Shown here: one piece after another, positions 1 through 64,000 of the stretch
Layout: the number at the start of each line of letters is the position of its first letter
Numbering within the stretch: position 1 is the first letter of the stretch
Made by a program: the position numbers and the translations under genes
The notes under the pieces: generated by a model
Seen by the model: the letters and a program-made list of their open reading frames with translations, nothing else
What the model was told of the DNA's origin: nothing
Database searches by the model: none
IMG/VR virus record: IMGVR_UViG_3300042368_001013
Span: 1-64,000 of that record
DNA from: a virus
Length of the DNA: 64,000 bases
Direction: 5' to 3' (one strand)

Positions 1-1
1 T

Positions 2-361
2 TTTGTAGCTCCACCTCCTCCACCGCCTCCACCACCGCCCCCTCCCCCTACACCGTATGACGGAAATGCAGATTTCCCAGAAATACTATTACCACCTCCG
101 CCTCCACCACCACCGCCTCCACCACCTCCCCGTGAACCTCCACCATCTAGACCTCAACCAAGAAGTCCAGTCATGGGAATGGATTGGATATTGGGAGTCT
201 GTGGACCAACAGACAGATTCAATAGACCTTGGATATCTCCTGATGTTCAATCTGAAATCAGAGATATACAGAAACCCATTGAAAAACCAATGGGAGGAAT
301 TAATGTTTCAGGTATAACAAGTTATGTAAGTATTCTCTTCAATAAGAGAAATTTTAAATAA
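2..361 (+). CDS. Proline-rich protein, C-terminal part (5' end outside window)
   Basis: The open frame runs from the window edge to TAA at 359-361 (119 residues visible). The first part has two long proline runs separated by a short acidic linker, followed by an RPQPRS-like basic stretch. The last 60 residues are non-repetitive (GMDWILG, DVQSEIRDIQKP). An internal ATG at 173 is unlikely to be the real start because the frame is open and highly biased upstream. No family is recognised. Proline-rich tails also occur in the tagged late proteins near 12.4 and 27-28 kb, so it may belong with them, but its N-terminus is not visible. Confidence 0.6.
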   Translation, partial: FVAPPPPPPPPPPPPPTPYDGNADFPEILLPPPPPPPPPPPPPREPPPSRPQPRSPVMGMDWILGVCGPTDRFNRPWISPDVQSEIRDIQKPIEKPMGGINVSGITSYVSILFNKRNFK

Positions 362-363
362 GA

Positions 364-582
364 TTAATTGAAGAACTTATCAATAATTTTGGTAAGTTCT
401 TCTTTTCTTTTTAATAGCTTGTTGTATTCTTTTTGGGATTCACGGCCATCGGTTTCCAGTCTACCGATTCTGTATTGTACATTTCCAAATTCATAAACCA
501 CTTCTTCCATATTTGAATTGGAAATGTTAGAAAGATCTTCAGTATCGATACCAAACAATGCTGCAGTTATCTTTTTATCCAT
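364..582 (-). CDS. Small hypothetical protein, leaderless start
   Basis: A 72-residue protein starting MDKKITAALFGID and ending in a basic coiled-coil-like segment (KEYNKLLKRKEELTKIIDKFF). A longer frame reaches 615, but the sigma-70 promoter at 588-615 puts the predicted RNA start on or beside the ATG at 582, so the inner start is chosen. It is convergent with the proline-rich gene and divergent from the tRNA-Gly promoter. No family is recognised. Confidence 0.65.
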   Translation of the reverse strand: MDKKITAALFGIDTEDLSNISNSNMEEVVYEFGNVQYRIGRLETDGRESQKEYNKLLKRKEELTKIIDKFFN

Positions 583-587
583 ACTAT

Positions 588-615
588 ATTCTACACTATA
601 TACTTGACAAGTCAA
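588..615 (-). promoter_or_regulatory. Sigma-70 promoter, leaderless (gene at 582)
   Basis: Minus strand TTGACT (610-615), 16 bp spacer, TAGAAT (588-593), then 5 nt to ATG. Its -35 box abuts the -35 box of the plus-strand tRNA promoter. Confidence 0.65.
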
Positions 616-631
616 TATTTTATGTTAGACT
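604..631 (+). promoter_or_regulatory. Sigma-70 promoter for the tRNA-Gly gene
   Basis: TTGACA (604-609), 16 bp spacer, TAGACT (626-631), followed 9 nt later by tRNA-Gly. The -35 forms a palindrome, TTGACAAGTCAA, with the divergent promoter. Confidence 0.6.
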
Positions 632-640
632 ATTATTGTT

Positions 641-712
641 GCGAATGTAACTCAGTGGTAGAGTCTCGGTTTTCCAAACCGATGGTCGTGGGTTCGAATC
701 CCATCGTTCGCT
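641..712 (+). tRNA. tRNA-Gly (TCC)
   Basis: Full cloverleaf: acceptor GCGAATG pairs with CGTTCGC, anticodon stem TCGGT/ACCGA encloses a loop with anticodon TCC, and the T arm is GTGGG-TTCGAAT-CCCAC. CCA is not encoded. It reads glycine GGA codons. Confidence 0.95.
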
Positions 713-742
713 TTTGACAATTAAAGACTATAAAACTGTATA

Positions 743-869
743 GGGATAACTGATACCCTAGCAGTAATCAGAGGTGGGGCGCGGAATACCTTAGAAGAAC
801 GCGCAGGGCTAGTACTATACTTCCCAGACCTTGATCAGGGCTGGAAAAAGGATTCAATGCCCGACTTTA
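743..869 (+). other. Structured intergenic RNA candidate between two tRNAs
   Basis: About 130 nt without an ORF, GC-richer than its surroundings. It holds several short inverted repeats, for example GCGCG near 780 with CGCGC near 800. A possible promoter precedes it (TTGACA at 714-719, 17 bp, TGTATA at 737-742). It could be a processed leader of tRNA-Tyr, a decayed tRNA or a small RNA. I cannot assign it to a family. Confidence 0.3.
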
Positions 870-951
870 GCGAGTTTACTCAAGCGGTCAACGAGGGCAG
901 ACTGTAAATCTGCTGGCATTGCCTACGAAGGTTCGAATCCTTCAGCTCGCA
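870..951 (+). tRNA. tRNA-Tyr (GTA)
   Basis: Class II tRNA with acceptor GCGAGTT/AGCTCGC, anticodon stem GCAGA/TCTGC around CTGTAAA (anticodon GTA), a long variable arm and a T arm with TTCGAAT. Discriminator A; CCA is not encoded. Confidence 0.95.
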
Positions 952-964
952 TTTGGAAAATTAG

Positions 965-1744
965 ATGAATTCAGAAAAAGAATATATTAGTAAATTAAAT
1001 TTACCAGAATATCCAGATATTTTAAAAATAGATTTACCATCTCGTAAAAGAGAATGGATGGATGTCAATAATGGTCACGCATATAAATGCCTTCCTTTAA
1101 ATGTTGCAAATGGATTTGGGTGGAATATATTATGCCCAATTACTTTTGATGCAACATGGAATGAAAACTTAAGACCAGAAAATTCAATAGAATTTAATTT
1201 TTTTCCAGAAGATAATACTTCGACTACAGAATATATTTTGAATCATAAATTAATATCATCCCACTTTGGGAATGGTATAATTACATTTTCTGGAATGAAT
1301 TACATTCTAAGAACTTCAAAAAATAACAATATTTTTGTAAAGGGACCAACAAATTATTTTAAGCATGGAGCGCAAGCTCTTGAAGCTGTAATTGAAACTG
1401 ATTGGATTCCATATAATTTTACTTTAAACTGGAAGATTACAAAACCAAATGAAAAAGTAGAATTTAAAAAAAATGAACCTATTGCAACTTTTTTCCCTAT
1501 TCCAAGAAATTACTTGGAAAATTTTGAGACTAAAGAAGAAAATCTAGAAATTACAGATGATCTTTATTTAGAGCACCGCAAATGGGTTGAGAAAAGAAAT
1601 GAAACACAAAAAGAAAATAAGACACATAATTTTTATACTCGTGGTATAGAAAATATTGATGAAAATAAGTTGTTTGACAATCATCAACGTGCTATAATAG
1701 GATGTCCATTTAAATTTTTTAAGAAAGACAAAACAGATGAGTGA
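965..1744 (+). CDS. Conserved phage protein, DUF6065-like
   Basis: A 259-residue protein with motifs I associate with a family found beside 2OG oxygenases in T4-like marine phages: ILRTSKNNNIFVKGPTNY, EAVIETDWIPYNFTLNWKIT and EPIATFFPIPR. The family (probably DUF6065) has no assigned reaction that I know of. The start ATG follows tRNA-Tyr by 13 nt. The stop overlaps the next gene by 8 nt, indicating translational coupling with the oxygenase and a joint role. Confidence 0.7.
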   Translation: MNSEKEYISKLNLPEYPDILKIDLPSRKREWMDVNNGHAYKCLPLNVANGFGWNILCPITFDATWNENLRPENSIEFNFFPEDNTSTTEYILNHKLISSHFGNGIITFSGMNYILRTSKNNNIFVKGPTNYFKHGAQALEAVIETDWIPYNFTLNWKITKPNEKVEFKKNEPIATFFPIPRNYLENFETKEENLEITDDLYLEHRKWVEKRNETQKENKTHNFYTRGIENIDENKLFDNHQRAIIGCPFKFFKKDKTDE

Positions 1745-2315
1745 AACAACTTTTCAAGCTAAAACATTTGATAATTTTATTTCTCCAGAAGAAGTTACAA
1801 AACTATTAAATTTTTGTAAAACAACAGATATATGGAGACCTGTTCCCGACAGTTTTTGGGATAAGCGAGTAATTAATTATTATGTTTCTACACCAGAAAT
1901 TAAAAATATTTTGGAATCTTTGGTTATTCGTATACAAGATATAATCATTAAAGAATATCAGTTAGACAAGCCAGTTTATCCTGACACTGTAGATGTTGTA
2001 AGATGGTTTGAAGGAATGAGCCAGGATCCACATTGTGATGATATGTCTAATGTTGTTGGTTGGAATGATAAAATGAAAAATCGTCATTTTGGTTGCGTTG
2101 TTTATTTAAATGATGATTATGAAGGCGGCAGAACTTATTATCCAAATCATAATTTTGAAATTGAACCAAAAAGTGGAAGAGTCGCTATTCATCTCGGTGA
2201 TTGCAACCATATGCATGGAGTTACACCTGTATCCAAAAATATTAGATATACTGTAGCAAGTTTCTGGTCTTTTAACAAGGAAGAAGCCGTTCAAGGTATT
2301 AATTATAAAGCTTAA
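1737..2315 (+). CDS. 2OG-Fe(II) oxygenase (prolyl-4-hydroxylase-like)
   Basis: A 192-residue double-stranded beta-helix oxygenase. Expected ligands are visible: HxD in DPHCDDMSN (about residue 100), the distal His in HMHGVTPV (about 160) and the 2-oxoglutarate-binding Arg in NIRYTVASFW. The family couples 2-oxoglutarate decarboxylation to hydroxylation of a protein or small molecule; the substrate cannot be read from sequence. Similar enzymes are common in T4-like cyanophages. It overlaps the DUF6065-like gene (ATGAGTGA). The tmRNA follows directly. Confidence 0.85.
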   Translation: MSETTFQAKTFDNFISPEEVTKLLNFCKTTDIWRPVPDSFWDKRVINYYVSTPEIKNILESLVIRIQDIIIKEYQLDKPVYPDTVDVVRWFEGMSQDPHCDDMSNVVGWNDKMKNRHFGCVVYLNDDYEGGRTYYPNHNFEIEPKSGRVAIHLGDCNHMHGVTPVSKNIRYTVASFWSFNKEEAVQGINYKA

Positions 2316-2339
2316 ATACTTTTGGTATTGTTGATATTG

Positions 2340-2615
2340 GATTGAAATGCGTACAAGACGGGGGTTCGAATCCCCCCGACTCCATTAGCCTAAGTCAGAG
2401 AATCTGCAATCTTCTGAAAACGGCGAGCCAAGTCCTCGTAGCAGCGGGGCATTTCCCGAAGTCCTAGGCTTCGGGTCACCGGGGTCGAAAGGAATAGATT
2501 GGCGCAAAGTAATGAAGAAGGAGATACCCGACACGGGTAACAAGTGTCGTAAATAAACAGTTGCAAAAAATAATTGCTAACGAATTAGCAATGGCTGCTT
2601 AAAGCAGTGGGGTTC
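2340..2615 (+). ncRNA. ssrA: Circularly permuted (two-piece) tmRNA
   Basis: The tRNA-like 3' half comes first: T arm GGGGG-TTCGAAT-CCCCC (2360-2376) and acceptor CGACTCC (2377-2383). A spacer of about 95 nt follows. Then comes the 5' half: GGGGTCG (2481-2487), which pairs with CGACTCC with one G-T wobble. Helix 2 is supported by TTGGCGCA (2499-2506) pairing with TGCGTACAA (2348-2356). An H-type pseudoknot lies at 2526-2549, then a CAGTT-GCA resume-like site at 2558-2565, a frame ending ANELAMAA-stop (2576-2602), and a hairpin with that stop codon in its loop. The order is that of permuted tmRNAs cut into acceptor and coding pieces. Outer ends are approximate. Confidence 0.88.
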
Positions 2616-2650
2616 GCCCGGTTTCCCGCATCTGAAAACCGGGCTTTTTT
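2616..2650 (+). terminator. Rho-independent terminator of the tmRNA
   Basis: GCCCGGTTT (2616-2624) pairs with AAACCGGGC (2636-2644), followed by six T. Confidence 0.85.
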
Positions 2651-2654
2651 ATTG

Positions 2655-2662
2655 TCTAAATA
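2655..2662 (+). promoter_or_regulatory. T4-type late promoter, leaderless
   Basis: TCTAAATA, then 5 nt, then ATG at 2668. It sits immediately after the tmRNA terminator. Confidence 0.6.
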
Positions 2663-2667
2663 TTTTT

Positions 2668-3285
2668 ATGAATTTGAAAGAAAATTTAGAAAAATTACAA
2701 TGTGCCAAACTACAAGCCGAAAAACAAAATCTTGTAGAGCAATTTGAATTACTTAAAAAAATAAATGTTAATAATTTTTTAAGTGAATCACCAATGAGCG
2801 CCCAAATGGGTTCTTTTTCTGGACAGCAAAGCCCAATGATGTCCCAGCAAGGAACTTCACCACAACAAATGAGAAGTAAACGCGGTGGCAAAAATGCCAT
2901 GCCAATGATGGGACCAGAAGAAACACCTTTAGCACCCGGACAAGATCCAAGAACAGGATTTACCGTACAGGCTCAATATGGTATTCCTGATCCTGAAATG
3001 GCAATGATCAAGAAAGATGGCGTTCAAGCACTCAAAAAAGCAGAACAAGGACAAAATCCATTAAATCAGCAATATAATTTGGCTATGGCTCAGCAAGGCT
3101 TTGCATTGACCCCAGATTGGGCACAAGCACAACAATATTATATGGATCAATACTATGATGATCCAAACGTCCCAGGAAGACAAACTGCAGATAAGCCATC
3201 TTGGCAAAACTTACAAACAGCTCTTTCTAACTATGTTGGCAGCGAAGTAAATGAATTAATACGCAAACAAAGAATGCTAGGATAA
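2668..3285 (+). CDS. Late Gln/Met-rich protein with helical N-terminus
   Basis: A 205-residue protein. Residues 1-35 are a predicted amphipathic helix (NLKENLEKLQCAKLQAEKQ) resembling, more distantly, the YYKNL tag family of this phage. Residues 40-75 are rich in Gln, Met and Ser. The rest contains Asp-Pro and Tyr-rich segments (YYMDQYYDDP). The late promoter 5 nt before ATG suggests a virion or morphogenesis protein. No family is recognised. Confidence 0.65.
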   Translation: MNLKENLEKLQCAKLQAEKQNLVEQFELLKKINVNNFLSESPMSAQMGSFSGQQSPMMSQQGTSPQQMRSKRGGKNAMPMMGPEETPLAPGQDPRTGFTVQAQYGIPDPEMAMIKKDGVQALKKAEQGQNPLNQQYNLAMAQQGFALTPDWAQAQQYYMDQYYDDPNVPGRQTADKPSWQNLQTALSNYVGSEVNELIRKQRMLG

Positions 3286-3289
3286 TAAA

Positions 3290-3961
3290 ATGAATAAAAA
3301 AGACTACACCGATCAATATTATAAGCATTTATATGAAAAGCTCAGTGAGAGAGCTTATCTTCTTGAAAAAATGTTAAAGAAAAAGAAAATTGAAGCCCAT
3401 TCAAAAAAATCTAAAAAGTTAGATCCAGTTGGCAAAGAAGATGAAGATGTTGATAATGATGGAAAGCCAAATACCAAAACTGATCAATATCTCAAAAATC
3501 GTCGCAAGAAAATTAAACAAGCGATGATGAAAAAGAAACAATCAGTTGAAGAAGGAACAATTATCACCAATGGTGAATTGTTTTATGGTGGGTTTCCAAA
3601 AGTACTCAATGAAGTAAAATATGAAATTCCAGCTAAAGCCAGTGATATAGCAGGTAATTTGGGTGCTATTGGTCCCGATGAGTTTGAAGAAATATTAAAA
3701 AGTGGTGGCCACCCGTTGATGTCCGGTCAAACAGAAACTGGCCGCAGAGGAGTTCCAAAGTTAGTTCGTGATTTGGCTATGATGCACTTGGGAAACTTAA
3801 AGAGACACCCAAAAGGAAAAGTTGAAGGATACGGGCCAGACCATGATATGTTCAAAGAAGCAGAAGCAGCTCATGAATTCTTTAAAGATAATTTTCCTGC
3901 TTTTGGTGTAGAAGATCAAATTGCACAAGAATACAATATTCATGAATTGAAAAAGAAATAA
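3290..3961 (+). CDS. Late protein with YYKHL-type tag and EF-hand-like motif
   Basis: A 223-residue protein. The N-terminus (TDQYYKHLYEKLSERAYLLEKMLKKKK) matches the helical tag shared by proteins at 12.4 and 26.8-29.2 kb. Residues 40-75 hold a GKEDEDVDNDGKP segment followed by DQYLKNRRKKI, an Asp-rich calcium-loop-like motif I know from T4-like phage structural proteins. It follows the preceding gene by 4 nt with no clear SD, and a terminator follows. Probably packaged or part of the virion. Confidence 0.65.
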   Translation: MNKKDYTDQYYKHLYEKLSERAYLLEKMLKKKKIEAHSKKSKKLDPVGKEDEDVDNDGKPNTKTDQYLKNRRKKIKQAMMKKKQSVEEGTIITNGELFYGGFPKVLNEVKYEIPAKASDIAGNLGAIGPDEFEEILKSGGHPLMSGQTETGRRGVPKLVRDLAMMHLGNLKRHPKGKVEGYGPDHDMFKEAEAAHEFFKDNFPAFGVEDQIAQEYNIHELKKK

Positions 3962-3991
3962 AAACCCCTGTAAAGATTTAACGATCTTTCG

Positions 3992-4025
3992 ACCCCTTCT
4001 ATTCTCTGCGCGGAAGGGGTTTTTC
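3992..4025 (+). terminator. Rho-independent terminator
   Basis: ACCCCTTC (3992-3999) pairs with GAAGGGGT (4013-4020), followed by a T-rich run. Confidence 0.8.
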
Positions 4026-4029
4026 TTTC

Positions 4030-4037
4030 CATAAATA
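4030..4037 (+). promoter_or_regulatory. T4-type late promoter, leaderless
   Basis: CATAAATA, 5 nt, ATG at 4043. Confidence 0.7.
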
Positions 4038-4042
4038 ATTCT

Positions 4043-4903
4043 ATGATCAAAGCTGTAGGTGATAAATTCTATGTTTTCAATTCAACAGGAAAAAAAGTTC
4101 TTGGAAAACATTCATCCAAGAAAAAAGCTGTTGCACAATTGCAAGCAATTGAGATATCAAAAAAGGAGAAAATGGAAGGGGTGTTCAAACCATTTTCCTT
4201 GTTTGTAAGCGAAGAAATAAAAAGCACTCTAGAATATCACAATACATTAAACCAAACCCTGTGGAATGGTTTTGATATCAAGCCCGAAGTAAGACACAAA
4301 CTATTGGAAATTGGAAGTGCTTGGGCTGAATGGGCTCAAATTCCAAAAGAAGCCATTGCGGATATGATATTGGTTGGTGGAAATGCAAATTACAATTACA
4401 CACCAAAGTCAGACATTGATTTGCACATCTTAATCGATCTTGATGCAATACCTGATTGCCCATCGTACATAGATCAATATCTCAAAGATAAAAAACAACT
4501 TTGGTCATTAACACACCAAATAAAAATTTATGATCAGCCTGTTGAAGTTTATGCTCAAGACATGAACGATGGTTTTGTGAAGAATCAAGGTGTCTTTAGT
4601 TTGAATCGGGATTCTTGGTTATCTGAACCAGTATATAAAGATATAAGTCTGAATGATCCATATACTTTACAAAAAGTCGAAGATTATATGGATCAAATTG
4701 ATAATCTTATCAATAGCAATGCAGATGTTTCTGTTTTTAAAGTATTAAAAAATAAATTTAAAGATATGAGATCAGAAAGCATCAAAGTTGGTGGAGAGTT
4801 TTCTCAGGGAAACTTAATATTTAAAGAACTCAGAAACCAAGGATATCTTGATAAAATGAGTAAATATATTCAAAATAGATCAGATGAGAAGTTGAGTCTT
4901 TAA
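4043..4903 (+). CDS. Predicted nucleotidyltransferase with N-terminal small domain
   Basis: A 286-residue protein. Residues 1-40 form a small alpha/beta module (YVFNSTGKKVLGKHSSKKKAVAQLQAIE) that I have seen attached to phage proteins. Residues 105-135 carry a nucleotidyltransferase signature: GGNANYNYTPKSDIDLHIL, with the GG, SDIDL acid pair and a third acid possibly in VEVYAQD. Proteins of this type occur in T4-like phages; the substrate (RNA or protein NMPylation) is unknown. A late promoter starts it, so it may be made late or packaged. Confidence 0.75.
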   Translation: MIKAVGDKFYVFNSTGKKVLGKHSSKKKAVAQLQAIEISKKEKMEGVFKPFSLFVSEEIKSTLEYHNTLNQTLWNGFDIKPEVRHKLLEIGSAWAEWAQIPKEAIADMILVGGNANYNYTPKSDIDLHILIDLDAIPDCPSYIDQYLKDKKQLWSLTHQIKIYDQPVEVYAQDMNDGFVKNQGVFSLNRDSWLSEPVYKDISLNDPYTLQKVEDYMDQIDNLINSNADVSVFKVLKNKFKDMRSESIKVGGEFSQGNLIFKELRNQGYLDKMSKYIQNRSDEKLSL

Positions 4904-4927
4904 CTCCTAACCGTTTAGCCTAATATG

Positions 4928-4935
4928 GATAAATA
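4928..4935 (+). promoter_or_regulatory. T4-type late promoter, leaderless
   Basis: GATAAATA, 5 nt (ACTGT), ATG at 4941. Confidence 0.7.
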
Positions 4936-4940
4936 ACTGT

Positions 4941-6980
4941 ATGGAAAATAAAAAAGAAAATTTTATTAAAAAATTTTTAAGTAAAGATAAAGATTTTCAA
5001 AAACAGCAAGAAGTTTTATTTAAAAAAAAGAGAATGGAAGAATATTATTCCAAACCTAAAAATAAAATAACAGATTTAAATGAGAATGCAAAAACACAAA
5101 TAATATCTTCAATTGATAAAATTTTTAAAAATACAAAAAATAAATCATTAAATAAAAAAACAAAATCTATTGAAGGATCGTGGACTACACACATGACTCC
5201 TTATGGAATATTTTTTTATAATAAAGAGCAAAAAATTTGGGTTAATAATTTTGGAAAAACGGCAGATGATTTGAGCCAACTTATTGATTTTTATGATCTT
5301 GATTTTATAAGCAATGATCCTTCAATAAATTCTACTGAAAATTATTTTATTTCTGGGTGGGGAGAAAATGTTTTTCGCAACTTACAAATTCCACAAACTA
5401 TAACAACTGCTGAAAAAATTTCTACAGGATATTATAGCATTGTTGCAACTCTTTTAGATGGGTCTATTGTAATTTGGGGCAGTACTCCAGATGCAAATTC
5501 ATATCCAACTACGCTACCAAACAACCCCTCGTTCATATCATCGGGTTCAGAATACTTCTTGGCTATAAATGAAGATCAAACCATAACTCCTCACGCTTAT
5601 GGTGATGGCAATGACTATTTACAAGCAACACCACCTGCTGGTCTTACTGGAGTAATTGATGTGTCTGCTAACTTTAAGAGCAGCTGCGCCTTAAAAGATA
5701 ATGGAGAAATATTTACTTTTGGTGATAATGAATATGGACAGTTAGACTTCCCCCCTGGAATAGGAACATGCATAGATGCCTCAATGGGGGGAGACCATGG
5801 TTCGGCAATTAAGAGCAATTTTGAAGTAGTATGTTGGGGAAACAATGATGAAGGACAGTGTAATGTTCCCGCCGGATTTACAGCAAATCAAGTTATCACC
5901 GGAGACAAATATACTTGTGCATTAAAAGGAGATGGCACAGTATCTTGCTGGGGATTAAATTCTTTAAATCAATGTGATGTTCCAGTTGGATTAAATAATG
6001 TGATCAAAATAAAAGGAAATGCTGCTCACACTGTAGCTTTAAAATCTAATGGTACAGCAGTAGCTTGGGGCTATAATGAATTTGGTCAGTGCAACATATT
6101 AGAGTATGATCTACCAATAGTCGATGTGGATGCTGGATTGTATAGTACGGGATTGGTTTTTTTGAATGGAGATATAAAAATAATATCAACTTCTACTGGA
6201 TTATTGGCACCAGTTACTCCTGAATCACCAATTGACATAAAAGCTAATTTAAGAGTAACAATGGTATTACAAAAAAATGGAAAGACTGTTGTATGGGGTG
6301 CTTTAAATAATCCATTTGGAAGTAATACATTTTCAAAAATAAGAAATGGAAAAGAAGATACGATATATGCAATTAAATCTGATAATTCTTTAGTAACTTT
6401 TGCTGATTATAGTGGCCAAAATGATCCAGACGGAATACCGAGACCCAGCCCATTACCAAATGCAATAGATGCGGATGGTGGTTACCAACATTCTGTTATA
6501 TTGAAACCAGATGGCACGGTTGTTTGTTGGGGTTGGAATTTGTATAATCAATGTGACACACCAGCTGGATTGAGTGATGTGGTGCAGGTTACAGCCACTG
6601 CATATGCAAGCTTTGCTTTAAAATCCGATGGAACTATTGTTTCTTGGGGTGGTAATAACTTTGGAGAAAGAAATATACCCGGTGGTCTTTCTAATGTTAT
6701 AAAAATAAGTGGTGGGTGGTATCATATGATGGCGTTAAAATCAGATGGTACTGTTGTTTGCTGGGGAAACAATGATTTTGGAAGATGCGACGTTCCTGTT
6801 AATTTAAATAATGTAATTGACATAAGTGGTGGAGAAAATCATAGTGCTGCATTAAAATCAGATAGAACTATGGTTGCCTGGGGAAGCAACGCCCAAGGTC
6901 AATTAAATATACCAGCAGGGTTATCAAAAATTCAAAAAATGGATGGCAGAGGAAAAAGTATATTTGTTCTTTATGCCTGA
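4941..6980 (+). CDS. RCC1-repeat (beta-propeller) late protein
   Basis: A 679-residue protein. The first 75 residues are highly basic and helical (KKENFIKKFLSKDKDFQ). From about residue 130 to the end come many RCC1/BNR-like repeats of about 35-45 residues, each with the pattern ALKSDGTVVCWGNNxxGQCxVP. The repeats should fold as one or two seven-bladed propellers. The late promoter argues for a virion-associated or late role such as receptor binding or packaged effector. No enzymatic motif is visible. The repeats diverge in the middle (residues 395-500). It is convergent with the GroES-like gene, with no gap. Confidence 0.8.
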   Translation: MENKKENFIKKFLSKDKDFQKQQEVLFKKKRMEEYYSKPKNKITDLNENAKTQIISSIDKIFKNTKNKSLNKKTKSIEGSWTTHMTPYGIFFYNKEQKIWVNNFGKTADDLSQLIDFYDLDFISNDPSINSTENYFISGWGENVFRNLQIPQTITTAEKISTGYYSIVATLLDGSIVIWGSTPDANSYPTTLPNNPSFISSGSEYFLAINEDQTITPHAYGDGNDYLQATPPAGLTGVIDVSANFKSSCALKDNGEIFTFGDNEYGQLDFPPGIGTCIDASMGGDHGSAIKSNFEVVCWGNNDEGQCNVPAGFTANQVITGDKYTCALKGDGTVSCWGLNSLNQCDVPVGLNNVIKIKGNAAHTVALKSNGTAVAWGYNEFGQCNILEYDLPIVDVDAGLYSTGLVFLNGDIKIISTSTGLLAPVTPESPIDIKANLRVTMVLQKNGKTVVWGALNNPFGSNTFSKIRNGKEDTIYAIKSDNSLVTFADYSGQNDPDGIPRPSPLPNAIDADGGYQHSVILKPDGTVVCWGWNLYNQCDTPAGLSDVVQVTATAYASFALKSDGTIVSWGGNNFGERNIPGGLSNVIKISGGWYHMMALKSDGTVVCWGNNDFGRCDVPVNLNNVIDISGGENHSAALKSDRTMVAWGSNAQGQLNIPAGLSKIQKMDGRGKSIFVLYA

Positions 6981-7232
6981 TTAGTTTTCTACCATTTCAA
7001 CCCAATCTTGATGGATCACATGGTTTCCACCATAGCCATCTTTGATCTTGCTGACATCCCACCAGATGGTATCACCAACTTTAATGTCTTCGGTTAGTTT
7101 GTCCCCAATAGCCAAAACCTTAGCAGGAATAATCTTTGATTTAGATTTTTCCTGATAAATGATTCCTGCTTCAGACGTTTTTTCTCCACCAATCAGCGCT
7201 TTTGCAACAATCCATTTTCCTATTGGTTTCAT
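6981..7232 (-). CDS. GroES/Cpn10-like co-chaperonin
   Basis: An 83-residue protein starting MKPIGKWIVAKAL. It follows the Cpn10 plan: N-terminal strand, mobile-loop region (GGEKTSEAGIIYQEKS), AKVLAIGDKL, VKVGDTIWWD and a C-terminal VEMVEN strand. It probably replaces or modifies host GroES for capsid folding, the role of gp31 in T4. The start at 7232 rather than 7256 is chosen because AAGAAAG lies just upstream and the family starts at KPI. It follows the 39-residue membrane ORF with almost no gap. Confidence 0.8.
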   Translation of the reverse strand: MKPIGKWIVAKALIGGEKTSEAGIIYQEKSKSKIIPAKVLAIGDKLTEDIKVGDTIWWDVSKIKDGYGGNHVIHQDWVEMVEN

Positions 7233-7233
7233 A

Positions 7234-7353
7234 TTATTTCTTTCTTGAATCTTCAATCATGCATTGGATACCATAAACAATCATGGAAACTCCAAAAATA
7301 GCCAAAAGTAAAAGTACACTAAAATATATAAGATTTTGTATTAAATTACCCAT
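7234..7353 (-). CDS. Small membrane protein (39 residues)
   Basis: MGNLIQNLIYFSVLLLLAIF then GVSMIVYGIQCMIEDSRKK: one hydrophobic segment covering most of residues 5-30 and a charged C-terminus. The reading frame ends 1 nt before the co-chaperonin start, and its last codons supply that gene's AAGAAAG ribosome site. It begins right after tRNA-Gln. It is short, so the call rests on the membrane segment and tight packing. Confidence 0.5.
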   Translation of the reverse strand: MGNLIQNLIYFSVLLLLAIFGVSMIVYGIQCMIEDSRKK

Positions 7354-7428
7354 AATTCCTCAGATAGGATTCGAACCTATACAAAGAGATCCAAAGTCTC
7401 TGGTGCTACCGTTACACTACCGAGGAAT
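7354..7428 (-). tRNA. tRNA-Gln (TTG)
   Basis: Acceptor ATTCCTC/GAGGAAT, anticodon stem AGAGA/TCTCT around CTTTGGA (anticodon TTG), T loop TTCGAAT. The 5' 17 nt overlap the end of the SpoU gene on the same strand. Confidence 0.93.
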
Positions 7429-7963
7429 GAATTTTAGCGCAATAATTATTCATAATAATTGAACTTGCGCAACCGACATTGATGCTTCTCACAGATCCAT
7501 ATTGAGGAATATACAAGACATCATCACACATACTTAGCACATCCGTAGGAACGCCAATTTGTTCCTGCCCAAAGATCATAATATAATGCACATTTGGATC
7601 AAAGTCAAATGCATTTACGTCTTTAGCTTCAGGAATGTTGTCTATTCCAATGAGTCTGACTGGTCCTGATTCTTGCTTGGATTCAAAATAAGATCCAAGG
7701 TCATCAATAGTTCGTACATGATTAAAATTGGTATAATGGTGAGTACCAACAGTACCACGACGATCATATTTTTTATGCCCATAGATTACTACTTCTTTTG
7801 CAAGAAACGCATTAGCATTTCGAATGACCGTGGCGATATTAAAGTCATTGCCAATATTGCAACACACAACACTGAAGTTATGTCGCTTAGTATCAAGATC
7901 AGCCCTGATTGCATCGTCGTTCCAGTAATGGTAATGATTAATAATATTACGAGTTTCCATGAT
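7412..7963 (-). CDS. SpoU/TrmH-family RNA 2'-O-methyltransferase
   Basis: A 183-residue SPOUT methylase. The three family motifs are in order: NIGNDFNIATVIRNANAF (motif 1), IFGQEQIGVP (motif 2) and IPQYGSVRSINVGCASSII (motif 3, forming the knotted SAM site). It probably methylates a ribose in tRNA or rRNA; its position among tRNA genes favours tRNA. The start at 7963 is chosen because the longer frame lies inside the upstream gene. The C-terminus (HSSVV) is encoded by the first bases of tRNA-Gln. Confidence 0.85.
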   Translation of the reverse strand: MMETRNIINHYHYWNDDAIRADLDTKRHNFSVVCCNIGNDFNIATVIRNANAFLAKEVVIYGHKKYDRRGTVGTHHYTNFNHVRTIDDLGSYFESKQESGPVRLIGIDNIPEAKDVNAFDFDPNVHYIMIFGQEQIGVPTDVLSMCDDVLYIPQYGSVRSINVGCASSIIMNNYCAKIHSSVV

Positions 7964-8402
7964 CCACAACCTCGTAGCCATTCTTGATGCGAACTTCTTC
8001 GCAGAAGGTGTGGTAATGTATTCCAGATTGGCAAAGATTTCCTGGTTTTCCAGTAATCTCGCAAATTTTATAAGATTCATCTTCTGCGGTGTCAATCAAC
8101 TTTCTAACATCATGATACAGTTTGTCATTGTCCGTGTTCATCATGTAGTAAAACCGAAGACCACCAAACTTCTCTTTGATTTGAAGAAGCATAAACAAAG
8201 GCTGTTCAGGGTCTTCCTTTGTATTCTTTCTCTCTTCATCAAGAAGAACAGAAAGATCTGAGCACAGTTTATCAACAAGCAGATACCAGCCACTAGGGAG
8301 ATTATATGCTGCACTATGAACCATACCCTTGAAAACAGAAGGATAATCTTCAATCAGTTTGTCAATTGGATCTGCGTATTCTTTTAGTTCAATGGGATTC
8401 AT
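7947..8402 (-). CDS. Conserved phage protein, GWY and Cys motifs
   Basis: A 151-residue protein with LPSGWYLLVDKLCSDL, QIKEKFGGLRFYY and a C-terminal CEITGKPGNLC zinc-like pair. I recognise the layout (GWY...KEKFGxLRFYY...CxxxGxPG) from many phages and plasmids, but no function is known to me. It starts with ATG overlapping the upstream stop (ATGA at 8399-8402) and overlaps the methylase start. Confidence 0.7.
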   Translation of the reverse strand: MNPIELKEYADPIDKLIEDYPSVFKGMVHSAAYNLPSGWYLLVDKLCSDLSVLLDEERKNTKEDPEQPLFMLLQIKEKFGGLRFYYMMNTDNDKLYHDVRKLIDTAEDESYKICEITGKPGNLCQSGIHYHTFCEEVRIKNGYEVVDHGNS

Positions 8403-8599
8403 TCGTCTTTTCCTTTTCCCCAACCAGTTCCATGGTTGTAGGCGGTGATTATAGATTCCTTCGTTTCTAATGCAGAGTTACGTTGTACACGGAGTACACG
8501 AATTTCCTCTGCCGCATCTCTGCAAACTTCAAAGACTTCTCGGTTTGCATCTTGCCACTTATTGGCCATGTTTCTCAAACGTAGTTCAATGTCTTTCAT
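8399..8599 (-). CDS. Small hypothetical helical protein
   Basis: A 66-residue helical protein (KDIELRLRNMANKWQDANREVFEVCRDAAEEIRVLR). It lies between tRNA-Glu and the GWY-motif gene and is coupled to the latter by ATGA. No family is recognised. Confidence 0.55.
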   Translation of the reverse strand: MKDIELRLRNMANKWQDANREVFEVCRDAAEEIRVLRVQRNSALETKESIITAYNHGTGWGKGKDE

Positions 8600-8607
8600 A
8601 AGTTTAG

Positions 8608-8682
8608 TGATCCTGACGGGATTCGAACCCGTGTTGTGGCCTTGAAAGGGCCGCGTCCTTGACCAGACTAGACGACAGGACC
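8608..8682 (-). tRNA. tRNA-Glu (TTC)
   Basis: Acceptor GGTCCTG/CAGGATC, anticodon TTC in the loop CTTTCAA, T arm with TTCGAAT. One mismatch at the base of the anticodon stem. Confidence 0.92.
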
Positions 8683-8688
8683 ATTTGA

Positions 8689-8853
8689 TTATTCAAATTT
8701 TGCGCGAATCTCGTTCGCAAGGAAAGCAATCAGCATACCAATTACGCTACCAACAATAGCACCTTCATAGTTATAGTGGTAAGACAAACCAATCAGATTG
8801 ATTACTATAAGAAGGGCCATCGGAACCGTGAGTTTGTTAATAATGTTTTTCAT
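8689..8853 (-). CDS. Small two-helix membrane protein, leaderless
   Basis: A 54-residue protein, MKNIINKLTVPMALLIVINL, with two hydrophobic segments separated by SYHYNYEG and a basic end (NEIRAKFE). The start at 8853 is chosen because a promoter -10 (TATAAT) lies exactly 6 nt upstream. tRNA-Glu follows 6 nt after the stop, so the two are probably co-transcribed. No family is recognised. Confidence 0.6.
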   Translation of the reverse strand: MKNIINKLTVPMALLIVINLIGLSYHYNYEGAIVGSVIGMLIAFLANEIRAKFE

Positions 8854-8859
8854 AATTGA

Positions 8860-8887
8860 ATTATACATCAAGAATCACTTTAGGCAA
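8860..8887 (-). promoter_or_regulatory. Sigma-70 promoter, leaderless (gene at 8853)
   Basis: TTGCCT, 16 bp, TATAAT, 6 nt, ATG. It lies within the 3' end of the HNH gene. Confidence 0.65.
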
Positions 8888-9202
8888 GTATTTATGGCTA
8901 ACATTCTTATAACCAACTGGTTTAGTGCTATTTTCTATATGAGTTATTCTTCTATGGCAATTTGCACACACACATTGACATTTTTTAATTTCATCAAGTA
9001 CTTTGACAATAGTGCTTGACTCCAGAAGTCTTGTGACCTTTGCAACTTTTGTAGAAGGATCTATATGATGCCATTCCAAACAAATGGGATCATTTAGACC
9101 ACAAAGTTCACACTTCTTATCTTTCATAAAATTTGCATACCAAAGTCTTCGTTCAGCTCTTTGCTTACGCTTGTGCAATACATTATTTTTTTTATTTGCC
9201 AT
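8861..9202 (-). CDS. HNH endonuclease
   Basis: A 113-residue protein. Basic N-terminus (KKNNVLHKRKQRAERRLW), CELCG zinc pair, LEWHHIDPSTK core, CVCANCHRRI second zinc pair: a complete HNH nuclease with its zinc ribbon. It sits immediately after tRNA-Pro, a typical place for a free-standing homing endonuclease, although a packaging or repair role is possible. Start 9202 is used because the longer frame runs through the tRNA. Confidence 0.85.
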   Translation of the reverse strand: MANKKNNVLHKRKQRAERRLWYANFMKDKKCELCGLNDPICLEWHHIDPSTKVAKVTRLLESSTIVKVLDEIKKCQCVCANCHRRITHIENSTKPVGYKNVSHKYLPKVILDV

Positions 9203-9204
9203 AA

Positions 9205-9278
9205 TCGGGCATGCTGGATTTGAACCAACGGCATCTTGCTCCCAAAGCAAGCGCTCTACCAAGCTGAGCTAATGCCCG
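9205..9278 (-). tRNA. tRNA-Pro (TGG)
   Basis: Acceptor CGGGCAT/ATGCCCG, anticodon stem CTTGC/GCAAG around TTTGGGA (anticodon TGG), T loop TTCAAAT. Confidence 0.94.
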
Positions 9279-9300
9279 TGTTATTATTTATTACGCCAGT

Positions 9301-9328
9301 ATTATACAGTAAAGATAGGCACAGTCAA
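9301..9328 (-). promoter_or_regulatory. Sigma-70 promoter upstream of tRNA-Pro
   Basis: TTGACT, 16 bp, TATAAT on the minus strand, about 22 nt before the tRNA. Confidence 0.6.
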
Positions 9329-9358
9329 ATATAAATATTGTAGTAGTAAATGAAATTG

Positions 9359-9469
9359 TTAATTTTTACTTTCTTTGAAGTAAATTATAATTTCTGCAAT
9401 TCCCAAAGCAATAACTGGCAGAAACGTAGCACCAGCAAACCACCAAAATGGTACGGTATGTTCTACCAT
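9359..9469 (-). CDS. Small membrane protein (36 residues)
   Basis: MVEHTVPFWWFAGATFLPVI then ALGIAEIIIYFKESKN: a single membrane helix with a charged C-terminus. Its ATG overlaps the stop of the 51-residue membrane protein (TAATG), which supports a real translationally coupled gene. Confidence 0.5.
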   Translation of the reverse strand: MVEHTVPFWWFAGATFLPVIALGIAEIIIYFKESKN

Positions 9470-9624
9470 TAGACTTCACATCCAGTCTTCTTTTTCTTTG
9501 TAAGAAGATACTTTATCATTCCTTCGATCATCCCAAAGATCATCAAAGGAAATATAATCATGAAACAAAGAGTAAGTACAGAAACTCTTTTAAATTCTTC
9601 AATGAAAAGATCAATGGATCGCAT
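9469..9624 (-). CDS. Small membrane protein (51 residues)
   Basis: MRSIDLFIEEFKRVSVLTLC then a hydrophobic segment rich in Met, Ile and Phe and a Lys-rich tail (TKKKKTGCEV). It overlaps the end of the phosphoesterase by 14 nt and the next membrane ORF by TAATG. The three form an operon. A holin-like or envelope role is possible but only inferred from size and topology. Confidence 0.55.
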   Translation of the reverse strand: MRSIDLFIEEFKRVSVLTLCFMIIFPLMIFGMIEGMIKYLLTKKKKTGCEV

Positions 9625-10369
9625 AGGTGTCCAGTTTTAAAGATCCATCTGAATCTTCATAAAGAAATGTGCAGTTGTCTTTCTCTGTCCAACAGCCACA
9701 GTTGGCATATGTAATATTATTTACAGTATACAACTTTGGTTCGTGTAAATGCCCACAGACAATGCCATCATATTTCTTTTCCTTGGCGTATTTGATAACA
9801 ACGCTTTCAAAGCTTTCGATGAACTGGGCTGCTCTCTTTACTTTAATCTTTACATACTTTGAGATAGACCAGTATCTCATTCCCATCATTCTTCTGCACC
9901 AATTGAACCAATCATTGATTTCCAATATTAGTTCATATGCATAATCACCTAGTTTGTAAATATAAGAACTGACAGGAAACTTTGTGAGAAAATCAAACTG
10001 ATGACCATGAAGAATAAGAAACTTCTTTCCTGAAGAAGTAGTGTATTCTTCTCGTTCACTCAAACTGATATTACCAAAGATATGATGGCCTGAAAACTTT
10101 GCCATGAACTCATCATGGTTTCCATAGATGTAATGAATCTTTGTTCCCTTGCGAGAAAGTTTGAGCAATCTTTCGATGACTTCCATATGGTGATTTTGTT
10201 TCTCGGCATTCATGGAAAATGCCTGTTTGAATCTCCATATATCGATAATATCTCCCACAAGGAAGATATTATCAAATTCATTATTTTTTAGAAATGCAAT
10301 AAGAGGCTTTGTCTTTGCTTTCTTGGAAGCCAAATGAAAGTCTGAAAGAAAGACAGTCTTGTAATGCAT
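9611..10369 (-). CDS. LpxH-like metallophosphoesterase
   Basis: A 252-residue calcineurin-like phosphoesterase of the UDP-2,3-diacylglucosamine hydrolase type. All metal motifs are visible: SDFHL (residue 9), GDIIDIW (about 39), GNHDE (about 84), HGHQFD (about 120) and GHLH (about 210). LpxH-family enzymes make lipid X for lipid A; the phage enzyme could alter the envelope or act on another phosphoester. It is preceded by a late promoter and followed by two small membrane proteins in the same operon. Confidence 0.8.
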   Translation of the reverse strand: MHYKTVFLSDFHLASKKAKTKPLIAFLKNNEFDNIFLVGDIIDIWRFKQAFSMNAEKQNHHMEVIERLLKLSRKGTKIHYIYGNHDEFMAKFSGHHIFGNISLSEREEYTTSSGKKFLILHGHQFDFLTKFPVSSYIYKLGDYAYELILEINDWFNWCRRMMGMRYWSISKYVKIKVKRAAQFIESFESVVIKYAKEKKYDGIVCGHLHEPKLYTVNNITYANCGCWTEKDNCTFLYEDSDGSLKLDTYAIH

Positions 10370-10375
10370 TTCTAA

Positions 10376-10383
10376 TATTTATC
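10376..10383 (-). promoter_or_regulatory. T4-type late promoter, near-leaderless
   Basis: GATAAATA on the minus strand, 6 nt before the phosphoesterase ATG, overlapping the stop of the upstream gene. Confidence 0.6.
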
Positions 10384-10816
10384 GCCGTCTAGAGAAGGCA
10401 ACCAAAGTTGCCATCGCCACAAGCAATCCCATTCCTGGAGCAGGAACGGGAGGACGCACAGGCCCATCGTAAGGAATGCTTTCAGTCGGAAATTCCATAC
10501 ACACGCTCTCAATACGGTCATAGTGCATGGGAATGAACATATCCTGATCTACAGTCTGCACGGTCATCACAAGGTTTCCTTCACGATAGATCTTGTGAAC
10601 CCAAAAGCCATCAAAGGAACCCATGAAAAAATTATGAGGAATCTGTGGGTAGTTAGAAACAGTCGGATGATCAATCGCTTCCCCAATCGGTTCCGTGATC
10701 GTCAAGGTATTGTCAAAGGTCAGCGGCTTGGTATAAGAAACTTCAACATACATCGAACCTTCGTTGATGGAGGTTGAGAAAAGATTGCCCTGTCCGTAAA
10801 TCAAAGATACGCTCAT
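10379..10816 (-). CDS. Protein with PEP-CTERM-like C-terminal sorting signal
   Basis: A 145-residue protein. Residues 1-120 look beta-rich (YVEVSYTKPLTFDNTLTIT). The C-terminus is VPAPG, then a hydrophobic stretch (MGLLVAMATLVAF), then SRRR. This is the layout of PEP-CTERM exosortase signals, in the VPAPG variant I associate with planctomycetes. No N-terminal signal peptide is visible, which is odd for a sorted protein. The start overlaps the upstream stop (TAATGA). It could be anchored in the membrane by the tail alone. Confidence 0.6.
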   Translation of the reverse strand: MSVSLIYGQGNLFSTSINEGSMYVEVSYTKPLTFDNTLTITEPIGEAIDHPTVSNYPQIPHNFFMGSFDGFWVHKIYREGNLVMTVQTVDQDMFIPMHYDRIESVCMEFPTESIPYDGPVRPPVPAPGMGLLVAMATLVAFSRRR

Positions 10817-11130
10817 TAGATCCCGTCCATTTCATTGTTGTCATTGGGTCCAAAGAATCCCAATGCGTTGTCAACGTCTGCCTTATCGTCCAAAGCCTGT
10901 TGCTGCTTCATCTTTTTCATGCGCTCCGGTGTACGGAACTTCTTCATGAAGTCACACTTGCAATGGTCAAACTCACGGTCATCAGCGTGAATGAGAAGCC
11001 CGTCCCATTCATCGCACCAATGCCATCCATCGTCAAGTTCCTGTGCGGTCAGCATGACGCTCTCATCGCCATCAAAGGGCTGCATGAGGTAGTTCCAACG
11101 CTCTTGAGTCATTTTGTGTTTGTCGCTCAC
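10816..11130 (-). CDS. Hypothetical protein, GTG start
   Basis: A 104-residue protein (SDKHKMTQERWNYLMQPFDG) with a Trp/Asp-rich middle (LDDGWHWCDEWDGLL) and an acidic end. The GTG start at 11130 is chosen because it overlaps the upstream TGA as GTGA and has an AGGAGG ribosome site 7 nt before it. No family is recognised. Confidence 0.6.
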   Translation of the reverse strand: MSDKHKMTQERWNYLMQPFDGDESVMLTAQELDDGWHWCDEWDGLLIHADDREFDHCKCDFMKKFRTPERMKKMKQQQALDDKADVDNALGFFGPNDNNEMDGI

Positions 11131-11411
11131 TTGCCGTCCTCCTGTTTGAAGCAATCCCAACCCTTGGCTTTGGCGAAGTCGTGCTGCAATTCAGCACTAG
11201 TGAAATGCAAACGGCAGATCATCCGCCTCGCCTCGTCGCGCTCGGCGGTGATGGTTGCGTTCTCCTGCCGCAGTCGCTTGTTTTCCTGCCATGCCTTTTC
11301 GAGCATCGAAACTGCCTCGGTCGGAGTCATCTCTACGATCACTTCTCCTTCGCACCCCATCAACGTAACGGGGCAGGAAGCATCAATCGTCTTTGGTTTC
11401 TTCTTGCTCAC
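11127..11411 (-). CDS. Coiled-coil protein ending GWDCF, copy 1, GTG start
   Basis: A 94-residue protein. Its C-terminal half (LRQENATITAERDEARRMIC ... AKGWDCFKQEDGK) is paralogous to the next gene upstream (ERERDEARREIC ... RGWDCFKEDGK). GTG at 11411 overlaps the upstream TGA and follows AAGGAGG. Such ERDEAR...GWDCF tails occur in several phage leucine-zipper-like proteins; the function is unknown. Confidence 0.65.
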   Translation of the reverse strand: MSKKKPKTIDASCPVTLMGCEGEVIVEMTPTEAVSMLEKAWQENKRLRQENATITAERDEARRMICRLHFTSAELQHDFAKAKGWDCFKQEDGK

Positions 11412-11689
11412 TTGCCGTCCTCCTTGAAGCAATCCCAGCCGCGCTCTTGCGCCCATTGCTTTGCATTTACCGATGCGGAGATGGCGGCGACATTTTTACA
11501 TATCTCGCGCCTAGCCTCGTCACGCTCGCGTTCCAACTGACAGATCCTAGCGTAACCGTGGCAAATTATATTGATAATTTCTGGAGTGAGACTGGTATAC
11601 TTTGAAAGTTCACGCAGTTCGTATGCAACATCCTCGTCCTTGATGTTTTTTAATTTTGGTCTATTAGGATTGTGCCAATCTTCACTCAT
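11408..11689 (-). CDS. Coiled-coil protein ending GWDCF, copy 2
   Basis: A 93-residue protein with an acidic N-terminus (SEDWHNPNRPKLKNIKDED), a helical middle and the C-terminal motif shared with its neighbour. The DNA encoding the last codons (AAGGAGGACGGCAAGTGA) provides both its stop and the SD and start of the next copy. This suggests local duplication. Confidence 0.65.
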   Translation of the reverse strand: MSEDWHNPNRPKLKNIKDEDVAYELRELSKYTSLTPEIINIICHGYARICQLERERDEARREICKNVAAISASVNAKQWAQERGWDCFKEDGK

Positions 11690-11694
11690 TGGTA

Positions 11695-11877
11695 TTACTT
11701 TCCAAAGGTAATGGTGATCTTCTCAGCCAACTGAACGCAGAGCAGGATCATCATGAATGCCGTCCCAAGGAACATGAGTGTGATGGCGACATCGATGAGG
11801 AGTCCCAGCGCACCATGATCGGGAAATAGGCTGAGGGTCTTGGTAACGGTCTTGGTGTTCTTTTTCTTGGTAGCCAT
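11695..11877 (-). CDS. Small membrane protein
   Basis: A 60-residue protein: basic N-terminus (MATKKKNTKTVTKT), a hydrophobic segment from about residue 24 to 50 (GLLIDVAITLMFLGTAFMMI) and a short polar tail. The N-terminus resembles that of the neighbouring 76-residue protein (MATKTKTK), possibly from duplication of the start region. It lies in the operon started at 12378. Confidence 0.6.
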   Translation of the reverse strand: MATKKKNTKTVTKTLSLFPDHGALGLLIDVAITLMFLGTAFMMILLCVQLAEKITITFGK

Positions 11878-11879
11878 GT

Positions 11880-12110
11880 TTATTTCTTTTCTGAATGTTT
11901 GATATAGTCGATTTCGTGCTTTAGGAAGTCATCTTCAACCACATAGATGTTATGCGAGATCTTGTCCAACATATCTTCAATCTCAACCTGCGAGATGGTT
12001 CCATCTCTGACATCATTACGCAGAAGATCAATCTGTTCAATGACAATGGAAAGTTTGTCCATTGCTTTGAAGAAACGCTTCGGGCTCTTGGTCTTGGTCT
12101 TGGTAGCCAT
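11880..12110 (-). CDS. Small helical hypothetical protein
   Basis: A 76-residue helical protein (FFKAMDKLSIVIEQIDLLRN, ISHNIYVVEDDFLKHE). It shares the MATKTKTK start with the following membrane protein. It follows the 88-residue gene by 1 nt, with AAGGAC as a possible SD. No family is recognised. Confidence 0.55.
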   Translation of the reverse strand: MATKTKTKSPKRFFKAMDKLSIVIEQIDLLRNDVRDGTISQVEIEDMLDKISHNIYVVEDDFLKHEIDYIKHSEKK

Positions 12111-12111
12111 G

Positions 12112-12378
12112 TTAGTCCTTGTTGTATTCCTGATTGGTCATACGAGTGATGCTACGAATATAGCCGTAACGACGACGAGCGCAAGCAACTATGCGCTTGT
12201 ATTCCTTGGCGGTGCAGTAGAAGTGAAGGTCAAATGACTTGCCTTCCAGCATCATACCGGACCCAACGAACATTCGGCTGTAACGCTTTTCCAGCCCACG
12301 GGAAATTTGGAAATAGTTTCCACGGTTGTACTGAAAGAAGTAGTGGTACTTGGTTTCTTTCTTGGTTTTGGTGTTCAT
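12112..12378 (-). CDS. Small basic hypothetical protein, leaderless
   Basis: An 88-residue basic protein (MNTKTKKETKYHYFFQYNRG, AKEYKRIVACARRRYGYIRS). The start at 12378 is fixed by a promoter whose -10 ends 6 nt upstream. It is the first gene of a minus-strand operon running to about 10.4 kb. No family is recognised. Confidence 0.6.
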   Translation of the reverse strand: MNTKTKKETKYHYFFQYNRGNYFQISRGLEKRYSRMFVGSGMMLEGKSFDLHFYCTAKEYKRIVACARRRYGYIRSITRMTNQEYNKD

Positions 12379-12384
12379 GCCCAT

Positions 12385-12412
12385 AGTATAGCACATACCC
12401 AATGCAAGTCAA
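12385..12412 (-). promoter_or_regulatory. Sigma-70 promoter, leaderless (gene at 12378)
   Basis: TTGACT, 16 bp, TATACT, 6 nt, ATG. Confidence 0.75.
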
Positions 12413-12422
12413 GCAACAGGAT

Positions 12423-12430
12423 GATAAATA
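12423..12430 (+). promoter_or_regulatory. T4-type late promoter, leaderless
   Basis: GATAAATA, 5 nt (ACTTT), ATG at 12436. Confidence 0.7.
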
Positions 12431-12435
12431 ACTTT

Positions 12436-12984
12436 ATGGACTATTTGACGAATTACTACAAAAATTTATCAGAGCAACTTCAGAATAAAGTCAATATGCT
12501 TTCTTCTCAAATAAAATTGTTGAATGAAGATGACTGGTGGAGAGATCCCCAATTTAATGCTCCTGTTCCACAAGAGCGTGGAGTAGATCCAGCACGAGGA
12601 ATTATTCCTTCAATAGATGATGTCAACCCACCAGAGTCAAACCCAAAAAGAGTAACAGCTCCGCCACCAACTAGAAATCCTAAACCAAAAAAACCTGAAT
12701 CAGCTGAAGAACCTTCAGAACCTGGAGACCCAAATGAAGAATGGGACTTCCATTTTATCAGAGATAATTGGTATAGAATATGGAAAGATCAATGGGAAAG
12801 ACTATATGGCAAAGACAAATTTGTAGATGATATGAATAAAGAATTTGAAAGAATGATTCAAGAAATGGAGCGAATATATAAAAAGACACGCGGACAATAT
12901 GGTTCAAGAGCACCAATTTCTAAATCATGGCAAAAAGCCGTAGAACATTTCTTTAAGTATTTCGTTCAACCAACTCTTGCGTAA
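12436..12984 (+). CDS. YYKNL-tagged late protein, proline-rich middle
   Basis: A 182-residue protein. Residues 1-36 (MDYLTNYYKNLSEQLQNKV... to LLNE) are almost identical to the start of the protein at 26820-27176, after which the two diverge. Residues 60-105 are proline-rich; residues 110-175 are helical with many aromatic and charged residues. NLSE/Q in the tag fits the (I/L)xE rule of T4 gp21 cleavage. The late promoter and shared tag suggest a packaged or capsid-core protein. Confidence 0.7.
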   Translation: MDYLTNYYKNLSEQLQNKVNMLSSQIKLLNEDDWWRDPQFNAPVPQERGVDPARGIIPSIDDVNPPESNPKRVTAPPPTRNPKPKKPESAEEPSEPGDPNEEWDFHFIRDNWYRIWKDQWERLYGKDKFVDDMNKEFERMIQEMERIYKKTRGQYGSRAPISKSWQKAVEHFFKYFVQPTLA

Positions 12985-12994
12985 TATAAAACAA

Positions 12995-13150
12995 ATGAAA
13001 AAATTTAAACAATTTTTAGAAGATTATGATTATGATGTTTATCTTGATACTGTATATACCCAAAAAGGATTAACTGGCGGAAAACCAAACGCAGATGAGT
13101 TAGACGACATCTCAATGATTAAGGCTCCAGAAGGACAAACAACAGAATGA
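12995..13150 (+). CDS. Small acidic protein with MKKFKQFLED start
   Basis: A 51-residue protein, MKKFKQFLEDYDYDVYLDTV, with an acidic C-terminal half. The start resembles the T4 capsid-targeting sequence and three other proteins here (14642, 30462, 35634). The stop overlaps the next ATG (ATGA), supporting translation. Possibly an internal head protein or a coupling peptide. Confidence 0.5.
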   Translation: MKKFKQFLEDYDYDVYLDTVYTQKGLTGGKPNADELDDISMIKAPEGQTTE

Positions 13151-14037
13151 ACCAGTCAAAGAACTTTTACAAAAATCAAATAGCAATTCTTTCAGAACAA
13201 ATTAAATTTCTTGAATTGGAATTAGAGGCCATCAATGAAGCAGTAAAGGGCCCAAGTTCAATACTTGGTAATCCAATTCCACAAGATTTAAAAGATCGCT
13301 GGGCAAATAGAAAAAGAATTGAAGATGAGGAAAACGCTAAGTTCCAAGCAAGACGCCAAGAAATGATGGCTAAAGGCAAAGAAATAAATCCTGCAACTGG
13401 TAGAACTAATGACGAAGATCGTGAAGCAGCAAGAATTGCCCGTGCCCAAGATTATTACGGAGATGTTTTAGCAAATACCGCAAGCAAAACACCAGATCGA
13501 CTTTCTGCAAAAGATAGTGCAGATCTTTTAATGTATAATATTATGTCTGGTAAAAGCAAACGCGATCCAAAAATTTATGGACAAGATAGAGAAAGTATGA
13601 GATCAGCAGAAACTGCTGATGATATTAGGATTGGAAGTTATAGTGATGCTGTCACGAAAATAACTAATCCAAAAGCAGGTAGAAGTGAAGCTGAAATAGG
13701 AAAATTAATACCTCAAATGTTGTCAAATATTCAACTTCCTACTTCTGAAATAGCAAATATCTCCAGAGAAGCCAGCAAAAGAGAAAATCCAACAAGAATT
13801 TCTGGAATGTCACCCATTACCAGAGGACAATTCTATAGCCAGACGGGGCAAGATTACAATGCATTGAATCCCCAAAATGTCGCTACCTTCAGACAAATGA
13901 ACACAGGTACCCCTGACTATACTGATCTCAACAAGCCTTTACCCCCAGAGATGAGTTTCAGTAGTGTTCTGAATCAAGTTGGCGGTCGTAAAAAGCCATC
14001 TACGAGCCTTACTTTGAATCCAAAGCCTCGTTTATGA
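13147..14037 (+). CDS. Late protein with FYKNQ-type helical N-terminus
   Basis: A 296-residue protein. The N-terminus (SKNFYKNQIAILSEQIKFLE) is a diverged relative of the YYKNL tag. The rest is polar, with RDREAARIARAQDYYGDVLA and Asn/Pro/Thr-rich low-complexity segments towards the end. It starts by ATGA overlap with the preceding small gene. No catalytic motif is seen. Probably structural or packaged. Confidence 0.6.
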   Translation: MNQSKNFYKNQIAILSEQIKFLELELEAINEAVKGPSSILGNPIPQDLKDRWANRKRIEDEENAKFQARRQEMMAKGKEINPATGRTNDEDREAARIARAQDYYGDVLANTASKTPDRLSAKDSADLLMYNIMSGKSKRDPKIYGQDRESMRSAETADDIRIGSYSDAVTKITNPKAGRSEAEIGKLIPQMLSNIQLPTSEIANISREASKRENPTRISGMSPITRGQFYSQTGQDYNALNPQNVATFRQMNTGTPDYTDLNKPLPPEMSFSSVLNQVGGRKKPSTSLTLNPKPRL

Positions 14038-14044
14038 AAAATTA

Positions 14045-14584
14045 TCATTTCTCCCAATAAACAGTCTCGCCTCTTTCATAAAATTTTAAATTATTCTTGG
14101 AATCTTCTTTCACGAAGTGCTTATCCGTCACCGTGAAGTGATTATTGGGAACAAGGGCAAAGTACCCACAGTCAAGCGTTATCAGACTCAAGGGCTTGTG
14201 TTCGGCTGGGTAGCGGGAATATCCGTCCCCCCAATCAAGTATAATGCCTGTATGCCTACCATTCAACCCCGTATGAAAAACATTCACAGGTAGCCCCTCC
14301 AAATAGGTTGACATAAAAGTTTCAATATTATTGCCCATTCCACCCCAAGGTTGAATATTATTATTCTCACCTGAATCAAACACAGCAGTAGTGGACAAAG
14401 CACAAAGAGGAAGGCCAGACCAATGCGCACCCGATTGAAGAACAACATGGCAAGATATTAATTGACCGGGACGGGAATACACACCATGCCATATAGCAGG
14501 AGTATACCCATCAGGCATATCCGGTCCAAGAAATGAATTTTTAACATTTACATAAAAATGGTATGGTAAAGAAACATTTCTCAT
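14045..14584 (-). CDS. Hypothetical beta-rich protein
   Basis: A 179-residue protein, beta-rich, with many Gly, His and Trp (GVYSRPGQLISCHVVLQSGA, LNGRHTGIILDWGDGYSRYP). A promoter-like TTGTCT, 16 bp, TATAAT lies upstream with 8 nt to ATG, so it is expressed separately from the surrounding late plus-strand genes. It ends 8 nt from the convergent gene. No family is recognised. Confidence 0.6.
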   Translation of the reverse strand: MRNVSLPYHFYVNVKNSFLGPDMPDGYTPAIWHGVYSRPGQLISCHVVLQSGAHWSGLPLCALSTTAVFDSGENNNIQPWGGMGNNIETFMSTYLEGLPVNVFHTGLNGRHTGIILDWGDGYSRYPAEHKPLSLITLDCGYFALVPNNHFTVTDKHFVKEDSKNNLKFYERGETVYWEK

Positions 14585-14626
14585 TGTAGGTAATTATATA
14601 CCATAATACCAATAAGACAAGAAATT

Positions 14627-14634
14627 AATAAATA
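14627..14634 (+). promoter_or_regulatory. T4-type late promoter
   Basis: AATAAATA, 7 nt, ATG at 14642. Confidence 0.5.
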
Positions 14635-14641
14635 TTATACC

Positions 14642-15115
14642 ATGAAGAAATTTAGAAAATTTTTAGCAGAAGCAGAGCAAAACAATACAATGTTGTCTGC
14701 TGGCAATCAAGATTGGAATTCCCAAAAAGATTCCACACAAATGGCTAAGATTGTACCAGAACGGGGAAACCCCGGAATGACAGCGGAAGAAGATCCCGAA
14801 CAACTTCATAAGAAATATATTGAAAAAATTCTTCCAATGTATGAACAATGGAGAGAATGGTATCGAAGAACATATCCCGAAAGAAGCGCGGAAAGTTTAA
14901 AGAATGCATGGGAGGCATTGTACAGACATCTTAAACAAATGATGGAACGTGGATATACTTGGCATGATATAAGAAAAGAAATTTATCGTAATAGTGAAGG
15001 AACAACTCATCAAAATTATGAAGATTGGCCTGATTGGTATCATAAAGAAAATTGGGAAATTTATGGCATGGATAAGAAAAAATGGGACATTGCAATTTTT
15101 AGATCAGGGAATTGA
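14642..15115 (+). CDS. Late protein with capsid-targeting-like start
   Basis: A 157-residue protein. MKKFRKFLAEAEQ matches the T4 internal-protein targeting pattern MKTYQEFIAEA, with LAE/A a fitting gp21 protease site. The remainder (residues 55-157) is rich in Trp, Tyr and charged residues (YEQWREWYRRTYPERS, YEDWPDWYHKENWEIYG) and resembles the C-terminal style of the tagged proteins at 12.4 and 27-28 kb. Candidate internal head protein delivered with DNA. Confidence 0.6.
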   Translation: MKKFRKFLAEAEQNNTMLSAGNQDWNSQKDSTQMAKIVPERGNPGMTAEEDPEQLHKKYIEKILPMYEQWREWYRRTYPERSAESLKNAWEALYRHLKQMMERGYTWHDIRKEIYRNSEGTTHQNYEDWPDWYHKENWEIYGMDKKKWDIAIFRSGN

Positions 15116-15910
15116 TAGAGGGTAAGTAGGGGCTGTTTGTAGTGGTGTATGGGGTAAAAGGTTTTTAAAAAATTTAGAGAAAGTGAGAGTTAGACCCCAC
15201 CCCTCAAACACTCTCCAAGGCCCTTTAAATGCCTTTACAGCCCCTTTAAGCCATCCAAAGGACAGCACTCGCCTCTAAATCCCGTCCCTCTATAGGGCAT
15301 TCTAGCGAGTCAAGCAATTTTCTTTAAGATTTTAACAAATTTTTGAGAATTTTGAGCAATTTTTAAAACCCGTCCAGGCAAACCCCACAATCTGGGCCCT
15401 TAGAGAGCAATTGCCGTACAATATTAATTTTTATATCCTGTCCGCATCCTGTCCAGGGTTTTGGGGGAGCTGCGAGCCATCCGTAGCATGTCCAGTAATC
15501 CCCCCTGATAGTTGTCTGATAGTTGTCCCGTTTCAGAAATTTTTGAAATTTCTTTGTGTGAATCGGGTCCGGTAATATTTTCAAATTTATTTGAAACCTT
15601 GGTGGGGCCGATAACCATAGAACCTGCCAGTCCGATAACCAGCAGTCCGGTAAGCATAGCCCCGATAACCATGAGCGTCCGATAACCCCCTGCCCACCCT
15701 CTCACAATTATTGGACACTTGGGCTGGGGGGTTATCGGTCGCATGAACAGTCCTATAAGTATACACCAGATCTGGGGGGAGTCAAGTACTAGACCACAAG
15801 TCCGATAAGCTGGCCAGAGCTGAGCTCCTGGATCCAGGAACCCGGTCCAGTGAATTAATTAAATTATTATTATTGTCCCAGAAGCGCTCGACGGCCTCTC
15901 GACAGCTCCA

Positions 15911-15985
15911 GGTAACGTCCCGTCCAATCTACTATCAGGCCGTCCGAATAAATCAAATTTCCTCTGAGGAAATTTGATAGTAGTC
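15911..15985 (-). repeat. GTCC/CTATCAG hairpin repeat, copy 1
   Basis: Contains TAACGTCCCGTCC, CTACTATCAGG, a perfect 13-bp hairpin ATCAAATTTCCTC/GAGGAAATTTGAT (15952-15978) and GATAGTAG. It lies 3' of the VWA gene. Confidence 0.7.
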
Positions 15986-16000
15986 CAGGTACACAGCCAC

Positions 16001-16030
16001 CCAGGACTGGCTCTCTCCTTCCAGTCCTGG
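16001..16030 (-). terminator. Hairpin 3' of the VWA gene
   Basis: Perfect 10-bp stem CCAGGACTGG/CCAGTCCTGG with a 10-nt loop. It lacks a T run, so it may act together with repeat copy 1. Confidence 0.45.
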
Positions 16031-16058
16031 GCGACCATGTATGTCAATAGACTAGATC

Positions 16059-18236
16059 TTACCTGTCCCGGCGATCCCGGAACTTCATGCCCTCCGGGAA
16101 GCAGGGCAGTCCGTAGATCCCGGAGTCCATCTTGCGGATGGGCTGACCCGCCACGATGTCCACATACCGGGTGAGGAACACACGGCTACCTGCCCGCTTG
16201 CCCATCGTCTTGATGAACTGGTTCTTCACCTTGGTGAAGTTACCTCCGGTGGCAATCGCCTCCTCGTCCTTGACGGGCTTCGGGGTCTGAATGAGGAAGT
16301 ACGAATCGTAGCCGGGGAAGGTATCTTCGTGCAGGACAAGGCATCCCTCCTTGAACGCTTCCGCCGCAGCCTTGTACCGCTCCGAATCTCCAACGGTCAG
16401 ACCACCCTTGTAGTGATGGGAGATGGAATCGGCATTCTTCTGCTTCTCCTGTTCGCTCAAGCAGAACTGCTCAAAGCAGCGTTCCGTCAGGATACGAGTG
16501 GGCATCACATACATTCCAACGCATCGGGCGTTCAACTTGGTGCGGAGGGAATTGAGCATGGCGTAGATGACACCATCGGGCAGATTCGTCCTGCCGTTCT
16601 TGTTGTCGATGACGGTGACCGTATCAAGGATCTCGTTCGTCACGGTGAGGGAAGTACCCTCGCCGTACCAGTAGACTCCATCCTCCTTGGAGGTGTTGAT
16701 GTGGTTGGGGCAACCGTCCGTCACGACCATGATGGTCGGAATCTGAATGTTGTTCTCCTGCACCCATCCCGCCATGAACTGGGAAGTGAGGGCAATGCAC
16801 TCCACCGTGGGCGTACCGTTCAGGGTGAGGTAACGGGAAGTGGGGCGGGTCTGCTGCACATAGGTTTCGTAGATGTACGCGCACAGACGCTCACGCTTGG
16901 CCGCATCGTCCTTGGAGGAGGCAATGTTCAGCAGCCTAGCCGTACCGATGTGCATACCCGTGGGGCAGTCACGATTCAAAGCCCGTGCGCCCCATTCACG
17001 GTCGAACTCGTAGGAGAACGCATCGGGATTCTGCTTCCTCCATGCATCACACGCAGCCTGATACTCGGGATCAAGGTTGCCGTAGACATCGGTGTAGCCG
17101 AACACCTCAAATGGGATCTTCGCCTTCTCGCAGAACCACACCAACTGGAGAACCTGAAGGTAGGCGTGGCCGATGGTCGCACCCATGCTGCCGCTGAAGT
17201 CAAGCATGAACACGATGCCGTGGTTCTTGCCGTCCTGCTTGACGATCTTCGACAGGAAGATATCGTCATGGGTGCGGTACTGGTGGAGGCGGTCAAGGTT
17301 CAGCATCCCGGTCTGCTTCGGACGCTCACGGCGGATCTCGTCCGCAGCCTTCTTGCGCTCAAACTGGGCGACCATCTGACGGACGAACGCATCGGACTCG
17401 CGCACGAACTGGCGGTACTCCTCAAGGAGCAGCGGCCTGTTGCTGTTGCCCTCGTAGTCGTTGAGGATGGTTTCCGTGCTGACGATGTGCTTGGACAGAT
17501 CCTTGACTCCGGTGAGAGTGACCACCGCGTCCTGATACTGCGAACCGTCCTTGCGGCGGAAGTCACCGGGGACATTCGTCTTGTCGCCCATGATCTTGTC
17601 CTGCTCCTTCTCACCCTGCTTGCCACCCTTGGCAGCAGCAGCCTCCATGTCCTCGCGCATCTCCTTCATGGAAGGGTGCTTATACAGGAACTTGGCGACC
17701 TCAAACACCTGATCGTAATTGACCACGGCATCCACCATGTCCACGACCTCCTGCTCCGTCCCCTCAAAGGTCATGGGGATGAAGCCGGGAACGCCCCACT
17801 TGAAGTGGATGTTCAGGCGGTTGAGGAACCCGGCCTTCGTGAAGTCCATCTTCTTGAAGCCGAACATATCAATGTCTGCGATCTCCTTGTAGCCAAGGAA
17901 GAAGTCACGGCGAGTGCCGGGGAACTTCTGCTTCATCAACTTCTCAATGCGGACATCTTCGATGATGTTGGCAATGCGAGAGAGCAGCATGGGGTTGTAG
18001 CCGTCTGCCTCCGCAGCCTTCAGCAACTCATAGCCGCGCTCGTAGGGAGTCCACAGAGCGTGGCTGATCTCGTGGGCCACGAGCATGGTCTTGACGGTTT
18101 CGGACACATCCCACATGGGCATGACGAGGTGACGCGACTTCACATCGAACGATGCGGTTTCAGCGTCCTTGGAGAAGGAGAACGAAATGTTCTCGGATGC
18201 GAGAGCCTTGGCGAAGATGGAGAGAGAGGTGTTCAT
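16059..18236 (-). CDS. VWA-domain protein with HExxH motif (CobT-like)
   Basis: A 725-residue protein. HEISH at residues 55-59 looks like a zinc metalloprotease helix (MLVAHEISHALWTPYERG). A von Willebrand A domain begins near residue 340 with the MIDAS motif DFSGSMG (about 345) and VVTDGCPNH further on. Phage proteins of this kind are paired with a MoxR/CobS AAA+ ATPase, as here. MoxR-VWA pairs act as chaperones or metal-insertion machines in other systems; the phage target is unknown. The leaderless promoter sets the start at 18236. The gene is clearly GC-rich relative to the structural genes. Confidence 0.85.
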   Translation of the reverse strand: MNTSLSIFAKALASENISFSFSKDAETASFDVKSRHLVMPMWDVSETVKTMLVAHEISHALWTPYERGYELLKAAEADGYNPMLLSRIANIIEDVRIEKLMKQKFPGTRRDFFLGYKEIADIDMFGFKKMDFTKAGFLNRLNIHFKWGVPGFIPMTFEGTEQEVVDMVDAVVNYDQVFEVAKFLYKHPSMKEMREDMEAAAAKGGKQGEKEQDKIMGDKTNVPGDFRRKDGSQYQDAVVTLTGVKDLSKHIVSTETILNDYEGNSNRPLLLEEYRQFVRESDAFVRQMVAQFERKKAADEIRRERPKQTGMLNLDRLHQYRTHDDIFLSKIVKQDGKNHGIVFMLDFSGSMGATIGHAYLQVLQLVWFCEKAKIPFEVFGYTDVYGNLDPEYQAACDAWRKQNPDAFSYEFDREWGARALNRDCPTGMHIGTARLLNIASSKDDAAKRERLCAYIYETYVQQTRPTSRYLTLNGTPTVECIALTSQFMAGWVQENNIQIPTIMVVTDGCPNHINTSKEDGVYWYGEGTSLTVTNEILDTVTVIDNKNGRTNLPDGVIYAMLNSLRTKLNARCVGMYVMPTRILTERCFEQFCLSEQEKQKNADSISHHYKGGLTVGDSERYKAAAEAFKEGCLVLHEDTFPGYDSYFLIQTPKPVKDEEAIATGGNFTKVKNQFIKTMGKRAGSRVFLTRYVDIVAGQPIRKMDSGIYGLPCFPEGMKFRDRRDR

Positions 18237-18242
18237 GCGTAT

Positions 18243-18271
18243 ATTGTAACCGATGTGGGGGGAGAAGTCAA
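18243..18271 (-). promoter_or_regulatory. Sigma-70 promoter, leaderless (VWA gene)
   Basis: TTGACT, 17 bp, TACAAT, 6 nt (ATACGC), ATG. Confidence 0.85.
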
Positions 18272-18294
18272 CCCACAAACAAAGATTTTTTTGC

Positions 18295-18370
18295 GTCCCA
18301 TAACGTCCGGCTACTATCAGGCTGTCCAATAAAAATCAGAAAGTCCAGACGGACTTTCTGATAGTAGCTC
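18295..18370 (-). repeat. GTCC/CTATCAG hairpin repeat, copy 2
   Basis: GTCCCATAACGTCC (18295-18308), CTACTATCAG, inner stem TCAGAAAGTCC/GGACTTTCTGA (18336-18361), GATAGTAG. On the minus strand the inner stem is followed by TTTTTATT, so this copy can work as an intrinsic terminator. A second GC-rich hairpin lies at 18385-18410. Confidence 0.75.
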
Positions 18371-18417
18371 ACAGATGCTGCCTCTCCCCCCTTGCGGGGG
18401 GAGAGGCATGAACAGCA

Positions 18418-18636
18418 TCAGACTGTGACGGGAGCAATCAGCGAGGTCAGGTTGTAGACCCCCTTGATGTCCGTCTTGCAGTCCTTCAGCACCCAAGTCG
18501 GGATGCCCTTCATGTTGATGGACTGCGCGATGTCAAGCAGGTTGAACTTGTTGAACGCAGCGATGTCAAGGCTGTTGGCCTCTGCGTAGTGCTTGGCTGC
18601 GGCGACGAAACGATTGCGCTTGTTGAGGTATGGCAT
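18418..18636 (-). CDS. Small hypothetical protein downstream of moxR-like gene
   Basis: A 72-residue protein, mostly helical (NKRNRFVAAAKHYAEANSLD). It lies 22 nt after the AAA+ gene with a purine-rich AAGAAAG leader, so it belongs to that operon. Conserved spacing suggests an accessory to the MoxR-VWA pair. No family is recognised. Confidence 0.6.
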   Translation of the reverse strand: MPYLNKRNRFVAAAKHYAEANSLDIAAFNKFNLLDIAQSINMKGIPTWVLKDCKTDIKGVYNLTSLIAPVTV

Positions 18637-18658
18637 TTTCTTTTTCTTTCTTTCTTGG

Positions 18659-20005
18659 TTAGGCGTTCATAGCGTACTGGGTGTCGGTGTCGGGGTTGGA
18701 CAACTTATCCAACTGTGCTTTCAATTCTGCAATCTTCTTCTGCTCTGCGGTCAGAGCGTTGACGGGGTTGCTCACCGGGGCATCCTTCATTCCCTCCGGG
18801 ACAGGGAGGATCGTGGGGTCGATCTTCGTGTAGAGGTTGAAGAACGCCTCCTTCGTGGACGCATCGAACCGCGTCAGCGTCAACTTGATGGCCTTCTCCT
18901 TGTCGCCAAAGATGGCGAACGCCTTGCACACTTCCTCCAAGCGGCGGGTGGTGATGATGTCATCCAGTCCGCCCTCCTTGAAGCCCATGCGGATCGTTTC
19001 CGCCCACTTCGTGAGGTACTGGGCGAACTCCTTGTCCTCCTTGCCGTATGCCTTCATCTTGCGGATGATGATACGCGCTTCGATGGTGCGATCCGCGTAG
19101 TCCTGCTCAAACCAGTAGGAGAAGCGGTCAAGGAACGCCTCGTTCATGCAGCGCGTACCCACAAACCGATCAGACTCACCCTTGCCCTTGGTGTTGGCAG
19201 TCGCCACCACATTGAAGCCCACGGCAGGCTTGATGAACATACCGATCTTCTTGATGTAGATGCCCTTGCCCTCAAGCACGGGCTGAAGGCACATCATGCG
19301 CTCCGTCCCAAGGTCGATCTCGTCAAGGAGGAGGATGGAGCCACGCTGCATGGCCTGAACCACGCCACCGAACACGAACTTCGTTTCGCCGTTGACGAGG
19401 CGGAAGCCACCGATGAGGTCATCCTCGTCCGTTTCGGCGGTGATGTTGACGCGAATGCACTCGCGGCCCGTGGAGGCGCAAATCTGCTCCACCATCGTGG
19501 TCTTGCCGTTGCCGGACATACCCGTGATGTAGACGGGAGCGAACTGCTTGGATGCGAGGATGGTGGAGATGTCATCGTGGTGACCCCACGGAACGAAAGT
19601 CTCGTTCTTGGCGGGGACGAGCGAAACATCGGAGGACGGCATGACGAGGTTGTAGGTGTTGCTGTTCATGTTGCTGATTGTATCACAAGTTTCGGAGGAA
19701 GTCAAGGTTTCGGAAGAAGATTCGGAAATATTTTCTTCCACGTTATCGGACTCTGCGGGAGTGTAGTCAAGGACAACCATTTCCGGGATGATGTACTTGC
19801 CACGACCCGCACGGCGGTTCTTGGGCTGCACCAGCCAAGCCGGGAGGACGCTGTAGCACTGCTCGCCAAGGGCATGGGACTGGGTGAGTGCGGCAAGGCA
19901 CTGCTCACGGGTGTAGACGGCTTCCCCGATGGTCTGCGGATTGCCGTACAAGAATTGAAGGTGGTTGAGGAAGTTACGCTTGCGAATGTCGATGTTGCTG
20001 TTCAT
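18659..20005 (-). CDS. cobS: MoxR/CobS-type AAA+ ATPase with N-terminal extension
   Basis: A 448-residue protein. Residues 1-112 are an extension with a basic GRGKYIIPE motif and a Ser/Glu-rich linker. The AAA+ core has GMSGNGKT (Walker A, 162-169), ILLLDEIDLG (Walker B), NVVATANTKGKGESD (sensor 1) and EAFLDRF. Phage CobS homologues usually begin near residue 120 of this protein. A second promoter inside the gene precedes an in-frame ATG at 19669 (residue 113), so a short form covering only the ATPase core may be made. It works with the VWA protein. Confidence 0.85.
   Translation of the reverse strand: MNSNIDIRKRNFLNHLQFLYGNPQTIGEAVYTREQCLAALTQSHALGEQCYSVLPAWLVQPKNRRAGRGKYIIPEMVVLDYTPAESDNVEENISESSSETLTSSETCDTISNMNSNTYNLVMPSSDVSLVPAKNETFVPWGHHDDISTILASKQFAPVYITGMSGNGKTTMVEQICASTGRECIRVNITAETDEDDLIGGFRLVNGETKFVFGGVVQAMQRGSILLLDEIDLGTERMMCLQPVLEGKGIYIKKIGMFIKPAVGFNVVATANTKGKGESDRFVGTRCMNEAFLDRFSYWFEQDYADRTIEARIIIRKMKAYGKEDKEFAQYLTKWAETIRMGFKEGGLDDIITTRRLEEVCKAFAIFGDKEKAIKLTLTRFDASTKEAFFNLYTKIDPTILPVPEGMKDAPVSNPVNALTAEQKKIAELKAQLDKLSNPDTDTQYAMNA
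19677..19705 (-). promoter_or_regulatory. Internal sigma-70 promoter in the moxR-like gene
   Basis: TTGACT, 17 bp, TACAAT, 7 nt, ATG at 19669, in frame with the ATPase. It lies in the linker between extension and core. Confidence 0.65.
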
Positions 20006-20011
20006 GTCACA

Positions 20012-20040
20012 ATCTTACCACACAATCTTCCAAAAGTCAA
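20012..20040 (-). promoter_or_regulatory. Sigma-70 promoter, leaderless (moxR-like gene)
   Basis: TTGACT, 17 bp, TAAGAT, 6 nt, ATG at 20005. Confidence 0.7.
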
Positions 20041-20065
20041 TAGGCTAGAATATATTTTTTTCCAG

Positions 20066-20151
20066 GTCCTATAACTTCCCGTCCACTACTATCATAATAA
20101 TATAAACCATCCTCAGAAATTCGCTTAAAGGGCGAATTTCTGATAGTAGCT
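20066..20151 (-). repeat. GTCC/CTATCAG hairpin repeat, copy 3
   Basis: GTCCTATAACTTCCCGTCC, CTACTATCAT, an inner stem AGAAATTCGC/GCGAATTTCT and TGATAGTAG. Located 3' of the gene at 20203, after a GC-rich hairpin at 20157-20182. Confidence 0.7.
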
Positions 20152-20202
20152 CAAAGAACAACCCCCGCTTGCGCGGGGGTTGTGAGGGACTGACCTAGCA
20201 TA

Positions 20203-20448
20203 TTAGCCGGTCGTGTTGTAGTAGTTCTTCTCCGACTTGCACTCGTTCGCCTTGCAGCACTTCTCAAGGGTCACGATGCGCTGCCACATCTTCTCGTTCT
20301 CGCTGTAGAGATCCTTGACCATTTCGTCTTGATGACGAATGATGTTGTTCAACTTCTCGTTCAGTCGAACGCGGAAGTAGGCGATGGCGAAGTAGGCGGC
20401 ACCTGCGAGGGTGATGACGGTAACGAGCGTGTTGAGATCAATATTCAT
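20203..20448 (-). CDS. Membrane-anchored coiled-coil protein, leaderless
   Basis: An 81-residue protein: N-terminal membrane helix (LVTVITLAGAAYFAIAYF), then a coiled coil (RLNEKLNNIIRHQDEMVKDL) and a Cys-containing tail (CCKANEC). The topology resembles small spanin- or envelope-associated phage proteins, but there is no lipobox. The start is fixed by the promoter 6 nt upstream. Confidence 0.6.
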   Translation of the reverse strand: MNIDLNTLVTVITLAGAAYFAIAYFRVRLNEKLNNIIRHQDEMVKDLYSENEKMWQRIVTLEKCCKANECKSEKNYYNTTG

Positions 20449-20454
20449 GTCTTT

Positions 20455-20482
20455 AGTATACCTCGGGGTTTGGGGTTGTCAA
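20455..20482 (-). promoter_or_regulatory. Sigma-70 promoter, leaderless (gene at 20448)
   Basis: TTGACA, 16 bp, TATACT, 6 nt, ATG. Confidence 0.8.
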
Positions 20483-20498
20483 GCAACGAAACAGAAAA

Positions 20499-20574
20499 TA
20501 GAAGGGGCGGGAGTTGCACCCACATATTCACGCTTATAAGGCATGCGCTCTAACTACGATTCAGCCACCCTTCT
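20499..20574 (-). tRNA. tRNA-Ile (TAT)
   Basis: Acceptor AGAAGGG/CCCTTCT, anticodon stem CATGC/GCGTG around CTTATAA (anticodon TAT), T stem GTGGG/CCCGC. The T loop TGCAACT departs from the usual TTCRANN. It would read AUA codons, frequent in the AT-rich genes. Confidence 0.85.
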
Positions 20575-20684
20575 GTGGTGGAGCCTTCATACGGATGCTC
20601 CGGTGTCCGTGCAACCGTAGGTTGCCTCTATACGGTTATTTTAGTTACCGCCAAACTCATTAATAATATAACTCATTGAGGTAC
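20575..20684 (-). other. Structured leader upstream of tRNA-Ile
   Basis: Between the promoter at 20685-20712 and tRNA-Ile lie 110 nt without a plausible gene (only an 11-codon ORF). Inverted repeats GCAACC/GGTTGC and GGAGC/GCTCC are visible. Probably a processed precursor leader or a small RNA. Confidence 0.3.
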
Positions 20685-20712
20685 ATTGTACCACCTCTTT
20701 CTTGTTTGTCAA
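20685..20712 (-). promoter_or_regulatory. Sigma-70 promoter for tRNA-Ile
   Basis: TTGACA, 16 bp, TACAAT. The -35 overlaps the stop codon of the upstream 48-residue gene. Confidence 0.7.
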
Positions 20713-20855
20713 GTCTGGGGGAAAGGAATCACGACCTGAAGCATGCAGTCGTTGCACAGTTCGAATGCTTCCCAATCTTCACCATCGGGATAGTCAATGC
20801 GAACCTTGGTCAGTTCTTCCTCAAACTCTTCGTTGCATCCGCAGCAAGTGTTCAT
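20709..20855 (-). CDS. Small zinc-ribbon-like protein (48 residues)
   Basis: MNTCCGCNEEFEEELTKVRI then an acidic middle and CNDC near the end: two CxxC pairs spaced for a zinc ribbon. AGAGGA lies 6 nt before ATG. It lies between tRNA-Arg and the promoter of tRNA-Ile on the same strand. Function unknown. Confidence 0.6.
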   Translation of the reverse strand: MNTCCGCNEEFEEELTKVRIDYPDGEDWEAFELCNDCMLQVVIPFPQT

Positions 20856-20875
20856 GGGTTCCTCTCGTGGTTAGG

Positions 20876-20949
20876 CGTTCCCGGTTGGATTCGAACCAAC
20901 GACCTGCCGCTTAGAAGGCGGCTGCTCTATCCTGCTGGGCTACGGGAAC
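20876..20949 (-). tRNA. tRNA-Arg (TCT)
   Basis: Acceptor GTTCCCG/CGGGAAC, anticodon stem GCCGC/GCGGC around CTTCTAA (anticodon TCT), T loop TTCGAAT. It reads AGA codons, common in the AT-rich genes. Confidence 0.95.
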
Positions 20950-20953
20950 AAAT

Positions 20954-21042
20954 GGAAGGGGTACTTACGGCCTTTGCGGAAAGAATATGTTTTTCTTCTA
21001 ACATATTCCGTGACCCGACTATATCCGACTATTCGCCCTTCC
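20954..21042 (-). other. tRNA-sized structured RNA between tRNA-Leu and tRNA-Arg
   Basis: 89 nt bounded by a perfect 7-bp acceptor-like stem GGAAGGG/CCCTTCC and containing a long internal stem (GGAATATGTT paired with AACATATTC). There is no recognisable T arm, so it is not called as a tRNA. It could be a decayed class II tRNA or an unknown small RNA processed with its neighbours. Confidence 0.3.
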
Positions 21043-21075
21043 GTGTTGGGTGCCTTGAAGAAGGACACCCGGTAA

Positions 21076-21148
21076 TAGCGCGAGTGGGAGTCGAACCCAC
21101 ACTTTGTTGATTTTGAGTCAACTGTCTCTGCCTTTGGACTACCGCGCC
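21076..21148 (-). tRNA. tRNA-Leu (CAA) with short variable arm
   Basis: Acceptor GGCGCGG/TCGCGCT with two G-T pairs, anticodon stem GTTGA/TCAAC around CTCAAAA (anticodon CAA), T arm GTGGG-TTCGACT-CCCAC. The variable loop is only about 4-5 nt, whereas bacterial tRNA-Leu normally has a long arm. Confidence 0.85.
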
Positions 21149-21157
21149 ATGATCCCC

Positions 21158-21186
21158 ATTCTAGAACAGATCGGGGGTGTTGTCAA
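21158..21186 (-). promoter_or_regulatory. Sigma-70 promoter for tRNA-Leu
   Basis: TTGACA, 17 bp, TAGAAT, 9 nt before the tRNA. The -10 overlaps the stop of the upstream gene. Confidence 0.75.
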
Positions 21187-21433
21187 GTTTGAAATCTGAA
21201 TTTATTTTTTCATAAAATTCAGAGTTGTGTGGGACGATCTTCTCATGAAGCCTGCCCACGTTGATGTGTTCGCCTACGTCATCCTTCGCATCGTAGTAGG
21301 CATCTATGAGTTCTTTTGGAGGATTGGAGTTTCCTTCCAACCAGTACTCCATCACCTGCTCCATCACGATTGCGAGTCGGTCGTATGCACGGCATGCGCC
21401 AGTAAGAAGTTCGATTGTTTCTTCGTTTGTCAT
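21161..21433 (-). CDS. Small hypothetical helical protein
   Basis: A 90-residue protein, MTNEETIELLTGACRAYDRL, helical and acidic, ending in DNTPDLF. The start at 21433 is used because the longer frame runs through tRNA-Lys. It begins 2 nt after that tRNA, so translation would start from the processed transcript. No family is recognised. Confidence 0.55.
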   Translation of the reverse strand: MTNEETIELLTGACRAYDRLAIVMEQVMEYWLEGNSNPPKELIDAYYDAKDDVGEHINVGRLHEKIVPHNSEFYEKINSDFKLDNTPDLF

Positions 21434-21435
21434 AA

Positions 21436-21508
21436 TGGGTCCGGTGGGACTTGAACCCACAACCAATAGATTAAAAGTCTACTGCGCTACCGATTGCGCT
21501 ACGAACCC
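21436..21508 (-). tRNA. tRNA-Lys (TTT)
   Basis: Acceptor GGGTTCG/CGGACCC, anticodon stem GTAGA/TCTAT around CTTTTAA (anticodon TTT), T loop TTCAAGT. Confidence 0.95.
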
Positions 21509-21516
21509 GAATGCCC

Positions 21517-21545
21517 ATTATAACCGATGGGCTGCGGCTTGTCAA
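21517..21545 (-). promoter_or_regulatory. Sigma-70 promoter for tRNA-Lys
   Basis: TTGACA, 17 bp, TATAAT, 8 nt before the tRNA 5' end: a near-consensus promoter. Confidence 0.85.
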
Positions 21546-21546
21546 G

Positions 21547-21903
21547 TCAGGAGTCGAAGTCCTCGTCCGCATCCGGGTCAAACGGGTAGTGTTCCCGCTC
21601 CGTCTGACCTGCGTACTCCTCGTAGGTCATCTCCATGATCTGCGCGAGCATCATCATGAAGGCGGCGAACCCCAAGTGAATCTCGGGCATCCGTCCATCC
21701 GCCTTCTCACCCACCATCCAGTCGGTGACGTACTGGATCCCCTTGGCGACGATCATGCGCTGACCCTCGTGCTTGTAGAAGTTCGGGTGTTCACCTGCGA
21801 ACTGCATCAGGGTCTTGACGACATCCAACGGGTCGGGCTTGAAAGCCCCCATGTCGATGTCCTTGCGGCTGAAGAAACCATCGTACTTGTTCTGCGGTGA
21901 CAT
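21547..21903 (-). CDS. Hypothetical protein with EHPN motif, copy A
   Basis: A 118-residue protein. The segment FAGEHPNFYKHEGQRMIVAKG resembles FVTEHPNWADHDEDIARLAQG in the neighbouring 71-residue protein, so the two are likely related. Acidic C-terminus (DPDADEDFDS). AAGGAGA precedes ATG, and the start overlaps the upstream stop (TAATG). Function unknown. Confidence 0.6.
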   Translation of the reverse strand: MSPQNKYDGFFSRKDIDMGAFKPDPLDVVKTLMQFAGEHPNFYKHEGQRMIVAKGIQYVTDWMVGEKADGRMPEIHLGFAAFMMMLAQIMEMTYEEYAGQTEREHYPFDPDADEDFDS

Positions 21904-22118
21904 TAGCGAATCTCCTTGAGGGTGGTGTGCAGGGACATGACGAACTCGTACTCCTCATCGGTGACCATATCAGGACCGCTGATCTGCGTCAGGATGAAGT
22001 AGCCTTGAGCGAGGCGGGCAATGTCCTCATCGTGATCTGCCCAGTTGGGGTGTTCGGTGACGAAGTTTGCGATCTCGTTGATGAGGTCGGAGATGTCGGT
22101 GGTGGTGGGCTTTCTCAT
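21903..22118 (-). CDS. Hypothetical protein with EHPN motif, copy B, leaderless
   Basis: A 71-residue helical protein, MRKPTTTDISDLINEIANFV. The start lies 6 nt after TACAAT and also overlaps the stop of the upstream gene (ATGA), so it can be read from two transcripts. See copy A for the shared motif. Confidence 0.6.
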   Translation of the reverse strand: MRKPTTTDISDLINEIANFVTEHPNWADHDEDIARLAQGYFILTQISGPDMVTDEEYEFVMSLHTTLKEIR

Positions 22119-22432
22119 GTCGGTATTGTAACAGGTTCGGGGTACGGTGTCAAGGTCACGCTGCGAAAATGTTTTACTTGTTTTGCGAGGCGGATGAAGG
22201 TCTGGAACTTCTCATCCGGCATCTCAACCAACAGGTCTAGATTGTAGGTTCCGATGCCGAAAACAAAACTCTGATCTAACGATGTGACGACATGAACATC
22301 GAACATTCCGGTCGGGTCTGACAAGGCCAGGCATTGAAACACGCTCTTGACCATCTTCTGCAATCTGCGCCGATGCCATCCCATGGAATTGGTCAACGGG
22401 GAGTGCATCTCAATGTGGACGGTGGCTTTCAT
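22115..22432 (-). CDS. Hypothetical protein
   Basis: A 105-residue protein (KATVHIEMHSPLTNSMGWHR) with an alpha/beta pattern. It starts by ATGA overlap with the acidic protein upstream. Its last codons contain the -10 box of the promoter for the next gene. No family is recognised. Confidence 0.6.
   Translation of the reverse strand: MKATVHIEMHSPLTNSMGWHRRRLQKMVKSVFQCLALSDPTGMFDVHVVTSLDQSFVFGIGTYNLDLLVEMPDEKFQTFIRLAKQVKHFRSVTLTPYPEPVTIPT
22125..22153 (-). promoter_or_regulatory. Sigma-70 promoter, leaderless (gene at 22118)
   Basis: TTGACA, 17 bp, TACAAT, 6 nt (ACCGAC), ATG. Embedded in the 3' end of the upstream coding region. Confidence 0.85.
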
Positions 22433-22668
22433 TCGAAGTCCCCGTCATCGATGAAGTCGGGAACATCCCGGTCAAGGTCATCGTCACCGTAGCAGTAGTC
22501 ATCGGCCTCGTAGTCGCCCATCATGCGGTCGATCTCATCGGGCGTGTAGCCTTCCTGCTCCAGCATGTCGCGGATCTCGCTGTCGCTCATGCCATCGAGG
22601 TCGCAGTCATCGTAGGGCAGCACAAGTTCGGTGTCGTTGGACGGGTAGTCGTTGGTGTGATCGTTCAT
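22429..22668 (-). CDS. Very acidic small protein, leaderless (DNA-mimic candidate)
   Basis: A 79-residue protein with about 30 Asp/Glu and only three Arg. Charges are spread over the whole length (DDCDLDGMSDSEIRDMLEQE, YGDDDLDRDVPDFIDDGDFE). Strongly acidic small phage proteins are often DNA mimics that block host nucleases or polymerases, but the acidity is the only evidence here. The EGYTPDEIDRMM segment may be a helix-forming interaction site. First gene of a small operon. Confidence 0.6.
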   Translation of the reverse strand: MNDHTNDYPSNDTELVLPYDDCDLDGMSDSEIRDMLEQEGYTPDEIDRMMGDYEADDYCYGDDDLDRDVPDFIDDGDFE

Positions 22669-22674
22669 GTCCGC

Positions 22675-22703
22675 ATGATACCATATCCAAAGAAGGCTGT
22701 CAA
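22675..22703 (-). promoter_or_regulatory. Sigma-70 promoter, leaderless (acidic protein)
   Basis: TTGACA, 17 bp, TATCAT, 6 nt, ATG at 22668. Confidence 0.8.
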
Positions 22704-22726
22704 GTCCAAAACAAAATATATTTTCT

Positions 22727-22786
22727 GTCCGATAACGTCCTGTCCGGGCTACTATCAGCGTGGCCCTCCCACGCTGATAGTTGTCA
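22727..22786 (-). repeat. GTCC/CTATCAG hairpin repeat, copy 4
   Basis: GTCCGATAACGTCC (22727-22740), CTACTATCAGCGTGG paired with CCACGCTGATAG. It directly follows the stop of the gene at 22788. Confidence 0.75.
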
Positions 22787-22787
22787 A

Positions 22788-23084
22788 TTAGTTCATGTTC
22801 AGCATTTTCTCCGTCTTGCGAGAGAATGCTGCGATCCCGTCAATCTTATCCTCACCAATCAGGATCCAGTCCTTCTTGATGATGTCGAAGGCGCAGATGT
22901 ATCCCTCGGCGGTGTGGCGAGTGCCATTAGGGAGATCGCCCCCCAGTTGCTTGATGAACACGGGGTCAGTCGTGATCTCACGCGAGGTTGAGGTGCCGTC
23001 CTTCTTCCTGAACGACACAAAGAGCGTATCGTTGTTGGAGAGGGCGACGCGAAGAATCGTGGACATCGGAAGTTCGGTGGTCAT
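22788..23084 (-). CDS. Small SH3-barrel-like phage protein, leaderless
   Basis: A 98-residue protein. FVSFRKKDGTSTSREITTDP followed by AFDIIKKDWILIGEDKIDGI fits a small beta-barrel family common in phages (I think DUF2693-like: a FxKKDGxxR strand pair and a final strand with W/R). Function unknown. The start is 6 nt after CACAAT. Confidence 0.55.
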   Translation of the reverse strand: MTTELPMSTILRVALSNNDTLFVSFRKKDGTSTSREITTDPVFIKQLGGDLPNGTRHTAEGYICAFDIIKKDWILIGEDKIDGIAAFSRKTEKMLNMN

Positions 23085-23090
23085 GTTCGT

Positions 23091-23118
23091 ATTGTGCCTT
23101 GTGTTCGGGTGAAAGCAA
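23091..23118 (-). promoter_or_regulatory. Weaker sigma-70 promoter, leaderless (gene at 23084)
   Basis: TTGCTT, 16 bp, CACAAT, 6 nt, ATG. Same geometry as its neighbours but a poorer -35. Confidence 0.55.
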
Positions 23119-23146
23119 ATGGGTGTGCAGATTTATTTCAAACTTC

Positions 23147-23173
23147 CTCCCGGCCCCACAGTGGGGCCGGGAG
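23147..23173 (-). terminator. GC-rich hairpin terminator
   Basis: CCCGGCCCCAC paired with GTGGGGCCGGG, shortly after the stop of the gene at 23192. Confidence 0.55.
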
Positions 23174-23191
23174 GCTACATGCACCACCATG

Positions 23192-23581
23192 TTAGATCGG
23201 AAAGTTGACCTTGCCAAACTCGGCCAAGTGTCGGCGCAGGCACTCCTTCACGATGTCCTGCAGCGGCAGGACGGGGATGCCCGTATCACGGAGGGAGGTC
23301 TCCGATGCCTTGGCGTAGTAGGACACAGATCCGTCACGGACGCTTTCCACGAATTCTTCCCAGTTCAGACCCAGTTCCGTGACGATCATGAGGACGAGGG
23401 TCTTCTCGGCATCCGTGAACCATCCGAACGGCAGGGACACGGTGATCTCGCACAGGGCAAGGGCCGCGTTGACCTCGGCGGGGTTGTCCTTGAACTCCGG
23501 CGTGTTGTTGGCGGTCAGGACGAGGGAAACAACGAGGTCATCAATCTTGGCGAGGCGGACGGGCTTGGTGGTGTTCTTCAT
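23192..23581 (-). CDS. Hypothetical helical protein
   Basis: A 129-residue protein (VRLAKIDDLVVSLVLTANNT, GWFTDAEKTLVLMIVTELGL). AAGGAAC precedes ATG by 6 nt; it is the second gene after the 82-residue one. No family is recognised. Confidence 0.6.
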   Translation of the reverse strand: MKNTTKPVRLAKIDDLVVSLVLTANNTPEFKDNPAEVNAALALCEITVSLPFGWFTDAEKTLVLMIVTELGLNWEEFVESVRDGSVSYYAKASETSLRDTGIPVLPLQDIVKECLRRHLAEFGKVNFPI

Positions 23582-23599
23582 GGTGGTGTTCCTTGTGGG

Positions 23600-23848
23600 T
23601 TAGGCGTTGAGGCACTTCTTCATGCGTTCGTCTGCTCGGCGGGACATATCCGCATCCAACTCACTCGCCAACTTTGCTTCTTCCTTCATGCGGCGGAGGA
23701 GGTACTGGAGCGCCCGCAGGTCGTGTTCGTTCGTGTTTTCTGCGAGGTTGCCCAAGTACCAAAGCGAGGAGGTGACATAACCGTAGGCGTAGGCGTGGTC
23801 GTGGGTGACGGAGGCGGGGATCTTGACGGTGGTGGTGCTGTTCTTCAT
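23600..23848 (-). CDS. Small hypothetical protein, leaderless
   Basis: An 82-residue helical protein, MKNSTTTVKIPASVTHDHAY, with HDLRALQYLLRRMKEEAKLA. The start at 23848, not 23959, is fixed by the promoter 6 nt upstream. No family is recognised. Confidence 0.6.
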   Translation of the reverse strand: MKNSTTTVKIPASVTHDHAYAYGYVTSSLWYLGNLAENTNEHDLRALQYLLRRMKEEAKLASELDADMSRRADERMKKCLNA

Positions 23849-23854
23849 GTCGGT

Positions 23855-23883
23855 ATTGTAACAGGTCGGGGTGCGAAAGTAAA
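23855..23883 (-). promoter_or_regulatory. Sigma-70 promoter, leaderless (gene at 23848)
   Basis: TTTACT, 17 bp, TACAAT, 6 nt (ACCGAC), ATG. The -35 is the T-rich tail of the preceding terminator. Confidence 0.8.
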
Positions 23884-23919
23884 GGGGGACAGAAAGAATA
23901 TTTCGCTTTCTGTCCCCCC
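23880..23919 (-). terminator. Terminator fused to the next promoter
   Basis: GGGGGACAGAAAG paired with CTTTCTGTCCCCC, then TTTACTTT, which is also the -35 region of the downstream gene. Confidence 0.65.
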
Positions 23920-23927
23920 ACAGGGGT

Positions 23928-24176
23928 TCAGGTGAGCGGGATCCCGTACTTTGCCTCAAGGGCTTCCTTCAGTCCGGCGAGAACCTTCTCGCGGTTGCCC
24001 TTCAGACCGTATTCCTTCTTGGCGAGGGCGTAGCAGGAGACGCCACGGGTGAGGCGCATCGGGGTGCCACGGGCAGCGGTCTTGATTTCGAACTTCAGAC
24101 CGTTGTAGATCATCAGTTCACGGTAGGCGCAGATCTGTGCGGGAGTGTTCAGGACGATGTCGTTGGTGGTGGTCAT
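23928..24176 (-). CDS. Small hypothetical protein, leaderless
   Basis: An 82-residue protein, MTTTNDIVLNTPAQICAYRE, ending in a helical GLKEALEAKYGIPLT. The start is 6 nt after TACAAT. No family is recognised. Confidence 0.6.
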   Translation of the reverse strand: MTTTNDIVLNTPAQICAYRELMIYNGLKFEIKTAARGTPMRLTRGVSCYALAKKEYGLKGNREKVLAGLKEALEAKYGIPLT

Positions 24177-24182
24177 GCGTAG

Positions 24183-24211
24183 ATTGTATCACACCTTGCC
24201 GGAAAATGCAA
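24183..24211 (-). promoter_or_regulatory. Sigma-70 promoter, leaderless (gene at 24176)
   Basis: TTGCAT, 17 bp, TACAAT, 6 nt (CTACGC), ATG. Confidence 0.75.
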
Positions 24212-24234
24212 CCACAAAGAAAGAAATATTTGGA

Positions 24235-24302
24235 GTCCCATAACGTCCAGGTCGTCCAGACAACTATCAGCCAGCCCTCGGAGGGCTGGCTGATAGTAGC
24301 TC
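24235..24302 (-). repeat. GTCC/CTATCAG hairpin repeat, copy 5
   Basis: GTCCCATAACGTCC, then ACTATCAGCCAGCCCTC paired with GAGGGCTGGCTGATAG and TAG. The inner stem is the same as in copy 6 except at the apex. Confidence 0.8.
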
Positions 24303-24338
24303 AGCCCCCTCTAGCCATTTCCCTTTTCCCCTCCCTCC

Positions 24339-24410
24339 TTGCCTTCCGGGGGTCCCGGCTCTTCTTTCCCCAGGTCTTGGGGCGAAGCCGGATTCCCTCC
24401 CGGAAGGCAT
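24339..24410 (-). terminator. Long imperfect stem-loop 3' of the gene at 24438
   Basis: GCCTTCCGGG (24341-24350) pairs with CCCGGAAGGC (24399-24408); an inner CCCCAGG/CTTGGGG helix is also visible. About 70 nt of structured RNA between the stop and repeat copy 5. Confidence 0.4.
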
Positions 24411-24437
24411 CGTGGACGAATTTACCGGGACGGTGGT

Positions 24438-24983
24438 TCATTCGGCCTTCCCCCGAATGATGATCCACAACAGGGCTTGCATCGTGGCCGCGTCCATGTT
24501 GTAGGCCGATGCCACTTCGCGGACGGCGTTAGCAATGATCCGATATTCCGTCTTATTCGGAGCATCCTTGCCAAGTCCTGCGGCACGGCACATCCACACA
24601 TCCACAACCACCGCGTCACGGTCTCCGGCGATGGCACGGGCGAACGCATTCGTCTTGGGGCCACGCAGTCCGTCGAATCCTTCGCGGACGCATCGGTCTG
24701 CAGCCTCCACGTGGGAACGCAGTCCCTTCGGCGTGATACCCTGCGCGTACTCGTGCGCCTTACGCTTATTGTGCGCCCACGTGACGCGGGGCGAGAACGC
24801 GGAGACAACGCTGCACGAAATTTCCATGCTCCAATCGGGGCGAATGAAGCACAGACGACGGGCGAAGTCTCCGGCTTCAACGTACCACGCATCGGCGGAC
24901 GCATGATCGAAGAGGGTAGCGGTGGAGAGGAGGGAACGGAAACGGTTCGAAACGGTGGTGGTGGTGGTGGTGGTGCTGTTCAT
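24438..24983 (-). CDS. Phage protein with FSPRVxWxxNKxxA motif (DUF7178-like), leaderless
   Basis: A 181-residue protein with a poly-Thr N-terminus. Core motifs: VVSAFSPRVTWAHNKRKAHE, GPKTNAFARAIAGDRDAVVVDVW. I recognise this arrangement (AFSPRxxWxxN...KTxxFxxxIxGDxxAVxVDxW) from a family widespread in actinophages and rhizobial phages; the glycosylase-like helical pattern suggests DNA binding, but no function is established to my knowledge. Start 24983 is fixed by its promoter. Confidence 0.7.
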   Translation of the reverse strand: MNSTTTTTTTVSNRFRSLLSTATLFDHASADAWYVEAGDFARRLCFIRPDWSMEISCSVVSAFSPRVTWAHNKRKAHEYAQGITPKGLRSHVEAADRCVREGFDGLRGPKTNAFARAIAGDRDAVVVDVWMCRAAGLGKDAPNKTEYRIIANAVREVASAYNMDAATMQALLWIIIRGKAE

Positions 24984-24989
24984 GCGTAC

Positions 24990-25018
24990 ATTGTACCATG
25001 TCATGCCGTCCATGTCAA
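24990..25018 (-). promoter_or_regulatory. Sigma-70 promoter, leaderless (gene at 24983)
   Basis: TTGACA, 17 bp, TACAAT, 6 nt (GTACGC), ATG. Confidence 0.85.
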
Positions 25019-25051
25019 TAGGTGGCGCCGAAATATTATAATATTCATTCC

Positions 25052-25117
25052 GTCCCATAACCATACCGTCCTCGACAACTATCAGCCAGCCCTCCGAGGG
25101 CTGGCTGATAGTAGCCC
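25052..25117 (-). repeat. GTCC/CTATCAG hairpin repeat, copy 6
   Basis: GTCCCATAACC, then ACTATCAGCCAGCCCTC paired with GAGGGCTGGCTGATAGTAG. A GC-rich hairpin GCCCCGA/TCGGGGC lies at 25132-25151, nearer the gene. Confidence 0.8.
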
Positions 25118-25189
25118 ATATAAACAACCTAGCCCCGAACGAATCGGGGCAGGGACGAATCCTCTTCGGTTTGTACGAGCACCACCTCG

Positions 25190-25387
25190 TTATTTCGGTT
25201 CGGCTCGCTTGAGGATTACGGGCGTGATGTAGGCCATTGCCCACATGAGGCACACGCTCGGGATCATTGCCCAGTCGAAGCGATGGGCCGTCGCCTCCGT
25301 GATAGCGACCGAGGAGATGAGAGTGGCGAGAGCCACGAAGAGGAAGGTGATGACGTGTCGGACGGTGGTGGTGATGGTGGTGTTCAT
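25190..25387 (-). CDS. Small two-helix membrane protein, leaderless
   Basis: A 65-residue protein, MNTTITTTVRHVITFLFVAL, with two membrane segments (residues 11-28 and 40-58) and a basic tail (LKRAEPK). The start at 25387 is fixed by the promoter 6 nt upstream. Candidate envelope or lysis-related protein on topology alone. Confidence 0.65.
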   Translation of the reverse strand: MNTTITTTVRHVITFLFVALATLISSVAITEATAHRFDWAMIPSVCLMWAMAYITPVILKRAEPK

Positions 25388-25393
25388 GGGTGT

Positions 25394-25422
25394 ATTGTAC
25401 CAGTTAGTGGTGCGGAAGTCAA
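25394..25422 (-). promoter_or_regulatory. Sigma-70 promoter, leaderless (gene at 25387)
   Basis: TTGACT, 17 bp, TACAAT, 6 nt, ATG. It overlaps the stop of the next gene upstream. Confidence 0.85.
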
Positions 25423-25829
25423 GCCCCCGGAAACGAAAGAACCTGATACTTTGCGCCGGGCTTACGCTTGGACTGCGCGGCCCCGCTGTCGCGGCTGTCG
25501 ATGTGGTTCGCCGCAGCAAGGAAGCCGTAGGCAATGGCGCGCATCTCTGCGGCGTTGAGGGCCATGCTAACCTTCTCGTCACCGATGCCCAAGATGTTCG
25601 CGGTGGAGGAGCAGACAGCCGATGCGTAGACACGCACGGAGTACGGGCCCACCGGGATGACGAACGCAGCACCACGGTCACCTTCAAAGGTGACGCGGGT
25701 GTAGTTGCTGCGGTTGGCGATCTTGCATTCGCCAATGGTGACATTGCGTTCCGCGGTGCGGAGGAAGTCAGGGGTGCGAGAGGAGGAGTGGACGATAGAA
25801 ACGGCGTTGGAGAAAGTGGTGCAGGTCAT
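25419..25829 (-). CDS. Hypothetical protein, leaderless
   Basis: A 136-residue protein. Beta-rich middle (TRVTFEGDRGAAFVIPVGPY) followed by a helical ALNAAEMRAIAYGFLAAANH and a basic end. Conserved-looking, but the family is not recognised. The longer frame to 25907 is rejected because TACAAT lies 6 nt before the ATG at 25829. Confidence 0.6.
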   Translation of the reverse strand: MTCTTFSNAVSIVHSSSRTPDFLRTAERNVTIGECKIANRSNYTRVTFEGDRGAAFVIPVGPYSVRVYASAVCSSTANILGIGDEKVSMALNAAEMRAIAYGFLAAANHIDSRDSGAAQSKRKPGAKYQVLSFPGA

Positions 25830-25835
25830 GCGTAG

Positions 25836-25864
25836 ATTGTACCATGAGCAGGTGCGAATGTCAA
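25836..25864 (-). promoter_or_regulatory. Sigma-70 promoter, leaderless (gene at 25829)
   Basis: TTGACA, 17 bp, TACAAT, 6 nt (CTACGC), ATG. Confidence 0.85.
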
Positions 25865-25900
25865 GGGGTGGAAGAAAGAAATTTATTTCTTTGATTGGGC

Positions 25901-25929
25901 TTGACATGGAAGGCGGAGTATGGTATCAT
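25901..25929 (+). promoter_or_regulatory. Sigma-70 promoter, leaderless (gene at 25936)
   Basis: TTGACA, 17 bp, TATCAT, 6 nt, ATG, on the plus strand. Confidence 0.8.
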
Positions 25930-25935
25930 GCGGGC

Positions 25936-26205
25936 ATGTGCAACACCACCACCGACCCGAACGAATTCGAACACTTCCCCTGCGACTGCCACCGCCCGGA
26001 GTTCGCCTACACGGACTCACTGTGCCCGATGTGCGAGGAGCAGCGGGAGCGCGAGCAGGAGGCCAAGCGCGAGGCGCGCAAGCAGCACGATGATGAGTAC
26101 GCAGCAGATAACTCTGCGTTCATCGACGCGGCTAGCCGGATGAGCCCCGAAGACTGGGACGCGGACAACGACTGGCTAGCATCAGCCGGTTGGGGTGAGA
26201 TGTAA
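25936..26205 (+). CDS. Small Cys-containing charged protein, leaderless
   Basis: An 89-residue protein: CDCHRPEFAYTDSLCPMC gives two zinc-ligand pairs, then a long charged helix (EEQREREQEAKREARKQHDD) and an acidic, Trp-containing end. Possible zinc ribbon plus coiled coil; function unknown. The longer frame from 25705 is rejected because of the promoter position. Confidence 0.65.
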   Translation: MCNTTTDPNEFEHFPCDCHRPEFAYTDSLCPMCEEQREREQEAKREARKQHDDEYAADNSAFIDAASRMSPEDWDADNDWLASAGWGEM

Positions 26206-26229
26206 GCCCCGAAGAAATATTCAAACTTC

Positions 26230-26261
26230 CAACGCCCACCCTTGACATGGGGTGGGCGTTG
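26230..26261 (+). terminator. Perfect hairpin carrying a -35 box in its loop
   Basis: CAACGCCCACCC (26230-26241) and GGGTGGGCGTTG (26250-26261) form a perfect 12-bp stem; the 8-nt loop TTGACATG contains the -35 of the next gene. It follows the stop of the gene at 25936 by 25 nt. Confidence 0.6.
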
Positions 26262-26270
26262 TGTTACAAT
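26242..26270 (+). promoter_or_regulatory. Sigma-70 promoter, leaderless (gene at 26277)
   Basis: TTGACA, 17 bp, TACAAT, 6 nt (ATACGC), ATG. The -35 is in the hairpin loop. Confidence 0.8.
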
Positions 26271-26276
26271 ATACGC

Positions 26277-26498
26277 ATGAGCACCACTCACAACAACCCG
26301 GCTGAAACCTCCCGCCCCTGCTGCTGCGTTTGCGGCGCTGATCACGTGGACGATAACGTTCGCGCTACCGAGCACGGTACGCTGTGCGTCATGTGCGTGG
26401 ACGATGTGCGCGCAGACATGGCATGGGACGCGCACGAGCGCGCCATGGGCTACGAAGGCGACGACGACCCCTACTGGGAGCAGCATGCGGAGGGCTAA
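26277..26498 (+). CDS. Small zinc-ribbon protein, leaderless
   Basis: A 73-residue protein with CCCVCGADH and CVMCVDDVR pairs (a CxxC...CxxC zinc ribbon, residues 15-42) and an acidic C-terminal helix ending in YWEQHAEG. Last gene of the GC-rich block and followed by a strong terminator. No family is recognised. Confidence 0.65.
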   Translation: MSTTHNNPAETSRPCCCVCGADHVDDNVRATEHGTLCVMCVDDVRADMAWDAHERAMGYEGDDDPYWEQHAEG

Positions 26499-26512
26499 CC
26501 TCCCAGCCCCCA

Positions 26513-26547
26513 GATGCCCACCCCGAAGGGGTGGGCATCTTTGTTTT
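26513..26547 (+). terminator. Rho-independent terminator
   Basis: GATGCCCACCCC pairs with GGGTGGGCATC, followed by TTTGTTTT. Confidence 0.8.
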
Positions 26548-26759
26548 CAGAAATAATATTATTCTATTTGACTGATGGGTCACCCGCTATCGAGTTTGGC
26601 CTGTCCGAGTAGTGATTTGGGTCCCTTCTGGCGGGGTGTTATCGGACGGGCTAGCCCCTCCCTCTCAAATTTTCTTAAATTTTCTCAAATATTCTTGATG
26701 GTATAAAAATTTTTTGGCCACCCCCCACGACCCCAAACCTTAAAATACGTGGGATGCCA

Positions 26760-26793
26760 TAAAAAAATTTGGGCCCCCGAAAGGACCCAAAAG
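26760..26793 (-). terminator. Terminator of the tagged gene at 26820
   Basis: On the minus strand TTGGGTCC pairs with GGGCCCAA, then a run of T. Confidence 0.7.
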
Positions 26794-26819
26794 TTTATCT
26801 AATCTAATGAGAGTGGAAG

Positions 26820-27176
26820 TCAAACCCAAACAGGTTTACGAGGCCAAGAGTCAGGTTTTTTCTTTCTAGGATCACCATCTGGTGCGTCAGGCCACCATCC
26901 ATCCCAACCTTTAGGGGGTGGACCATCTTTAAACCAAACAGGGAAGTCATACAAAGGGTAAGTAGGAAAATAAGGCCACTTTGGTAAGTTATCGGGATTT
27001 GGTGGATCTATACGAGTAGGATTATTCTTATAAAATGGTGCATAACCGTCAACTTGAACTGGCCATTCTGAGGGTGTGTCAGTTTCATTCAATAATTTTA
27101 ATTCAGATGAAAGCCTATCAACTTTATTCTGAAGTTGCTCTGATAGGTTCTTGTAATAGTTTGTTAGGTAATCCAT
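26820..27176 (-). CDS. YYKNL-tagged late protein, Pro/Trp-rich
   Basis: A 118-residue protein. Residues 1-33 are nearly identical to the tag of the protein at 12436 (MDYLTNYYKNLSEQLQNKV). The rest is Pro-, Trp- and Asp-rich (LPKWPYFPTYPLYDFPVWF) and looks disordered. It has its own late promoter and its own terminator. Candidate packaged or virion-assembly protein. Confidence 0.7.
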   Translation of the reverse strand: MDYLTNYYKNLSEQLQNKVDRLSSELKLLNETDTPSEWPVQVDGYAPFYKNNPTRIDPPNPDNLPKWPYFPTYPLYDFPVWFKDGPPPKGWDGWWPDAPDGDPRKKKPDSWPRKPVWV

Positions 27177-27181
27177 AAAGT

Positions 27182-27189
27182 TATTTAGA
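27182..27189 (-). promoter_or_regulatory. T4-type late promoter, leaderless
   Basis: TCTAAATA, 5 nt, ATG at 27176. Confidence 0.6.
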
Positions 27190-27191
27190 AA

Positions 27192-27228
27192 TTAAAAAAA
27201 AATTTGGGCTACTTACGGAGCCCAAAAG
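27192..27228 (-). terminator. Terminator of the tagged gene at 27230
   Basis: On the minus strand TTGGGCT pairs with AGCCCAA, followed by nine T. It adjoins the next late promoter. Confidence 0.75.
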
Positions 27229-27229
27229 T

Positions 27230-27913
27230 TTAATAATTTTCTCTATCCCATCTTTCAAATCCTCGTTCTCTATCTCGTTGCGATGGACCTCGTGGAGCAC
27301 TGTCTGGTTCTAATGTAGATGGTGTAGTTGGTGGAGGACGGCGTCTTCTTAATGCGTCATCCCAAATATCTGTTAATCTAGGCCATAGTTTATAATATTG
27401 ATATTGTAAATTTTTCCATTGTTCTTTAGATATATTTGGATATTGTTGCATCCATTTGAACATTAACTCTCTCCACAATGTATACATAGCTGTACCCAGT
27501 TCAATAGGCCATGGTAATCTTATTCCATAAGTTCTAAATAGCCACGCTCTAAGATCTTCAATACCAGTTGATTCTTGGTTTCGAACTAGACTACGTATAC
27601 GTTCTTCAAGGTCACGAATCTGTCTTTGTATATCTTCATAATCTATTTCTTGCGGTAAGAGTCCTGGTCCAATTGGTCTGTCGTGGCCTGGTGGAAGATC
27701 AAGAATCTCAAATGGAGACAATCTTGTTGGAGGTGGTAATTTTGGTGGAGGAATAGATCCAGGAGGAACCCGGTTTCTTCCCCGCATATCATTAGGGCCA
27801 CCTAATCCGTCACCACCATCGTCAATAATGCTTTCGATTAAATGTTCTAATTTAGTTGCTTTATACTGAAGCTGTTCGCAAAGATTTTTGTAATAGTTGG
27901 TTAAGTAATTCAT
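27230..27913 (-). CDS. YYKNL-tagged late protein, duplicated pair member 1
   Basis: A 227-residue protein. It shares with the next gene both the tag (MNYLTNYYKNLCEQLQYKAT) and the following 60 residues (RNRVPPGSIP motif, EIDYEDIQRQ), and a similar helical C-terminal domain ending in FERWDRENY versus FERWNRQNY. A recent tandem duplication with divergence of the middle. NLCE/Q fits the gp21 cleavage rule. Function unknown. Confidence 0.7.
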   Translation of the reverse strand: MNYLTNYYKNLCEQLQYKATKLEHLIESIIDDGGDGLGGPNDMRGRNRVPPGSIPPPKLPPPTRLSPFEILDLPPGHDRPIGPGLLPQEIDYEDIQRQIRDLEERIRSLVRNQESTGIEDLRAWLFRTYGIRLPWPIELGTAMYTLWRELMFKWMQQYPNISKEQWKNLQYQYYKLWPRLTDIWDDALRRRRPPPTTPSTLEPDSAPRGPSQRDRERGFERWDRENY

Positions 27914-27922
27914 AAAATTTAA

Positions 27923-28609
27923 TTAATAATTTTGTCTATTCCATCTCTCAAATGATCGTTCTCTGGCTCTAGGATTTGGTTTTTCCCTTGGTGGTGTATC
28001 CCAATTTTCAACGTCTAAATATGACGGCGTAGGATGCCGTAGTATCTCTTTTTTCCAAACTTCCAACAGACGCTTCCAATTATTTTCCAAAATTTGTTCT
28101 AAAGTTTTTCTTTGCTCTTTAGTAATTGAACCAGGTGGATATTTTGCATTTAGAGCTCTACGGATTTTGTCTTGTATCGTCAAAAGAGGATCTCCGGGGT
28201 CATCTCTAAGTCTTATTCCAAATTGTAACCAAAGCCATCGGCTGAATATATGAATTCCATTACCATATCTCATTCTCATTAATAATTGAAATAATGCTTC
28301 AATATCAAGCATCTGTCTTTGTATATCTTCATAATCTATTTCGGGAAGCTGAAAACGAGTCGGAGGTTTTGGAAAATTTCCAGGAATAGTTGGTCCGTCG
28401 CTTGTGGGTACGATGTACATGGGAGTTGGACGTGGTCCTTTTGGTGCAGGAATAGATCCAGGAGGAACTCGATTTCTTCCTGACATGTCATTAGGACCAC
28501 CCATTCCATCACCATCGTCAATAATGCTTTCAACCAAATGTTCTAATTTAGTTGCTTTATACTGAAGCTTTTCGCAAAGATTCTTGTAATAGTTGGTTAA
28601 ATAATTCAT
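27923..28609 (-). CDS. YYKNL-tagged late protein, duplicated pair member 2
   Basis: A 228-residue protein, paralogous along its length to the gene at 27230. The start at 28609 rather than 28660 is fixed by a perfect late promoter TATAAATA exactly 5 nt upstream and by alignment with the paralog. Function unknown; late expression suggests a virion or packaged protein. Confidence 0.7.
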   Translation of the reverse strand: MNYLTNYYKNLCEKLQYKATKLEHLVESIIDDGDGMGGPNDMSGRNRVPPGSIPAPKGPRPTPMYIVPTSDGPTIPGNFPKPPTRFQLPEIDYEDIQRQMLDIEALFQLLMRMRYGNGIHIFSRWLWLQFGIRLRDDPGDPLLTIQDKIRRALNAKYPPGSITKEQRKTLEQILENNWKRLLEVWKKEILRHPTPSYLDVENWDTPPREKPNPRARERSFERWNRQNY

Positions 28610-28614
28610 AAAGA

Positions 28615-28622
28615 TATTTATA
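28615..28622 (-). promoter_or_regulatory. T4-type late promoter (perfect TATAAATA), leaderless
   Basis: TATAAATA, 5 nt, ATG at 28609. Confidence 0.8.
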
Positions 28623-28670
28623 AAACCGAAAAATAGAATAATGAAAATTAGATAAGTCAATATAGGAATG

Positions 28671-28705
28671 AAAAAGGATCCAATATCTGGATCCTTTTCT
28701 TTTTA
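28671..28705 (-). terminator. Terminator of the gene at 28722
   Basis: AAAAGGATCC/GGATCCTTTT with T-rich tails on both strands. Confidence 0.75.
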
Positions 28706-28721
28706 AAATTTTTATTTAATT

Positions 28722-29234
28722 TTAATACTGGTTAAATGGTCTACCAGTTCTCATTTTAAATGAAGCCATATCAGATGGTGAAGGGAATGGTCGTTGTAGA
28801 TTTCCGGTGTATGCATTTTTTGTTTGTGCAGCTACAACTTCTTCGCTGGAACCTTTTTCACCGGGATCGGAAGTATCAAATGCATCTGCACCCAAATCCC
28901 ATGGCTTTTCTGATGGAAGATCACTTTGTTTTACACCAGTTTTGATGCCCATTGATGAAAGTGGCATATCAAGATCTAAAATTCCTGGTTTCAATGCTTC
29001 GGCTTGAGCAAATTTTGCATTTGCTTCTGAAGCACCTATATGATTAGGCATTTCATTAAATCTTGTTTGTTCGTCACGATAATATTGCAATCTTGCTTTT
29101 CTTTTTGCAAGTTCTTGTTGCATCAATGCAGGATTACCTGTGCTGAGTGCTTTTTTCAAACCTGCTTCAAGAAGATTTATTCTTCCTTGAAGTTGTTCAC
29201 ATAAATTTTTATAATATTGTGCTTGATAATCCAT
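28722..29234 (-). CDS. YYKNL-tagged late protein
   Basis: A 170-residue protein. The start MDYQAQYYKNLCEQLQGRIN is a clear member of the tag family. Residues 40-80 are a second helix (LMQQELAKRKARLQYYRDEQ). The remainder is polar. A late promoter lies 5 nt upstream. Function unknown. Confidence 0.65.
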   Translation of the reverse strand: MDYQAQYYKNLCEQLQGRINLLEAGLKKALSTGNPALMQQELAKRKARLQYYRDEQTRFNEMPNHIGASEANAKFAQAEALKPGILDLDMPLSSMGIKTGVKQSDLPSEKPWDLGADAFDTSDPGEKGSSEEVVAAQTKNAYTGNLQRPFPSPSDMASFKMRTGRPFNQY

Positions 29235-29239
29235 AAAAT

Positions 29240-29247
29240 TATTTATT
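29240..29247 (-). promoter_or_regulatory. T4-type late promoter, leaderless
   Basis: AATAAATA, 5 nt, ATG at 29234. Confidence 0.65.
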
Positions 29248-29311
29248 AAAAATGTGGTGGTTCAAAATTATCTTTAGTCGCGCTTACACAAACTTGACGA
29301 TATCCTGGTTG

Positions 29312-29917
29312 TCAGTAACGTCTTGCACTATAAGAAATTCCAGCTGAATTAATAACTGGGAATCTAATGGGGATTCCATTATTTGCTGCGGCTGTGTTTT
29401 TATTCCAGCTACTTACAGTATCCAAATAAAAATCTGGGCTGTTATCTTGGCCAGCTCTTTGGATAGCACCAGCTACATGTGAGCAAAAATTATACCAACA
29501 ATCTTGAATATCAGGAGCATGCGAGGGCCAAAATTCAGCTCTAAACCATGATGGTGCGGCATTATACATGTAAGTTATCCATAGATTGTATAAACCTTGC
29601 CAATTTGTTGCATCGATATAAGGTGTTTGTGGTGGATTGTCTCTTTGGTATATTTCCCATGCTTTAGTTTTGGAAAAAGCATCTGAGTCACCAACTTCTT
29701 CTGGGCGGCAAAGACCAAGCGGGCAATCTGGGCGGTCATCATTTTCCAGTATAACCAAAGCAGACTTCAATGTATTTGCTTTTTGAATTAATCTTTCACA
29801 TTTATTTTTAAAATATGCTTCATGTTCATCTATTTGTTGCTTTTGAAATTTTTTAATGACATTATCATATGTATTTGCAAAAGTGTTAAATTGATCATTG
29901 AATGGATTTAGTATCAT
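29312..29917 (-). CDS. Late protein with diverged internal tag
   Basis: A 201-residue protein. The tag-like helix (HEAYFKNKCERLIQKANTLK) starts at about residue 32, after an extra helical segment. The C-terminal half is rich in Trp, Tyr and Asn (YNLWITYMYNAAPSWFRAEF). It has a perfect late promoter with a short leader carrying AGAGG. Function unknown. Confidence 0.65.
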   Translation of the reverse strand: MILNPFNDQFNTFANTYDNVIKKFQKQQIDEHEAYFKNKCERLIQKANTLKSALVILENDDRPDCPLGLCRPEEVGDSDAFSKTKAWEIYQRDNPPQTPYIDATNWQGLYNLWITYMYNAAPSWFRAEFWPSHAPDIQDCWYNFCSHVAGAIQRAGQDNSPDFYLDTVSSWNKNTAAANNGIPIRFPVINSAGISYSARRY

Positions 29918-29934
29918 AAAAGCCTCTTTTTTAT

Positions 29935-29942
29935 TATTTATA
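29935..29942 (-). promoter_or_regulatory. T4-type late promoter with short SD leader
   Basis: TATAAATA, then 17 nt including AGAGG before the ATG of the gene at 29917. Confidence 0.7.
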
Positions 29943-30462
29943 GTCTTGAAGTTTTAGATGTTTTGCCCAAAGATCCAGTTTCCGTATTTAATTTTGGTAT
30001 TGTCATACTACCTGGAATTTTTTGTGATGATTGGTATCCCGAATAAATTGAAGAACTATTATTATCTAATCCGGGTGAAAGTGTCAGCGCATCAACTGTG
30101 CTGGTTGCTTGGCCTCTTATAAGTTTATTAAAAGCACTTTCTTTGGATGAAGGTGTAGATAATGTTGGTACTACTGGTGGTTCAGACGACAATGTATTTA
30201 CAGAAGCAGGTTCTGATGGAGTTGTAGTAAGAGGATTGGTCAAAAGTTTAGTTTGAGCTATTTCTTGTTGTTTTTGATTCAACAAATCATTTAAACGATC
30301 TTTTTCTTCTGGTCTACCAGTTGTAATTTTCTTTTGTTGTAAGATATCTTTCTTATCTTTTTTCAAAGAATCCATATAATTTGTAATTGATGGATTATTT
30401 GAAGTTCCTTCTGGACCAATACCCAGATCTTCTTTAAGTAAAAAATCTTTAAATTTTAGCAT
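29938..30462 (-). CDS. Late protein with MLKFKDFLLKED start
   Basis: A 174-residue protein. The N-terminus resembles the MKxFxxFLxE capsid-targeting-like start seen at 12995, 14642 and 35634. The rest is low-complexity Ser/Thr/Pro/Lys (TTTPSEPASVNTLSSEPPVV). Candidate internal head protein. A late promoter lies 5 nt upstream. Confidence 0.6.
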   Translation of the reverse strand: MLKFKDFLLKEDLGIGPEGTSNNPSITNYMDSLKKDKKDILQQKKITTGRPEEKDRLNDLLNQKQQEIAQTKLLTNPLTTTPSEPASVNTLSSEPPVVPTLSTPSSKESAFNKLIRGQATSTVDALTLSPGLDNNSSSIYSGYQSSQKIPGSMTIPKLNTETGSLGKTSKTSRL

Positions 30463-30467
30463 ATAAT

Positions 30468-30475
30468 TATTTATT
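30468..30475 (-). promoter_or_regulatory. T4-type late promoter, leaderless
   Basis: AATAAATA, 5 nt, ATG at 30462. Confidence 0.65.
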
Positions 30476-30478
30476 AAC

Positions 30479-31183
30479 TTATTCTTTTGTAAATAAACTT
30501 TTAACAGACTTAATGATTCCTTTGGCGGAATCTAAAGTATCTGAAACTTTAAACCCTTCACCTTTTTCTTCCTCAAATTTTCCTTTGGGGCATCTTAATG
30601 TTGGCATGTAAAGTTTTTCTGATAAAGCTGCACGTGGATTACCAACAGAACAACCACATCCACCTTTACACCAGCCAATAGAATCATGGTTTGGTTGTTT
30701 ATTTGATAGTGGAATATTGTTTACTCTGAATTCGCAATTCATGCAGATTTCTTTTCTTTTCTCAAAATTTTCCTTGGATATTTTTCCTTGAGTTGCTTGA
30801 GAAGATTCTGCCTTTAGATAACTAGAAGCTTTTTCTATAAATGATTTTTCAGATTTCATTTGTTTCTTTAATTCTTCAAATTTTTTAATACCTTCTTGTG
30901 TTTTATCGTGCAATTTTTTTATTTTTAGATCAATATCTTCTTTTGTTTCTGAAAGAATAATATTTCCTTCAACTATTCTTGATGATTCTACATAAGAACT
31001 TTCAATAGATTTTCTTTTATCGCATCTTATGCAGAAATTAAAATCTGGATTTTTTGTAACATTTATTGCACATGAAGTGTCACATTCTTGATTAGTGCTC
31101 CAGTGTATACAATTAATTACAGGTAAATTAATTGTATGATTTTTGCATGGAATTACTTTTGGTAATATTGGATTGTTATTCAT
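30479..31183 (-). CDS. Cys-rich zinc-binding protein
   Basis: A 234-residue protein with an N-terminal Cys cluster (INCIHWSTNQECDTSCAINV, CIRCDKRK), a long Lys/Glu coiled coil (residues 75-140) and a C-terminal cluster CMNCEFR ... WCKGGCGCSVGNP ... LRCPKGKF. The CGCxxxN...CPxGKF end is a motif I know from T4-like marine phage proteins and is reminiscent of the Cys-rich protein at 53811. Probably structural zinc; function unknown. Confidence 0.65.
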   Translation of the reverse strand: MNNNPILPKVIPCKNHTINLPVINCIHWSTNQECDTSCAINVTKNPDFNFCIRCDKRKSIESSYVESSRIVEGNIILSETKEDIDLKIKKLHDKTQEGIKKFEELKKQMKSEKSFIEKASSYLKAESSQATQGKISKENFEKRKEICMNCEFRVNNIPLSNKQPNHDSIGWCKGGCGCSVGNPRAALSEKLYMPTLRCPKGKFEEEKGEGFKVSDTLDSAKGIIKSVKSLFTKE

Positions 31184-31200
31184 ATAAATTATCTCTTAAT

Positions 31201-34200
31201 TTAAAATACTGATATCGTTCCATAATCAGTGATACATGGTGTGTCTTGATTTTGTCCTATTTTGTTGATTTGACATTTGCATCCACTACAAGGAGTTGGG
31301 CCACCATCTGCTTGTGACAGACATGTACCCGAACAACCACTACTGTTTCCACCAAACCCTTGTATTACGCAATCGGTATAATCAACCCCCGGATTACAAC
31401 ATGTATAAGGTTGGCATAGGTCACAAAATTGAGTAATATCTTGTACATCACTACAACTTTTCGCATTATCTCCACAGCCTGTTCGTTCGGAACAACAACC
31501 TTTAGTATCGGCATTGCAGTTATTTGGATCGTCTGAAAATACATATTGTGAACATTTTATAACTGAACACGATTGCCCACCCCTTGGACCTCCAGCTTCT
31601 TGAAAACAGAAGTTATCGGGAGTTTCTACTACAAAATTCCATCTTGTACCATTTTTCCATTCGGGGTAACTAACACCAGAAGCACTTATAAATACTCCTT
31701 CTATGTATGCGGGTGTGAAGCTCCCATCAAAAGTGTAACAATCAGTTTCTTCACTTCCATCTTGAGTATCGCAAATAGGATCTGCCCTAAATGTTACACA
31801 ACATTTATATTTTGGAGATTTAAAATTAAAAGTTCCTTTGACAGTTCCACCAACTATAGAATATGTTAGTGTAAGATTGTCACCATCTTTTATTTTAGGT
31901 GATTGATCTTCACAGCCACAGCAATCTGAACCGCAAGTCATTATTCGGTCACCATACCATCCACTATCATCTATAGGATAAGCAGTTGCAAATGGTGCTG
32001 TGCAAAGATTTATAATATTTGCAGCAGAAGAAATAGGAGCACCAACTAAATCTACACATTGTTTGCAAACTTTAATTCTATAACCATTTAAAGTACAATT
32101 TTCTCCGCATATCTTTTTTATATAAGATGTTTTTTCTAATTTTAATAACTGTTCTGCTTTTAATAGCATGTCATTATTGGTCATACCAGCAAATAAACAT
32201 GGATTTAGTACAACTTCCATTGCAGTAGCTTCATATTCTTCTGTTTGCTTCGATATATAAATGCACATTTGTGTTTCGTATGATTTATGTTCAACTATGA
32301 CATTATCATAAGTTACATATTGTGCCATCTCACATTGTTCTTTTTGGCAACCACATTGATCACAACATATGGCTTTTACTGCATCAGTAGAAAGGCATGG
32401 AGTTCTTTCTATATGTGCTTTAAACCCAGTAAAAGTAGCGTCAAAACACCCAGTAGTTGGAATACCACTATCACATGGATTTGTTAATATATTTTGTGGC
32501 GTATAAGTTACATTTTTTGTTTTGCTGTCCATTAATAGTGGGCCAGCTCTATACAAATTTGTAAAAATATAATTTGGTAAGTTAGATAACGATTTTTTAA
32601 TTCCAGCAAAAAGTCCAGTCAAATTAAAAGGAAATGGAGTATTACATACTAATGGAGTAATATTACATTTTTGATAACATGATTGATCACCATCCCAACA
32701 CCCTTCAACATCACATATTCTTCTTTGAGTGCATGCATTAAAAGAAAATGTTGTAATTAGTTCTAAAGGCACTGCCTCTTCTTCTGGGCAAAATCCACAA
32801 GAACTATTTCCACCGACTCCATACAGATTTCTTACACATAATTTTGCATTACTGTGAATAAATGTTAAAAATCCATTTATTCCTTCTGGGTCCGGGAATG
32901 AATAATCATTATTAAAAACAACACGACAAATACAATCGCCATCAGATGGACCTGTATTGCAAATTATTGTGACATTTGAATTTGATCCACTGTCATCACA
33001 CAATTGTTGTTTTAGCTGATCAATATCAAGAGTATCTGCATCAGCATAATATGATAACGAGTTTCCAAGATTTATTTGATTTTCGGAATTAAATCCATCA
33101 TAAAAATCATAAAGAGTATTTACACTATCATTACCAAAACGTCTCCAACCAAATGCTGGAATACACAGATAATAAAATCCAGATGGTTCATCTATAGCTA
33201 TAAATGGAGAATCTGTATCTACTCCACTACGACATATGGATTTATATTTTGGAGCAGTATCAGGATCTGAACAATAACATCCCTGCAAATTTCCTTGGGG
33301 ATCTATAGTACTTGTACAATTAAAATTAGGTGGTCTACAGATTCTTTCACCAATAAAAATATCACAGCATCCTGTTACAGTAGAAAGATCTATGCCGTAA
33401 TCTTCATATAAGTTTTTAAAAAAGTTTCTAGAATCAGAATAATTTGCAAAAACATTTGTTGTGGGTACAAACCATTTTACATTTGATGGTATTCCATCAG
33501 CAATATATTCTGGCTCACATCCTAAAGTGCAATAATAAAGATCATAAGGATCAGTAAAATCATCGTCAAGCCATGTAACTAAAATATATCTTTCGCCATT
33601 TAATTCAAATGATAATTTAACATCAGTGGCTCCAGCAGAAAAAATGGAATTATAATCTGGTAAGTTTGCAAAAGCTTCACCTGTAATAAGTGAAACTTGT
33701 CCTTCACTCAAACAAATATAATTTGGTCCATTTGGAAATACTCCACGAACATCATTTGTTGATTGGCTTTCATTGCACGGACACCAACGGGTTCTATGAT
33801 ATTCAGCACCTTGTCCAGGTTGCCCATTAAAAAAAGAAACATATTCTGTATTAATTGCCTGTAAATATCTTCCAAGATTATTTGCACCAATACCCGAATC
33901 TTTATTTAATTTTTCAAAAAATGGGCTGCATCGGCTTCCGGGACCAATACTAGTTCCATCAAATCCTTGATCTATTGGATTTTGTGAAAATATATCAAAT
34001 TTTGTAGATGATCCACCACCACCAGAACTGTTAGGTCCACCACCACCACCTCCAAAATAACCTGCACCACCACCACCACCTACATTTTGAATTGGTATAT
34101 TTCCCGATGGAGTAGGTCTATAACCATACCCACCTACTCTAGCATATCCGGCGCCCGCATTAGCCCCACCAGCACCACCCTGTGTTTGTGTTGCTGCATT

Positions 34201-34860
34201 TCCCGGAGAAGGGCCGTCACCTGGCTCGCCATTATCTACACCACCATGTCCACCAAATCTACTATCAAGATTAAAATCAGCTCCCGCTCCTGCACCAGAC
34301 CCAACCACATATTCTCCACCTATTTGAAGCGCTTGTGTATTATTTCCCTCTTCTATTAAACCCTCTACTATACTACCAGTTCCATATGCTACCGCACCAC
34401 CACCCCAACCAGCAAGAGGAAATCCACCACCACCTCCATATGGATCTTGAGTAGATGTGGAAAAGTTGGTATGGATACCACCTGTGCCACCTCCTCCAAC
34501 AAAAACGGACATCGTAATTGTTGTTGTGATATTAAATGGTACAAGATTAAAATCAATGTAAGCACCATTTCCACCATAGCCTTCTCTTGGTGCTCCACCA
34601 CCAGAACCACGCAACATCATTTTTATTCTTCTAGAACTATCTTTTGCAATTGATAATCCCGTTTCACCAATACCTGTAACGGTAAATGGAAAATGAGGTT
34701 CATCTAATCCTGTTGTAGATGCTGTTGGTGGAAAATCATTAAAAATAATATTACTTCCAACACGCTTATAGTATTTTGTTGTATATTCATAACATTTGAT
34801 AGCAATGTAATGTTTTACAAGCGGATTTTCTTCTTTACAGCAGCAACCTTTTTTAGTCAT
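31201..34860 (-). CDS. Very large Gly-rich and Cys-rich virion protein candidate
   Basis: A 1219-residue protein. It starts MTKKGCCCKEENP, then a glycine-rich module (residues 80-300) with runs such as GGGGGFPLAGWGGGAVAYGT and GGGGGAGYFGGGGGG, as in phage adhesins and glycine-rich surface proteins. From about residue 360 to the end it is dense in regularly spaced cysteines with short CxxC and CC pairs (CCSERTGCGDNAKSCSD). It has a perfect late promoter and an AGAGG leader. Most likely a tail-fibre or adhesin-like protein; the Cys could form disulphides outside the cell or bind metals. Confidence 0.7.
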   Translation of the reverse strand: MTKKGCCCKEENPLVKHYIAIKCYEYTTKYYKRVGSNIIFNDFPPTASTTGLDEPHFPFTVTGIGETGLSIAKDSSRRIKMMLRGSGGGAPREGYGGNGAYIDFNLVPFNITTTITMSVFVGGGGTGGIHTNFSTSTQDPYGGGGGFPLAGWGGGAVAYGTGSIVEGLIEEGNNTQALQIGGEYVVGSGAGAGADFNLDSRFGGHGGVDNGEPGDGPSPGNAATQTQGGAGGANAGAGYARVGGYGYRPTPSGNIPIQNVGGGGGAGYFGGGGGGPNSSGGGGSSTKFDIFSQNPIDQGFDGTSIGPGSRCSPFFEKLNKDSGIGANNLGRYLQAINTEYVSFFNGQPGQGAEYHRTRWCPCNESQSTNDVRGVFPNGPNYICLSEGQVSLITGEAFANLPDYNSIFSAGATDVKLSFELNGERYILVTWLDDDFTDPYDLYYCTLGCEPEYIADGIPSNVKWFVPTTNVFANYSDSRNFFKNLYEDYGIDLSTVTGCCDIFIGERICRPPNFNCTSTIDPQGNLQGCYCSDPDTAPKYKSICRSGVDTDSPFIAIDEPSGFYYLCIPAFGWRRFGNDSVNTLYDFYDGFNSENQINLGNSLSYYADADTLDIDQLKQQLCDDSGSNSNVTIICNTGPSDGDCICRVVFNNDYSFPDPEGINGFLTFIHSNAKLCVRNLYGVGGNSSCGFCPEEEAVPLELITTFSFNACTQRRICDVEGCWDGDQSCYQKCNITPLVCNTPFPFNLTGLFAGIKKSLSNLPNYIFTNLYRAGPLLMDSKTKNVTYTPQNILTNPCDSGIPTTGCFDATFTGFKAHIERTPCLSTDAVKAICCDQCGCQKEQCEMAQYVTYDNVIVEHKSYETQMCIYISKQTEEYEATAMEVVLNPCLFAGMTNNDMLLKAEQLLKLEKTSYIKKICGENCTLNGYRIKVCKQCVDLVGAPISSAANIINLCTAPFATAYPIDDSGWYGDRIMTCGSDCCGCEDQSPKIKDGDNLTLTYSIVGGTVKGTFNFKSPKYKCCVTFRADPICDTQDGSEETDCYTFDGSFTPAYIEGVFISASGVSYPEWKNGTRWNFVVETPDNFCFQEAGGPRGGQSCSVIKCSQYVFSDDPNNCNADTKGCCSERTGCGDNAKSCSDVQDITQFCDLCQPYTCCNPGVDYTDCVIQGFGGNSSGCSGTCLSQADGGPTPCSGCKCQINKIGQNQDTPCITDYGTISVF

Positions 34861-34878
34861 ACGAACCTCTACACTGAT

Positions 34879-34886
34879 TATTTATA
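34879..34886 (-). promoter_or_regulatory. T4-type late promoter with SD leader
   Basis: TATAAATA, then 18 nt including AGAGG before the ATG at 34860. Confidence 0.75.
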
Positions 34887-35256
34887 GTATTGTTAGACCA
34901 TTATCAGTAGTGTAATATATTTGATGAAAACTTTCCTTACACCATTTTTCACAAACAGGGCAGGGTTTAGAGTTTCTGAAATTGCCAAACCTGTTGAATC
35001 TAAAGTTCAACAAGATAAGTTTTTTATCCAACAAATTTTTTGAAATTTTTCTAAAAGCATCAAGCTCGGAATGCATTTCTGCAAATTTATATCCGAGCCT
35101 GAAACTTTCAGGATGTGTTTTAAAAATATTTTGACCTACTGAAATAATTTTACGCTTGTAAATAACCAAAGATATGTGCTTTTTCTGTCTTTCCATTGCC
35201 ATAGAAAGAGGCTTAGCAATAGGCATATAATTTTGCAGTACGGTCTCAATATTCAT
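34882..35256 (-). CDS. Cytidine-deaminase-fold protein
   Basis: A 124-residue protein with the deaminase zinc signature HSELDAF (HxE) and CPVCEKWC (PCxxC) about 40 residues later. It is too short and divergent to call a dCMP deaminase with confidence; a nucleotide or nucleic-acid deaminase is possible. The start overlaps the stop of the gene upstream (TAATG). A role in pyrimidine supply would fit an AT-rich phage. Confidence 0.6.
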   Translation of the reverse strand: MNIETVLQNYMPIAKPLSMAMERQKKHISLVIYKRKIISVGQNIFKTHPESFRLGYKFAEMHSELDAFRKISKNLLDKKLILLNFRFNRFGNFRNSKPCPVCEKWCKESFHQIYYTTDNGLTIL

Positions 35257-35573
35257 TACGTAACCAACTTAAGTTTCGGATTGCCAGCCGGCGGATCTAT
35301 TTTGTTTCTAGGAGTTACTATACCACGATTCAGACTAGAATCATATTGGTTTTTTAGTTCATCAAGAGGTTCAACTGTAAAAGCAATAAAGCTTTTTGGA
35401 ATAGAAACACCTTTAGATGCTTTAGTATAAATCATCCAAGGCATCAAACCAATTTGGCCTTCACCAACTGGGATGAGGATTGCTGGATCCTTGATAAGCC
35501 AAGAATCACCTTGATCTTCAAATCTTGCGAGAACTTCTTCACCTGAATTTAGTCTAAATAATTTTACGTTCAT
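35256..35573 (-). CDS. Sm-like small phage protein
   Basis: A 105-residue protein: MNVKLFRLNSGEEVLARFED, WLIKDPAILIPVGEGQIGLM. This pattern (GEEVxAxxE...DPxxLxPxxxGxxxLMPW) is a conserved small beta-barrel protein of T4-like marine phages; the Sm-like fold is my recollection and the function is unknown. AAAGGAAAC precedes ATG. Confidence 0.65.
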   Translation of the reverse strand: MNVKLFRLNSGEEVLARFEDQGDSWLIKDPAILIPVGEGQIGLMPWMIYTKASKGVSIPKSFIAFTVEPLDELKNQYDSSLNRGIVTPRNKIDPPAGNPKLKLVT

Positions 35574-35633
35574 ATGTTTCCTTTACAGGTTTTTATTATA
35601 ACAGGTATTTTAGCACTAGCAAGTAACAATATT

Positions 35634-36266
35634 ATGAAATCATTTCAACAATTTTTAACTGAAGCCAATCAAAAAATTCAATGCGATATTAATGGTATTT
35701 GCAAAGTAATAAAACAATATGAATCTGCTGGTAACGAACAAAAAATTCTTTCTGTCTATAAAGACAGCAAAGGATTGTCTACAATAGGACACGGACATTT
35801 AGTAACTCCACAGTCTCCAAAAATCTTTGCTGAATTAAATATTAGTCCTGATGTCTTGACTGGCAAAGCAAAATTAACACCAGAACAAGCAGATAAATTG
35901 CTTGAAAGAGATGTCAAAACTCGATTACCTCAAGTTGAAAAATTAGTTCCAAATTTTAATACTTATTCTTCGGAACTTCAAGGTCAACTTGCATCAGAAC
36001 AATTTAGAGGTATGTTAGGAAAATCTCCTAGCGCTCTTAAAAAATTAAACGCAGGAGACTTTTCTGGTGCATCTACAGAATATTTAAATGCTAAAGATTA
36101 TAGAGAATCTGTAAGAGATAAAACTGGTATTGCACCAAGAATGCAAAGTTTAGCGGATGCAATTAAAACGGAACCAGAACGTCAGAAGAAACGTCAGCAA
36201 TCTTCTCTGCAAACCACTCAGGCGTCTCAGTCGCCTTCCACTTTGCAAACGCCGCTTTCTCGTTGA
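35634..36266 (+). CDS. T4-type lysozyme (GH24) with capsid-targeting-like start
   Basis: A 210-residue protein. The GH24 catalytic region is visible: IKQYESAGN (catalytic Glu), YKDSKGLSTIGHGH (Asp/Thr triad region), then PEQADKLLERDV and DYRESVRDKTGIAPRM. The start at 35634 gives MKSFQQFLTEANQ, matching the MKxFxxFLxE set in this genome. An alternative start at 35574 would add a hydrophobic signal-anchor-like segment (FPLQVFIITGILALASNN), so a membrane-tethered form cannot be excluded. A TCTAAATA late promoter lies at 35553. The last 35 residues are polar low-complexity and overlap the convergent gene by about 100 nt. Confidence 0.8.
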   Translation: MKSFQQFLTEANQKIQCDINGICKVIKQYESAGNEQKILSVYKDSKGLSTIGHGHLVTPQSPKIFAELNISPDVLTGKAKLTPEQADKLLERDVKTRLPQVEKLVPNFNTYSSELQGQLASEQFRGMLGKSPSALKKLNAGDFSGASTEYLNAKDYRESVRDKTGIAPRMQSLADAIKTEPERQKKRQQSSLQTTQASQSPSTLQTPLSR

Positions 36267-36726
36267 TATAATAACTACGATATGCAACTACTGCATTTTC
36301 ATTCTTATATTGTTCTGGCATTGCCTGAACAAAGGTAGTCAACTTACCTTTTGGCAAATTAATAGGACAGTCATACAATTCATTCAACAACATAGATTCC
36401 ATTGAATGAATTTTGCCATAGCGGCGAGTGTATTCTTTACACAATGCATATGCATGTTTCCAAAGCCAAAGATAATTTTCTGACGTTGTACGTGTCCAAA
36501 TATTGCATGGATGATTAATCATTGCAGCCTTGCAGATATTCTTCTTTGTACATACATGCGTAACATATCTACGCTTACCAGTATTGACTTCCAATGGATC
36601 GCCATCCAAAACATGATGGGCAGTTGAAAGCAACTGGCAAGACTCAAGAATCATTTTTACAACGTGCTTGTCGCACATCATACGAGCGGAAGTAGCAGCA
36701 TCATTGTCCAAAACAAAAATATTCAT
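36163..36726 (-). CDS. Conserved T4-like phage protein of unknown function
   Basis: A 187-residue protein with MNIFVLDNDAATSARMMCDK, HVVKMILESCQLLSTAHHVL and HPCNIWTRTTSENYLWLWKH. I recognise this as a family present in many T4-like phages (N-terminal DxDxxxxAxxxxDKHVxKMxLExxQxL), but I know no firm function. The end overlaps the lysozyme gene antisense. The ATG lies in the TGA overlap of the GMP reductase gene. Confidence 0.75.
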   Translation of the reverse strand: MNIFVLDNDAATSARMMCDKHVVKMILESCQLLSTAHHVLDGDPLEVNTGKRRYVTHVCTKKNICKAAMINHPCNIWTRTTSENYLWLWKHAYALCKEYTRRYGKIHSMESMLLNELYDCPINLPKGKLTTFVQAMPEQYKNENAVVAYRSYYINEKAAFAKWKATETPEWFAEKIADVSSDVLVPF

Positions 36727-37760
36727 ATTTCGTGATTCTCAAAAATGTTGTTTATAGTACGATTGACCTTAACCATTGTACCACGCGAATACAGTTCAGG
36801 CAAATTAAAAGCACCCACATACGAACAAGCAGAACGCAATCCACCAAGAATTTCTTTAACGGTATGATGTACAGATCCACGATAAGGTACTTCCACAGTG
36901 CGGCCCTCGGAAGCACGGTAATCCTTAAGCCCTCCGTTGTATTTTTCATTTGCAGTTTTGCTGGACATACCATAATGAAGCATCGTGAGTGATGCGTTAT
37001 TATTGGAGTGACGAATTTCTCCACCACACTCGTCATGGCCTGCAAATGCACCTCCAGCCATAACAAATGCAGCTCCAGCCACAAAAGACTTAGCAAAATC
37101 ACCGGGATGTACAATTCCTCCATCAGATACGATCCCAATACCTAACGCTGCTGCGGTTTCCACACACTCTATGACCGCCGAGAGTTGGGGATACCCCACT
37201 CCGGCTACTCGGCGCGTCAGGCACATCGACCCCGATCCTATTCCCACTTTTACGAGGTCGGCTCCAGCATCTGACAATACCACGACCCCCTCTGGGGTTA
37301 CTACATTCCCTGCAATCAATATTGACTTCGGCCATTTCTGTCTCACTTTCTTTATAAAGTTATGAAATTCTGTCATGTAACCATTTGCAACATCAACACA
37401 AACAAAAGTTGGATCATTGATCGTTGCAGTATCAACAAACAACTTACTCTCGGCATCCAGACCAAGAGTCAACGAAACATATTTTTCTTTATCGGGATAA
37501 CTGGTGGCAAAGGTAACATAATATTCACCACCCTTTTTCAAACAAGTAATCATCTTGTACTCTGACAATACAAGAGCCATCTGGTGGGTTCCAACAGTAG
37601 ACATATTTGCTGCCATAATAGGCACACCAGTCCACGTAGATCCACAATTAAAGGTAGTACCGACTTCAAGATTTACATCTTTACGAGACTTAACACTTGA
37701 AAGCCTTGGTACAATGAGTGCGTCTGAATAATCTAGTTTTGATTCGTAGTTTAAAATCAT
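36723..37760 (-). CDS. guaC: GMP reductase (IMPDH/GuaC family)
   Basis: A 345-residue TIM-barrel protein. Visible family motifs: PIMAANMSTVGTHQMA, VDVANGY, IAGNVVTPEGVVVLSDAGAD, KVGIGSGSMCLTRRVAGVGY with the catalytic Cys, and GIVSDGGIVHPGDFAKSFVA plus GGAFAGHDE. It has no CBS insert and fits GuaC (NADPH-dependent GMP to IMP) better than IMP dehydrogenase. It would turn guanine nucleotides from degraded host DNA towards adenine, useful for an AT-rich genome. Start 37760 is chosen by homology (MILNYESKLDYSDALIVP). Confidence 0.85.
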   Translation of the reverse strand: MILNYESKLDYSDALIVPRLSSVKSRKDVNLEVGTTFNCGSTWTGVPIMAANMSTVGTHQMALVLSEYKMITCLKKGGEYYVTFATSYPDKEKYVSLTLGLDAESKLFVDTATINDPTFVCVDVANGYMTEFHNFIKKVRQKWPKSILIAGNVVTPEGVVVLSDAGADLVKVGIGSGSMCLTRRVAGVGYPQLSAVIECVETAAALGIGIVSDGGIVHPGDFAKSFVAGAAFVMAGGAFAGHDECGGEIRHSNNNASLTMLHYGMSSKTANEKYNGGLKDYRASEGRTVEVPYRGSVHHTVKEILGGLRSACSYVGAFNLPELYSRGTMVKVNRTINNIFENHEI

Positions 37761-37799
37761 GACCCACAATAATGACACATATTGGGAACAGGTCAATAA

Positions 37800-37973
37800 T
37801 TATTTTGATTCTTCTATTCTTTGTATTGCATCACGAAGACTTAACATTTTGTTTGCTAATTCTTTTGATGTAATCTTATCCCGAAGATACTCTTCATATT
37901 TTGAAAGAATAATCTTCGCTTCTCGGAAAAGTATTGCATGTAAATGATCAGAATTTTTGGAATCATTGGACAT
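37800..37973 (-). CDS. Small helical protein (57 residues), late
   Basis: MSNDSKNSDHLHAILFREAK then a coiled-coil-like IILSKYEEYLRDKITSKELA and a basic end. AATAAATA lies 6 nt before ATG, supporting expression. It is followed 40 nt later by the GMP reductase start. No family is recognised. Confidence 0.55.
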   Translation of the reverse strand: MSNDSKNSDHLHAILFREAKIILSKYEEYLRDKITSKELANKMLSLRDAIQRIEESK

Positions 37974-37979
37974 CAATAA

Positions 37980-37987
37980 TATTTATT
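37980..37987 (-). promoter_or_regulatory. T4-type late promoter, near-leaderless
   Basis: AATAAATA, 6 nt, ATG at 37973. Confidence 0.55.
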
Positions 37988-38672
37988 GAATTCCACTCGT
38001 GTCATCTCTGACAAATCTTATTAGATTTTTCATATAAAAAGAAGACCATCCTCTTTTAATTAAATTCCAAACCAAAACTCTGTCTCCCTCTAGCCCTGCA
38101 AATGAATTTAATCTAGTTTGAAATTCATTACCCGGTACACTATTTTGAGACAATGAACAAACTAATCTATCAACATTTCCGTCTACTTGAAAATATTCAA
38201 TTGTACAAACTCCACCTAACAATTCTAAAAGTGTTTCTTGCTGTGATATAAAACGAGATTTATAAAAAGTATCATTTGTAATTATTTCAACTTCAGCTTG
38301 ATAATCTGATGCTGGGTCATAAATTTTATTTTGAAATGTAAAATTATTCATTTCCAAATAATTTTCTGCAGATCCATATATTCCTTTTATATATTTGTTA
38401 AACTCTAAATCATTTTTACTAATATTTTTATATTTTTCAATTCTATATTGTGAGGAAAGATAATCTTCTTCTTTTTTTCCTTCACGTTTGCTTATATCGG
38501 ATAGATTGGAATCTAAAAAAGAACTTTCTAGATCATCTAACACTTCTATAGATAAACTTTTATTTATAGGTTGATTTATTCTAACATCAATCGGTGGATA
38601 TTTTTCATTAATATCTAATGATGGTAATAAACCATCTAAATCATCACCGGGAGTTTTTGAAAACTGACTCAT
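37983..38672 (-). CDS. Hypothetical protein with C-terminal beta-barrel domain
   Basis: A 229-residue protein with a disordered acidic N-terminal half (GDDLDGLLPSLDINEKYPPI). The C-terminal 90 residues (ELLGGVCTIEYFQVDGNVDR, VLVWNLIKRGWSSFYMKNLI) match a small barrel family of T4-like phages (KxxGxxR...VWDLxxxxWRSFxxxxI). Function unknown. Last gene of the four-gene set from 39473. Confidence 0.65.
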   Translation of the reverse strand: MSQFSKTPGDDLDGLLPSLDINEKYPPIDVRINQPINKSLSIEVLDDLESSFLDSNLSDISKREGKKEEDYLSSQYRIEKYKNISKNDLEFNKYIKGIYGSAENYLEMNNFTFQNKIYDPASDYQAEVEIITNDTFYKSRFISQQETLLELLGGVCTIEYFQVDGNVDRLVCSLSQNSVPGNEFQTRLNSFAGLEGDRVLVWNLIKRGWSSFYMKNLIRFVRDDTSGIQ

Positions 38673-38914
38673 TAAATTTTAATTATTATTTGTTTTTCTT
38701 TTATTAAAACATTTTTATAATTTAAATCTTTAACTAATTTAAAAAAATAATCTTTTGGGAATTCTTTTTCTACCATCACAAATATATCTTGAAATGGTTG
38801 TTTTTTAATTTTATCAATATCTTCTAAAACTTTTTTAATGTCAGTATCTACTGTTTTAGCATCAAAAGATAAAAAAATTTCTGTTTCTTTTAAGTTTTCT
38901 TTTTTTGTCACCAT
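38672..38914 (-). CDS. Small hypothetical protein
   Basis: An 80-residue alpha/beta protein (KETEIFLSFDAKTVDTDIKK, FKLVKDLNYKNVLIKEKQII). The start overlaps the preceding gene by 7 nt. No family is recognised. Confidence 0.55.
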   Translation of the reverse strand: MVTKKENLKETEIFLSFDAKTVDTDIKKVLEDIDKIKKQPFQDIFVMVEKEFPKDYFFKLVKDLNYKNVLIKEKQIIIKI

Positions 38915-39099
38915 GTCTTTGGAGTTGGTCTAAAATCACCTAACAAAGATTGCCTATTATCGCCACCAATTTTTTGAGGTGGTACTATATTTGGTTGAAA
39001 GTGCCTATTGCTCTCACTTAGAGGAGATGGGGCATTTTTATATTTTTTATGTAAATCTTTTATTACATCTTCCAATGATTTTTGTTGATTGTGTTTCAT
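38908..39099 (-). CDS. Small basic hypothetical protein
   Basis: A 63-residue protein, MKHNQQKSLEDVIKDLHKKY then a Pro-rich basic tail. It overlaps the genes on both sides by a few nt (39096-39099, ATGA). No family is recognised. Confidence 0.5.
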   Translation of the reverse strand: MKHNQQKSLEDVIKDLHKKYKNAPSPLSESNRHFQPNIVPPQKIGGDNRQSLLGDFRPTPKTW

Positions 39100-39473
39100 C
39101 TTCCACTATATCCTTTAAAGATAGATTCTCTTGCATCGCTTTGTAATTTTCTTGAAAGTAATCCAACTACATCCCCTTGTAAATGAGAGGGAATATCTTT
39201 CTTAATAATCTTTCCTAGTTCCATTGCAAATTCTTTTGAATCTGGAGAAAATTTAATTTTAGATACTGCATTTATAATATTTTCAAGAGCAGTTACAATT
39301 TCACTTTTAATAGGGATTGATTGATCAGATAATGTTTGACCTATAATATTTTTTACTGATGATTTTGAACTTATGGCCTTAACATCCGTATCTTCAAATC
39401 CGTGACCAAAATTACCTTCAGTGAGCATAATAGATTGTATTACGTTTTTAAATTGTTTATTGTTTAATCTCAT
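39096..39473 (-). CDS. Hypothetical late protein
   Basis: A 125-residue protein, MRLNNKQFKNVIQSIMLTEG, helical, with an LTE/G motif near residue 18 that fits a gp21 cleavage site. It has a late promoter 5 nt upstream. First gene of a minus-strand set of four overlapping genes. Function unknown. Confidence 0.6.
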   Translation of the reverse strand: MRLNNKQFKNVIQSIMLTEGNFGHGFEDTDVKAISSKSSVKNIIGQTLSDQSIPIKSEIVTALENIINAVSKIKFSPDSKEFAMELGKIIKKDIPSHLQGDVVGLLSRKLQSDARESIFKGYSGR

Positions 39474-39478
39474 AAAAA

Positions 39479-39486
39479 TATTTATG
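39479..39486 (-). promoter_or_regulatory. T4-type late promoter, leaderless, back-to-back pair
   Basis: CATAAATA, 5 nt, ATG at 39473. It shares base 39486 with the plus-strand late promoter. Confidence 0.65.
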
Positions 39487-39493
39487 ATAAATA
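39486..39493 (+). promoter_or_regulatory. T4-type late promoter, back-to-back pair
   Basis: GATAAATA, 8 nt, ATG at 39502. Confidence 0.55.
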
Positions 39494-39501
39494 GTTATAT
39501 C

Positions 39502-39864
39502 ATGTCCTGCATTAAAGTAATATTAAATTTTCAAAACGAATTAAGACTCCATCACTGGGGAACTCAATCATATTCAACTCACAAAGCTCTAGGTAATGCA
39601 TATGAGGCTATTGATGGCCTTTTAGATACCTTTACCGAGACATATATGGGCGTGTATGGTAGAGACGAAATCTACCAAATCAAAGAAATGAAATTTAATG
39701 GCCCAAATGAAATCAATGTAAATAGCATATTAGATTCATTTGAAGATTTTTTAATGAATGATATAAACAAAGAGATTAATTCCGATCAAACTGCTTTGTT
39801 AAACATAAGAGATGAAATTTTAGGAACTGTACAAAAAACAAAATATCTATTGACTCTTAAATGA
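39502..39864 (+). CDS. Conserved phage protein, DUF5856-like (ferritin-like helical)
   Basis: A 120-residue helical protein with the motif NELRLHHWGTQSYSTHKALG followed by YEAIDGLLDTFTETYMG, as in a family (probably DUF5856) found in T4-like marine phages. The His-rich first helix suggests a Dps/ferritin-like four-helix fold. Function unknown. Start 39502 is used because the ATG at 39484 lies inside the late promoter. Confidence 0.7.
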   Translation: MSCIKVILNFQNELRLHHWGTQSYSTHKALGNAYEAIDGLLDTFTETYMGVYGRDEIYQIKEMKFNGPNEINVNSILDSFEDFLMNDINKEINSDQTALLNIRDEILGTVQKTKYLLTLK

Positions 39865-40070
39865 GAAATAAGAAAAAAATATTAAATACAAAACGAAAAC
39901 AAAATGAGAATCATAGTTACTATTTTGTAGCACATGTTGATTCATCTGGAGAAGTAACTCCATTATTGCTAACAGACAAAGAATTTTTAACAGCAAAAAA
40001 AAGAGCAAATAGAAATAAAGAAGACGTTCCCTTAGATTTTATTGTGTTTTCTCAGTTTCATAAAAATTAA
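39861..40070 (+). CDS. Small basic hypothetical protein
   Basis: A 69-residue protein, Lys/Arg/Asn-rich start (MRNKKKILNTKRKQNENHSY), then HVDSSGEVTPLLLTDKEFLT and a basic helix. It starts by ATGA overlap with the preceding gene. No family is recognised. Confidence 0.55.
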   Translation: MRNKKKILNTKRKQNENHSYYFVAHVDSSGEVTPLLLTDKEFLTAKKRANRNKEDVPLDFIVFSQFHKN

Positions 40071-40080
40071 AGGAGTAGTT

Positions 40081-40446
40081 ATGAAAATTTCAGAGCTTGT
40101 TTATGAAATACGAAATTTAGCCCGTAAAGAAGAAGATCCTGTCAAAAAGGATCTTTTTTATCAATGTTCCAAATCAATGGAAATTCTTGGAAATATAGCC
40201 AAGATTGCCGATCTTGCGGTTGCAGAACATAACGCCACAGAAGTACCAGCAGTAAATGAAGAGGATATCATCAAATGGAATATTGATGATGTAACTTTAA
40301 AAATGCTTGAAGAGTATGTGGATTCTTTAGTCCAGTATGGATTTATGGACAAAGATGATAGATGGCCTTATGGCGATCAACCATTTACAAAATTTGTATC
40401 AAAATATCTAAAATCTCAGATCGTAAACGATTCCAACATAGAATAA
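40081..40446 (+). CDS. Hypothetical helical protein
   Basis: A 121-residue protein, MKISELVYEIRNLARKEEDP, mostly helical and acidic. The start at 40081 is fixed by AAAGGAG 6 nt upstream. Its last 31 nt overlap the convergent metalloprotease-like gene. No family is recognised. Confidence 0.6.
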   Translation: MKISELVYEIRNLARKEEDPVKKDLFYQCSKSMEILGNIAKIADLAVAEHNATEVPAVNEEDIIKWNIDDVTLKMLEEYVDSLVQYGFMDKDDRWPYGDQPFTKFVSKYLKSQIVNDSNIE

Positions 40447-41015
40447 ACTTTTGCTGGAATTGTTTTATGGCTAAGAACAGCCATATTTGATGGCATAATT
40501 TTTAAAACATACTTGCTATAGTATGGATTTCTTTTAAAAGAATCAAATTTACGAGTTCTTTCCATCAAAAAATGGCTATAGATGTATACGTGGGCACGTT
40601 TTGCGTACATTTTGCTATTAATAGCCAAATTAAAGTTCTTAATTATCTTAATTGCTCGTTTTTCACAGTCTCTTTCCATTGCTCGTACTATAAAAAATGC
40701 ACGTTTTATCTTTTTAAGGGGATAATTTTTGCCTTTTAACCAAGCATCAACTATAAAAGATGCTTCGTATGATTTTTTATAAATTTTAGAACTGTTTATA
40801 TATTGTAAAAAATGGCAATATTCGTGTACTAGAACATGCATGAATTCATTTGACTTGCCAGCCACGGCTATAGCCTTGCCAGACTCATCAAAATAGCCTG
40901 AACAACGGAAACCATCAACATTTACATGTTTTCCACGACCAATAATAAGTTTCATACCGTATTGTGCGAGATGTTGCCTCACAAATTTTACGAACTGACG
41001 ATTGCTCTGTCCCAT
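40416..41015 (-). CDS. HExxH zinc-metalloprotease-like protein
   Basis: A 199-residue basic protein. HVLVHEYCHFLQYI (about residues 82-95) is a zincin helix with HExxH, and EASFIVDAW about 20 residues later can provide the third ligand region. No signal peptide is visible. Similar proteins occur in T4-like phages without known substrates. Convergent with the preceding gene. Confidence 0.65.
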   Translation of the reverse strand: MGQSNRQFVKFVRQHLAQYGMKLIIGRGKHVNVDGFRCSGYFDESGKAIAVAGKSNEFMHVLVHEYCHFLQYINSSKIYKKSYEASFIVDAWLKGKNYPLKKIKRAFFIVRAMERDCEKRAIKIIKNFNLAINSKMYAKRAHVYIYSHFLMERTRKFDSFKRNPYYSKYVLKIMPSNMAVLSHKTIPAKVYSMLESFTI

Positions 41016-41051
41016 AGGGCCTCCTTCAGTCAGAATTATTTAGGGAATTAC

Positions 41052-41079
41052 TTGACAGTGAAATTGTATGTAGTATAGT
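41052..41079 (+). promoter_or_regulatory. Sigma-70 promoter with SD leader
   Basis: TTGACA, 16 bp, TATAGT; the leader of about 20 nt carries AAGAAAGGAAA before the ATG at 41107. Confidence 0.75.
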
Positions 41080-41106
41080 ATGGCAACTTCTTAAGAAAGG
41101 AAATTT

Positions 41107-41343
41107 ATGGAAATTACTAATGTTGACCGTCCGACCAAGATTCAAAGAGTTTTTGATTACATGCGTAAGGGTACTCCCCTAACCGCAGGCGAGGCTCGCA
41201 AACGTTTCCGTGTTGGAAACATGCGTGCAACTATGCACGATCTTCGTGAGGCATTTGATCGTTTTGAAATGAACTACACTGTGGTCCGTGAGCTTCGTAA
41301 TGGTCGTTCTTATTACCGCGTATCTCGTAATCGAGTACGCTAA
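41107..41343 (+). CDS. Small winged-helix-like DNA-binding protein
   Basis: A 78-residue basic protein. TPLTAGEARKRFRVGNMRAT reads as a helix-turn-helix and YTVVRELRNGRSYYRVS as the wing, so a winged-helix regulator is likely. It has its own strong promoter with SD leader and its own terminator, unlike most genes here, consistent with high early expression. Confidence 0.7.
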   Translation: MEITNVDRPTKIQRVFDYMRKGTPLTAGEARKRFRVGNMRATMHDLREAFDRFEMNYTVVRELRNGRSYYRVSRNRVR

Positions 41344-41364
41344 GTTAATAAGAAGGTCTGTGTG

Positions 41365-41394
41365 AAAAACCCCGCCGTTTTGGCGGGGTTTTTT
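41365..41394 (+). terminator. Rho-independent terminator
   Basis: AACCCCGCC pairs with GGCGGGGTT, followed by TTTT; an A tract precedes it. Confidence 0.9.
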
Positions 41395-42697
41395 AATTTA
41401 CGTTTATTTGTAGATTTATTGTAGTTGGACCTACAAATTCAATATAAATTTTTCTTGAACTTGTCTGAGTTTTAGTATAAATTAACCCAGATTGGTCAAA
41501 TCCAGGGACTCCCATTAAATAAATTCCCGAAGTTAATGGTACTGTCTTAGCAGAATCAACATAATAATTTACATTGAATCCTTTTAATGAGGGGTGACTG
41601 AAGTCTAATTTGAATCCCGTAGTGATATTAAAATTCAATTCACTTGTTACTTGAAGAGTATCTGCACCTTCTGCATTTGTTTTTAACGCATAGACATATG
41701 ATGGTGTATATGTTCCTTCAAAATCATAACTTCCAGCCAAAATTTCTTCAATAAAGACAAAAACTGATCCATCATATGGTAGAGCTTTATCTGATGTTGC
41801 TGCATTGAATCCATTGTCAGTTAATCTTGAACAATATAAACAAGGTATCCATTGAGCGCTATAAGTACGACTTTCATATTGTGCTCTTAAAAATGCTTGT
41901 AACTGATTTTGATTTTCAAAACATTCAATTTGATTACCATCTGCATCAAAAACAACATAGCACCCAAGTTGTTTTCTTGTTTTGGATAAAATTTCTGGAT
42001 TTGCATTTCCACGTAAAAAATGTGTAAAAGTAATGCCGGATGTGGAAAGATTTTGATTTGTTAATGCTATGTCAGTATATACTAATTCTCTATTATCTTT
42101 TAATTTTACAACAGAATTGATTTTAATTTTTCCAGCATTTGTTGTTGAACCAGATATCTCAATATATTCTTCTTTTCCAAATTGAGAGCCAACAATACCA
42201 AAATTTACAAAAGACTTACTTTGGTTTATAGTTAAATTATTTTCAATATAATTCTGAGCAGTAGCTCCACCACTATAACCACTAGTATATTGTGGGTAGT
42301 CAATAAAATTACTAGAATTGTAAAATTTATAATTTGCTAAACTTGTAAACCCAGATTGTATTCCACCAATTATAATTTTATCATTACCAGTTAAACTTTC
42401 TAAAGAAAAAACTCCACTTACATCCACAGAATAATCATAATTGGGATCATAATAATTTGCATTATTGAGTGCAAATGTAGTTCCAACTGGCGTATTTTTA
42501 AAAACTTTTTGTAAATAAGTAAGATCGGAAATATTATAAGATGCTGTATAGTCTATAAAACAACTGGTTCCTATAACAGAAACATTTGGTTTAGAATTTA
42601 CATATCCTTGTAAAAATACTGGATCAAAAGTTGAACCATAAATTTTTACGCCATAATTGATTAAATTCTTACAAGCATTAAGAGCATATAATGACAT
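41393..42697 (-). CDS. Hypothetical structural protein
   Basis: A 434-residue protein, beta-rich and Tyr/Asn/Ser-rich (YYDPNYDYSVDVSGVFSLES, YNSSNFIDYPQYTSGYSGGA). The composition resembles tail-fibre and virion surface proteins. It follows the structural protein at 42699 with a TAAT-ATG junction, forming a two-gene operon. No family is recognised. Confidence 0.6.
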   Translation of the reverse strand: MSLYALNACKNLINYGVKIYGSTFDPVFLQGYVNSKPNVSVIGTSCFIDYTASYNISDLTYLQKVFKNTPVGTTFALNNANYYDPNYDYSVDVSGVFSLESLTGNDKIIIGGIQSGFTSLANYKFYNSSNFIDYPQYTSGYSGGATAQNYIENNLTINQSKSFVNFGIVGSQFGKEEYIEISGSTTNAGKIKINSVVKLKDNRELVYTDIALTNQNLSTSGITFTHFLRGNANPEILSKTRKQLGCYVVFDADGNQIECFENQNQLQAFLRAQYESRTYSAQWIPCLYCSRLTDNGFNAATSDKALPYDGSVFVFIEEILAGSYDFEGTYTPSYVYALKTNAEGADTLQVTSELNFNITTGFKLDFSHPSLKGFNVNYYVDSAKTVPLTSGIYLMGVPGFDQSGLIYTKTQTSSRKIYIEFVGPTTINLQINVN

Positions 42698-42698
42698 A

Positions 42699-43646
42699 TT
42701 ACGAAGCCATGTAGGTTATAATTTGTGTTCCTGTATTTGATACTGCATACAACTTATTTGTATTTTGTATATCAAGGAAAACATTTTCTCCTGGATCTAG
42801 GGCATATCCATATGAGGAACCAACTAGTCCAGATGTGTTACCAACATAGATAAAATCAGTATTTGTAGAAAGTGCTTTTATGTTTATACCAGTCAAACAT
42901 GTAAAGCCACCTGAATCCATTTGTTGTACTGCAGCAGATGTTGGGGACACTCTACCAGTTTTGAATGTTGTTGGTCTACCTACTCCAAGAGCGGTAAAAT
43001 CTGTACGCAATCCTACTATTTGTCCATAAATTGCGGTTATACCATTTGTTATATCATTATTGGCAATACCTACAGTGTTACCAACAGTTACTGCTACGGC
43101 AGTTGCACCAGAAATTCCGGCAACCAAAACAGTCGAAGGAATTGTGGCTGTAAATGTTGCTCCAGTTATGGCAACCTTCAGAGCATCACCACTGGTTCCA
43201 ATTGACCAGCCAGTTGCACCGACCAATTTAACAAAGATTGAAGTTGCGCCAGATGGGCCATAAGTAGAAATTGAATCAACGGTTGTATATAATCTACCAC
43301 CAGTAATTTCAATTTGACTTCCTGTAAAAGTTTTTACGTATACAGGTGATCCAGTAGAACCTGTTGCAATAATAGTTCCGCTTATGGGAAGAGGATAACC
43401 ACCACCAGTACCCTGTACGGTAACAAGCCCGTTGAATCCTGTAATAGAAGCGGTGAGACCACCTGCAACTGTTACTGGGAATGGATTTGCAGAGGAAGTT
43501 GTAGTTGCTACCCCCGTAATACCATGTGCCAATTTAAAGATTTGGAAGTGGGCAGTTGTTCCAGAATATTGAGCTACATCTGTAGCTACAGCAGCAGTTA
43601 ATCCAGCTGTTTCAATAATAATGTTTGGGTCTGTATCTGAGGCCAT
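42699..43646 (-). CDS. Virion structural protein, repeat-rich
   Basis: A 315-residue protein, low in charge and rich in Gly, Thr, Ala and Val (GLTASITGFNGLVTVQGTGG, GATWSIG-type repeats). The C-terminal LDPGENVFLDIQNTNKLYAV is a pattern I know from T4-like marine phage virion proteins. AGGAT precedes ATG. Probably a decoration or fibre protein. Confidence 0.65.
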   Translation of the reverse strand: MASDTDPNIIIETAGLTAAVATDVAQYSGTTAHFQIFKLAHGITGVATTTSSANPFPVTVAGGLTASITGFNGLVTVQGTGGGYPLPISGTIIATGSTGSPVYVKTFTGSQIEITGGRLYTTVDSISTYGPSGATSIFVKLVGATGWSIGTSGDALKVAITGATFTATIPSTVLVAGISGATAVAVTVGNTVGIANNDITNGITAIYGQIVGLRTDFTALGVGRPTTFKTGRVSPTSAAVQQMDSGGFTCLTGINIKALSTNTDFIYVGNTSGLVGSSYGYALDPGENVFLDIQNTNKLYAVSNTGTQIITYMAS

Positions 43647-43734
43647 TTGATATCCTATAAATAGTTCTAGAATATTTAGAAGAGTAAAATGATTGCTTTT
43701 ATTTGATTATAGTATATTATAGTGTGGAGAAAAT

Positions 43735-43968
43735 ATGTATATAGACGATTCAGCTAAAGAAAAATTTTCTGTTAAAGTTTTACAGAGAGTATCTAAAACA
43801 AAGTTATCTTTTATGGAATGTGTTTTGGAACTCAGTGGAGAAATGGGATTAGATCCATCTGCCGCAGGAAAACTTTTAACTAAACCTCTTATTGAAAAAA
43901 TTGAACAAGAGGGTAGAAAGTTAAATATCCTAAAAAGTAAAAAAAGTCCAAGATTGCCAGTTGACTGA
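43735..43968 (+). CDS. 33: Late transcription co-activator, gp33-like
   Basis: A 77-residue protein, MYIDDSAKEKFSVKVLQRVS, with FMECVLELSGEMGLDPSAAG followed by LLTKPLIEKIEQEGRKLNIL. This matches short gp33 homologues of T4-like phages, which bridge RNA polymerase, the sliding clamp and the late sigma gp55. It lies just before gp32; in T4 gene 33 is also near gene 32. GGAGAAAAT precedes ATG. It supports use of the NATAAATA late promoters in this window. Confidence 0.7.
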   Translation: MYIDDSAKEKFSVKVLQRVSKTKLSFMECVLELSGEMGLDPSAAGKLLTKPLIEKIEQEGRKLNILKSKKSPRLPVD

Positions 43969-43988
43969 CTCAATTGGAACGTTATAAT
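43961..43988 (+). promoter_or_regulatory. Sigma-70 promoter of the gp32 gene
   Basis: TTGACT (43961-43966, at the end of gene 33), 16 bp, TATAAT (43983-43988). Confidence 0.75.
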
Positions 43989-43994
43989 TAAAAT

Positions 43995-44027
43995 AGAAAG
44001 GCCGAGGTAGATCCTCGGGTAATTAAT
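43995..44027 (+). promoter_or_regulatory. gp32 leader hairpin (possible translational operator)
   Basis: An AAAGG site (43997-44001) is followed by a perfect 6-bp hairpin CCGAGG-TAGAT-CCTCGG (44002-44018), then TAATTAAT and ATG at 44028. The hairpin sits between SD and start. T4 gp32 represses its own translation through a leader structure; a similar role here is inference. Confidence 0.5.
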
Positions 44028-44882
44028 ATGGCAAGTTTTTCAGATTTTAAGAAAAAGAGTAAGAATTCTGTATCCGCACTTAGTGAACGTCTTGATAAGT
44101 TGACTTCAAAGGAAAGTTACAAAGATGACAGGCTTTGGAAGCCAGGAATTGATAAGGCAGGCAATGGTTATGCCGTTATTAGATTCCTACCAGAGGTAGC
44201 TGGCGAAGATAGTCCATTTGTTTCGGTCTATAGCCACACCTTTAAGGGTAAGGGGGGTTGGTTGTTTGAAAATTGTCCAACTACCACTGGCGACAAGTGT
44301 CCTGTTTGTGCAGCAAATACCGAACTATGGAATAGTGGCATCGAAGACGACAAGAACATTGCTCGTCAGCGTAAGCGCAAGCTAACCTACTTTTCCAATA
44401 TTTTGGTAATTGAAGATCCTGCTAATCCAGAAAATAAGGGAAATGTTTTTCTTTATCAGTACGGAACAAAGATCTTTCAAAAGATTCAAAGCTTAGCACA
44501 TCCAGAATTTCAAGATGAAGTTGCCGTTGATCCATTCAACTTCTGGACTGGAGCAGATTTTAAGATTAAAATTCGTAATGTCGGTGGTTATGTAAACTAT
44601 GACCGTAGCGAATTTTCTTCCCCGGCTCCACTCTTTGCTGGAGATGATAAGAAGTTGGAAGAACTTTGGAAGAAGCAATATCCTCTGAAGCCATTTGTTG
44701 ATAAGAGCCAATTTAAGAGCTTCGATGAACTTAATGAAAGGTTCAAGAAGGCTGTTGGTGATGATATCCGTGCTCAGTTTATTGAAACTAAGAGCATTGA
44801 AGATGATATTGAAGAACCCACTATTACAGAAGCAGAGGAAAAAAATCCTCTGCAATACTTCTCCGAAATGGAGAATGATTGA
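44028..44882 (+). CDS. 32: Single-stranded DNA-binding protein gp32
   Basis: A 284-residue protein. The basic N-terminal B region (SDFKKKSKNSVSALSERLDK), core with KPGIDKAGNGYAVIRFLP, zinc site HTF...CPTTTGDKCPVC, LTYFSNILVIEDPANPENKG, and the acidic C-terminal tail ending in EEKNPLQYFSEMEND all match T4 gp32. It coats ssDNA and organises replication, repair and recombination. It has its own promoter and terminator. Confidence 0.95.
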   Translation: MASFSDFKKKSKNSVSALSERLDKLTSKESYKDDRLWKPGIDKAGNGYAVIRFLPEVAGEDSPFVSVYSHTFKGKGGWLFENCPTTTGDKCPVCAANTELWNSGIEDDKNIARQRKRKLTYFSNILVIEDPANPENKGNVFLYQYGTKIFQKIQSLAHPEFQDEVAVDPFNFWTGADFKIKIRNVGGYVNYDRSEFSSPAPLFAGDDKKLEELWKKQYPLKPFVDKSQFKSFDELNERFKKAVGDDIRAQFIETKSIEDDIEEPTITEAEEKNPLQYFSEMEND

Positions 44883-44908
44883 AAAAAGCCCCGCAAGGGG
44901 CTTTTTTT
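44882..44908 (+). terminator. Rho-independent terminator of gp32
   Basis: AGCCCC-GCAA-GGGGCT with flanking A and T runs, so it can act for both converging operons. Confidence 0.9.
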
Positions 44909-45476
44909 ATGACCATGTAAATTTTTGTGAAGTTCTAGTCAACTCATCACCAAAATAATGCAGATCACCATTATATGTTGGTCTTGTTTCGGTAAATCCT
45001 TTTGGATCTTTTCCCTTATCCATTAGAGCCGAAACTGATTTATATAAGTTTTGTAAAGCAGGGTTTACCGTTCCATTTATTTCACTAATTACACCTGTGA
45101 ATTCTTTTTTGGTTACAAAATTAGGTTCATTTGGTTTTTCTAAAATATTTGCCGGAGTTACCGTTTTGGGTACATATGTTTCAAAAAATGGTATTTGTTG
45201 GAGTAATCTATTAGTTGTATCTGTATCAACTGTTGTTGATGTGGTTGATCTTGGTCTTTCAAACAATTTTAAATCATTACCAAAATCAAATGGTGTATTC
45301 AAAGATTGATTTAATAATTCATTTTCGGGTAGATTTGATTCTCCCAATGATGCAACAGCACGTTCCGAATTAGAAGTAAAAACGTCAGGCTCAATTAAAT
45401 AATTCTGAACAACTTGTTCAACTTTTACATCGTCTGAATTCGAATTTATTAAATCTAGTTTTTCTTTTTCTTCCAT
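44907..45476 (-). CDS. Hypothetical protein of the baseplate-hub operon
   Basis: A 189-residue, acidic, largely disordered protein (MEEKEKLDLINSNSDDVKVE, RPRSTTSTTVDTDTTNRLLQ) with a helical NPALQNLYKSVSALMD near the C-terminus. It lies 2 nt after the stop of the frameshift extension. Position suggests a tail-assembly accessory or tape-measure partner, but there is no recognised family. Confidence 0.6.
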   Translation of the reverse strand: MEEKEKLDLINSNSDDVKVEQVVQNYLIEPDVFTSNSERAVASLGESNLPENELLNQSLNTPFDFGNDLKLFERPRSTTSTTVDTDTTNRLLQQIPFFETYVPKTVTPANILEKPNEPNFVTKKEFTGVISEINGTVNPALQNLYKSVSALMDKGKDPKGFTETRPTYNGDLHYFGDELTRTSQKFTWS

Positions 45477-45478
45477 TT

Positions 45479-45670
45479 TTATCTACTGTATTGTCTGTTT
45501 AAAGCCATTTCTTGTTGCATTCTTTTTTCTTCTGCCAAAAGATTAATATAAATTTCTCTTTCCCAGAATAACATATTTTCAATATCTTCTAAAGACCATT
45601 TGTAATTATTTACCAAAGAAAAGTTTGTTTTATAGTAATCAAATAGATCTAAGAAGTTTGAAGCAATGTA
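45479..45670 (-). CDS. Frameshift extension of the gp26-like protein (gp51/GT-like)
   Basis: An open frame of 63 codons lies in the -1 frame across the gp26-like stop codon: YIASNFLDLFDYYKTNFSLV then NNYKWSLEDIENMLFWEREI and a coiled-coil end. It has no usable start codon. The upstream A-AAT-TTT-TTT run (45670-45679) is a canonical slippery site eight codons before the zero-frame stop. The YxWSLxxIxxMxFWERxxY pattern is typical of tail-assembly chaperone extensions. Confidence 0.7.
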   Translation of the reverse strand, partial: YIASNFLDLFDYYKTNFSLVNNYKWSLEDIENMLFWEREIYINLLAEEKRMQQEMALNRQYSR

Positions 45671-46323
45671 AAAAAATTTAGGGTACCAGACACCTCTCTT
45701 TCTCCATCTTTTGCTGGGAGAATTGCATATAGTTCTGGTTGATTTTTTGAAATTTTCTCAATTTCTTTTAAGAAAGAATATGGTAAATTATCAATCAATT
45801 GTTTAAATTCATCGCTGATAAAAGTATCTAAATTATACACTTCATTTTTTACAATTATTGATGTAATGTACTTTTTAAATAAAGATAATTCATCATTTAA
45901 ATCACATTCCAATATTTTCATAATTTTTGGAGTTTTAATTTTTGCATATACACCCTCTTTAATTTGTATATTAACGTCAGTAAGTGTATTTTTTACTTGA
46001 ATGTTATCTATATTAATTTTAAAAGATTCTTCACCAATTTTAAGATTTAGTTCTTCACCAACACTCTTAGATCTAATCTTTAAATACAAGTACTCAGCAT
46101 CAGCAAGACATAGATCATCTATATCAACTCCAGAACTGTTTGTTTTTAAAATGTTTACCATTGCCATCAAGCATAGTTTTTTATTTTGTTCTTTTAAAAT
46201 AATTGATATATTTTTAGAATCTTTTACTTTAAATGGTACAAATTTTACAGTTTTTTGGCTAACTGGTAATACGGTTTCGTAGGTTGGGTTCAACTCTTGA
46301 ATAATATTTTTCAATTCGTTCAT
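45649..46323 (-). CDS. 26: Baseplate hub/tail-assembly chaperone, gp26-like
   Basis: A 224-residue protein resembling T4 gp26: NELKNIIQELNPTYETVLPV, KFVPFKVKDSKNISIILKEQ, and a helical acidic middle ending in LYAILPAKDGEREVSG. T4 gp26 is needed for baseplate hub assembly. Here it ends in a slippery sequence with a -1 extension, as in lambda G/GT chaperones. It is encoded with gp4 and a tube-like gene on the minus strand. Confidence 0.7.
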   Translation of the reverse strand: MNELKNIIQELNPTYETVLPVSQKTVKFVPFKVKDSKNISIILKEQNKKLCLMAMVNILKTNSSGVDIDDLCLADAEYLYLKIRSKSVGEELNLKIGEESFKINIDNIQVKNTLTDVNIQIKEGVYAKIKTPKIMKILECDLNDELSLFKKYITSIIVKNEVYNLDTFISDEFKQLIDNLPYSFLKEIEKISKNQPELYAILPAKDGEREVSGTLNFFTLLQTS

Positions 46324-46327
46324 AATT

Positions 46328-46942
46328 TTAAGGGGTACTTGGGGTTGGTGTTACTTCTTGTTTGAATTCTCTAAAACCAAATGTAACAGCATATTTTAGA
46401 TATTTATCGACAAATGCCATACTCATTTCAATTGGTTGTGTTTCTACAGGAAAAACTTCAAAAAAAGTTAATGTATTGTTAGTTCCACCATTAGGATTTA
46501 AAATTTCAATATTCATTGTACAGTTCTTAACAACTCTATCATAATATGGAGTTACATATGCTCCAAAATATAATGGGCTTGCGGAATTTGCTCTCGGGGA
46601 TCTATAAAATACATTGAACCAATTATTAAAAAAAGTCAATAAATGTTGATCATTAGTTATTGGAAAAATTAATTGAACACCAAATCCTCCGCTTAAGATA
46701 TCTTGACTGCGGGGAACAAATCTTCCTTGACCAAATCCCGATAAATTATCTTGAACCGTATTTATTGCTCTTGGACCCAATGCCATGTATTCGGCCTGCA
46801 CATAACCACCGCTATCGTCCCCTAAAACTACGCCAGATGGCAAACCGCTAAAGGACACTTTAAATCTATTGGCTAATTGTAATCCATTATGGTCAGTAAA
46901 ATATTGTTTTATTGATGTTATTGGATTAGTTGGTGTTGGCAT
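46328..46942 (-). CDS. Tail-tube-fold protein (gp54/gp19-like)
   Basis: A 204-residue protein with the tube fold pattern: NRFKVSFSGLPSGVVL, QAEYMALGPRAIN, FVPRSQDILSGGFGVQLIFP, LTFFNNWFNVFYRSPRANSA, VFPVETQPIEMSMAFVDKYL. It is longer than the gp19 copies and lies with hub genes, so gp54 (tube initiator on the baseplate) is likely; gp48 is encoded divergently next door. Confidence 0.7.
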   Translation of the reverse strand: MPTPTNPITSIKQYFTDHNGLQLANRFKVSFSGLPSGVVLGDDSGGYVQAEYMALGPRAINTVQDNLSGFGQGRFVPRSQDILSGGFGVQLIFPITNDQHLLTFFNNWFNVFYRSPRANSASPLYFGAYVTPYYDRVVKNCTMNIEILNPNGGTNNTLTFFEVFPVETQPIEMSMAFVDKYLKYAVTFGFREFKQEVTPTPSTP

Positions 46943-47354
46943 TTGAGAATATTTCTTTTTCTGTTAGTAACTTAAATTGCATATTGTTCTTTTGGCAAAA
47001 CGTTTTGGCTGCATTCCATTTTGCATTATTGATAACCCAGATAATTTTTTCTTTTTTAGATGCATTTTCTTTTAAAAAAGTTTGTTTAGCTGGCTTTACT
47101 TCTATTAACCAAGTTTGTAAATTATTTCCATTATTGAATTGAACTAAAAAGTCTGGAAAATAATTATGCATTTTCTTGTCAAGAGGATTTAGATATGGAA
47201 TAACTATTTCCTCGGATGACCATTTTGTTATATTAATATTTTCATCTAAAAATTTACACACTCTTCTTTCCCATAAGGAACGACATACAATATTGGTAGC
47301 ATCTCCAATATATTTTTTTATATTTTTGGGTTTAAATATTGTTTTGTATGCCAT
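46926..47354 (-). CDS. 4: Head completion nuclease gp4
   Basis: A 142-residue protein matching T4 gp4 (gp50/4): FKPKNIKKYIGDATNIVCRS, SLWERRVCKFLDENINITKW, then the nuclease core NYFPDFLV and WLIEVKPAKQ (PD...ExK). In T4-like phages it finishes packaged heads before tail joining. It overlaps the tube-like gene and has a late promoter 5 nt upstream. Confidence 0.9.
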   Translation of the reverse strand: MAYKTIFKPKNIKKYIGDATNIVCRSLWERRVCKFLDENINITKWSSEEIVIPYLNPLDKKMHNYFPDFLVQFNNGNNLQTWLIEVKPAKQTFLKENASKKEKIIWVINNAKWNAAKTFCQKNNMQFKLLTEKEIFSNANTN

Positions 47355-47359
47355 AAAAA

Positions 47360-47367
47360 TATTTAGT
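47360..47367 (-). promoter_or_regulatory. T4-type late promoter, leaderless (gp4)
   Basis: ACTAAATA, 5 nt, ATG at 47354; divergent from the gp48 late promoter. Confidence 0.6.
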
Positions 47368-47375
47368 TAATTTAA

Positions 47376-47383
47376 ACTAAATA
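47376..47383 (+). promoter_or_regulatory. T4-type late promoter (gp48 operon)
   Basis: ACTAAATA, 8 nt, ATG at 47392. Confidence 0.55.
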
Positions 47384-47391
47384 ATAATATA

Positions 47392-48198
47392 ATGGTTTAC
47401 TTACGTCAATACCCCATAGCAAGTTCAAGTTTAACTAGCGAAGTTCCATATTGGTTAGTTTTTTATGCTGCTGATTATTCATTAAGAGCAGAAAACAGAA
47501 CTCGTATAGGTATAGCCTCCAGAGCTCATTCTAAATTAGTCTTACCATTTCCAAAAGAACCTGGATATTCTTTACGCCATGAATTTGGAGAAGGAACTAA
47601 TCCAGTTGGTCCAGTTCTTTCTATGGCCGCATTAAATAATTCTGGTGGAGATTTTGAACTTTTGTGGAATAGAATAATTGATCCGGCAAAATTTCAAAAT
47701 GAATATATGTATGCCACTACTACATATAGAAGATTTTCTAACGTAACAGAAGCCACAATGGTTTCTGAAGCAAGAAGAGAATACAATTTTGAATATATTT
47801 TTGTTCCAAAATCTGCAAACGAAAGCATAGAAGTTAGAGATATTGTTGGAACATTTAGAAAATCATCATATCCTGTAGTGGTTGCAGGTTTGCCAGAAAG
47901 ATCGTATCCACAATCACTTTGGACGTTAAGAGTAGCAAAAGGCACTCCAATTGGAGGTGGAGATTTAGATTTAAACTTGACTGCTGATTGGCTTGGTGAA
48001 CCAATGCCATTGGTTTTAACTTCCATGGTAGTTAAATATAGTGATGCATCAGATCCCATTGTAAGGACTTTGGCAAATGGTTATTCTTCTGTAACTCTTT
48101 TAGGTTTAACGTTTAGAGAGTTTGAAACTGGAACTTTCAAACCTGGTACAGATCAAGGTGCAATGCTACTATCAAAGTCAGAAATTATAGGTATGTAA
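47392..48198 (+). CDS. 48: Baseplate tail-tube cap gp48
   Basis: A 268-residue protein resembling gp48 of T4-like phages: MVYLRQYPIASSSLTSEVPY, RIGIASRAHSKLVLPFPKEP, then the tube-like domain with FTREFETGTF-type end (LLGLTFREFETGTFKPGTDQ). It caps the baseplate hub and starts tube polymerisation. First gene of the long plus-strand morphogenesis operon. Confidence 0.75.
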   Translation: MVYLRQYPIASSSLTSEVPYWLVFYAADYSLRAENRTRIGIASRAHSKLVLPFPKEPGYSLRHEFGEGTNPVGPVLSMAALNNSGGDFELLWNRIIDPAKFQNEYMYATTTYRRFSNVTEATMVSEARREYNFEYIFVPKSANESIEVRDIVGTFRKSSYPVVVAGLPERSYPQSLWTLRVAKGTPIGGGDLDLNLTADWLGEPMPLVLTSMVVKYSDASDPIVRTLANGYSSVTLLGLTFREFETGTFKPGTDQGAMLLSKSEIIGM

Positions 48199-48200
48199 TA

Positions 48201-49028
48201 ATGCATTATTCTCAAAGTTTAGGAAAAATTTTATATACGACCGAACTTGGAACTTTTAATGTTAGTGATTTAACTTCGTATTTTATTTTAGAAAATACAA
48301 AATTAAGTGCTGCAAATGTTGACGTATCTTCAAATACTACTTTATTGGAATTATCTAATACAGTTTATTCTGATGTAAATCTTTTTTGGTATTTTTTATA
48401 TGCCAATAACTCAATAAATCCATTTAATTTATTTGACACCGATACGGCAGATTTACTAAGTGAATATAGTACAAATACACAAATAAATTCAACAACACTT
48501 AGTGACGGGTATGATGTAATAGTTCCAGAAGGATCATTAATTTTACCTTGGGTAGCCAATTCTGGTGATACTTATAGTTATGGCTCTACTGGAAATTTTA
48601 GTCTAACTGGTGGATTTGGATTCATAAAGGAATTTAATCCATTTACAAAGGTAGCTACAATTATTCAACCAATTGGTGGTGTCACATTTGCCGTAAATCA
48701 AAAAGTAAATTATCTTGTAAATGGTGATACTTATAGTTCTATTGGATCTTATGGTGGTGAAACCAGATCAATTCAATATGTGCAAACTCAATTAGAAGCA
48801 ACAAAAGAAATTAAATATGAAATTTATGGAAATTTACAAGTATTTGGTATGATGGAAGATGATTTGCCCATAACCGAAAAAACTGATAATTTTGGATTTA
48901 CTGGTGCAACCAGTGCCATAAGTTATCAGCAATATGCACAAAACAAAAATACAAATATTCAATATTATTTACCATATACTTCAAAGTCGTTTCCATTTAC
49001 AAAAATTACACAAAATTATATTGTCTAA
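48201..49028 (+). CDS. 53: Baseplate wedge protein gp53-like
   Basis: A 275-residue protein. LFWYFLYANNSINPFNLFDT (about residues 65-85) matches the gp53/LysM-like core (FWxxLxxNNIxDPF) of T4-type baseplate wedge protein 53. The middle and C-terminus are beta-rich. No SD; the ATG follows the gp48 stop at once (TAATA-ATG). Confidence 0.65.
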   Translation: MHYSQSLGKILYTTELGTFNVSDLTSYFILENTKLSAANVDVSSNTTLLELSNTVYSDVNLFWYFLYANNSINPFNLFDTDTADLLSEYSTNTQINSTTLSDGYDVIVPEGSLILPWVANSGDTYSYGSTGNFSLTGGFGFIKEFNPFTKVATIIQPIGGVTFAVNQKVNYLVNGDTYSSIGSYGGETRSIQYVQTQLEATKEIKYEIYGNLQVFGMMEDDLPITEKTDNFGFTGATSAISYQQYAQNKNTNIQYYLPYTSKSFPFTKITQNYIV

Positions 49029-49031
49029 TAT

Positions 49032-50996
49032 ATGCCATACTATACACCTCTAGATTCTCCAATAAAATCAATTTTTCTTGGTGGTATTAATATAATACCA
49101 CAAAATGATCTTTGTCGTTTTGAAAAAATTGAATTTACTGAAAGCGTATTTGATTTATTTCCAAATGGTTGTTTAGTTGTAAGAGATCTGAATGATGTTA
49201 TAAGTTACGTTAACAATTTATCTAATAAAAATTTTACAATTACATATGATAATGGAAACAGCGAAACATTTTATATAAATGGAACTGTGCATTTAAATAA
49301 CGCCGCATCAGAGACAGAAGAAAACTTTATTGGAATAAATTTTACAAATAAATTATTTCTTTTAAATCAAAATCTTTCTGTTACTAATTTATTAAAATCT
49401 TCTGGATTTCCACAAGTTTATAATATTGAAACTTTTTATTCTGAAATGGTAGCAAAAATAAAACAAAATTCTAATACTTCAGGCATTGATGCGCCCAAAT
49501 TAACTAATTTGGGTTCAAGAAAATTTTCTAATGTAATAGCGTATCGACCAATAAATCCACTAGAAGGTAAAACTGATGAAGCCAGTGAAAATCCTATTCA
49601 GTACATGAATTATATTTCAAGCTTGGCTTGTGATTCAAATACTTCTCAACCAAGATTTTTATTTTGGACAGGATTTAATAATGATATTAATTTAAAATAT
49701 TTTAGTGAAACTTTTGCCAATGAAACTGTATATGGTTATTATGGAGTATATCAACAAGATATTCCAAGTTTGATATCAGCGGGTGCGTTAAGAAAGAAAA
49801 TTTACGTATTAACAACATCCCCTGCATATCAATATTTAAATAGACAGTATTATTATACAAGAAAAACACCAAAACTTTTAAATAAATCATCATCATCTAC
49901 AACATCTGATGAGACTATTCTAATGAATCATCAGTTTTTGGATGATGGTACAAAGTATGATATTGAATTTGTAGTCGAATCAGGGGTCGTAAATAACTTA
50001 TCGGGCACTATTGGATTAAGCTCTTTAGAATATACAAATCATTATGGATACTATAACAAAAATGATACATTTACTCCATATGGCAATTCTACTTTATTGG
50101 GAATGGAATATGGCGTAAGTGATGTTTACGCAAATAAAGATATTATGGGTGTGGTTGCTCCATATCCATTTATTGATAATCCAGAGATGTGGAAAAATAT
50201 GTGGGATATGACTCCCGTACATCCTAATATAGGCACATCAATAACTGGATCTATTACAGCTACAAATACTAATTTACAAAAAGTTTTTCAAGTTAGAGAA
50301 TCATCAAAAACTTCAACTTCTAAATTAGAAAAAATAAAAGAAATAGAATTACAAAATTTTGTTTATTATGTTCTTTGTTGTTTAAAGGAACCTGTAGATC
50401 AAATAGAACAAGAAGAGACTTTTTTTGCTTGTCTTACAGGATGGCAACTTGATACAACCAATCCAAAACTTGGTTTGAATGGTGAGCCTTTGACATATAG
50501 ATATACTTGGAAACGAATTGGTGTAAATTTACTGTTTAATGACATTAATTTTTTTAATTTTACAAATCCAGAATTATCTCCTTGGGAACAAATGGATGAA
50601 GGTTCTGACCCACAAGATATTGAAACATGGGCTATAAATATAAATGAAAGAAAAAATTCTCTGTTAGGTGGCGATGTTTTAGGGGCATATTATGGTCCTG
50701 GTTGGTATACACAAAATTTAACAGAACCTGTTTTTAAAGATTCGGTTACTTATAGACCAATTGGCAATAGGGGTGGAAATTTAGAAGAATTCGTAGATGG
50801 TACTACCTGCCGTCATATTGTTATGATGAAAAAAATACCATTTATTCAAATTGTTTTAAACGCTAAAAATTATGAAGATGTAATTGGTATTGATCAGCAA
50901 AAGTTATTAGAATATATTGAAGCTTCAAAAGGAAAGTATCTATATTGCTTTGAACTATCTAACGTTACAGATGGTAAGTGCAATCCTATACAATAA
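49032..50996 (+). CDS. Large baseplate protein (hub, gp27-like candidate)
   Basis: A 654-residue protein. The N-terminus (CRFEKIEFTESVFDLFPNGC, LVVRDLNDVISYV) has the pattern of gp27-type hub subunits. The remainder is long, Asn/Tyr-rich and lacks enzymatic motifs. Between gp53 and gp25 it occupies the place where cyanophages have a large virion protein. The hub assignment is inference from position and N-terminal pattern. Confidence 0.55.
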   Translation: MPYYTPLDSPIKSIFLGGINIIPQNDLCRFEKIEFTESVFDLFPNGCLVVRDLNDVISYVNNLSNKNFTITYDNGNSETFYINGTVHLNNAASETEENFIGINFTNKLFLLNQNLSVTNLLKSSGFPQVYNIETFYSEMVAKIKQNSNTSGIDAPKLTNLGSRKFSNVIAYRPINPLEGKTDEASENPIQYMNYISSLACDSNTSQPRFLFWTGFNNDINLKYFSETFANETVYGYYGVYQQDIPSLISAGALRKKIYVLTTSPAYQYLNRQYYYTRKTPKLLNKSSSSTTSDETILMNHQFLDDGTKYDIEFVVESGVVNNLSGTIGLSSLEYTNHYGYYNKNDTFTPYGNSTLLGMEYGVSDVYANKDIMGVVAPYPFIDNPEMWKNMWDMTPVHPNIGTSITGSITATNTNLQKVFQVRESSKTSTSKLEKIKEIELQNFVYYVLCCLKEPVDQIEQEETFFACLTGWQLDTTNPKLGLNGEPLTYRYTWKRIGVNLLFNDINFFNFTNPELSPWEQMDEGSDPQDIETWAININERKNSLLGGDVLGAYYGPGWYTQNLTEPVFKDSVTYRPIGNRGGNLEEFVDGTTCRHIVMMKKIPFIQIVLNAKNYEDVIGIDQQKLLEYIEASKGKYLYCFELSNVTDGKCNPIQ

Positions 50997-51004
50997 GGAA
51001 ATTT

Positions 51005-51730
51005 ATGGCTGATTATATACCACAAGCTAAACAGATTAAAACAGTAAGTGCTGGTGAGGTAAGATATCTATTATATTCTCCCGGTTCACGGGATACTTAT
51101 GAATGCGCAAATCCTTTTATTACTCGTGGACTAACTCAATCAGCCAGCACCTATGATGATTGTAAAAATAATTCATTATATGGAGCAAAGGTAAAAGCAG
51201 TTGCAGATGCTGTTGCTGGTGGAGAATTTATTCCTAATTGGTTTGGACCTCCATCTTTGACTGACGATACGCCTTCTTCAATTGATAGCGTTCTTATTGG
51301 AGATCTTTCTCCCGAGTGCGGTAGTATTGAAACCAAACTTGGTGCAGATTGGAAGGGTTGTTTTTGGGCTGCGCCTGATGCTTTGTTCAGCTGCGAATGC
51401 CCAGAAGTTGGTTCTAAGTACTTAGAGTACCTAAAACTAAGATTAAATGTGGCAACATTCTGGAATACTCCAGTAGAAACACCTATTAAAAGAAAAAGAT
51501 TTTTAGATGCCATTACATATGGTCCAAAAATTACAATAGTAGTTGCTCCTGATCTCAGACTAAGACCTGGTGTTGTTATTGATGTTGCTGCAAATGCAAT
51601 AAGCGGTTATAATACAAGTACATCAAATTCAGTAATAAGCAAAAAATATTATGTAATTTCTGTAAAAAGCACTCTTACAAATTCTGGTGTTGGAGAAACT
51701 GCAGTTACTGCTGTAGAACTTCTATACTAA
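51005..51730 (+). CDS. Baseplate protein, possible hub/spike component
   Basis: A 241-residue protein starting MADYIPQAKQIKTVSAGEVR; ATAAGGAAATTT before ATG fixes this start instead of 50978. The N-terminal half has six Cys (YECANP, ECGSIETKLG, CFWAAPD, CECPE) and the C-terminal part (KITIVVAPDLRLRPGVVIDV ... VSVKSTLTNSGVGETAVTAV) resembles the last domain of gp5/gp27-type hub proteins. Family uncertain. Confidence 0.55.
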   Translation: MADYIPQAKQIKTVSAGEVRYLLYSPGSRDTYECANPFITRGLTQSASTYDDCKNNSLYGAKVKAVADAVAGGEFIPNWFGPPSLTDDTPSSIDSVLIGDLSPECGSIETKLGADWKGCFWAAPDALFSCECPEVGSKYLEYLKLRLNVATFWNTPVETPIKRKRFLDAITYGPKITIVVAPDLRLRPGVVIDVAANAISGYNTSTSNSVISKKYYVISVKSTLTNSGVGETAVTAVELLY

Positions 51731-51738
51731 ATATTACG

Positions 51739-52122
51739 ATGATAAATTTAAAAGATTTTAATATCTTAGGATTAAAAATTAGCTCCAGCGCAGAAAAAAA
51801 AGATATTGCGATGGTTACGGGTTTTAACGAATATATTCAAAAAATAGAAAATATTTGTAAAACACAAAAAGGTGAATTGCCATCGGACCCTTATGTGGGT
51901 TCTGATTACTATAATCTAATTTTTAATCCTTCTGGTATTCAAAATTTAATTGAAACAGATCTTGAAAATTATATACAATATGCTATCAAAGACATTAACA
52001 ATATAAATGTTAGAATTAAATATTTTAATGATCAAAAAGTGATATTTGCTATAAAATTTTCTGCAGACACTTATTTAAAAAATCAACTGATGGAATGCAC
52101 AATTGAGGTCCCACTGCAATGA
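51739..52122 (+). CDS. 25: Baseplate wedge protein gp25
   Basis: A 127-residue GPW/gp25-family protein: QKIENICKTQKGELPSDPYV (GExxxxPxxG), then IQNLIETDLENYIQYAIKDI and a final beta hairpin. It joins sheath and wedge in contractile tails. The end overlaps gp6 (ATGA). Confidence 0.85.
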   Translation: MINLKDFNILGLKISSSAEKKDIAMVTGFNEYIQKIENICKTQKGELPSDPYVGSDYYNLIFNPSGIQNLIETDLENYIQYAIKDINNINVRIKYFNDQKVIFAIKFSADTYLKNQLMECTIEVPLQ

Positions 52123-53189
52123 GCTTAAACTTTAAAAATTTAGATGTTGCTTCTCTTGATTATAATGAAATTATAACATCATTAAAAAACTTTTTAAAGA
52201 GCGAACCTACTTTAAAAGATTTGGATTATGATAGTTCAGCCAGTGCAGTTAATATGTTATTGAACATATTGGCAACAGCAACGGCTTATAATGGTGTATA
52301 TGCTCAGTTAGGTTATAAAGAATCTTTTGTTAGTACTGCTACTCTTTTACCTTCACTTGTTGGCTTGGCTTCTAATTCTTCTATACTTTTGGAAGTTAAA
52401 AAATCAGCATCTACAACCAGAAATATTATTACTTATGGCGCTCTGAGCGCATATACTCCGTTTTATGCAACTAGCACCAGAGGAACAAATTTATTGTTTT
52501 TTAACATAGAAGATGTTCCGGCAGCAACAACAAGCACAATAACTTTATATTGCGGATCCGAAGTTGTTCAATATGGTAGCTGGGATTTTAATAGTCAATC
52601 AATGACCTTGCCATTAACAGTAGATCCAAATACCATTACTATGGCATCAACTGATGTAGATGGAAATACTATTTCTTGGGAAAGAGTAGATAAATCAAAT
52701 CCAGCCTCAACAACAACTGGTTATTATTTTACAGTTTTAAATACAGTTAATGGTTACTTGGTAACTTCTAATTTACCAGAATCGTTTGTTTTAACAAATG
52801 ATTATACTGTTTACTGCAAAGCCGTTATTTCAAATGGCGCAGAGGGAAACGAAGCTACTTTAGCCACAAATAGCAGCTATGCTGGATTCTTAACAATTTC
52901 TACACCAACAGGCGGTTATGATTCTCTTTCCACAACAAATGCAAAATCAAAAATTAATTTTTCAGCAAGAGCACAACATCGTTGTGTTACTTTGACAGAT
53001 TTTAAAAATGCAATATTGGCTTCTAGTATTGTAACTACATCAGAAGATCAAATAACTGTTGTCAATGCAGACCAACCAAGTACTATAAAAATTTATGTAA
53101 ATGGTATCAGTGAATCTGAAAGCAATGATCTTATTACATACTTGAGTGACATATCAGTAGCTGGTATCAACTTAATATATTCACAATAA
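52119..53189 (+). CDS. 6: Baseplate wedge protein gp6 (short form)
   Basis: A 356-residue protein of the gp6/J family. SLKNFLKSEPTLKDLDYDSS, AVNMLLNILATATAYNGVYA and ARAQHRCVTLTDFKNAILAS are diagnostic. It is roughly half the length of T4 gp6, as in compact T4-like marine phages. It overlaps gp25 by 4 nt. Confidence 0.85.
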   Translation: MSLNFKNLDVASLDYNEIITSLKNFLKSEPTLKDLDYDSSASAVNMLLNILATATAYNGVYAQLGYKESFVSTATLLPSLVGLASNSSILLEVKKSASTTRNIITYGALSAYTPFYATSTRGTNLLFFNIEDVPAATTSTITLYCGSEVVQYGSWDFNSQSMTLPLTVDPNTITMASTDVDGNTISWERVDKSNPASTTTGYYFTVLNTVNGYLVTSNLPESFVLTNDYTVYCKAVISNGAEGNEATLATNSSYAGFLTISTPTGGYDSLSTTNAKSKINFSARAQHRCVTLTDFKNAILASSIVTTSEDQITVVNADQPSTIKIYVNGISESESNDLITYLSDISVAGINLIYSQ

Positions 53190-53190
53190 A

Positions 53191-53814
53191 ATGCTTTTAC
53201 TATTTAATAAAATTCCAGTAACGCTTGAGGTAAAACTCAAAAAAATGGTAGAAAATGCCAAAAGCACTTTAGGATCAGATTTTTATAATTTGGCCGGAAG
53301 TCCTTGGTTTGGCGATAAATTGACTGTAAAATCTTTATTTCCAAACTGGATTTATAAAGAATCTATAAAAGATCCTTCTAATGTATTAATTGTTAAAATT
53401 ATTCAATCATATTTAAGATGGCTTTTTAGTGAAAAATATGGATACGGTGGTAAAATTGATTGGGAAAATATTCAATGCCCATGGACAATAAATGATAAAT
53501 TTTTAGAAGGTTTATCTGATAAATATTTTCCATATGAAGATTTTTCTGAAGGTTCAGTTTTAAGAGATTTACTTCCAAACATTAAAAAATTTGCTATTAA
53601 TTGTGATGAAAATTATTATAATATGAAAGGAAGTTGTATGGCTGTAAAATATCTTTTAACAACTTTAATAAATCTTCCGATAGATCAATGTGATGTACAA
53701 ACTGGAAGCCCAGGTTTTATGATAGTCCGGGCAAATGTTCCAGAAAAATATAAACCATTTTTAAATAGATCAGTATATCCAGCAGGAACTTATATCTTAT
53801 ACGAAACTCCATGA
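53191..53814 (+). CDS. Baseplate-associated protein
   Basis: A 207-residue protein (YLRWLFSEKYGYGGKIDWEN, SVLRDLLPNIKKFAINCDEN). It directly follows gp6 and overlaps the next gene, as tail protein I or gp7-like proteins do. Sequence alone does not decide the family. Confidence 0.55.
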   Translation: MLLLFNKIPVTLEVKLKKMVENAKSTLGSDFYNLAGSPWFGDKLTVKSLFPNWIYKESIKDPSNVLIVKIIQSYLRWLFSEKYGYGGKIDWENIQCPWTINDKFLEGLSDKYFPYEDFSEGSVLRDLLPNIKKFAINCDENYYNMKGSCMAVKYLLTTLINLPIDQCDVQTGSPGFMIVRANVPEKYKPFLNRSVYPAGTYILYETP

Positions 53815-54254
53815 TAAGTAAAATAATGATGTTTGCGATGTCTATCGCATCACGTGGAAAAGATAATAATAAAATAAATGATGATGTAAAGAAACTGAGA
53901 TATGTTTCTTGTTTTGGAATAGGTAATCCAAAACCATGCTCTAATCTTAAAAAAAGCGACAAATCAAATTTTTATTACTGTGGTGGATGTGGTTGTGGTG
54001 ACCATAGCCACACATGGCTTTTAAGAGAACATGGAACATATTCTAAGCTAGATTATCCATATTTAAACTGCCCTTTAAAAATGCCAGGGTTTTCAAACTA
54101 TGATCCAAACTCTCCAGAACAAGATTTGCATAGAAAAAAACAAATTGAAAATTTGCCACCTGAGATTGTTCAAAGAGTAAATCTTACAGTATCTGTAAAT
54201 AAACAAAAACAAGATATGTTTGATGCTATAAATAAAATTATTGAAAATTCATAA
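53811..54254 (+). CDS. Cys-rich zinc-binding protein near the neck genes
   Basis: A 147-residue protein: YVSCFGIGNPKPCSNL, YYCGGCGCGDHSHTWL, YLNCPLKMPGF give a cluster of Cys and His for one or two zinc ions, followed by a helix. I know similar small Cys-rich proteins beside gp13/gp14 in T4-like marine phages. Function unknown. It is overlapped by the upstream gene (ATGA). Confidence 0.65.
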   Translation: MISKIMMFAMSIASRGKDNNKINDDVKKLRYVSCFGIGNPKPCSNLKKSDKSNFYYCGGCGCGDHSHTWLLREHGTYSKLDYPYLNCPLKMPGFSNYDPNSPEQDLHRKKQIENLPPEIVQRVNLTVSVNKQKQDMFDAINKIIENS

Positions 54255-54257
54255 ATA
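54250..54257 (+). promoter_or_regulatory. T4-type late promoter, leaderless (gp13)
   Basis: CATAAATA, 5 nt, ATG at 54263, overlapping the stop of the upstream gene. Confidence 0.7.
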
Positions 54258-54262
54258 ATTTT

Positions 54263-55093
54263 ATGGCGGCAACAACTAGACAACAATTTATCGACTATTG
54301 TTTTAGAAACTTGGGTGCTCCTGTAATACAGGTAAATATAGATCCACAACAAGCACAGGATCGTTTAGATGAAGCATTAGAGTATATGTTTGAAAGACAC
54401 TTTGATTTTAATCAAAGGGCTTTGTTTTTATACACTATGACTTCTGATGATATTAACAGAAGATATTTTGATACCACTACATTTGGTAGTGCTGTTGGTG
54501 CCCAACCAAGATATGACCCATCTACTGGTATTACTGGTGATTGGCCACAAGCAACTGACATTAGAACTATTACAAAAGTTTATACACCATCAGATGTTTC
54601 TGGGTCTTATATGTTTGATTTGAGATATCAATTAACTTTATTTGATTTCTTTGGTTTGTATTTCAATCAAGGAGCTTTGAATAGTGGACCAATGGCATCC
54701 TATATGGAATCCATGAGTTATTTAAAAATGGTTAATGATGTATTTAATTATCCACCTGCCTATACATACACCAGAACAACTGATCGTCTTACATTAGATC
54801 TAGATTGGACTCGATTGGTTCCTGGATCATATCTTTTGGTTGAATCCTATGTTCAAATTGATCCAAATCAATATCAAAAAGTTTGGCAAGATAGAGTATT
54901 TAAAAAGTATTACACAGCATTATTAAAGAAACAATGGGCACAAAATTTAATGAAGTTTGCTGGGGTGCCATTGCCTGGTGGCGCCCAATTAAATTCTGCA
55001 GCCATAATGGCTGAAGCATTGAATGAACTAAATCAAATCGAAATAACGCTAACAAAAACACAAGAATTGCCACCAGATCCAATGATAGGATAA
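54263..55093 (+). CDS. 13: Neck protein gp13
   Basis: A 276-residue protein matching T4 gp13: TTRQQFIDYCFRNLGAPVIQ, NIDPQQAQDRLDEALEYMFE, and KKYYTALLKKQWAQNLMKFA near the end. With gp14 it forms the neck that closes the portal and joins the tail. Confidence 0.9.
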   Translation: MAATTRQQFIDYCFRNLGAPVIQVNIDPQQAQDRLDEALEYMFERHFDFNQRALFLYTMTSDDINRRYFDTTTFGSAVGAQPRYDPSTGITGDWPQATDIRTITKVYTPSDVSGSYMFDLRYQLTLFDFFGLYFNQGALNSGPMASYMESMSYLKMVNDVFNYPPAYTYTRTTDRLTLDLDWTRLVPGSYLLVESYVQIDPNQYQKVWQDRVFKKYYTALLKKQWAQNLMKFAGVPLPGGAQLNSAAIMAEALNELNQIEITLTKTQELPPDPMIG

Positions 55094-55096
55094 CAT

Positions 55097-55747
55097 TTGA
55101 AAAATCCGTATTTTCAAAATTATGAGCCAGAACAAGATTTAGTAGAAGGAATAACAATTGAAATTATTCAAGCTACTGGAGTTGACTGCTATTATATTCC
55201 TAGAGACTATCTTTCAATAGATAAAATATTTGGAGAAGATCCTGGTTCCTACTTTGACAATGCATATGTTTTAGAAATGTATTTACAATCATTTAAAGGG
55301 TTTGAAGGAAACGATGTTATCACTCAGTTTGGTTTGGAAATCAAAGATAAAGTAAATTTAGTTTTTGCTAGAAAAAGATTTAAACAAGAAGTTACAAATA
55401 AAAATTCAGCACTAACGAGACCTCGTGAAGGAGATTTGATTTATTTTCCACCATCAAAGTCATTGTTTGAAATAAACTTTGTAGAACATGAAAATCCATT
55501 TTATCCACTGGGAAGATTGTATTCATATTTTATAACAGCTGAACTCTTTACTTACAGTTACGAAAAACTTTCTACTTCTATAAATGCCGTTGATCAGCTT
55601 GTAAATAATACTAGAGGATTCTCTGGAAGTACAATAATTCCATTGAATAACGGACTTGGGACTACTGCTGGCGTAAATGATGTTCTTCAAACTGAAGCTG
55701 CGGGGTACACATTTGATCCGAATAATCCATTTATTGATTGCGAGTAA
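55097..55747 (+). CDS. 14: Neck protein gp14
   Basis: A 216-residue protein like T4 gp14: EQDLVEGITIEIIQATGVDC, YYIPRDYLSIDKIFGEDPGS, REGDLIYFPPSKSLFEINFV. The apparent start is TTG at 55097, 3 nt after the gp13 stop, with no SD; a coupled start is likely. Confidence 0.85.
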   Translation: MKNPYFQNYEPEQDLVEGITIEIIQATGVDCYYIPRDYLSIDKIFGEDPGSYFDNAYVLEMYLQSFKGFEGNDVITQFGLEIKDKVNLVFARKRFKQEVTNKNSALTRPREGDLIYFPPSKSLFEINFVEHENPFYPLGRLYSYFITAELFTYSYEKLSTSINAVDQLVNNTRGFSGSTIIPLNNGLGTTAGVNDVLQTEAAGYTFDPNNPFIDCE

Positions 55748-55753
55748 TAAACT

Positions 55754-56425
55754 ATGTTTGATCAATTTTATAACAAAAGCTTAAGAAAACTTGTAGTCGG
55801 ATTTGGAACATTATTTAATAATATTAATGTTAGTCACCAAAACCCAGATAATCCAAATGATCCTTTGGAAATACGAGTTCCAATAACTTATGCACCCCAA
55901 GAAAAATTTATTAGAAGGTTGTTGGAACCATCATCTATTACTGACACCACTAGAATTGAAAATCAACTTCCAAGATTAAGTTATATAATGACAACTGTGG
56001 TTCCTGATTCTACACGAAGAAGATCAAAATTTATGCCTTTATTTTCTTCAAACCAATCAGGAGGTCAATGTTCCTCTACAGGAAATGTTATTAATGAACA
56101 AGTTCCTGTAAATGTTGGTTTTAGTTTATATGTTTATACACGACATATTGATGATACCTTGCAGATTATAGAACAAATAATTCCATATTTCAATCCAGAT
56201 CATATCGTTGAATTGGATTTAAATGATGCTCAGACAAATGTAAGAATACCAATAATAATGACCAGCAGTAATATATCTGAGAGATTTGATGGAGATTTTG
56301 GTTCTAGAAGAGTAAATATTTCTTCTATATCTTTTATAGCTAAGAGTTACATATATGGAAAGGTTACGCCATCAGTTAGTACAATTACTTCTACTGATTT
56401 GGATTTTGATTTTAATAATGCTTAA
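55754..56425 (+). CDS. 15: Tail sheath stabiliser/completion protein gp15
   Basis: A 223-residue protein like T4 gp15: MFDQFYNKSLRKLVVGFGTL, FNNINVSHQNPD, PITYAPQEKFIRRLLEPSSI, LPRLSYIMT. It caps the tail tube and sheath at the neck end. It overlaps the gp16 start. Confidence 0.9.
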   Translation: MFDQFYNKSLRKLVVGFGTLFNNINVSHQNPDNPNDPLEIRVPITYAPQEKFIRRLLEPSSITDTTRIENQLPRLSYIMTTVVPDSTRRRSKFMPLFSSNQSGGQCSSTGNVINEQVPVNVGFSLYVYTRHIDDTLQIIEQIIPYFNPDHIVELDLNDAQTNVRIPIIMTSSNISERFDGDFGSRRVNISSISFIAKSYIYGKVTPSVSTITSTDLDFDFNNA

Positions 56426-56864
56426 TAAAAATTTAACAAACTTTTTTAATTTGCCGGATGAAAAAGAATCTAAAGTTTCTAAAGATGTTGCGGGGGGGAC
56501 ATTTGATTTAGGAAATTTTCAAAAAGATTATGAATCTGTTCAATTAAATTTAAAAGATTTAATACAAAATGGAAATGTTGCTTTAGAAAGTGCCCTTAAA
56601 GTTGCAACAGAATCAGATTCCCCAAGAGCTTTTGAGGTAGTTGCAATACTCTTAAAAACAATGGCAGATTTGAATAATAATGTTTTGGATGTTCATAAAA
56701 AAGCAAAAGCAACAACAGCAGATATAAAAACGTCAATTAAACAAACCAACAATGCAGTTTTTGTTGGATCAACCAAAGATCTTCAAAATCTGTTAAATAA
56801 AGAAAGAAGCACTGAAAAAGAAGTGATTGAAGCTGAGGTTGTAAAAGATGGCTCAAAGCAATAA
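56418..56864 (+). CDS. 16: Terminase small subunit gp16
   Basis: A 148-residue helical protein, MLNKNLTNFFNLPDEKESKV, with SALKVATESDSPRAFEVVAI and LLKTMADLNNNVLDVHKKAK as in gp16 of T4-like phages. It forms the ring that activates gp17. Start 56418 overlaps gp15 by 8 nt; the longer frame is a shadow. Confidence 0.85.
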   Translation: MLNKNLTNFFNLPDEKESKVSKDVAGGTFDLGNFQKDYESVQLNLKDLIQNGNVALESALKVATESDSPRAFEVVAILLKTMADLNNNVLDVHKKAKATTADIKTSIKQTNNAVFVGSTKDLQNLLNKERSTEKEVIEAEVVKDGSKQ

Positions 56865-58491
56865 CCAAGGTTATAGAAATAATCCAAAACTAAAGCATCC
56901 CGGTATTCAGTTAAATTATACTGAAGAAGAATTAAAAGAATACGTAAAATGTTCAAAAGATCCGGTTTATTTTTGTAGTAAATATGTAAAAGTTAAAACT
57001 CTAGACAGAGGAGTTATGCCCTTTGAACTATACGATTATCAGCAACGATTTGTAAAGACAATTCATGAAAATAGATTTACTATTTCAAAATGGCCTCGCC
57101 AATCAGGTAAATCTACATCAGTTATTGGTTACATTACACATTATGTGACCTTTAATCAGTCAGTAAGCTGTGCAATTCTGGCTAACAAGTTAAAAACTGC
57201 AAAAGATGAATTATTTGCTAAACTTCAATTAGCATATGAGAACTTACCACATTTTCTTCAACAGGGCGTGGTAGAATGGAACAAGACAAGCTTTAAACTG
57301 GAAAATGGGTCTAGAGTGGTCTGCGACGCAACATCGTCCTCGGCCATTCGTGGTGGCTCCTATAACCTTCTACTTTTGGACGAATACGCCTTCTTGCCTT
57401 CCCATATAGCAGAAGAATTTTATTCATCAACATACCCAACAATTTCAGCGGGTTTGACCACAAAACTTATTATTGTATCCACTCCAAATGGAATGAATCA
57501 TTTTCATAAACTTTGGATTGATGCAAATAGAGCAGAAGGGCATAAATTAAAAAATAAATTTGTGCCTATTGAGGTATCTTGGAGAGATGTCCCTATAACT
57601 CCCGGTGGCCCACGCAGAGATGACGTATGGGCAGCTGAACAGATAGCAAATACAAGCGAAGAACAATTTCAACAAGAATATGGTTGTAGCTTTCTTGGTT
57701 CATCTAATACTTTAATTTCTTCAACAAAATTAAATGTATTGGCTCCAGAAGAATTTTTGTCTGAAGATAAAGAAGGCATAAGAACATTTAGAGAACCAAA
57801 TAAAGATGATGTGTATTTTTTAATGGCTGACGTTTCTCGTGGCCAAGGGTCCGATTATTCAGCAATAACAGTAATAAATGGTAGCAAAACACCATATGAA
57901 GTTGTGGCTACATATAGAAACAATACAGTTAGTCCATTTCATTTCCCAACAATTATAAAAAATATTGCCGAAAAATATAATGGTGCTTATGTATTGGTTG
58001 AAACTAATGACATTGGTGGTCAAGTAGCAAATATTTTATATAATGATCTTGAATATGAAAATCTTTTAATGACCATCATTAAAGGAAGAAAGGGGCAAAT
58101 TTTATCTCAAGGATTTGCAAGCAACCGTAGTGAATTTGGACTTAGAACCACTGCCCAAACAAAAAAACTAGGTTGTTCTATTTTAAAAAGGTTAATCGAA
58201 GAAGATAAAATTTTAATAAATGACGATAGGGTCATACAAGAATTAATGACTTTTGTGTCCAAATCTAATACTTTTAAAGCTGATGACGGGCACAATGATG
58301 ATCTAGTAATGACTTTGGTGTTCTTTGCTTGGCTTTGTAGACAAGAATATTTTCCAGATTTAATTGAATCAGGAAAATTAAATTTTGAAGAAGCAAAAAA
58401 TGCAGAAGAAGATAATACTTTGTTTATGTTAAACCCACTTGACGACGAAGATAAATACTCCGATGGAGAGGTTGTATGGTATCCTGCATAA
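56848..58491 (+). CDS. 17: Terminase large subunit gp17
   Basis: A 547-residue packaging motor. N-terminal ATPase: SKWPRQSGKST (Walker A, 84-90), LLLLDEYAF (Walker B, 174-179), VSTPNG (coupling motif). C-terminal nuclease: LMADVSRGQGSDYSA, ETNDIGGQV, DDGHNDDLVM, the RuvC/RNase H-like Asp triad. It overlaps gp16 by 17 nt. Confidence 0.95.
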   Translation: MAQSNNQGYRNNPKLKHPGIQLNYTEEELKEYVKCSKDPVYFCSKYVKVKTLDRGVMPFELYDYQQRFVKTIHENRFTISKWPRQSGKSTSVIGYITHYVTFNQSVSCAILANKLKTAKDELFAKLQLAYENLPHFLQQGVVEWNKTSFKLENGSRVVCDATSSSAIRGGSYNLLLLDEYAFLPSHIAEEFYSSTYPTISAGLTTKLIIVSTPNGMNHFHKLWIDANRAEGHKLKNKFVPIEVSWRDVPITPGGPRRDDVWAAEQIANTSEEQFQQEYGCSFLGSSNTLISSTKLNVLAPEEFLSEDKEGIRTFREPNKDDVYFLMADVSRGQGSDYSAITVINGSKTPYEVVATYRNNTVSPFHFPTIIKNIAEKYNGAYVLVETNDIGGQVANILYNDLEYENLLMTIIKGRKGQILSQGFASNRSEFGLRTTAQTKKLGCSILKRLIEEDKILINDDRVIQELMTFVSKSNTFKADDGHNDDLVMTLVFFAWLCRQEYFPDLIESGKLNFEEAKNAEEDNTLFMLNPLDDEDKYSDGEVVWYPA

Positions 58492-58494
58492 AAT

Positions 58495-58502
58495 TCTAAA
58501 TA
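58495..58502 (+). promoter_or_regulatory. T4-type late promoter with SD leader (gp18)
   Basis: TCTAAATA, then 21 nt with ACAAGG before the ATG at 58524: the sheath gene keeps a conventional leader. Confidence 0.6.
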
Positions 58503-58523
58503 TTTTTATTACAAGGTAAACGA

Positions 58524-59825
58524 ATGCCAACATTAAATTCTTTTATTTCCCCTTCAATCTTTAGCACCGAAAGTACTACAAATCCTTTATATGCAGGTAT
58601 GATCGCAGGAGCAACTTATGCGATCCCAACATTTACTGGTGCCAGCGGTGCCGCCTCAAACGATCCTGGTGGCCTTTATGGCTGGTTGATGTATAGCAGA
58701 ACCCAATTGGCAAACCCAGTTCGTGGTACCACTAGCGAAACATATATTGAATATTCAGACTATAATAGCTTTATAAACGATTTAAATCTTTTAAGTGGTA
58801 TAACTTATTGCTTAGTCTCAAGGACAACCGAAGGCGGTACACAAGGTTTCTTTTCATATGCTGGAACAAAAGTTACTCCAAGAACCAATGGATATGACTT
58901 TTTACATGCTTTAAATTATCTTTCTTACGGTGGTAGCCTTGTTATTGCTGGTACAACCACTGGACTTAAAAATTATTTAAATGCCAACTCCTACAAGTTA
59001 GATATTTTAATGGGACAAACAGGCAATACTGCTACTGTTCCATTTGTAAGAGATAATGATTATATCTTTGGAGTATTTGCATCAAGCAGTGATGGTGCGG
59101 GATTTACAGCAATTAACTATGATTCGTTAATGGGGCCTGCATTTGTTCCATTTAGCCAAGGTGCTACCGCATCCGATAGAATCTTTAATGTAGGGGCACA
59201 AAGTTTTAAAGCTCCGTTTGCAACAGATAGTTTAATTTCTAATACAACTCTTGAATACACAATTTCATCGGTATCAGATGTTGCTGGTGCATTTACCAGA
59301 TCTAAGAATACAAATAGTTTGCCATTAACTGTAGCTGGATCTAATTTTTCTACACCACTAAACACAAAAATTAATAACATTGTTGATTGGAGTGATGAAG
59401 CTACCAAAAATATTTACAAGAAAAACAGAGTTAATTTTTATACAAAAATTGATACTAATACTTTTACCAATTATTTCTTAGGATCTGATTTGGTTGGTGC
59501 TACTGCAGGTGCAGGTGCCACCTATACTTCATCTGAAAGAGTTGGTCCTGCATATCTACAAAATTATATTCAAAATAATGTAAATGACATTTTGCTCAAA
59601 TATATTTTTGCTATAAACAACTCTACAACCAGATCATCGGTAAGCACAGAAATAGGATCATTTATTCTAAGTATTTCGCAATACATTGATCCTACATTTA
59701 CTCAAATTATATGTGATACCACAAATAATACTGATAATTCTGCTACATTGAGTGCAGATGTAACAGTAAAACCAATTCTTTCGACAACCACTTATACAGT
59801 GACTGCATCAGTATCTAATACCTAA
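58524..59825 (+). CDS. 18: Tail sheath protein gp18
   Basis: A 433-residue protein. SFISPSIFSTESTTNPLYAG at the start, GGSLVIAGTTTGLKNYLNAN in the middle and YLQNYIQNNVNDILLKYIFA near the end fit the contractile sheath of T4-like phages in its shorter form. The last 100 residues contain the conserved fold that joins neighbouring subunits. Confidence 0.85.
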   Translation: MPTLNSFISPSIFSTESTTNPLYAGMIAGATYAIPTFTGASGAASNDPGGLYGWLMYSRTQLANPVRGTTSETYIEYSDYNSFINDLNLLSGITYCLVSRTTEGGTQGFFSYAGTKVTPRTNGYDFLHALNYLSYGGSLVIAGTTTGLKNYLNANSYKLDILMGQTGNTATVPFVRDNDYIFGVFASSSDGAGFTAINYDSLMGPAFVPFSQGATASDRIFNVGAQSFKAPFATDSLISNTTLEYTISSVSDVAGAFTRSKNTNSLPLTVAGSNFSTPLNTKINNIVDWSDEATKNIYKKNRVNFYTKIDTNTFTNYFLGSDLVGATAGAGATYTSSERVGPAYLQNYIQNNVNDILLKYIFAINNSTTRSSVSTEIGSFILSISQYIDPTFTQIICDTTNNTDNSATLSADVTVKPILSTTTYTVTASVSNT

Positions 59826-59828
59826 TAA

Positions 59829-60401
59829 ATGTCATCTAACAATTCAATATCCAATTTTAAAAATGCATTTGGCGGTGGTACTAGAGCCAATAGGTTTGAA
59901 GTGACCGGAATTTTTCCAACTGTTGATGATTTTGGTGTTGGGCCTGTATCAGTTGGGGCTAATGAAACAAAATTTAAAATTTTTGCTACAAGTATGCCTA
60001 AAGCAGAAGTCGGAACAATTCAAGTTCCATATAGAGGTAGACTTTTAAATTTTGCTGGAGACAGATCATATGGCAACTGGGCAGTTTCAATATATGATGA
60101 CAATAATACTAATAATCTATGGAAAGCTTTTAATACTTGGAAAGAATTATTAGACGGCCATTTAACACATCAAGTTGCAAATAGTGATTTTGATTATAGT
60201 ACTTTACAAAGAGATTGGACTGTAAAACAACTTCCTTTAAATGGACAACCAAGCGGAACTACTCCATTAAGACAAATAACTTTAAAAAATTGTTGGCCAA
60301 GCCAGATCAGTAGCATGGATTTTGATATGGCAAAAGCAGATCAAACAATATTTAATGTCGTATTGACATTTGATTGGTATTCAATAGATATAGGTATCTG
60401 A
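59829..60401 (+). CDS. 19: Tail tube protein gp19, copy 1
   Basis: A 190-residue protein: ISNFKNAFGGGTRANRFEVT, FKIFATSMPKAEVGTIQVPY, RGRLLNFAGDRSYGNWAVSI, then CWPSQISSMDFDMAKADQTI. Typical gp19, the hexameric tail tube. Confidence 0.9.
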   Translation: MSSNNSISNFKNAFGGGTRANRFEVTGIFPTVDDFGVGPVSVGANETKFKIFATSMPKAEVGTIQVPYRGRLLNFAGDRSYGNWAVSIYDDNNTNNLWKAFNTWKELLDGHLTHQVANSDFDYSTLQRDWTVKQLPLNGQPSGTTPLRQITLKNCWPSQISSMDFDMAKADQTIFNVVLTFDWYSIDIGI

Positions 60402-60403
60402 AC

Positions 60404-60958
60404 ATGACAATACACATTTCTGATTTTAAAAATGCATTTTCGGGGGGAGCAAGACAAAATAGATTTGTTGTAACTGGAAATTTTCCAGGAGATGAACAAA
60501 GTGGTGGATCTGTATCATCATTTCATATAAGAGCCACACAAATTCCATCATTGTCAACTTTAACTTTAGAATACAATTATTTTGGTAGAAAAGGTTATTA
60601 TCCAGGAGAAAAACAATATTCTGCTTGGAGTGTTGCGATTATAGATGATACACCAGAATTATATAATAGCTGGAAAAAATTTCATAATTGGCAAAATCAA
60701 ATAAACGCACATACTACTAATATTTCTGATTTTCCCATAAATTATAAACAAGATGGCTGGACTGTTCAGCAACTAAACTTAAATGGTGAGGCAGATCCTT
60801 CATTAAAACAATTTAAGATGTATGGAGTTTGGCCGAGAAGTATCATGGATATGCCTCTTAATATGGCCAACCCAAACACAATAAATCAATTTACTGTTGT
60901 TTTTATTTACGATTATATAGAACTATATGCAGGAACTAATAAGATAACTGGCACTTAA
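60404..60958 (+). CDS. Tail tube protein gp19-like, copy 2
   Basis: A 184-residue paralog of copy 1: ISDFKNAFSGGARQNRFVVT, FHIRATQIPSLSTLTLEYNY, GVWPRSIMDMPLNMANPNTI. It may be a second tube subunit, a tube terminator or a tube-portal connector. ATG at 60404 is 2 nt after the copy 1 stop; the longer frame overlaps copy 1. Confidence 0.85.
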   Translation: MTIHISDFKNAFSGGARQNRFVVTGNFPGDEQSGGSVSSFHIRATQIPSLSTLTLEYNYFGRKGYYPGEKQYSAWSVAIIDDTPELYNSWKKFHNWQNQINAHTTNISDFPINYKQDGWTVQQLNLNGEADPSLKQFKMYGVWPRSIMDMPLNMANPNTINQFTVVFIYDYIELYAGTNKITGT

Positions 60959-60966
60959 TAAAAGGT

Positions 60967-60974
60967 GATAAATA
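60967..60974 (+). promoter_or_regulatory. T4-type late promoter, leaderless (gp20)
   Basis: GATAAATA, 5 nt (ATCAT), ATG at 60980. Confidence 0.7.
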
Positions 60975-60979
60975 ATCAT

Positions 60980-62536
60980 ATGGAAATTGAACTATTTGGA
61001 TTTGAATTTGGAAAGAAAAAGACTGCAGAAAAAACTCAAGAAGATATTTTGCAAAAATTTTCAGTACCCGAGACTTACGATGGTACTGTAACTGTTGAGG
61101 CTGGTGGGTTTTTTAGTAGTGCTATTGATTATACTGGTGCGCTAAGAGACGAATCAAGTAACATTATTCAATATAGAAATATGGCCGTTTATCCTGAAGT
61201 AGATAATGCCATAGAAGAAATTGTTAATGCAGCCGTAGTAAAAGGAACTGACGGAAAGCCTGTTAAGATTGATTTGCGTGATGTTCCCATTTCCGATGGA
61301 ATCAAAACTAAAATATACAAAGAATTTGATAGACTTACTCATCTATTAGATTTTCAAAACCGTGGATATGAAATTTTTAGAAGATGGTATATTGATTCAA
61401 AACTTTTTTATAATGTTATAATTGATAAAGATAATCCACAAGAGGGAATACAAGAGATTATTCCAATTGATCCTTTAAAGATTAAAAAGATTCGTAAAGT
61501 AAAAAAAGAACCACAAAAGGGTTTTCAACAACCCATAAGCATGATAACAGAAATTGAAGAATATTATCTTTATACAGATTCTGATAAAGATTCTTATCTG
61601 TTAACTGGCCCCGGTGGTCTTCATCTTTCCACAGATAGTATTGTTTATGTTCAATCTGGTTTAATTGACATGAATACCAAGAGAGTTCTTGGTTATCTGC
61701 ATAAAGCCATAAGACCATTAAACATGCTTAGACAACTAGAAGATGCTCTTCTAGTTTACCGCGTAGCTCGTGCCCCAGAACGCAGAGTGTTCTATGTTGA
61801 CGTTGGTCAATTACCAAAACAAAAAGCAGAACAATATATGCGTGATATGATGAGCCGATTTAGAAATCGGGTAATTTATAACCAAAGTACTGGTGAAATT
61901 AGAGACGAAAAAAACCATGTCTCAGTTTTGGAAGATTATTGGTTGCCACGGCGTGAAGGTTCACAAGGAACACAAATTATAACTCTTCCCGGTGGTAATG
62001 CAATGTCACAAATTGAAGACGTTGATTACTTTAAAAAGAAGCTTTATAATTCTTTGAATGTCCCCCTTAGCCGTTTGGTTGCTGATCAAACTGGATTTAA
62101 CATGGGTAGGTCTGTTGAAATTACCAGAGAAGAAGTAAAGTTTTATAAATTTATTGATAGACTCAGAGCGCATTTCTCAAAACTATTTTATGATATGTTG
62201 CGCGTACAATTGTTGCTACGTGGAATAGTCACAGAAGACGATTGGGCTGCATTAAAGCAAGAAATTAAATTTGTTTATAATACTGACAATTATTTCTGGG
62301 ATCTAAAAGAAGCTGAAATTCTTGCGGAACGCATCAAGATGCTTTCTATAGTTGAGCCATACGTTGGAAAGTATTTCTCGTCAGAATTTATTCGTAGAAA
62401 AATATTGAAGCAAACTGATGAAGAGATGCAAGTAATAGATCAACAAATGAAAATAGACATAGAAAAAATGCGTCAACAACAGATGCAACAGGCTATGTTG
62501 CAGCAAATGCAAGCACAAACAGGACAAGAACAATGA
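60980..62536 (+). CDS. 20: Portal protein gp20
   Basis: A 518-residue protein clearly gp20: YRNMAVYPEVDNAIEEIVNA, IDPLKIKKIRKVKKEPQKGF, YRVARAPERRVFYVDVGQLP, YMRDMMSRFRNRVIYNQSTG, LPGGNAMSQIEDVDYFKKKL, LNVPLSRL. It forms the dodecameric DNA channel. The start MEIELFGFEFGKKK is chosen over 60965 because that ATG is inside the promoter. Confidence 0.95.
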   Translation: MEIELFGFEFGKKKTAEKTQEDILQKFSVPETYDGTVTVEAGGFFSSAIDYTGALRDESSNIIQYRNMAVYPEVDNAIEEIVNAAVVKGTDGKPVKIDLRDVPISDGIKTKIYKEFDRLTHLLDFQNRGYEIFRRWYIDSKLFYNVIIDKDNPQEGIQEIIPIDPLKIKKIRKVKKEPQKGFQQPISMITEIEEYYLYTDSDKDSYLLTGPGGLHLSTDSIVYVQSGLIDMNTKRVLGYLHKAIRPLNMLRQLEDALLVYRVARAPERRVFYVDVGQLPKQKAEQYMRDMMSRFRNRVIYNQSTGEIRDEKNHVSVLEDYWLPRREGSQGTQIITLPGGNAMSQIEDVDYFKKKLYNSLNVPLSRLVADQTGFNMGRSVEITREEVKFYKFIDRLRAHFSKLFYDMLRVQLLLRGIVTEDDWAALKQEIKFVYNTDNYFWDLKEAEILAERIKMLSIVEPYVGKYFSSEFIRRKILKQTDEEMQVIDQQMKIDIEKMRQQQMQQAMLQQMQAQTGQEQ

Positions 62537-62952
62537 TGGATTTATCTACTAAAATTTTAAAAAATGGAATTCAAAACCTTTTAGAGGATGAAGATCAAGC
62601 TTTTAAAAAGTCTCTTTCTGATTGTTTATCATTTAAAATTAATGAAGCAATAAATGAAGTAAAAGAAAATTTAAATGAAAAGTTTTTTGTCAATGAATCC
62701 ATTACTGAGGAATCAGACGAATTAAAATATTTTATTGAGTTTGTTGAAAAATATGATTCAAAACTCAATAATAAAATTAAATTAAAAAACCAATCTTACT
62801 TATCTTTAACTGAAGGAGAATTTAAAGATTTAGTAAATTTGTTTGATAGTTTGTCTTCTAAAAATAGACAAATTATGCTTGAAGATATTTTAAGCACTCC
62901 ACATCAACTTAAATCAAATATTAATTTTTATAAAAATTATAAAAATAAATAA
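62533..62952 (+). CDS. Prohead core-like protein, after portal
   Basis: A 139-residue helical protein. NLLEDEDQAFKKSLSDCLSF followed by KINEAINEVKENLNEKFF resembles prohead core proteins of T4-like marine phages, and the position between gp20 and gp21 is that of gp67/68. It overlaps gp20 (ATGATGG). Confidence 0.6.
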   Translation: MMDLSTKILKNGIQNLLEDEDQAFKKSLSDCLSFKINEAINEVKENLNEKFFVNESITEESDELKYFIEFVEKYDSKLNNKIKLKNQSYLSLTEGEFKDLVNLFDSLSSKNRQIMLEDILSTPHQLKSNINFYKNYKNK

Positions 62953-62986
62953 TCACAGTCTTTAACAATAATAAATAATAATAACC

Positions 62987-63478
62987 ATGGAAAATAAAGT
63001 TTCAAATTTAATTAAAAATGTTTTAGAAGAAAATGCTGTTAAGTTTAAAGAACATACTTCTGAAATTTTGTATTCAAAAGTTTCAAATAGATTGAAACAA
63101 CAATATGTTGAAGTTTCTAAAAACTTATTCAAGAATATAAATGAAAGGGTAGGATATCCGGAGTATATTGTTGAACCGGAAATGTCTGCACCTCCTCCTG
63201 CAAAAGGTGATGATAAACCTTCAAAAGAAAAAGGTTGGCCTGATCCAGGACCACCTCCAAGAAATCCATATCCAGATGGTCCTGGACCAAAGCCAGAACG
63301 TAAAAATTTTCCAAAAGGCCCTGAAGGCAATGAATTATATTTGGAAGCTCTGAGTGCTTGGGAGGCAAGAATAAAAGCAATACAAGAATATAAAAAGAAA
63401 TATGCAGAATGGTATACTGCATATCAAAGGTGGAGAGGTAAGTATCCAACAACAGGTCCTGATGCTCCACAATCATAA
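62987..63478 (+). CDS. Prohead core-like protein with Pro-rich C-terminus
   Basis: A 163-residue protein. The first 55 residues (NLIKNVLEENAVKFKEHTSE ... NRLKQQYVEVSKNLFKNINE) match the preceding core-like protein; the middle is Pro/Gly-rich (PPPRNPYPDGPGPKPERKNF) and the end is a charged helix with Trp and Tyr. It occupies the gp68 position. The Pro-rich part resembles the tagged late proteins. Confidence 0.6.
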   Translation: MENKVSNLIKNVLEENAVKFKEHTSEILYSKVSNRLKQQYVEVSKNLFKNINERVGYPEYIVEPEMSAPPPAKGDDKPSKEKGWPDPGPPPRNPYPDGPGPKPERKNFPKGPEGNELYLEALSAWEARIKAIQEYKKKYAEWYTAYQRWRGKYPTTGPDAPQS

Positions 63479-63496
63479 AGATAAGAAAGATAATAA

Positions 63497-64000
63497 ATGA
63501 AACTTATAACAGAATTAACAGAAGACATCAAATACATCAAAGAGAATGTAGGCAATGGAGATAAACATTACTTCATTGAAGGTGTTTTCATGCAGTCTGA
63601 TGTTAAGAACAGAAACGGTCGGATATACCCCACCAACACTCTTTTAAAAGAGTGCAAAAGATATATCAACGAATACGTTCAAAAAGGCCGCGCTCTTGGT
63701 GAATTAAACCACCCAACTGGCCCAACTGTTAATCTTGATAGGGTTTCACATATCGTAAAAGAACTTTACCAAGATGGTAAAAATGTTTATGGTAAAGCCA
63801 AAGTTCTTGATACCCCAATGGGTAAGATTGTAAAAAATCTTATTGATGAAGGAGCTCAACTCGGAGTTTCTACACGTGGTATGGGTTCCCTAAAATCAAA
63901 AGGCGGATATCAAGAAGTCCAAGAAGATTTTATGTTAGCCGCTATCGACATTGTTGCTGATCCATCAGCCCCAAATGCTTTCGTTAATGGAATCATGGAA
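63497..64000 (+). CDS. 21: Prohead protease gp21 (3' end outside window)
   Basis: 168 codons are visible. MKLITELTEDIKYIKENVGN, HYFIEGVFMQSDVKNRNGRI, GRALGELNHPTGPTVNLDRV (the catalytic His in NHP), and LGVSTRGMGSL with the catalytic Ser are characteristic of gp21. It cleaves core and capsid proteins at (I/L)xE sites, matching candidate sites in the N-terminal tags discussed here. Confidence 0.95.
   Translation, partial: MKLITELTEDIKYIKENVGNGDKHYFIEGVFMQSDVKNRNGRIYPTNTLLKECKRYINEYVQKGRALGELNHPTGPTVNLDRVSHIVKELYQDGKNVYGKAKVLDTPMGKIVKNLIDEGAQLGVSTRGMGSLKSKGGYQEVQEDFMLAAIDIVADPSAPNAFVNGIME

Follow-up and report, generated by a model that had tools for sequence, protein, structure and literature searches.

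Circularly permuted tmRNAs, which come in two pieces, are already known from phages, those of the T4 type included. A two-piece tmRNA has been published for Methylophilales phage Melnitz, which is T4-like and infects OM43 bacteria, and ARAGORN classifies 53 of 133 unique phage tmRNAs as two-piece, with Pelagibacter phage Mosig among those named (PMC9004378). All forms counted, 79 bacteriophage tmRNAs are listed in a database from 2025 (PMC11915505). The enzymes that process two-piece precursors are probably RNase P and tRNase Z (PMC3985003). The intervening segment (IVS) between the halves of a permuted gene is usually taken to be discarded spacer; here about 60 phage genes keep a folded one by selection, and this conserved structured IVS is the new part. 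A sequence-only reading of the locus had recognised a phage-encoded circularly permuted tmRNA, which the Rfam model RF04321, ARAGORN and covariation across relatives bear out, but it had also suggested that the permuted form might be new in T4-like phages, which Melnitz and Mosig, published in 2022, contradict (PMC9004378).

The locus lies in a window of 64,000 nucleotides (the whole stretch of DNA analysed) taken from a viral record of 91,794 bases, and the gene, a circularly permuted two-piece tmRNA, occupies 2324-2644 on the + strand. RF04321 (tmRNA_permuted) matches at 2324-2602 (+) over the full length of the model, 213 positions, with 78.6 bits against a cut-off of 47 and E 2e-13 for the whole window; ARAGORN calls a tmRNA* at 2294-2693 with the tag ANELAMAA*. 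The earlier placement at 2340-2615 had the location right but fell a little short at both ends: the acceptor piece begins near 2324 and the last pseudoknot with its terminator reaches about 2650. The parts of the gene and its upstream setting, with pairing counts from 27 full precursors, are as follows.

641-951, + strand: upstream tRNA-Gly and tRNA-Tyr genes; several relatives have one or both close to the tmRNA.
2312-2318, + strand: T4-late-promoter-like motif TTAAATA, separated from the acceptor piece by 5 nt.
2324-2384, + strand: acceptor (3') piece, with H2 strands, T arm, acceptor 3' strand and discriminator, placed by the RF04321 alignment.
2324-2328, + strand: H2b strand GGUAU, pairing with AUACC at 2524-2528.
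2348-2356 and 2499-2506, + strand: H2a strands, in the acceptor and coding piece respectively.
2360-2376, + strand: T arm, its stem paired in 27/27 with compensatory changes.
2377-2383, + strand: acceptor 3' strand CGACUCC, pairing with GGGGUCG at 2481-2487.
2384, + strand: discriminator A, followed by UUA instead of CCA, which is unencoded.
2385-2480, + strand: IVS, 96 nt, conserved structured RNA, found on 59 other IMG/VR contigs.
2481-2644, + strand: coding (5') piece, with acceptor 5' strand, H2a, H2b, PK1, tag, H5 and last pseudoknot.
2529-2564, + strand: PK1, stems CGACAC/GUGUCG and GUAAC/GUUGC.
2576-2602, + strand: tag frame GCU...UAA (ARAGORN), encoding ANELAMAA*, resume codon GCU at 2576.
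2595-2607, + strand: H5, four pairs, paired in 27/27, one with both-side changes; the tag stop is in its loop.
2608-2650, + strand: last pseudoknot PK2, UGGG at 2608-2611 with CCCG at 2625-2628; terminator-like stem 2616-2644 and T run.

The gene order, 3' acceptor half, IVS and then 5' acceptor half, is that of a permuted tmRNA, as first proposed; it runs T arm 2360-2376, 3' strand 2377-2383, spacer 2385-2480, 5' strand 2481-2487. The other marks of the class are present too: the covariance-model match, an acceptor stem with G3-U70, the T arm, helix 2 and PK1, and a tag frame with a small hydrophobic C-terminus (ANELAMAA*). For the clade subtype (alpha-, beta- or cyanobacterial) no model exceeds its cut-off, the best of the clan being beta_tmRNA (RF01850) at 49.9 bits versus 84; the covariance search that had been suggested for this locus succeeds with the permuted model (78.6 bits) and falls short with the beta clade model (49.9 < 84). 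None of the nine tRNAs of the window encodes CCA. Relatives maintain the tag frame; their tags include ANQLAMAA, ANRMAMAA and AEELAIAA. Within it a hairpin AUUGCU/AGCAAU (2573-2592) is possible, with a compensatory change at 2578/2587 in six sequences, and a subgroup with another frame, GCCGCACCAATGCGG (tag AAPMRMAA), has a possible alternative hairpin; the tag sequence may be constrained by RNA structure.

The same gene is present on 59 IMG/VR contigs besides the window. They were collected by pattern scans of IMG/VR in sequence (T arm plus acceptor; mature parts, which recovered 16 loci; spacer patterns), and since only exact patterns were scanned for, close relatives are over-represented in the set; its members are metagenomic contigs, in part near-identical, and all counts are of sequences and not of events. 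From the IMG contig names we take them to be freshwater phages. The cultured-phage collection gave T-arm-sized or other short matches and the gene in none of its phages, the exact tmRNA pattern has no match in 85,000 bacterial and archaeal genomes, and the permuted tmRNA is in none of 44 IMG/VR records holding TerL relatives, all of them fragments around TerL and hence uninformative on this point. The T arm plus acceptor scan also yielded about 20 other permuted phage tmRNAs. ARAGORN reports no tmRNA in ten loci (L249, L253, L255, L256, L260, L261, L264, L265, L266 and L268) despite their family sequence, some of the ten being cut by contig ends. Because it misses family loci, ARAGORN-based counts of phage permuted tmRNAs are probably too low; permuted tmRNAs are hereby extended to further T4-like phages, and ARAGORN alone misses part of them.

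The halves of the acceptor stem pair at seven of seven positions in 58 of the 59 loci tested, in six sequence combinations, the remaining locus being cut by a contig end; the search admitted only 7/7 pairing, and 58/59 is therefore its success rate. The G3-U70 alanine identity pair, which is used by alanyl-tRNA synthetase, is kept in all 58 paired loci. A 26-row alignment has both-side changes at 3 of 6 tested acceptor pairs, in up to 12 sequences (acceptor counts come from alignment A2 and the 7/7 search; in alignment A6 the subgroups are one base out of register at the acceptor 5' strand). In the 27 full precursors double compensatory changes occur in the T stem, H2a, H2b, PK1 S1 and H5, and PK1 S2 and PK2 S1 are paired in practically all; PK2 S1 is paired in 27/27 yet invariant. 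The agreement of the acceptor, helix 2 and PK1 pairings, which had been noticed in the single sequence, holds up, and all three covary. This covariation between the halves settles that they belong to one molecule and that the permuted-tmRNA reading is correct: comparative sequence analysis identifies the gene as a circularly permuted ssrA, probably functional, of a T4-like phage.

The assignment to a T4-like phage, also proposed earlier, is confirmed by TerL, which is 48-51% identical to that of T4-like cyanomyophages and of Melnitz, and by portal, sheath stabiliser, neck, wedge and tube proteins, which are likewise T4-type. A search of the 92-kb contig for SmpB found none, so that SmpB would come from the host. 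Immediately before the tmRNA, a gene at 1737-2315 (+) has similarity to 2OG-Fe(II) oxygenase families; related families bear the PHROG names 'DNA endonuclease' and 'endonuclease V', which seem to have been carried over. Near the tRNA/tmRNA region, 4941-6980 (+) encodes a 679-amino acid protein of repeated ALKSDGTVVCWG-type units that is RCC1-like by eye, and a search for relatives of the neighbouring protein at 4043-4903 found none.

Among the 59 family loci, 35 have the motif TAAATA with its end 4-6 nt ahead of GGTATTG (background, 1.5%); it is missing there in the other 24, some of which have a tRNA gene directly upstream. The spacing between T4 late promoters and the transcript start is known, and applied to this TAAATA it would let transcription begin on the first base of the acceptor piece or right beside it. 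With the start there and the terminator at the last pseudoknot, the spacer alone would have to be cut out.

The sequence-only reading had missed that this spacer is itself a conserved structured RNA. In its 59 IMG/VR contigs the IVS always lies between the two tmRNA halves. The spacer motif is present in all 16 loci recovered by mature-part patterns, all 58 matches of a loop-free IVS pattern are in permuted tmRNAs, and the core model R1, run against 16 whole phage records, has one strong match in each, in the tmRNA; R1 also recovered L106, which ARAGORN misses. At a mature-part identity of 75-85%, family spacers share on average 73-77% identity. Control spacers from other phage permuted tmRNAs, compared at equal mature identity, reach 15-51% and are thus unrelated: by the same method shuffled spacers of similar length score about 50%, and spacers of unequal length lower. 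Throughout the recovered set the left junction, UCCAUUAGCC, does not vary (it was demanded by the later spacer patterns, the loop-free one included, and not by the mature-part or first spacer pattern), and on the right the linker that leads to the acceptor strand shows free variation. The sequence around the proposed 3' cut, UCCAUUAGCCU, is nearly invariant. Among the 85,000 bacterial and archaeal genomes the IVS pattern has 10 matches, about the chance expectation, none of them inside a tmRNA; an IVS model applied to 399 Pseudomonadota genomes (a weak test, with 12 candidates scored per genome) reaches 24.5 bits at best, E 0.007 per genome, which is chance level. The IVS matches nothing in Rfam, ribozymes and riboswitches included, at E up to 10, and no description of its fold was found in Rfam or the open-licence literature; as a conserved folded RNA it appears to be undescribed. 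Its elements in the window are these.

2388-2424, + strand: P0 (2388-2390/2422-2424) and hairpin P1 (2395-2400/2412-2417), with loop CUGCAA at 2404-2409.
2434-2449, + strand: hairpin P2 (2434-2438/2445-2449), with loop GCAG at 2441-2444 opposite CUGC at 2404-2407.
2455-2475, + strand: hairpin P3 (2455-2461/2469-2475), optional, with both-side changes at five pairs.

Comparative analysis marks the IVS as a selected RNA domain consisting of P0/P1, P2, a P1-P2 kissing loop and an optional P3. P1 has both-side changes at five pairs and the family loop CUGYRA; P0 (GCC/GGC), which encloses it, is invariant, a putative pairing. P2 has one pair with both-side changes (2438/2445, seen as GC, AU and UA) and a loop ending in RCAG. 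P3 is absent from IVSs of 71-73 nt (nine loci) and present in those of 95-99 nt. The loops of P1 and P2 are complementary (CUGC/GCAG) and change jointly to CUGU/ACAG in L106/L282/L284 and in L283, a compensatory change of C-G to U-A on two backgrounds, L283 differing in stem, acceptor and tag; this argues well for a kissing contact, although the numbers are small. The covariation score and the numbers of double-change and paired cells exceed those of all 500 shuffles, and the signal is destroyed when the structure is slid by 1-3 columns; pair counts and pair-type counts alone, in the core alignment, have no clear excess over shuffles. The fold is more stable than that of shuffled sequence (z -2.6). 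A pseudoknot between GCCUA at the start of the IVS and UAGGC in the P3 loop was considered and dropped: A changes to U in L221, L228 and L232 with no change in the partner, and P3 is lacking in some loci. Twister, hammerhead and HDV-like cores, judged by eye, misfit the conserved bases, and the Rfam search was empty.

We consider it likely that the gene yields a functional two-piece tmRNA, probably late-transcribed, whose IVS guides its own maturation in cis. Transcription late in infection would start from the T4-late-type promoter; the 5' end of the transcript would coincide with the beginning of the acceptor piece and the 3' end with the terminator fused to the last pseudoknot, leaving only the IVS to be removed by a cut after discriminator A2384, where a host enzyme would add CCA, and by an RNase P cut at G2481. 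Knowledge of the tmRNA family suggests that the RNA is charged, binds SmpB, rescues ribosomes and tags proteins: the two pieces, charged with alanine, would work with SmpB of the host, releasing ribosomes from broken mRNAs and appending ANELAMAA as a signal for degradation. The IVS would hold the acceptor strands together and present the 3' cut. This role in cis is proposed because the searches place the IVS nowhere else and because conservation extends to the left cut site; judged by location and conservation, it is most likely that the IVS assists or directs maturation.

A bolder view, tentative and on the whole unlikely, is that the IVS represents a new functional RNA class, possibly a self-cleaving ribozyme, that puts maturation of the precursor under phage control. 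Its specific form, a new ribozyme that excises itself at least at the left junction (UCCA/UUAGCC), independently of host RNases, is decidedly improbable. It would suit the compact ~68-nt fold with its kissing contact, the invariant unpaired bases (UUA, UAA, GGCGA, AAGU and CA) and a left junction that is fixed where the right linker drifts; against these stand the empty Rfam search, other permuted tmRNAs that manage with host RNases, and a 2',3'-cyclic phosphate end, which would need repair before CCA addition. The conserved loops, the stable hairpins and a fold stabler than shuffles would also be compatible with an excised IVS that persists as a stable small RNA and acts in trans as regulator, decoy or sponge, but a free-standing regulator should at times turn up outside the tmRNA gene, which this element does in none of the scans, and its conserved loop bases are already used by the kissing contact; we give this reading little credence. 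The tag-less tmRNA of mycobacteriophage DS6A is reported to be a decoy (PMC11915505), and the product of the present gene might similarly block host tmRNA or SmpB in place of working as a tmRNA; conservation of the tag frame, of the stop in the H5 loop and of PK1, together with relatives' tags that end in MAA or IAA, makes this very improbable. Chance resemblance, or halves from two different genes (the latter named by the sequence-only reading as its own possible undoing), has a negligible probability, for although a lone ARAGORN call can be a false positive, the covariance-model E of 2e-13 and the covariation of the halves in many loci refute it. Maturation guided in cis by the IVS remains the preferred reading, and it opens a testable question: how two-piece tmRNAs are cut, and whether phages control the cutting.

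The closest described system, Melnitz, shares the permuted gene in a T4-like phage (TerL 50% identical) and the order of acceptor piece, IVS and coding piece. It differs in encoding CCA and in its IVS, which measures 145 nt by our determination, has complementary ends that extend the acceptor stem, carries an open reading frame and is not matched by R1. In Melnitz (L269; 985-1437, +) a frame starting in the IVS continues into the coding piece; the IVSs of L110 (tmRNA 12449-12972, -) and L153 (tmRNA 4307-4783, +) hold open reading frames of 72 and 51 codons, stop included. Permuted tmRNA genes may use the IVS to carry cargo, which is protein-coding in some phages and, in the window's family, a structured RNA. 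The other phage permuted tmRNAs (L084, L098, L102, L103, L107, L110, L148, L153 and others) have the same order, an alanine-type acceptor and a tag, but mostly encode CCA, and their spacers, 5 to 197 nt long, are mutually unrelated and often extend the acceptor stem. Within that of L098 (tmRNA 1514-1919, +) lies a second stretch that looks like a T arm, TTGGGTTCGATTCCCACC, and may be left over from a tRNA. In L134 (8180-8490, -) the entire IVS is UUUAC, between discriminator and acceptor 5' strand; because this phage permuted tmRNA manages with 5 nt, an element like the structured IVS is not generally needed. Relative to RF04321 and RF01850, the window's gene has its last pseudoknot fused to the terminator and a structured IVS outside both consensus models. 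Some T4 tRNA genes also leave CCA unencoded. With CCA-less phage tRNA genes the window's gene shares the missing CCA and a T directly after the 3' end, but its trailer is a conserved structured RNA that joins the halves of one molecule.

Follow-up and report, generated by a model that had tools for sequence, protein, structure and literature searches.

A conserved module of predicted leaderless genes with promoters at a fixed distance from the start codon in a T4-like freshwater phage

A module of small genes in a T4-like freshwater phage, putatively early as judged from their host-type promoters, is very probably expressed from leaderless mRNAs together with a subset of the late genes; the ribosomes of the host would also use Shine-Dalgarno motifs. 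The 5' ends of the mRNAs are predicted from the sequence to lie at the A of the ATG, and translation would initiate at the 5'-terminal AUG. Leaderless mRNAs are known in bacteria (mycobacteria and Caulobacter), and phage leaderless genes, such as lambda cI, have usually been described one at a time. The present case resembles these in the (predicted) +1 at the A of ATG, in the lack of a Shine-Dalgarno motif and in a CA-rich, unfolded start, which favours translation, but differs in that a conserved module of more than 12 predicted leaderless genes, together with an equivalent design in part of the late (gp55-type) class, is involved instead of a single gene.

The window (the whole stretch of 64,000 nt that was analysed) belongs to a 91.8-kb contig of a Kyanoviridae-related phage. 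T4-type terminase, portal (PHROG 213, E 1.7e-187) and neck genes are present, as expected of a T4-like phage, and the terminase large subunit, T4-type as in Kyanoviridae, has about 50% identity to those of cyanophages and Melnitz. A two-piece (permuted) tmRNA was found (Rfam RF04321, 78.6 bits against a gathering score of 47), and a gp55-like late sigma factor (83480-84049 of the record) and a gp45-like clamp (87307 of the record) were recognised by eye. The module lies in a GC-rich island; a chimeric assembly was set aside because the relatives show the same GC-rich module adjoining AT-rich DNA. A conserved VPAPG...RRR tail (10379-10816) was first read as a PEP-CTERM-type signal, which was dropped as no family matched, and three further early proteins gave no phage match.

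Direct reading confirmed the seventeen sigma-70 type promoters with fixed spacing that the sequence-only reading had described. The spacers are 16-17 nt, and the gap between the -10 box and the ATG is 6 nt in 15 of the 17 sites, the exceptions being 582 (5 nt) and 19669 (7 nt). These promoters serve 16 ORFs and not seventeen genes, because the starts at 19669 and 20005 are in frame and share the end at 18659. The sites are as follows.

588..615, minus: sigma-70 type promoter of ORF 364-582, gap 5
8860..8887, minus: promoter of ORF 8689-8853, -35 TTGCCT, -10 TATAAT, gap 6, kept in the L089 and L091 orthologs
12385..12412, minus: promoter of ORF 12112-12378, gap 6, kept in L091, the L089 gene being Shine-Dalgarno-led
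18243..18271, minus: promoter of the CobT/peptidase-like gene, TTGACT-17-TACAAT, gap 6
19677..19705, minus: promoter of the CobS-like ATPase short form, inside coding sequence, TTGACT-17-TACAAT, gap 7
20012..20040, minus: promoter of the CobS-like ATPase long form, TTGACT-17-TAAGAT, gap 6
20455..20482, minus: promoter of ORF 20203-20448, gap 6
22125..22153, minus: promoter of ORF 21903-22118, TTGACA-17-TACAAT, gap 6, within the upstream ORF 22115-22432
22675..22703, minus: promoter of ORF 22429-22668, gap 6
23091..23119, minus: weak promoter of ORF 22788-23084, TTGCTT/CACAAT, gap 6, under the scan threshold; strong boxes at gap 6 in L093, L097 and L098
23855..23883, minus: promoter of ORF 23600-23848, gap 6
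24183..24211, minus: promoter of ORF 23928-24176, gap 6
24990..25018, minus: promoter of ORF 24438-24983 (DUF7178), TTGACA-17-TACAAT, gap 6
25394..25422, minus: promoter of ORF 25190-25387, gap 6
25836..25864, minus: promoter of ORF 25419-25829, gap 6
25901..25929, plus: promoter of ORF 25936-26205, TTGACA-17-TATCAT, gap 6
26242..26270, plus: promoter of ORF 26277-26498, TTGACA-17-TACAAT, gap 6

The matrix scan that had been proposed earlier was run over the 91.8-kb record with a hand-entered matrix of E. coli-like frequencies, built independently of these sites. The -10 ended exactly 6 nt before 15 ATGs, whereas each of the other gaps had 1.09 on average (Poisson P ~1e-12), and 20 regional Markov simulations gave a gap-6 count of 0 or 1. 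The earlier claim that the spacing repairs start codons also proved right: the mechanical ORFs of several genes begin too far upstream at TTG or GTG (18329 instead of 18236, 25253 instead of 24983), and the gap lock gives correct starts for many small, putatively early genes misplaced by gene callers. Note that read-through from upstream promoters could also cover some of the ORFs (22118 behind 22432).

An AT-rich bias at -20 to -10 is found in non-Shine-Dalgarno genes of several phyla and may mark a promoter or, alternatively, an S1 site (PMC5397173). By analogy, transcripts might begin far upstream, with the boxes acting as AT-rich, S1-type ribosome-binding signals. We regard this as highly improbable, since both boxes of a complete promoter are present, 16-17 nt apart and in exact phase, and an AT-rich block lies around -54 to -48, all amid GC-rich DNA.

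The features of the predicted 5' ends are those expected of leaderless messages. The base before the ATG was a pyrimidine at 139 of 139 sites in the relatives, giving the Y(-1) A(+1) initiator that a +1 on the A of ATG would predict, where +1 is placed from known promoter geometry and could be 1-2 nt off. Codons 2-5 are 82% A+C (ACC 30%, AAC 20%, G 7%), dropping to 53% downstream, and the predicted folding energy of +1 to +40 is -1.5 kcal/mol, compared with -8.6 kcal/mol inside the same genes (-1.9 and -8.6 kcal/mol in the relatives, P = 6e-48). Upstream of the 17 sites, a 5-nt Shine-Dalgarno match was found at only one and none was longer; the promoter fills that position. CA repeats enhance leaderless translation and structure inhibits it (PMC9031893). 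Note that the CA-rich start also occurs in a few genes without the promoter, such as 23581, and is therefore not exclusive to leaderless genes. We propose that each small gene has its own promoter, read by the main RNA polymerase of the host and set so that transcription would begin on the A of the ATG, which would leave the mRNA with no leader to which the ribosome could attach; the ribosome would then start at the 5'-terminal AUG, aided by the CA-rich unfolded start instead of Shine-Dalgarno pairing. Each gene would thus be a compact, portable promoter-plus-ORF cassette requiring no ribosome binding site.

The lock is conserved in related phages. In 14 related contigs (L088-L101), 127 sites had gap 6 compared with about 2 at other gaps, although these contigs are non-independent samples; elsewhere, gap 6 was found at 18 sites in L165 and at 12 in L103, the ATPase of which is only about 46% identical. 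The reversed pattern gave no matches in 11 relative records, compared with 59 for the forward pattern. The spacing might have been inherited by copying, if recombination carried the promoter and first codons from one gene to its neighbours; the lock would then reflect descent and not a need for a leaderless 5' end; promoter flanks are indeed repeated between genes in some genomes ('tatcgttggggtacTTGACA' in L091 and 'cgaacccttttggTACAAT' in L103). We consider this explanation improbable, because the spacers, discriminators and upstream flanks differ at most sites while the distance is constant. In 73 of the 92 ortholog contexts, the spacer sequences of which differ, the best promoter lay at gap 6, the lock persisted in L096 and L090/L095, where another sequence has taken the place of the -35, and an equivalent lock occurs in an unrelated promoter class, that of the late genes (see below).

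Among the genes with such promoters is a CobS and peptidase-like gene pair (PHROG 249 and 459), a Kyanoviridae trait that is also found in S-PM2 and HTVC008M.

16059..18236, minus: CobT/peptidase-like protein, PHROG 459, predicted leaderless start
18659..20005, minus: CobS-like AAA ATPase, TIGR01650/PHROG 249, long form, 448 aa
18659..19669, minus: CobS-like ATPase, short form, 336 aa, in-frame internal start

The CobT/peptidase-like orthologs have gap 6 in 14 of 15 contexts and gap 7 in one (L093). The internal Met of the CobS-like ATPase is kept in all relatives aligned, and the embedded gap-7 promoter is present, with varying strength, in the 11 relative loci having upstream sequence.

The sequence-only reading missed a parallel gap lock in the late-type promoters, where TAAATA ends 5 nt before the ATG of 13 genes (Markov simulations, 0-3). 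In T4-type late promoters a TATAAATA-like box lies about one turn of the helix before +1; these 13 sites, with the enriched core TAAATA, are candidate promoters of this class, and the full TATAAATA is rare.

2657..2662, plus: late-type TAAATA, gap 5, ORF from 2668
4032..4037, plus: late-type TAAATA, gap 5, ORF from 4043
4930..4935, plus: late-type TAAATA, gap 5, ORF from 4941
12425..12430, plus: late-type TAAATA, gap 5, ORF from 12436
27182..27187, minus: late-type TAAATA, gap 5, ORF from 27176
28615..28620, minus: late-type TAAATA, gap 5, ORF from 28609
29240..29245, minus: late-type TAAATA, gap 5, ORF from 29234
30468..30473, minus: late-type TAAATA, gap 5, ORF from 30462
39479..39484, minus: late-type TAAATA, gap 5, ORF from 39473
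47360..47365, minus: late-type TAAATA, gap 5, head closure protein from 47354
51728..51733, plus: late-type TAAATA, gap 5, baseplate wedge protein from 51739
54252..54257, plus: late-type TAAATA, gap 5, head-tail adaptor from 54263
60969..60974, plus: late-type TAAATA, gap 5, portal protein, placing its start at 60980 and not at GTG 60965

Scrambled TAAATA words had no comparable peak, and the late genes of the relatives are bimodal, with a Shine-Dalgarno motif in 2% of those with a gap of 5-9 nt and in 71% of those with a gap of 20-32 nt; both observations also argue against S1-type signals. The late genes on T4-type TAAATA promoters at the short gap would likewise be leaderless, and the remaining late genes leadered and Shine-Dalgarno-led. 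T4 has the same promoter classes, early sigma-70 and late TATAAATA (gp55), but its gaps peak at about 27-31 nt (sigma-70) and 28 nt (late), with leaders of about 20-25 nt that are mostly Shine-Dalgarno-led, compared with 6 and 5 nt here. Neither the gap-6 nor the gap-5 lock was found in T4, S-PM2 or Melnitz. The Methylophilales phage Melnitz, with a portal and a terminase about 50% identical to those of our phage, is one of its nearest named relatives and also has a two-piece tmRNA. The Pelagibacter phage HTVC008M (Kyanoviridae) shares TAAATA at gap 5 in 10 genes, but is without the sigma-70 peak at gap 6 and encodes ribosomal protein S21. S21 was not found in the contig of our phage, and the idea that a phage-encoded S21 assists leaderless reading was dropped in this case. 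Both HTVC008M and its host have been cultured, which makes the late half of our proposal directly testable.

The leaderless interpretation is thus strongly supported by the matrix lock, the orthologs, the Y(-1)/A(+1) initiator, the CA-rich unfolded ends and the lack of Shine-Dalgarno motifs. The accompanying claim that the gene set reveals the translation style of the host is not established: the same phage also has Shine-Dalgarno-led genes, and the leadered late genes indicate that the host evidently reads both modes. As a narrower version of our explanation, leaderless reading may be the ordinary mode of the host (for example, an actinobacterium) that the phage has copied, with nothing phage-specific; we hold this to be a real, if somewhat doubtful, possibility. 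The WhiB-like motif that marks freshwater actinophages was looked for and not found. The DUF7178 early gene (24438-24983) matches almost only phages of Mycobacterium, Gordonia and Rhodococcus, and leaderless transcripts are common in mycobacteria (PMC4633059). However, a GGAAGGG leader precedes the mycobacteriophage's own DUF7178 gene, the two-piece tmRNA and the terminase relations point to aquatic Kyanoviridae and not to actinophages, and two genome scans for the host gave no match: the CobS-like alignment had no true relative in 84,980 genomes, and the 73-nt tRNA-Lys pattern was not found in the genomes searched. Returning to the leaderless module with host ribosomes that use both modes, the clean split between leaderless and Shine-Dalgarno-led genes in one genome provides naturally paired genes for testing what makes ribosomes take one mode or the other. 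It is conceivable, but unlikely, that the split is a deliberate two-mode initiation, by which translation of the leaderless early and chosen late genes would continue, or be timed, while host shut-off, phage takeover or a defence restricts canonical 30S initiation.

A survey of single sites (TTGACA-17-TACAAT-N-ATG) showed only a mild excess at gaps 6-7 among the viral contigs listed (at least 19 and at least 16, compared with 1-11 elsewhere), suggesting that single leaderless sites are widespread and that their clustering is the unusual part.

The terminase, portal, neck and baseplate proteins point to a phage near Kyanoviridae, with the terminase about 50% identical to those of cyanophages and the methylophage Melnitz. 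The record is 91,794 bases long, of which the window covers bases 1-64000, and its GC content is about 0.32-0.38 across most of this length versus 0.50-0.58 at about 16.5-27 kb. This GC-rich stretch, the predicted early module (window ~16500-27000), holds the majority of the reported promoters, and the relatives show the same contrast. The family of one putatively early ORF (24438-24983, DUF7178) weakly suggests a host among actinobacteria. A permuted two-piece tmRNA (RF04321) lies at 2324-2602; such tmRNAs are known from other aquatic T4-like phages of the Kyanoviridae-related group (PMC9004378).

The sequence-only reading had described 17 sigma-70 promoters ending 5-7 nt before the ATGs of as many genes. 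All 17 sites agreed with this description when checked on the sequence, although the starts do not represent 17 separate genes, since 19669 and 20005 share one ORF. The reading had also proposed a positional lock to start codons, and we scored a generic two-box sigma-70 matrix against every ATG opening a frame of at least 40 codons, counting how many nt separate the -10 box from the ATG (the gap). At a score of at least 10, 15 ATGs had gap 6 versus a mean of 1.09 at other gaps, while sequences simulated with regional Markov models had 0 or 1; therefore, the lock is real.

The same spacing was found in 14 close relatives (L088-L101), viral contigs obtained via the CobS-like ATPase (18659-20005), which have 127 ATGs at gap 6, 14 at gap 7 and about two at each remaining gap. 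Two further contigs have 12 at gap 6 (L103, with an ATPase only about 46% identical) and 18 within 14.8 kb (L165). Among orthologs of the window genes, the best promoter was at gap 6 in 73 of 92, and the exceptions include the ATG choice of our script as well as real changes, such as the Shine-Dalgarno-led L089 ortholog of 12378. Whole-record searches gave 59 matches to the forward pattern versus none to the reversed pattern. In contrast, sigma-70 promoters of T4 have gaps of about 27-31 nt, and a peak at gap 6 is absent from S-PM2 and Melnitz.

Sigma-70 transcription usually starts at the seventh base after the -10 box, which at gap 6 is the A of the ATG. The preceding base was C or T, the usual context of an initiating A, in 139 of 139 distinct sites of the relatives, and an AT-rich, UP-element-like block lies at about -54 to -48. 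The TTGACA region is replaced by AATTCTACACACACTCCC in most gap-6 promoters of L096 (e.g. 4066, 6014, 7427) and by AATTACTGACTTCC in L090/L095, with the -10, gap and ATG unaltered. A non-consensus -35 occupies nearly all putatively leaderless early promoters of one genome, with TTGACA in close relatives, which suggests a concerted genome-wide regulatory change; speculatively, the variant may be an operator or activator site.

The promoter of 19669 sits inside the ATPase coding sequence. Eleven relative loci carry the upstream sequence, and all of them have this -10 with a gap of 7 (the -35 is weaker in L090, L095, L096 and L101). The relatives also keep the internal Met. Long and short ATPase forms are likely to be made, comparable to the internal starts annotated in T4 gene 17.

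TAAATA, which forms the core of the late box in T4, ends 5 nt before the ATG in 13 structural and other genes, including those for the portal, head-tail adaptor, head closure and one baseplate protein; scrambled words of the same composition gave no comparable gap-5 peak. HTVC008M, a Pelagibacter phage, is similar (10 genes at gap 5), whereas the T4 peak is at 28. In T4, roughly one helical turn separates the late box from the start (PMC2988020), so gap 5 would put +1 at or adjoining the ATG. Gaps in the terminase relatives are bimodal, with a Shine-Dalgarno match in 2% of gap 5-9 genes and 71% of gap 20-32 genes, indicating that the same genomes hold both modes and that the host can use Shine-Dalgarno sequences.

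In codons 2-5 of the window genes, ACC makes up 30%, AAC 20% and G 7%, a bias that weakens within 20 codons and recurs at 149 distinct starts in relatives. The folding energy of the first 40 nt is -1.5 kcal/mol versus -8.6 inside the same genes. Leaderless translation is favoured by CA repeats that follow the start codon, as well as by a lack of structure (PMC9031893).

Our best reading is a predicted leaderless module together with a leaderless part of the late genes: the host polymerase would read a module of small cassettes into leaderless mRNAs, and part of the late genes would also give leaderless mRNAs, all with ends predicted from sequence. Among the papers searched, which were mostly open-access, none described such a gene set for a T4-like phage.

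Other proteins in the window were as follows.

3290-3961, 12436-12984, 13147-14037, 26820-27176, 27230-27913, 27923-28609, 28722-29234 and 29312-29917: eight proteins sharing an N-terminal motif like M-D/N-Y-L-T-N-Y-Y-K-N-L-x-E-x-L and diverging after it, which may recall the proposed capsid-targeting tag on T4 internal head proteins
4941-6980: a 679-aa protein of RCC1-like repeats (translation judged by eye)
10379-10816: a small protein ending VPAPG...RRR, like a PEP-CTERM sorting tail, kept in several relatives
36723-37796: a gene resembling GMP reductase (match to NF003470 at E 8.9e-116, slightly under the curated cut-off)
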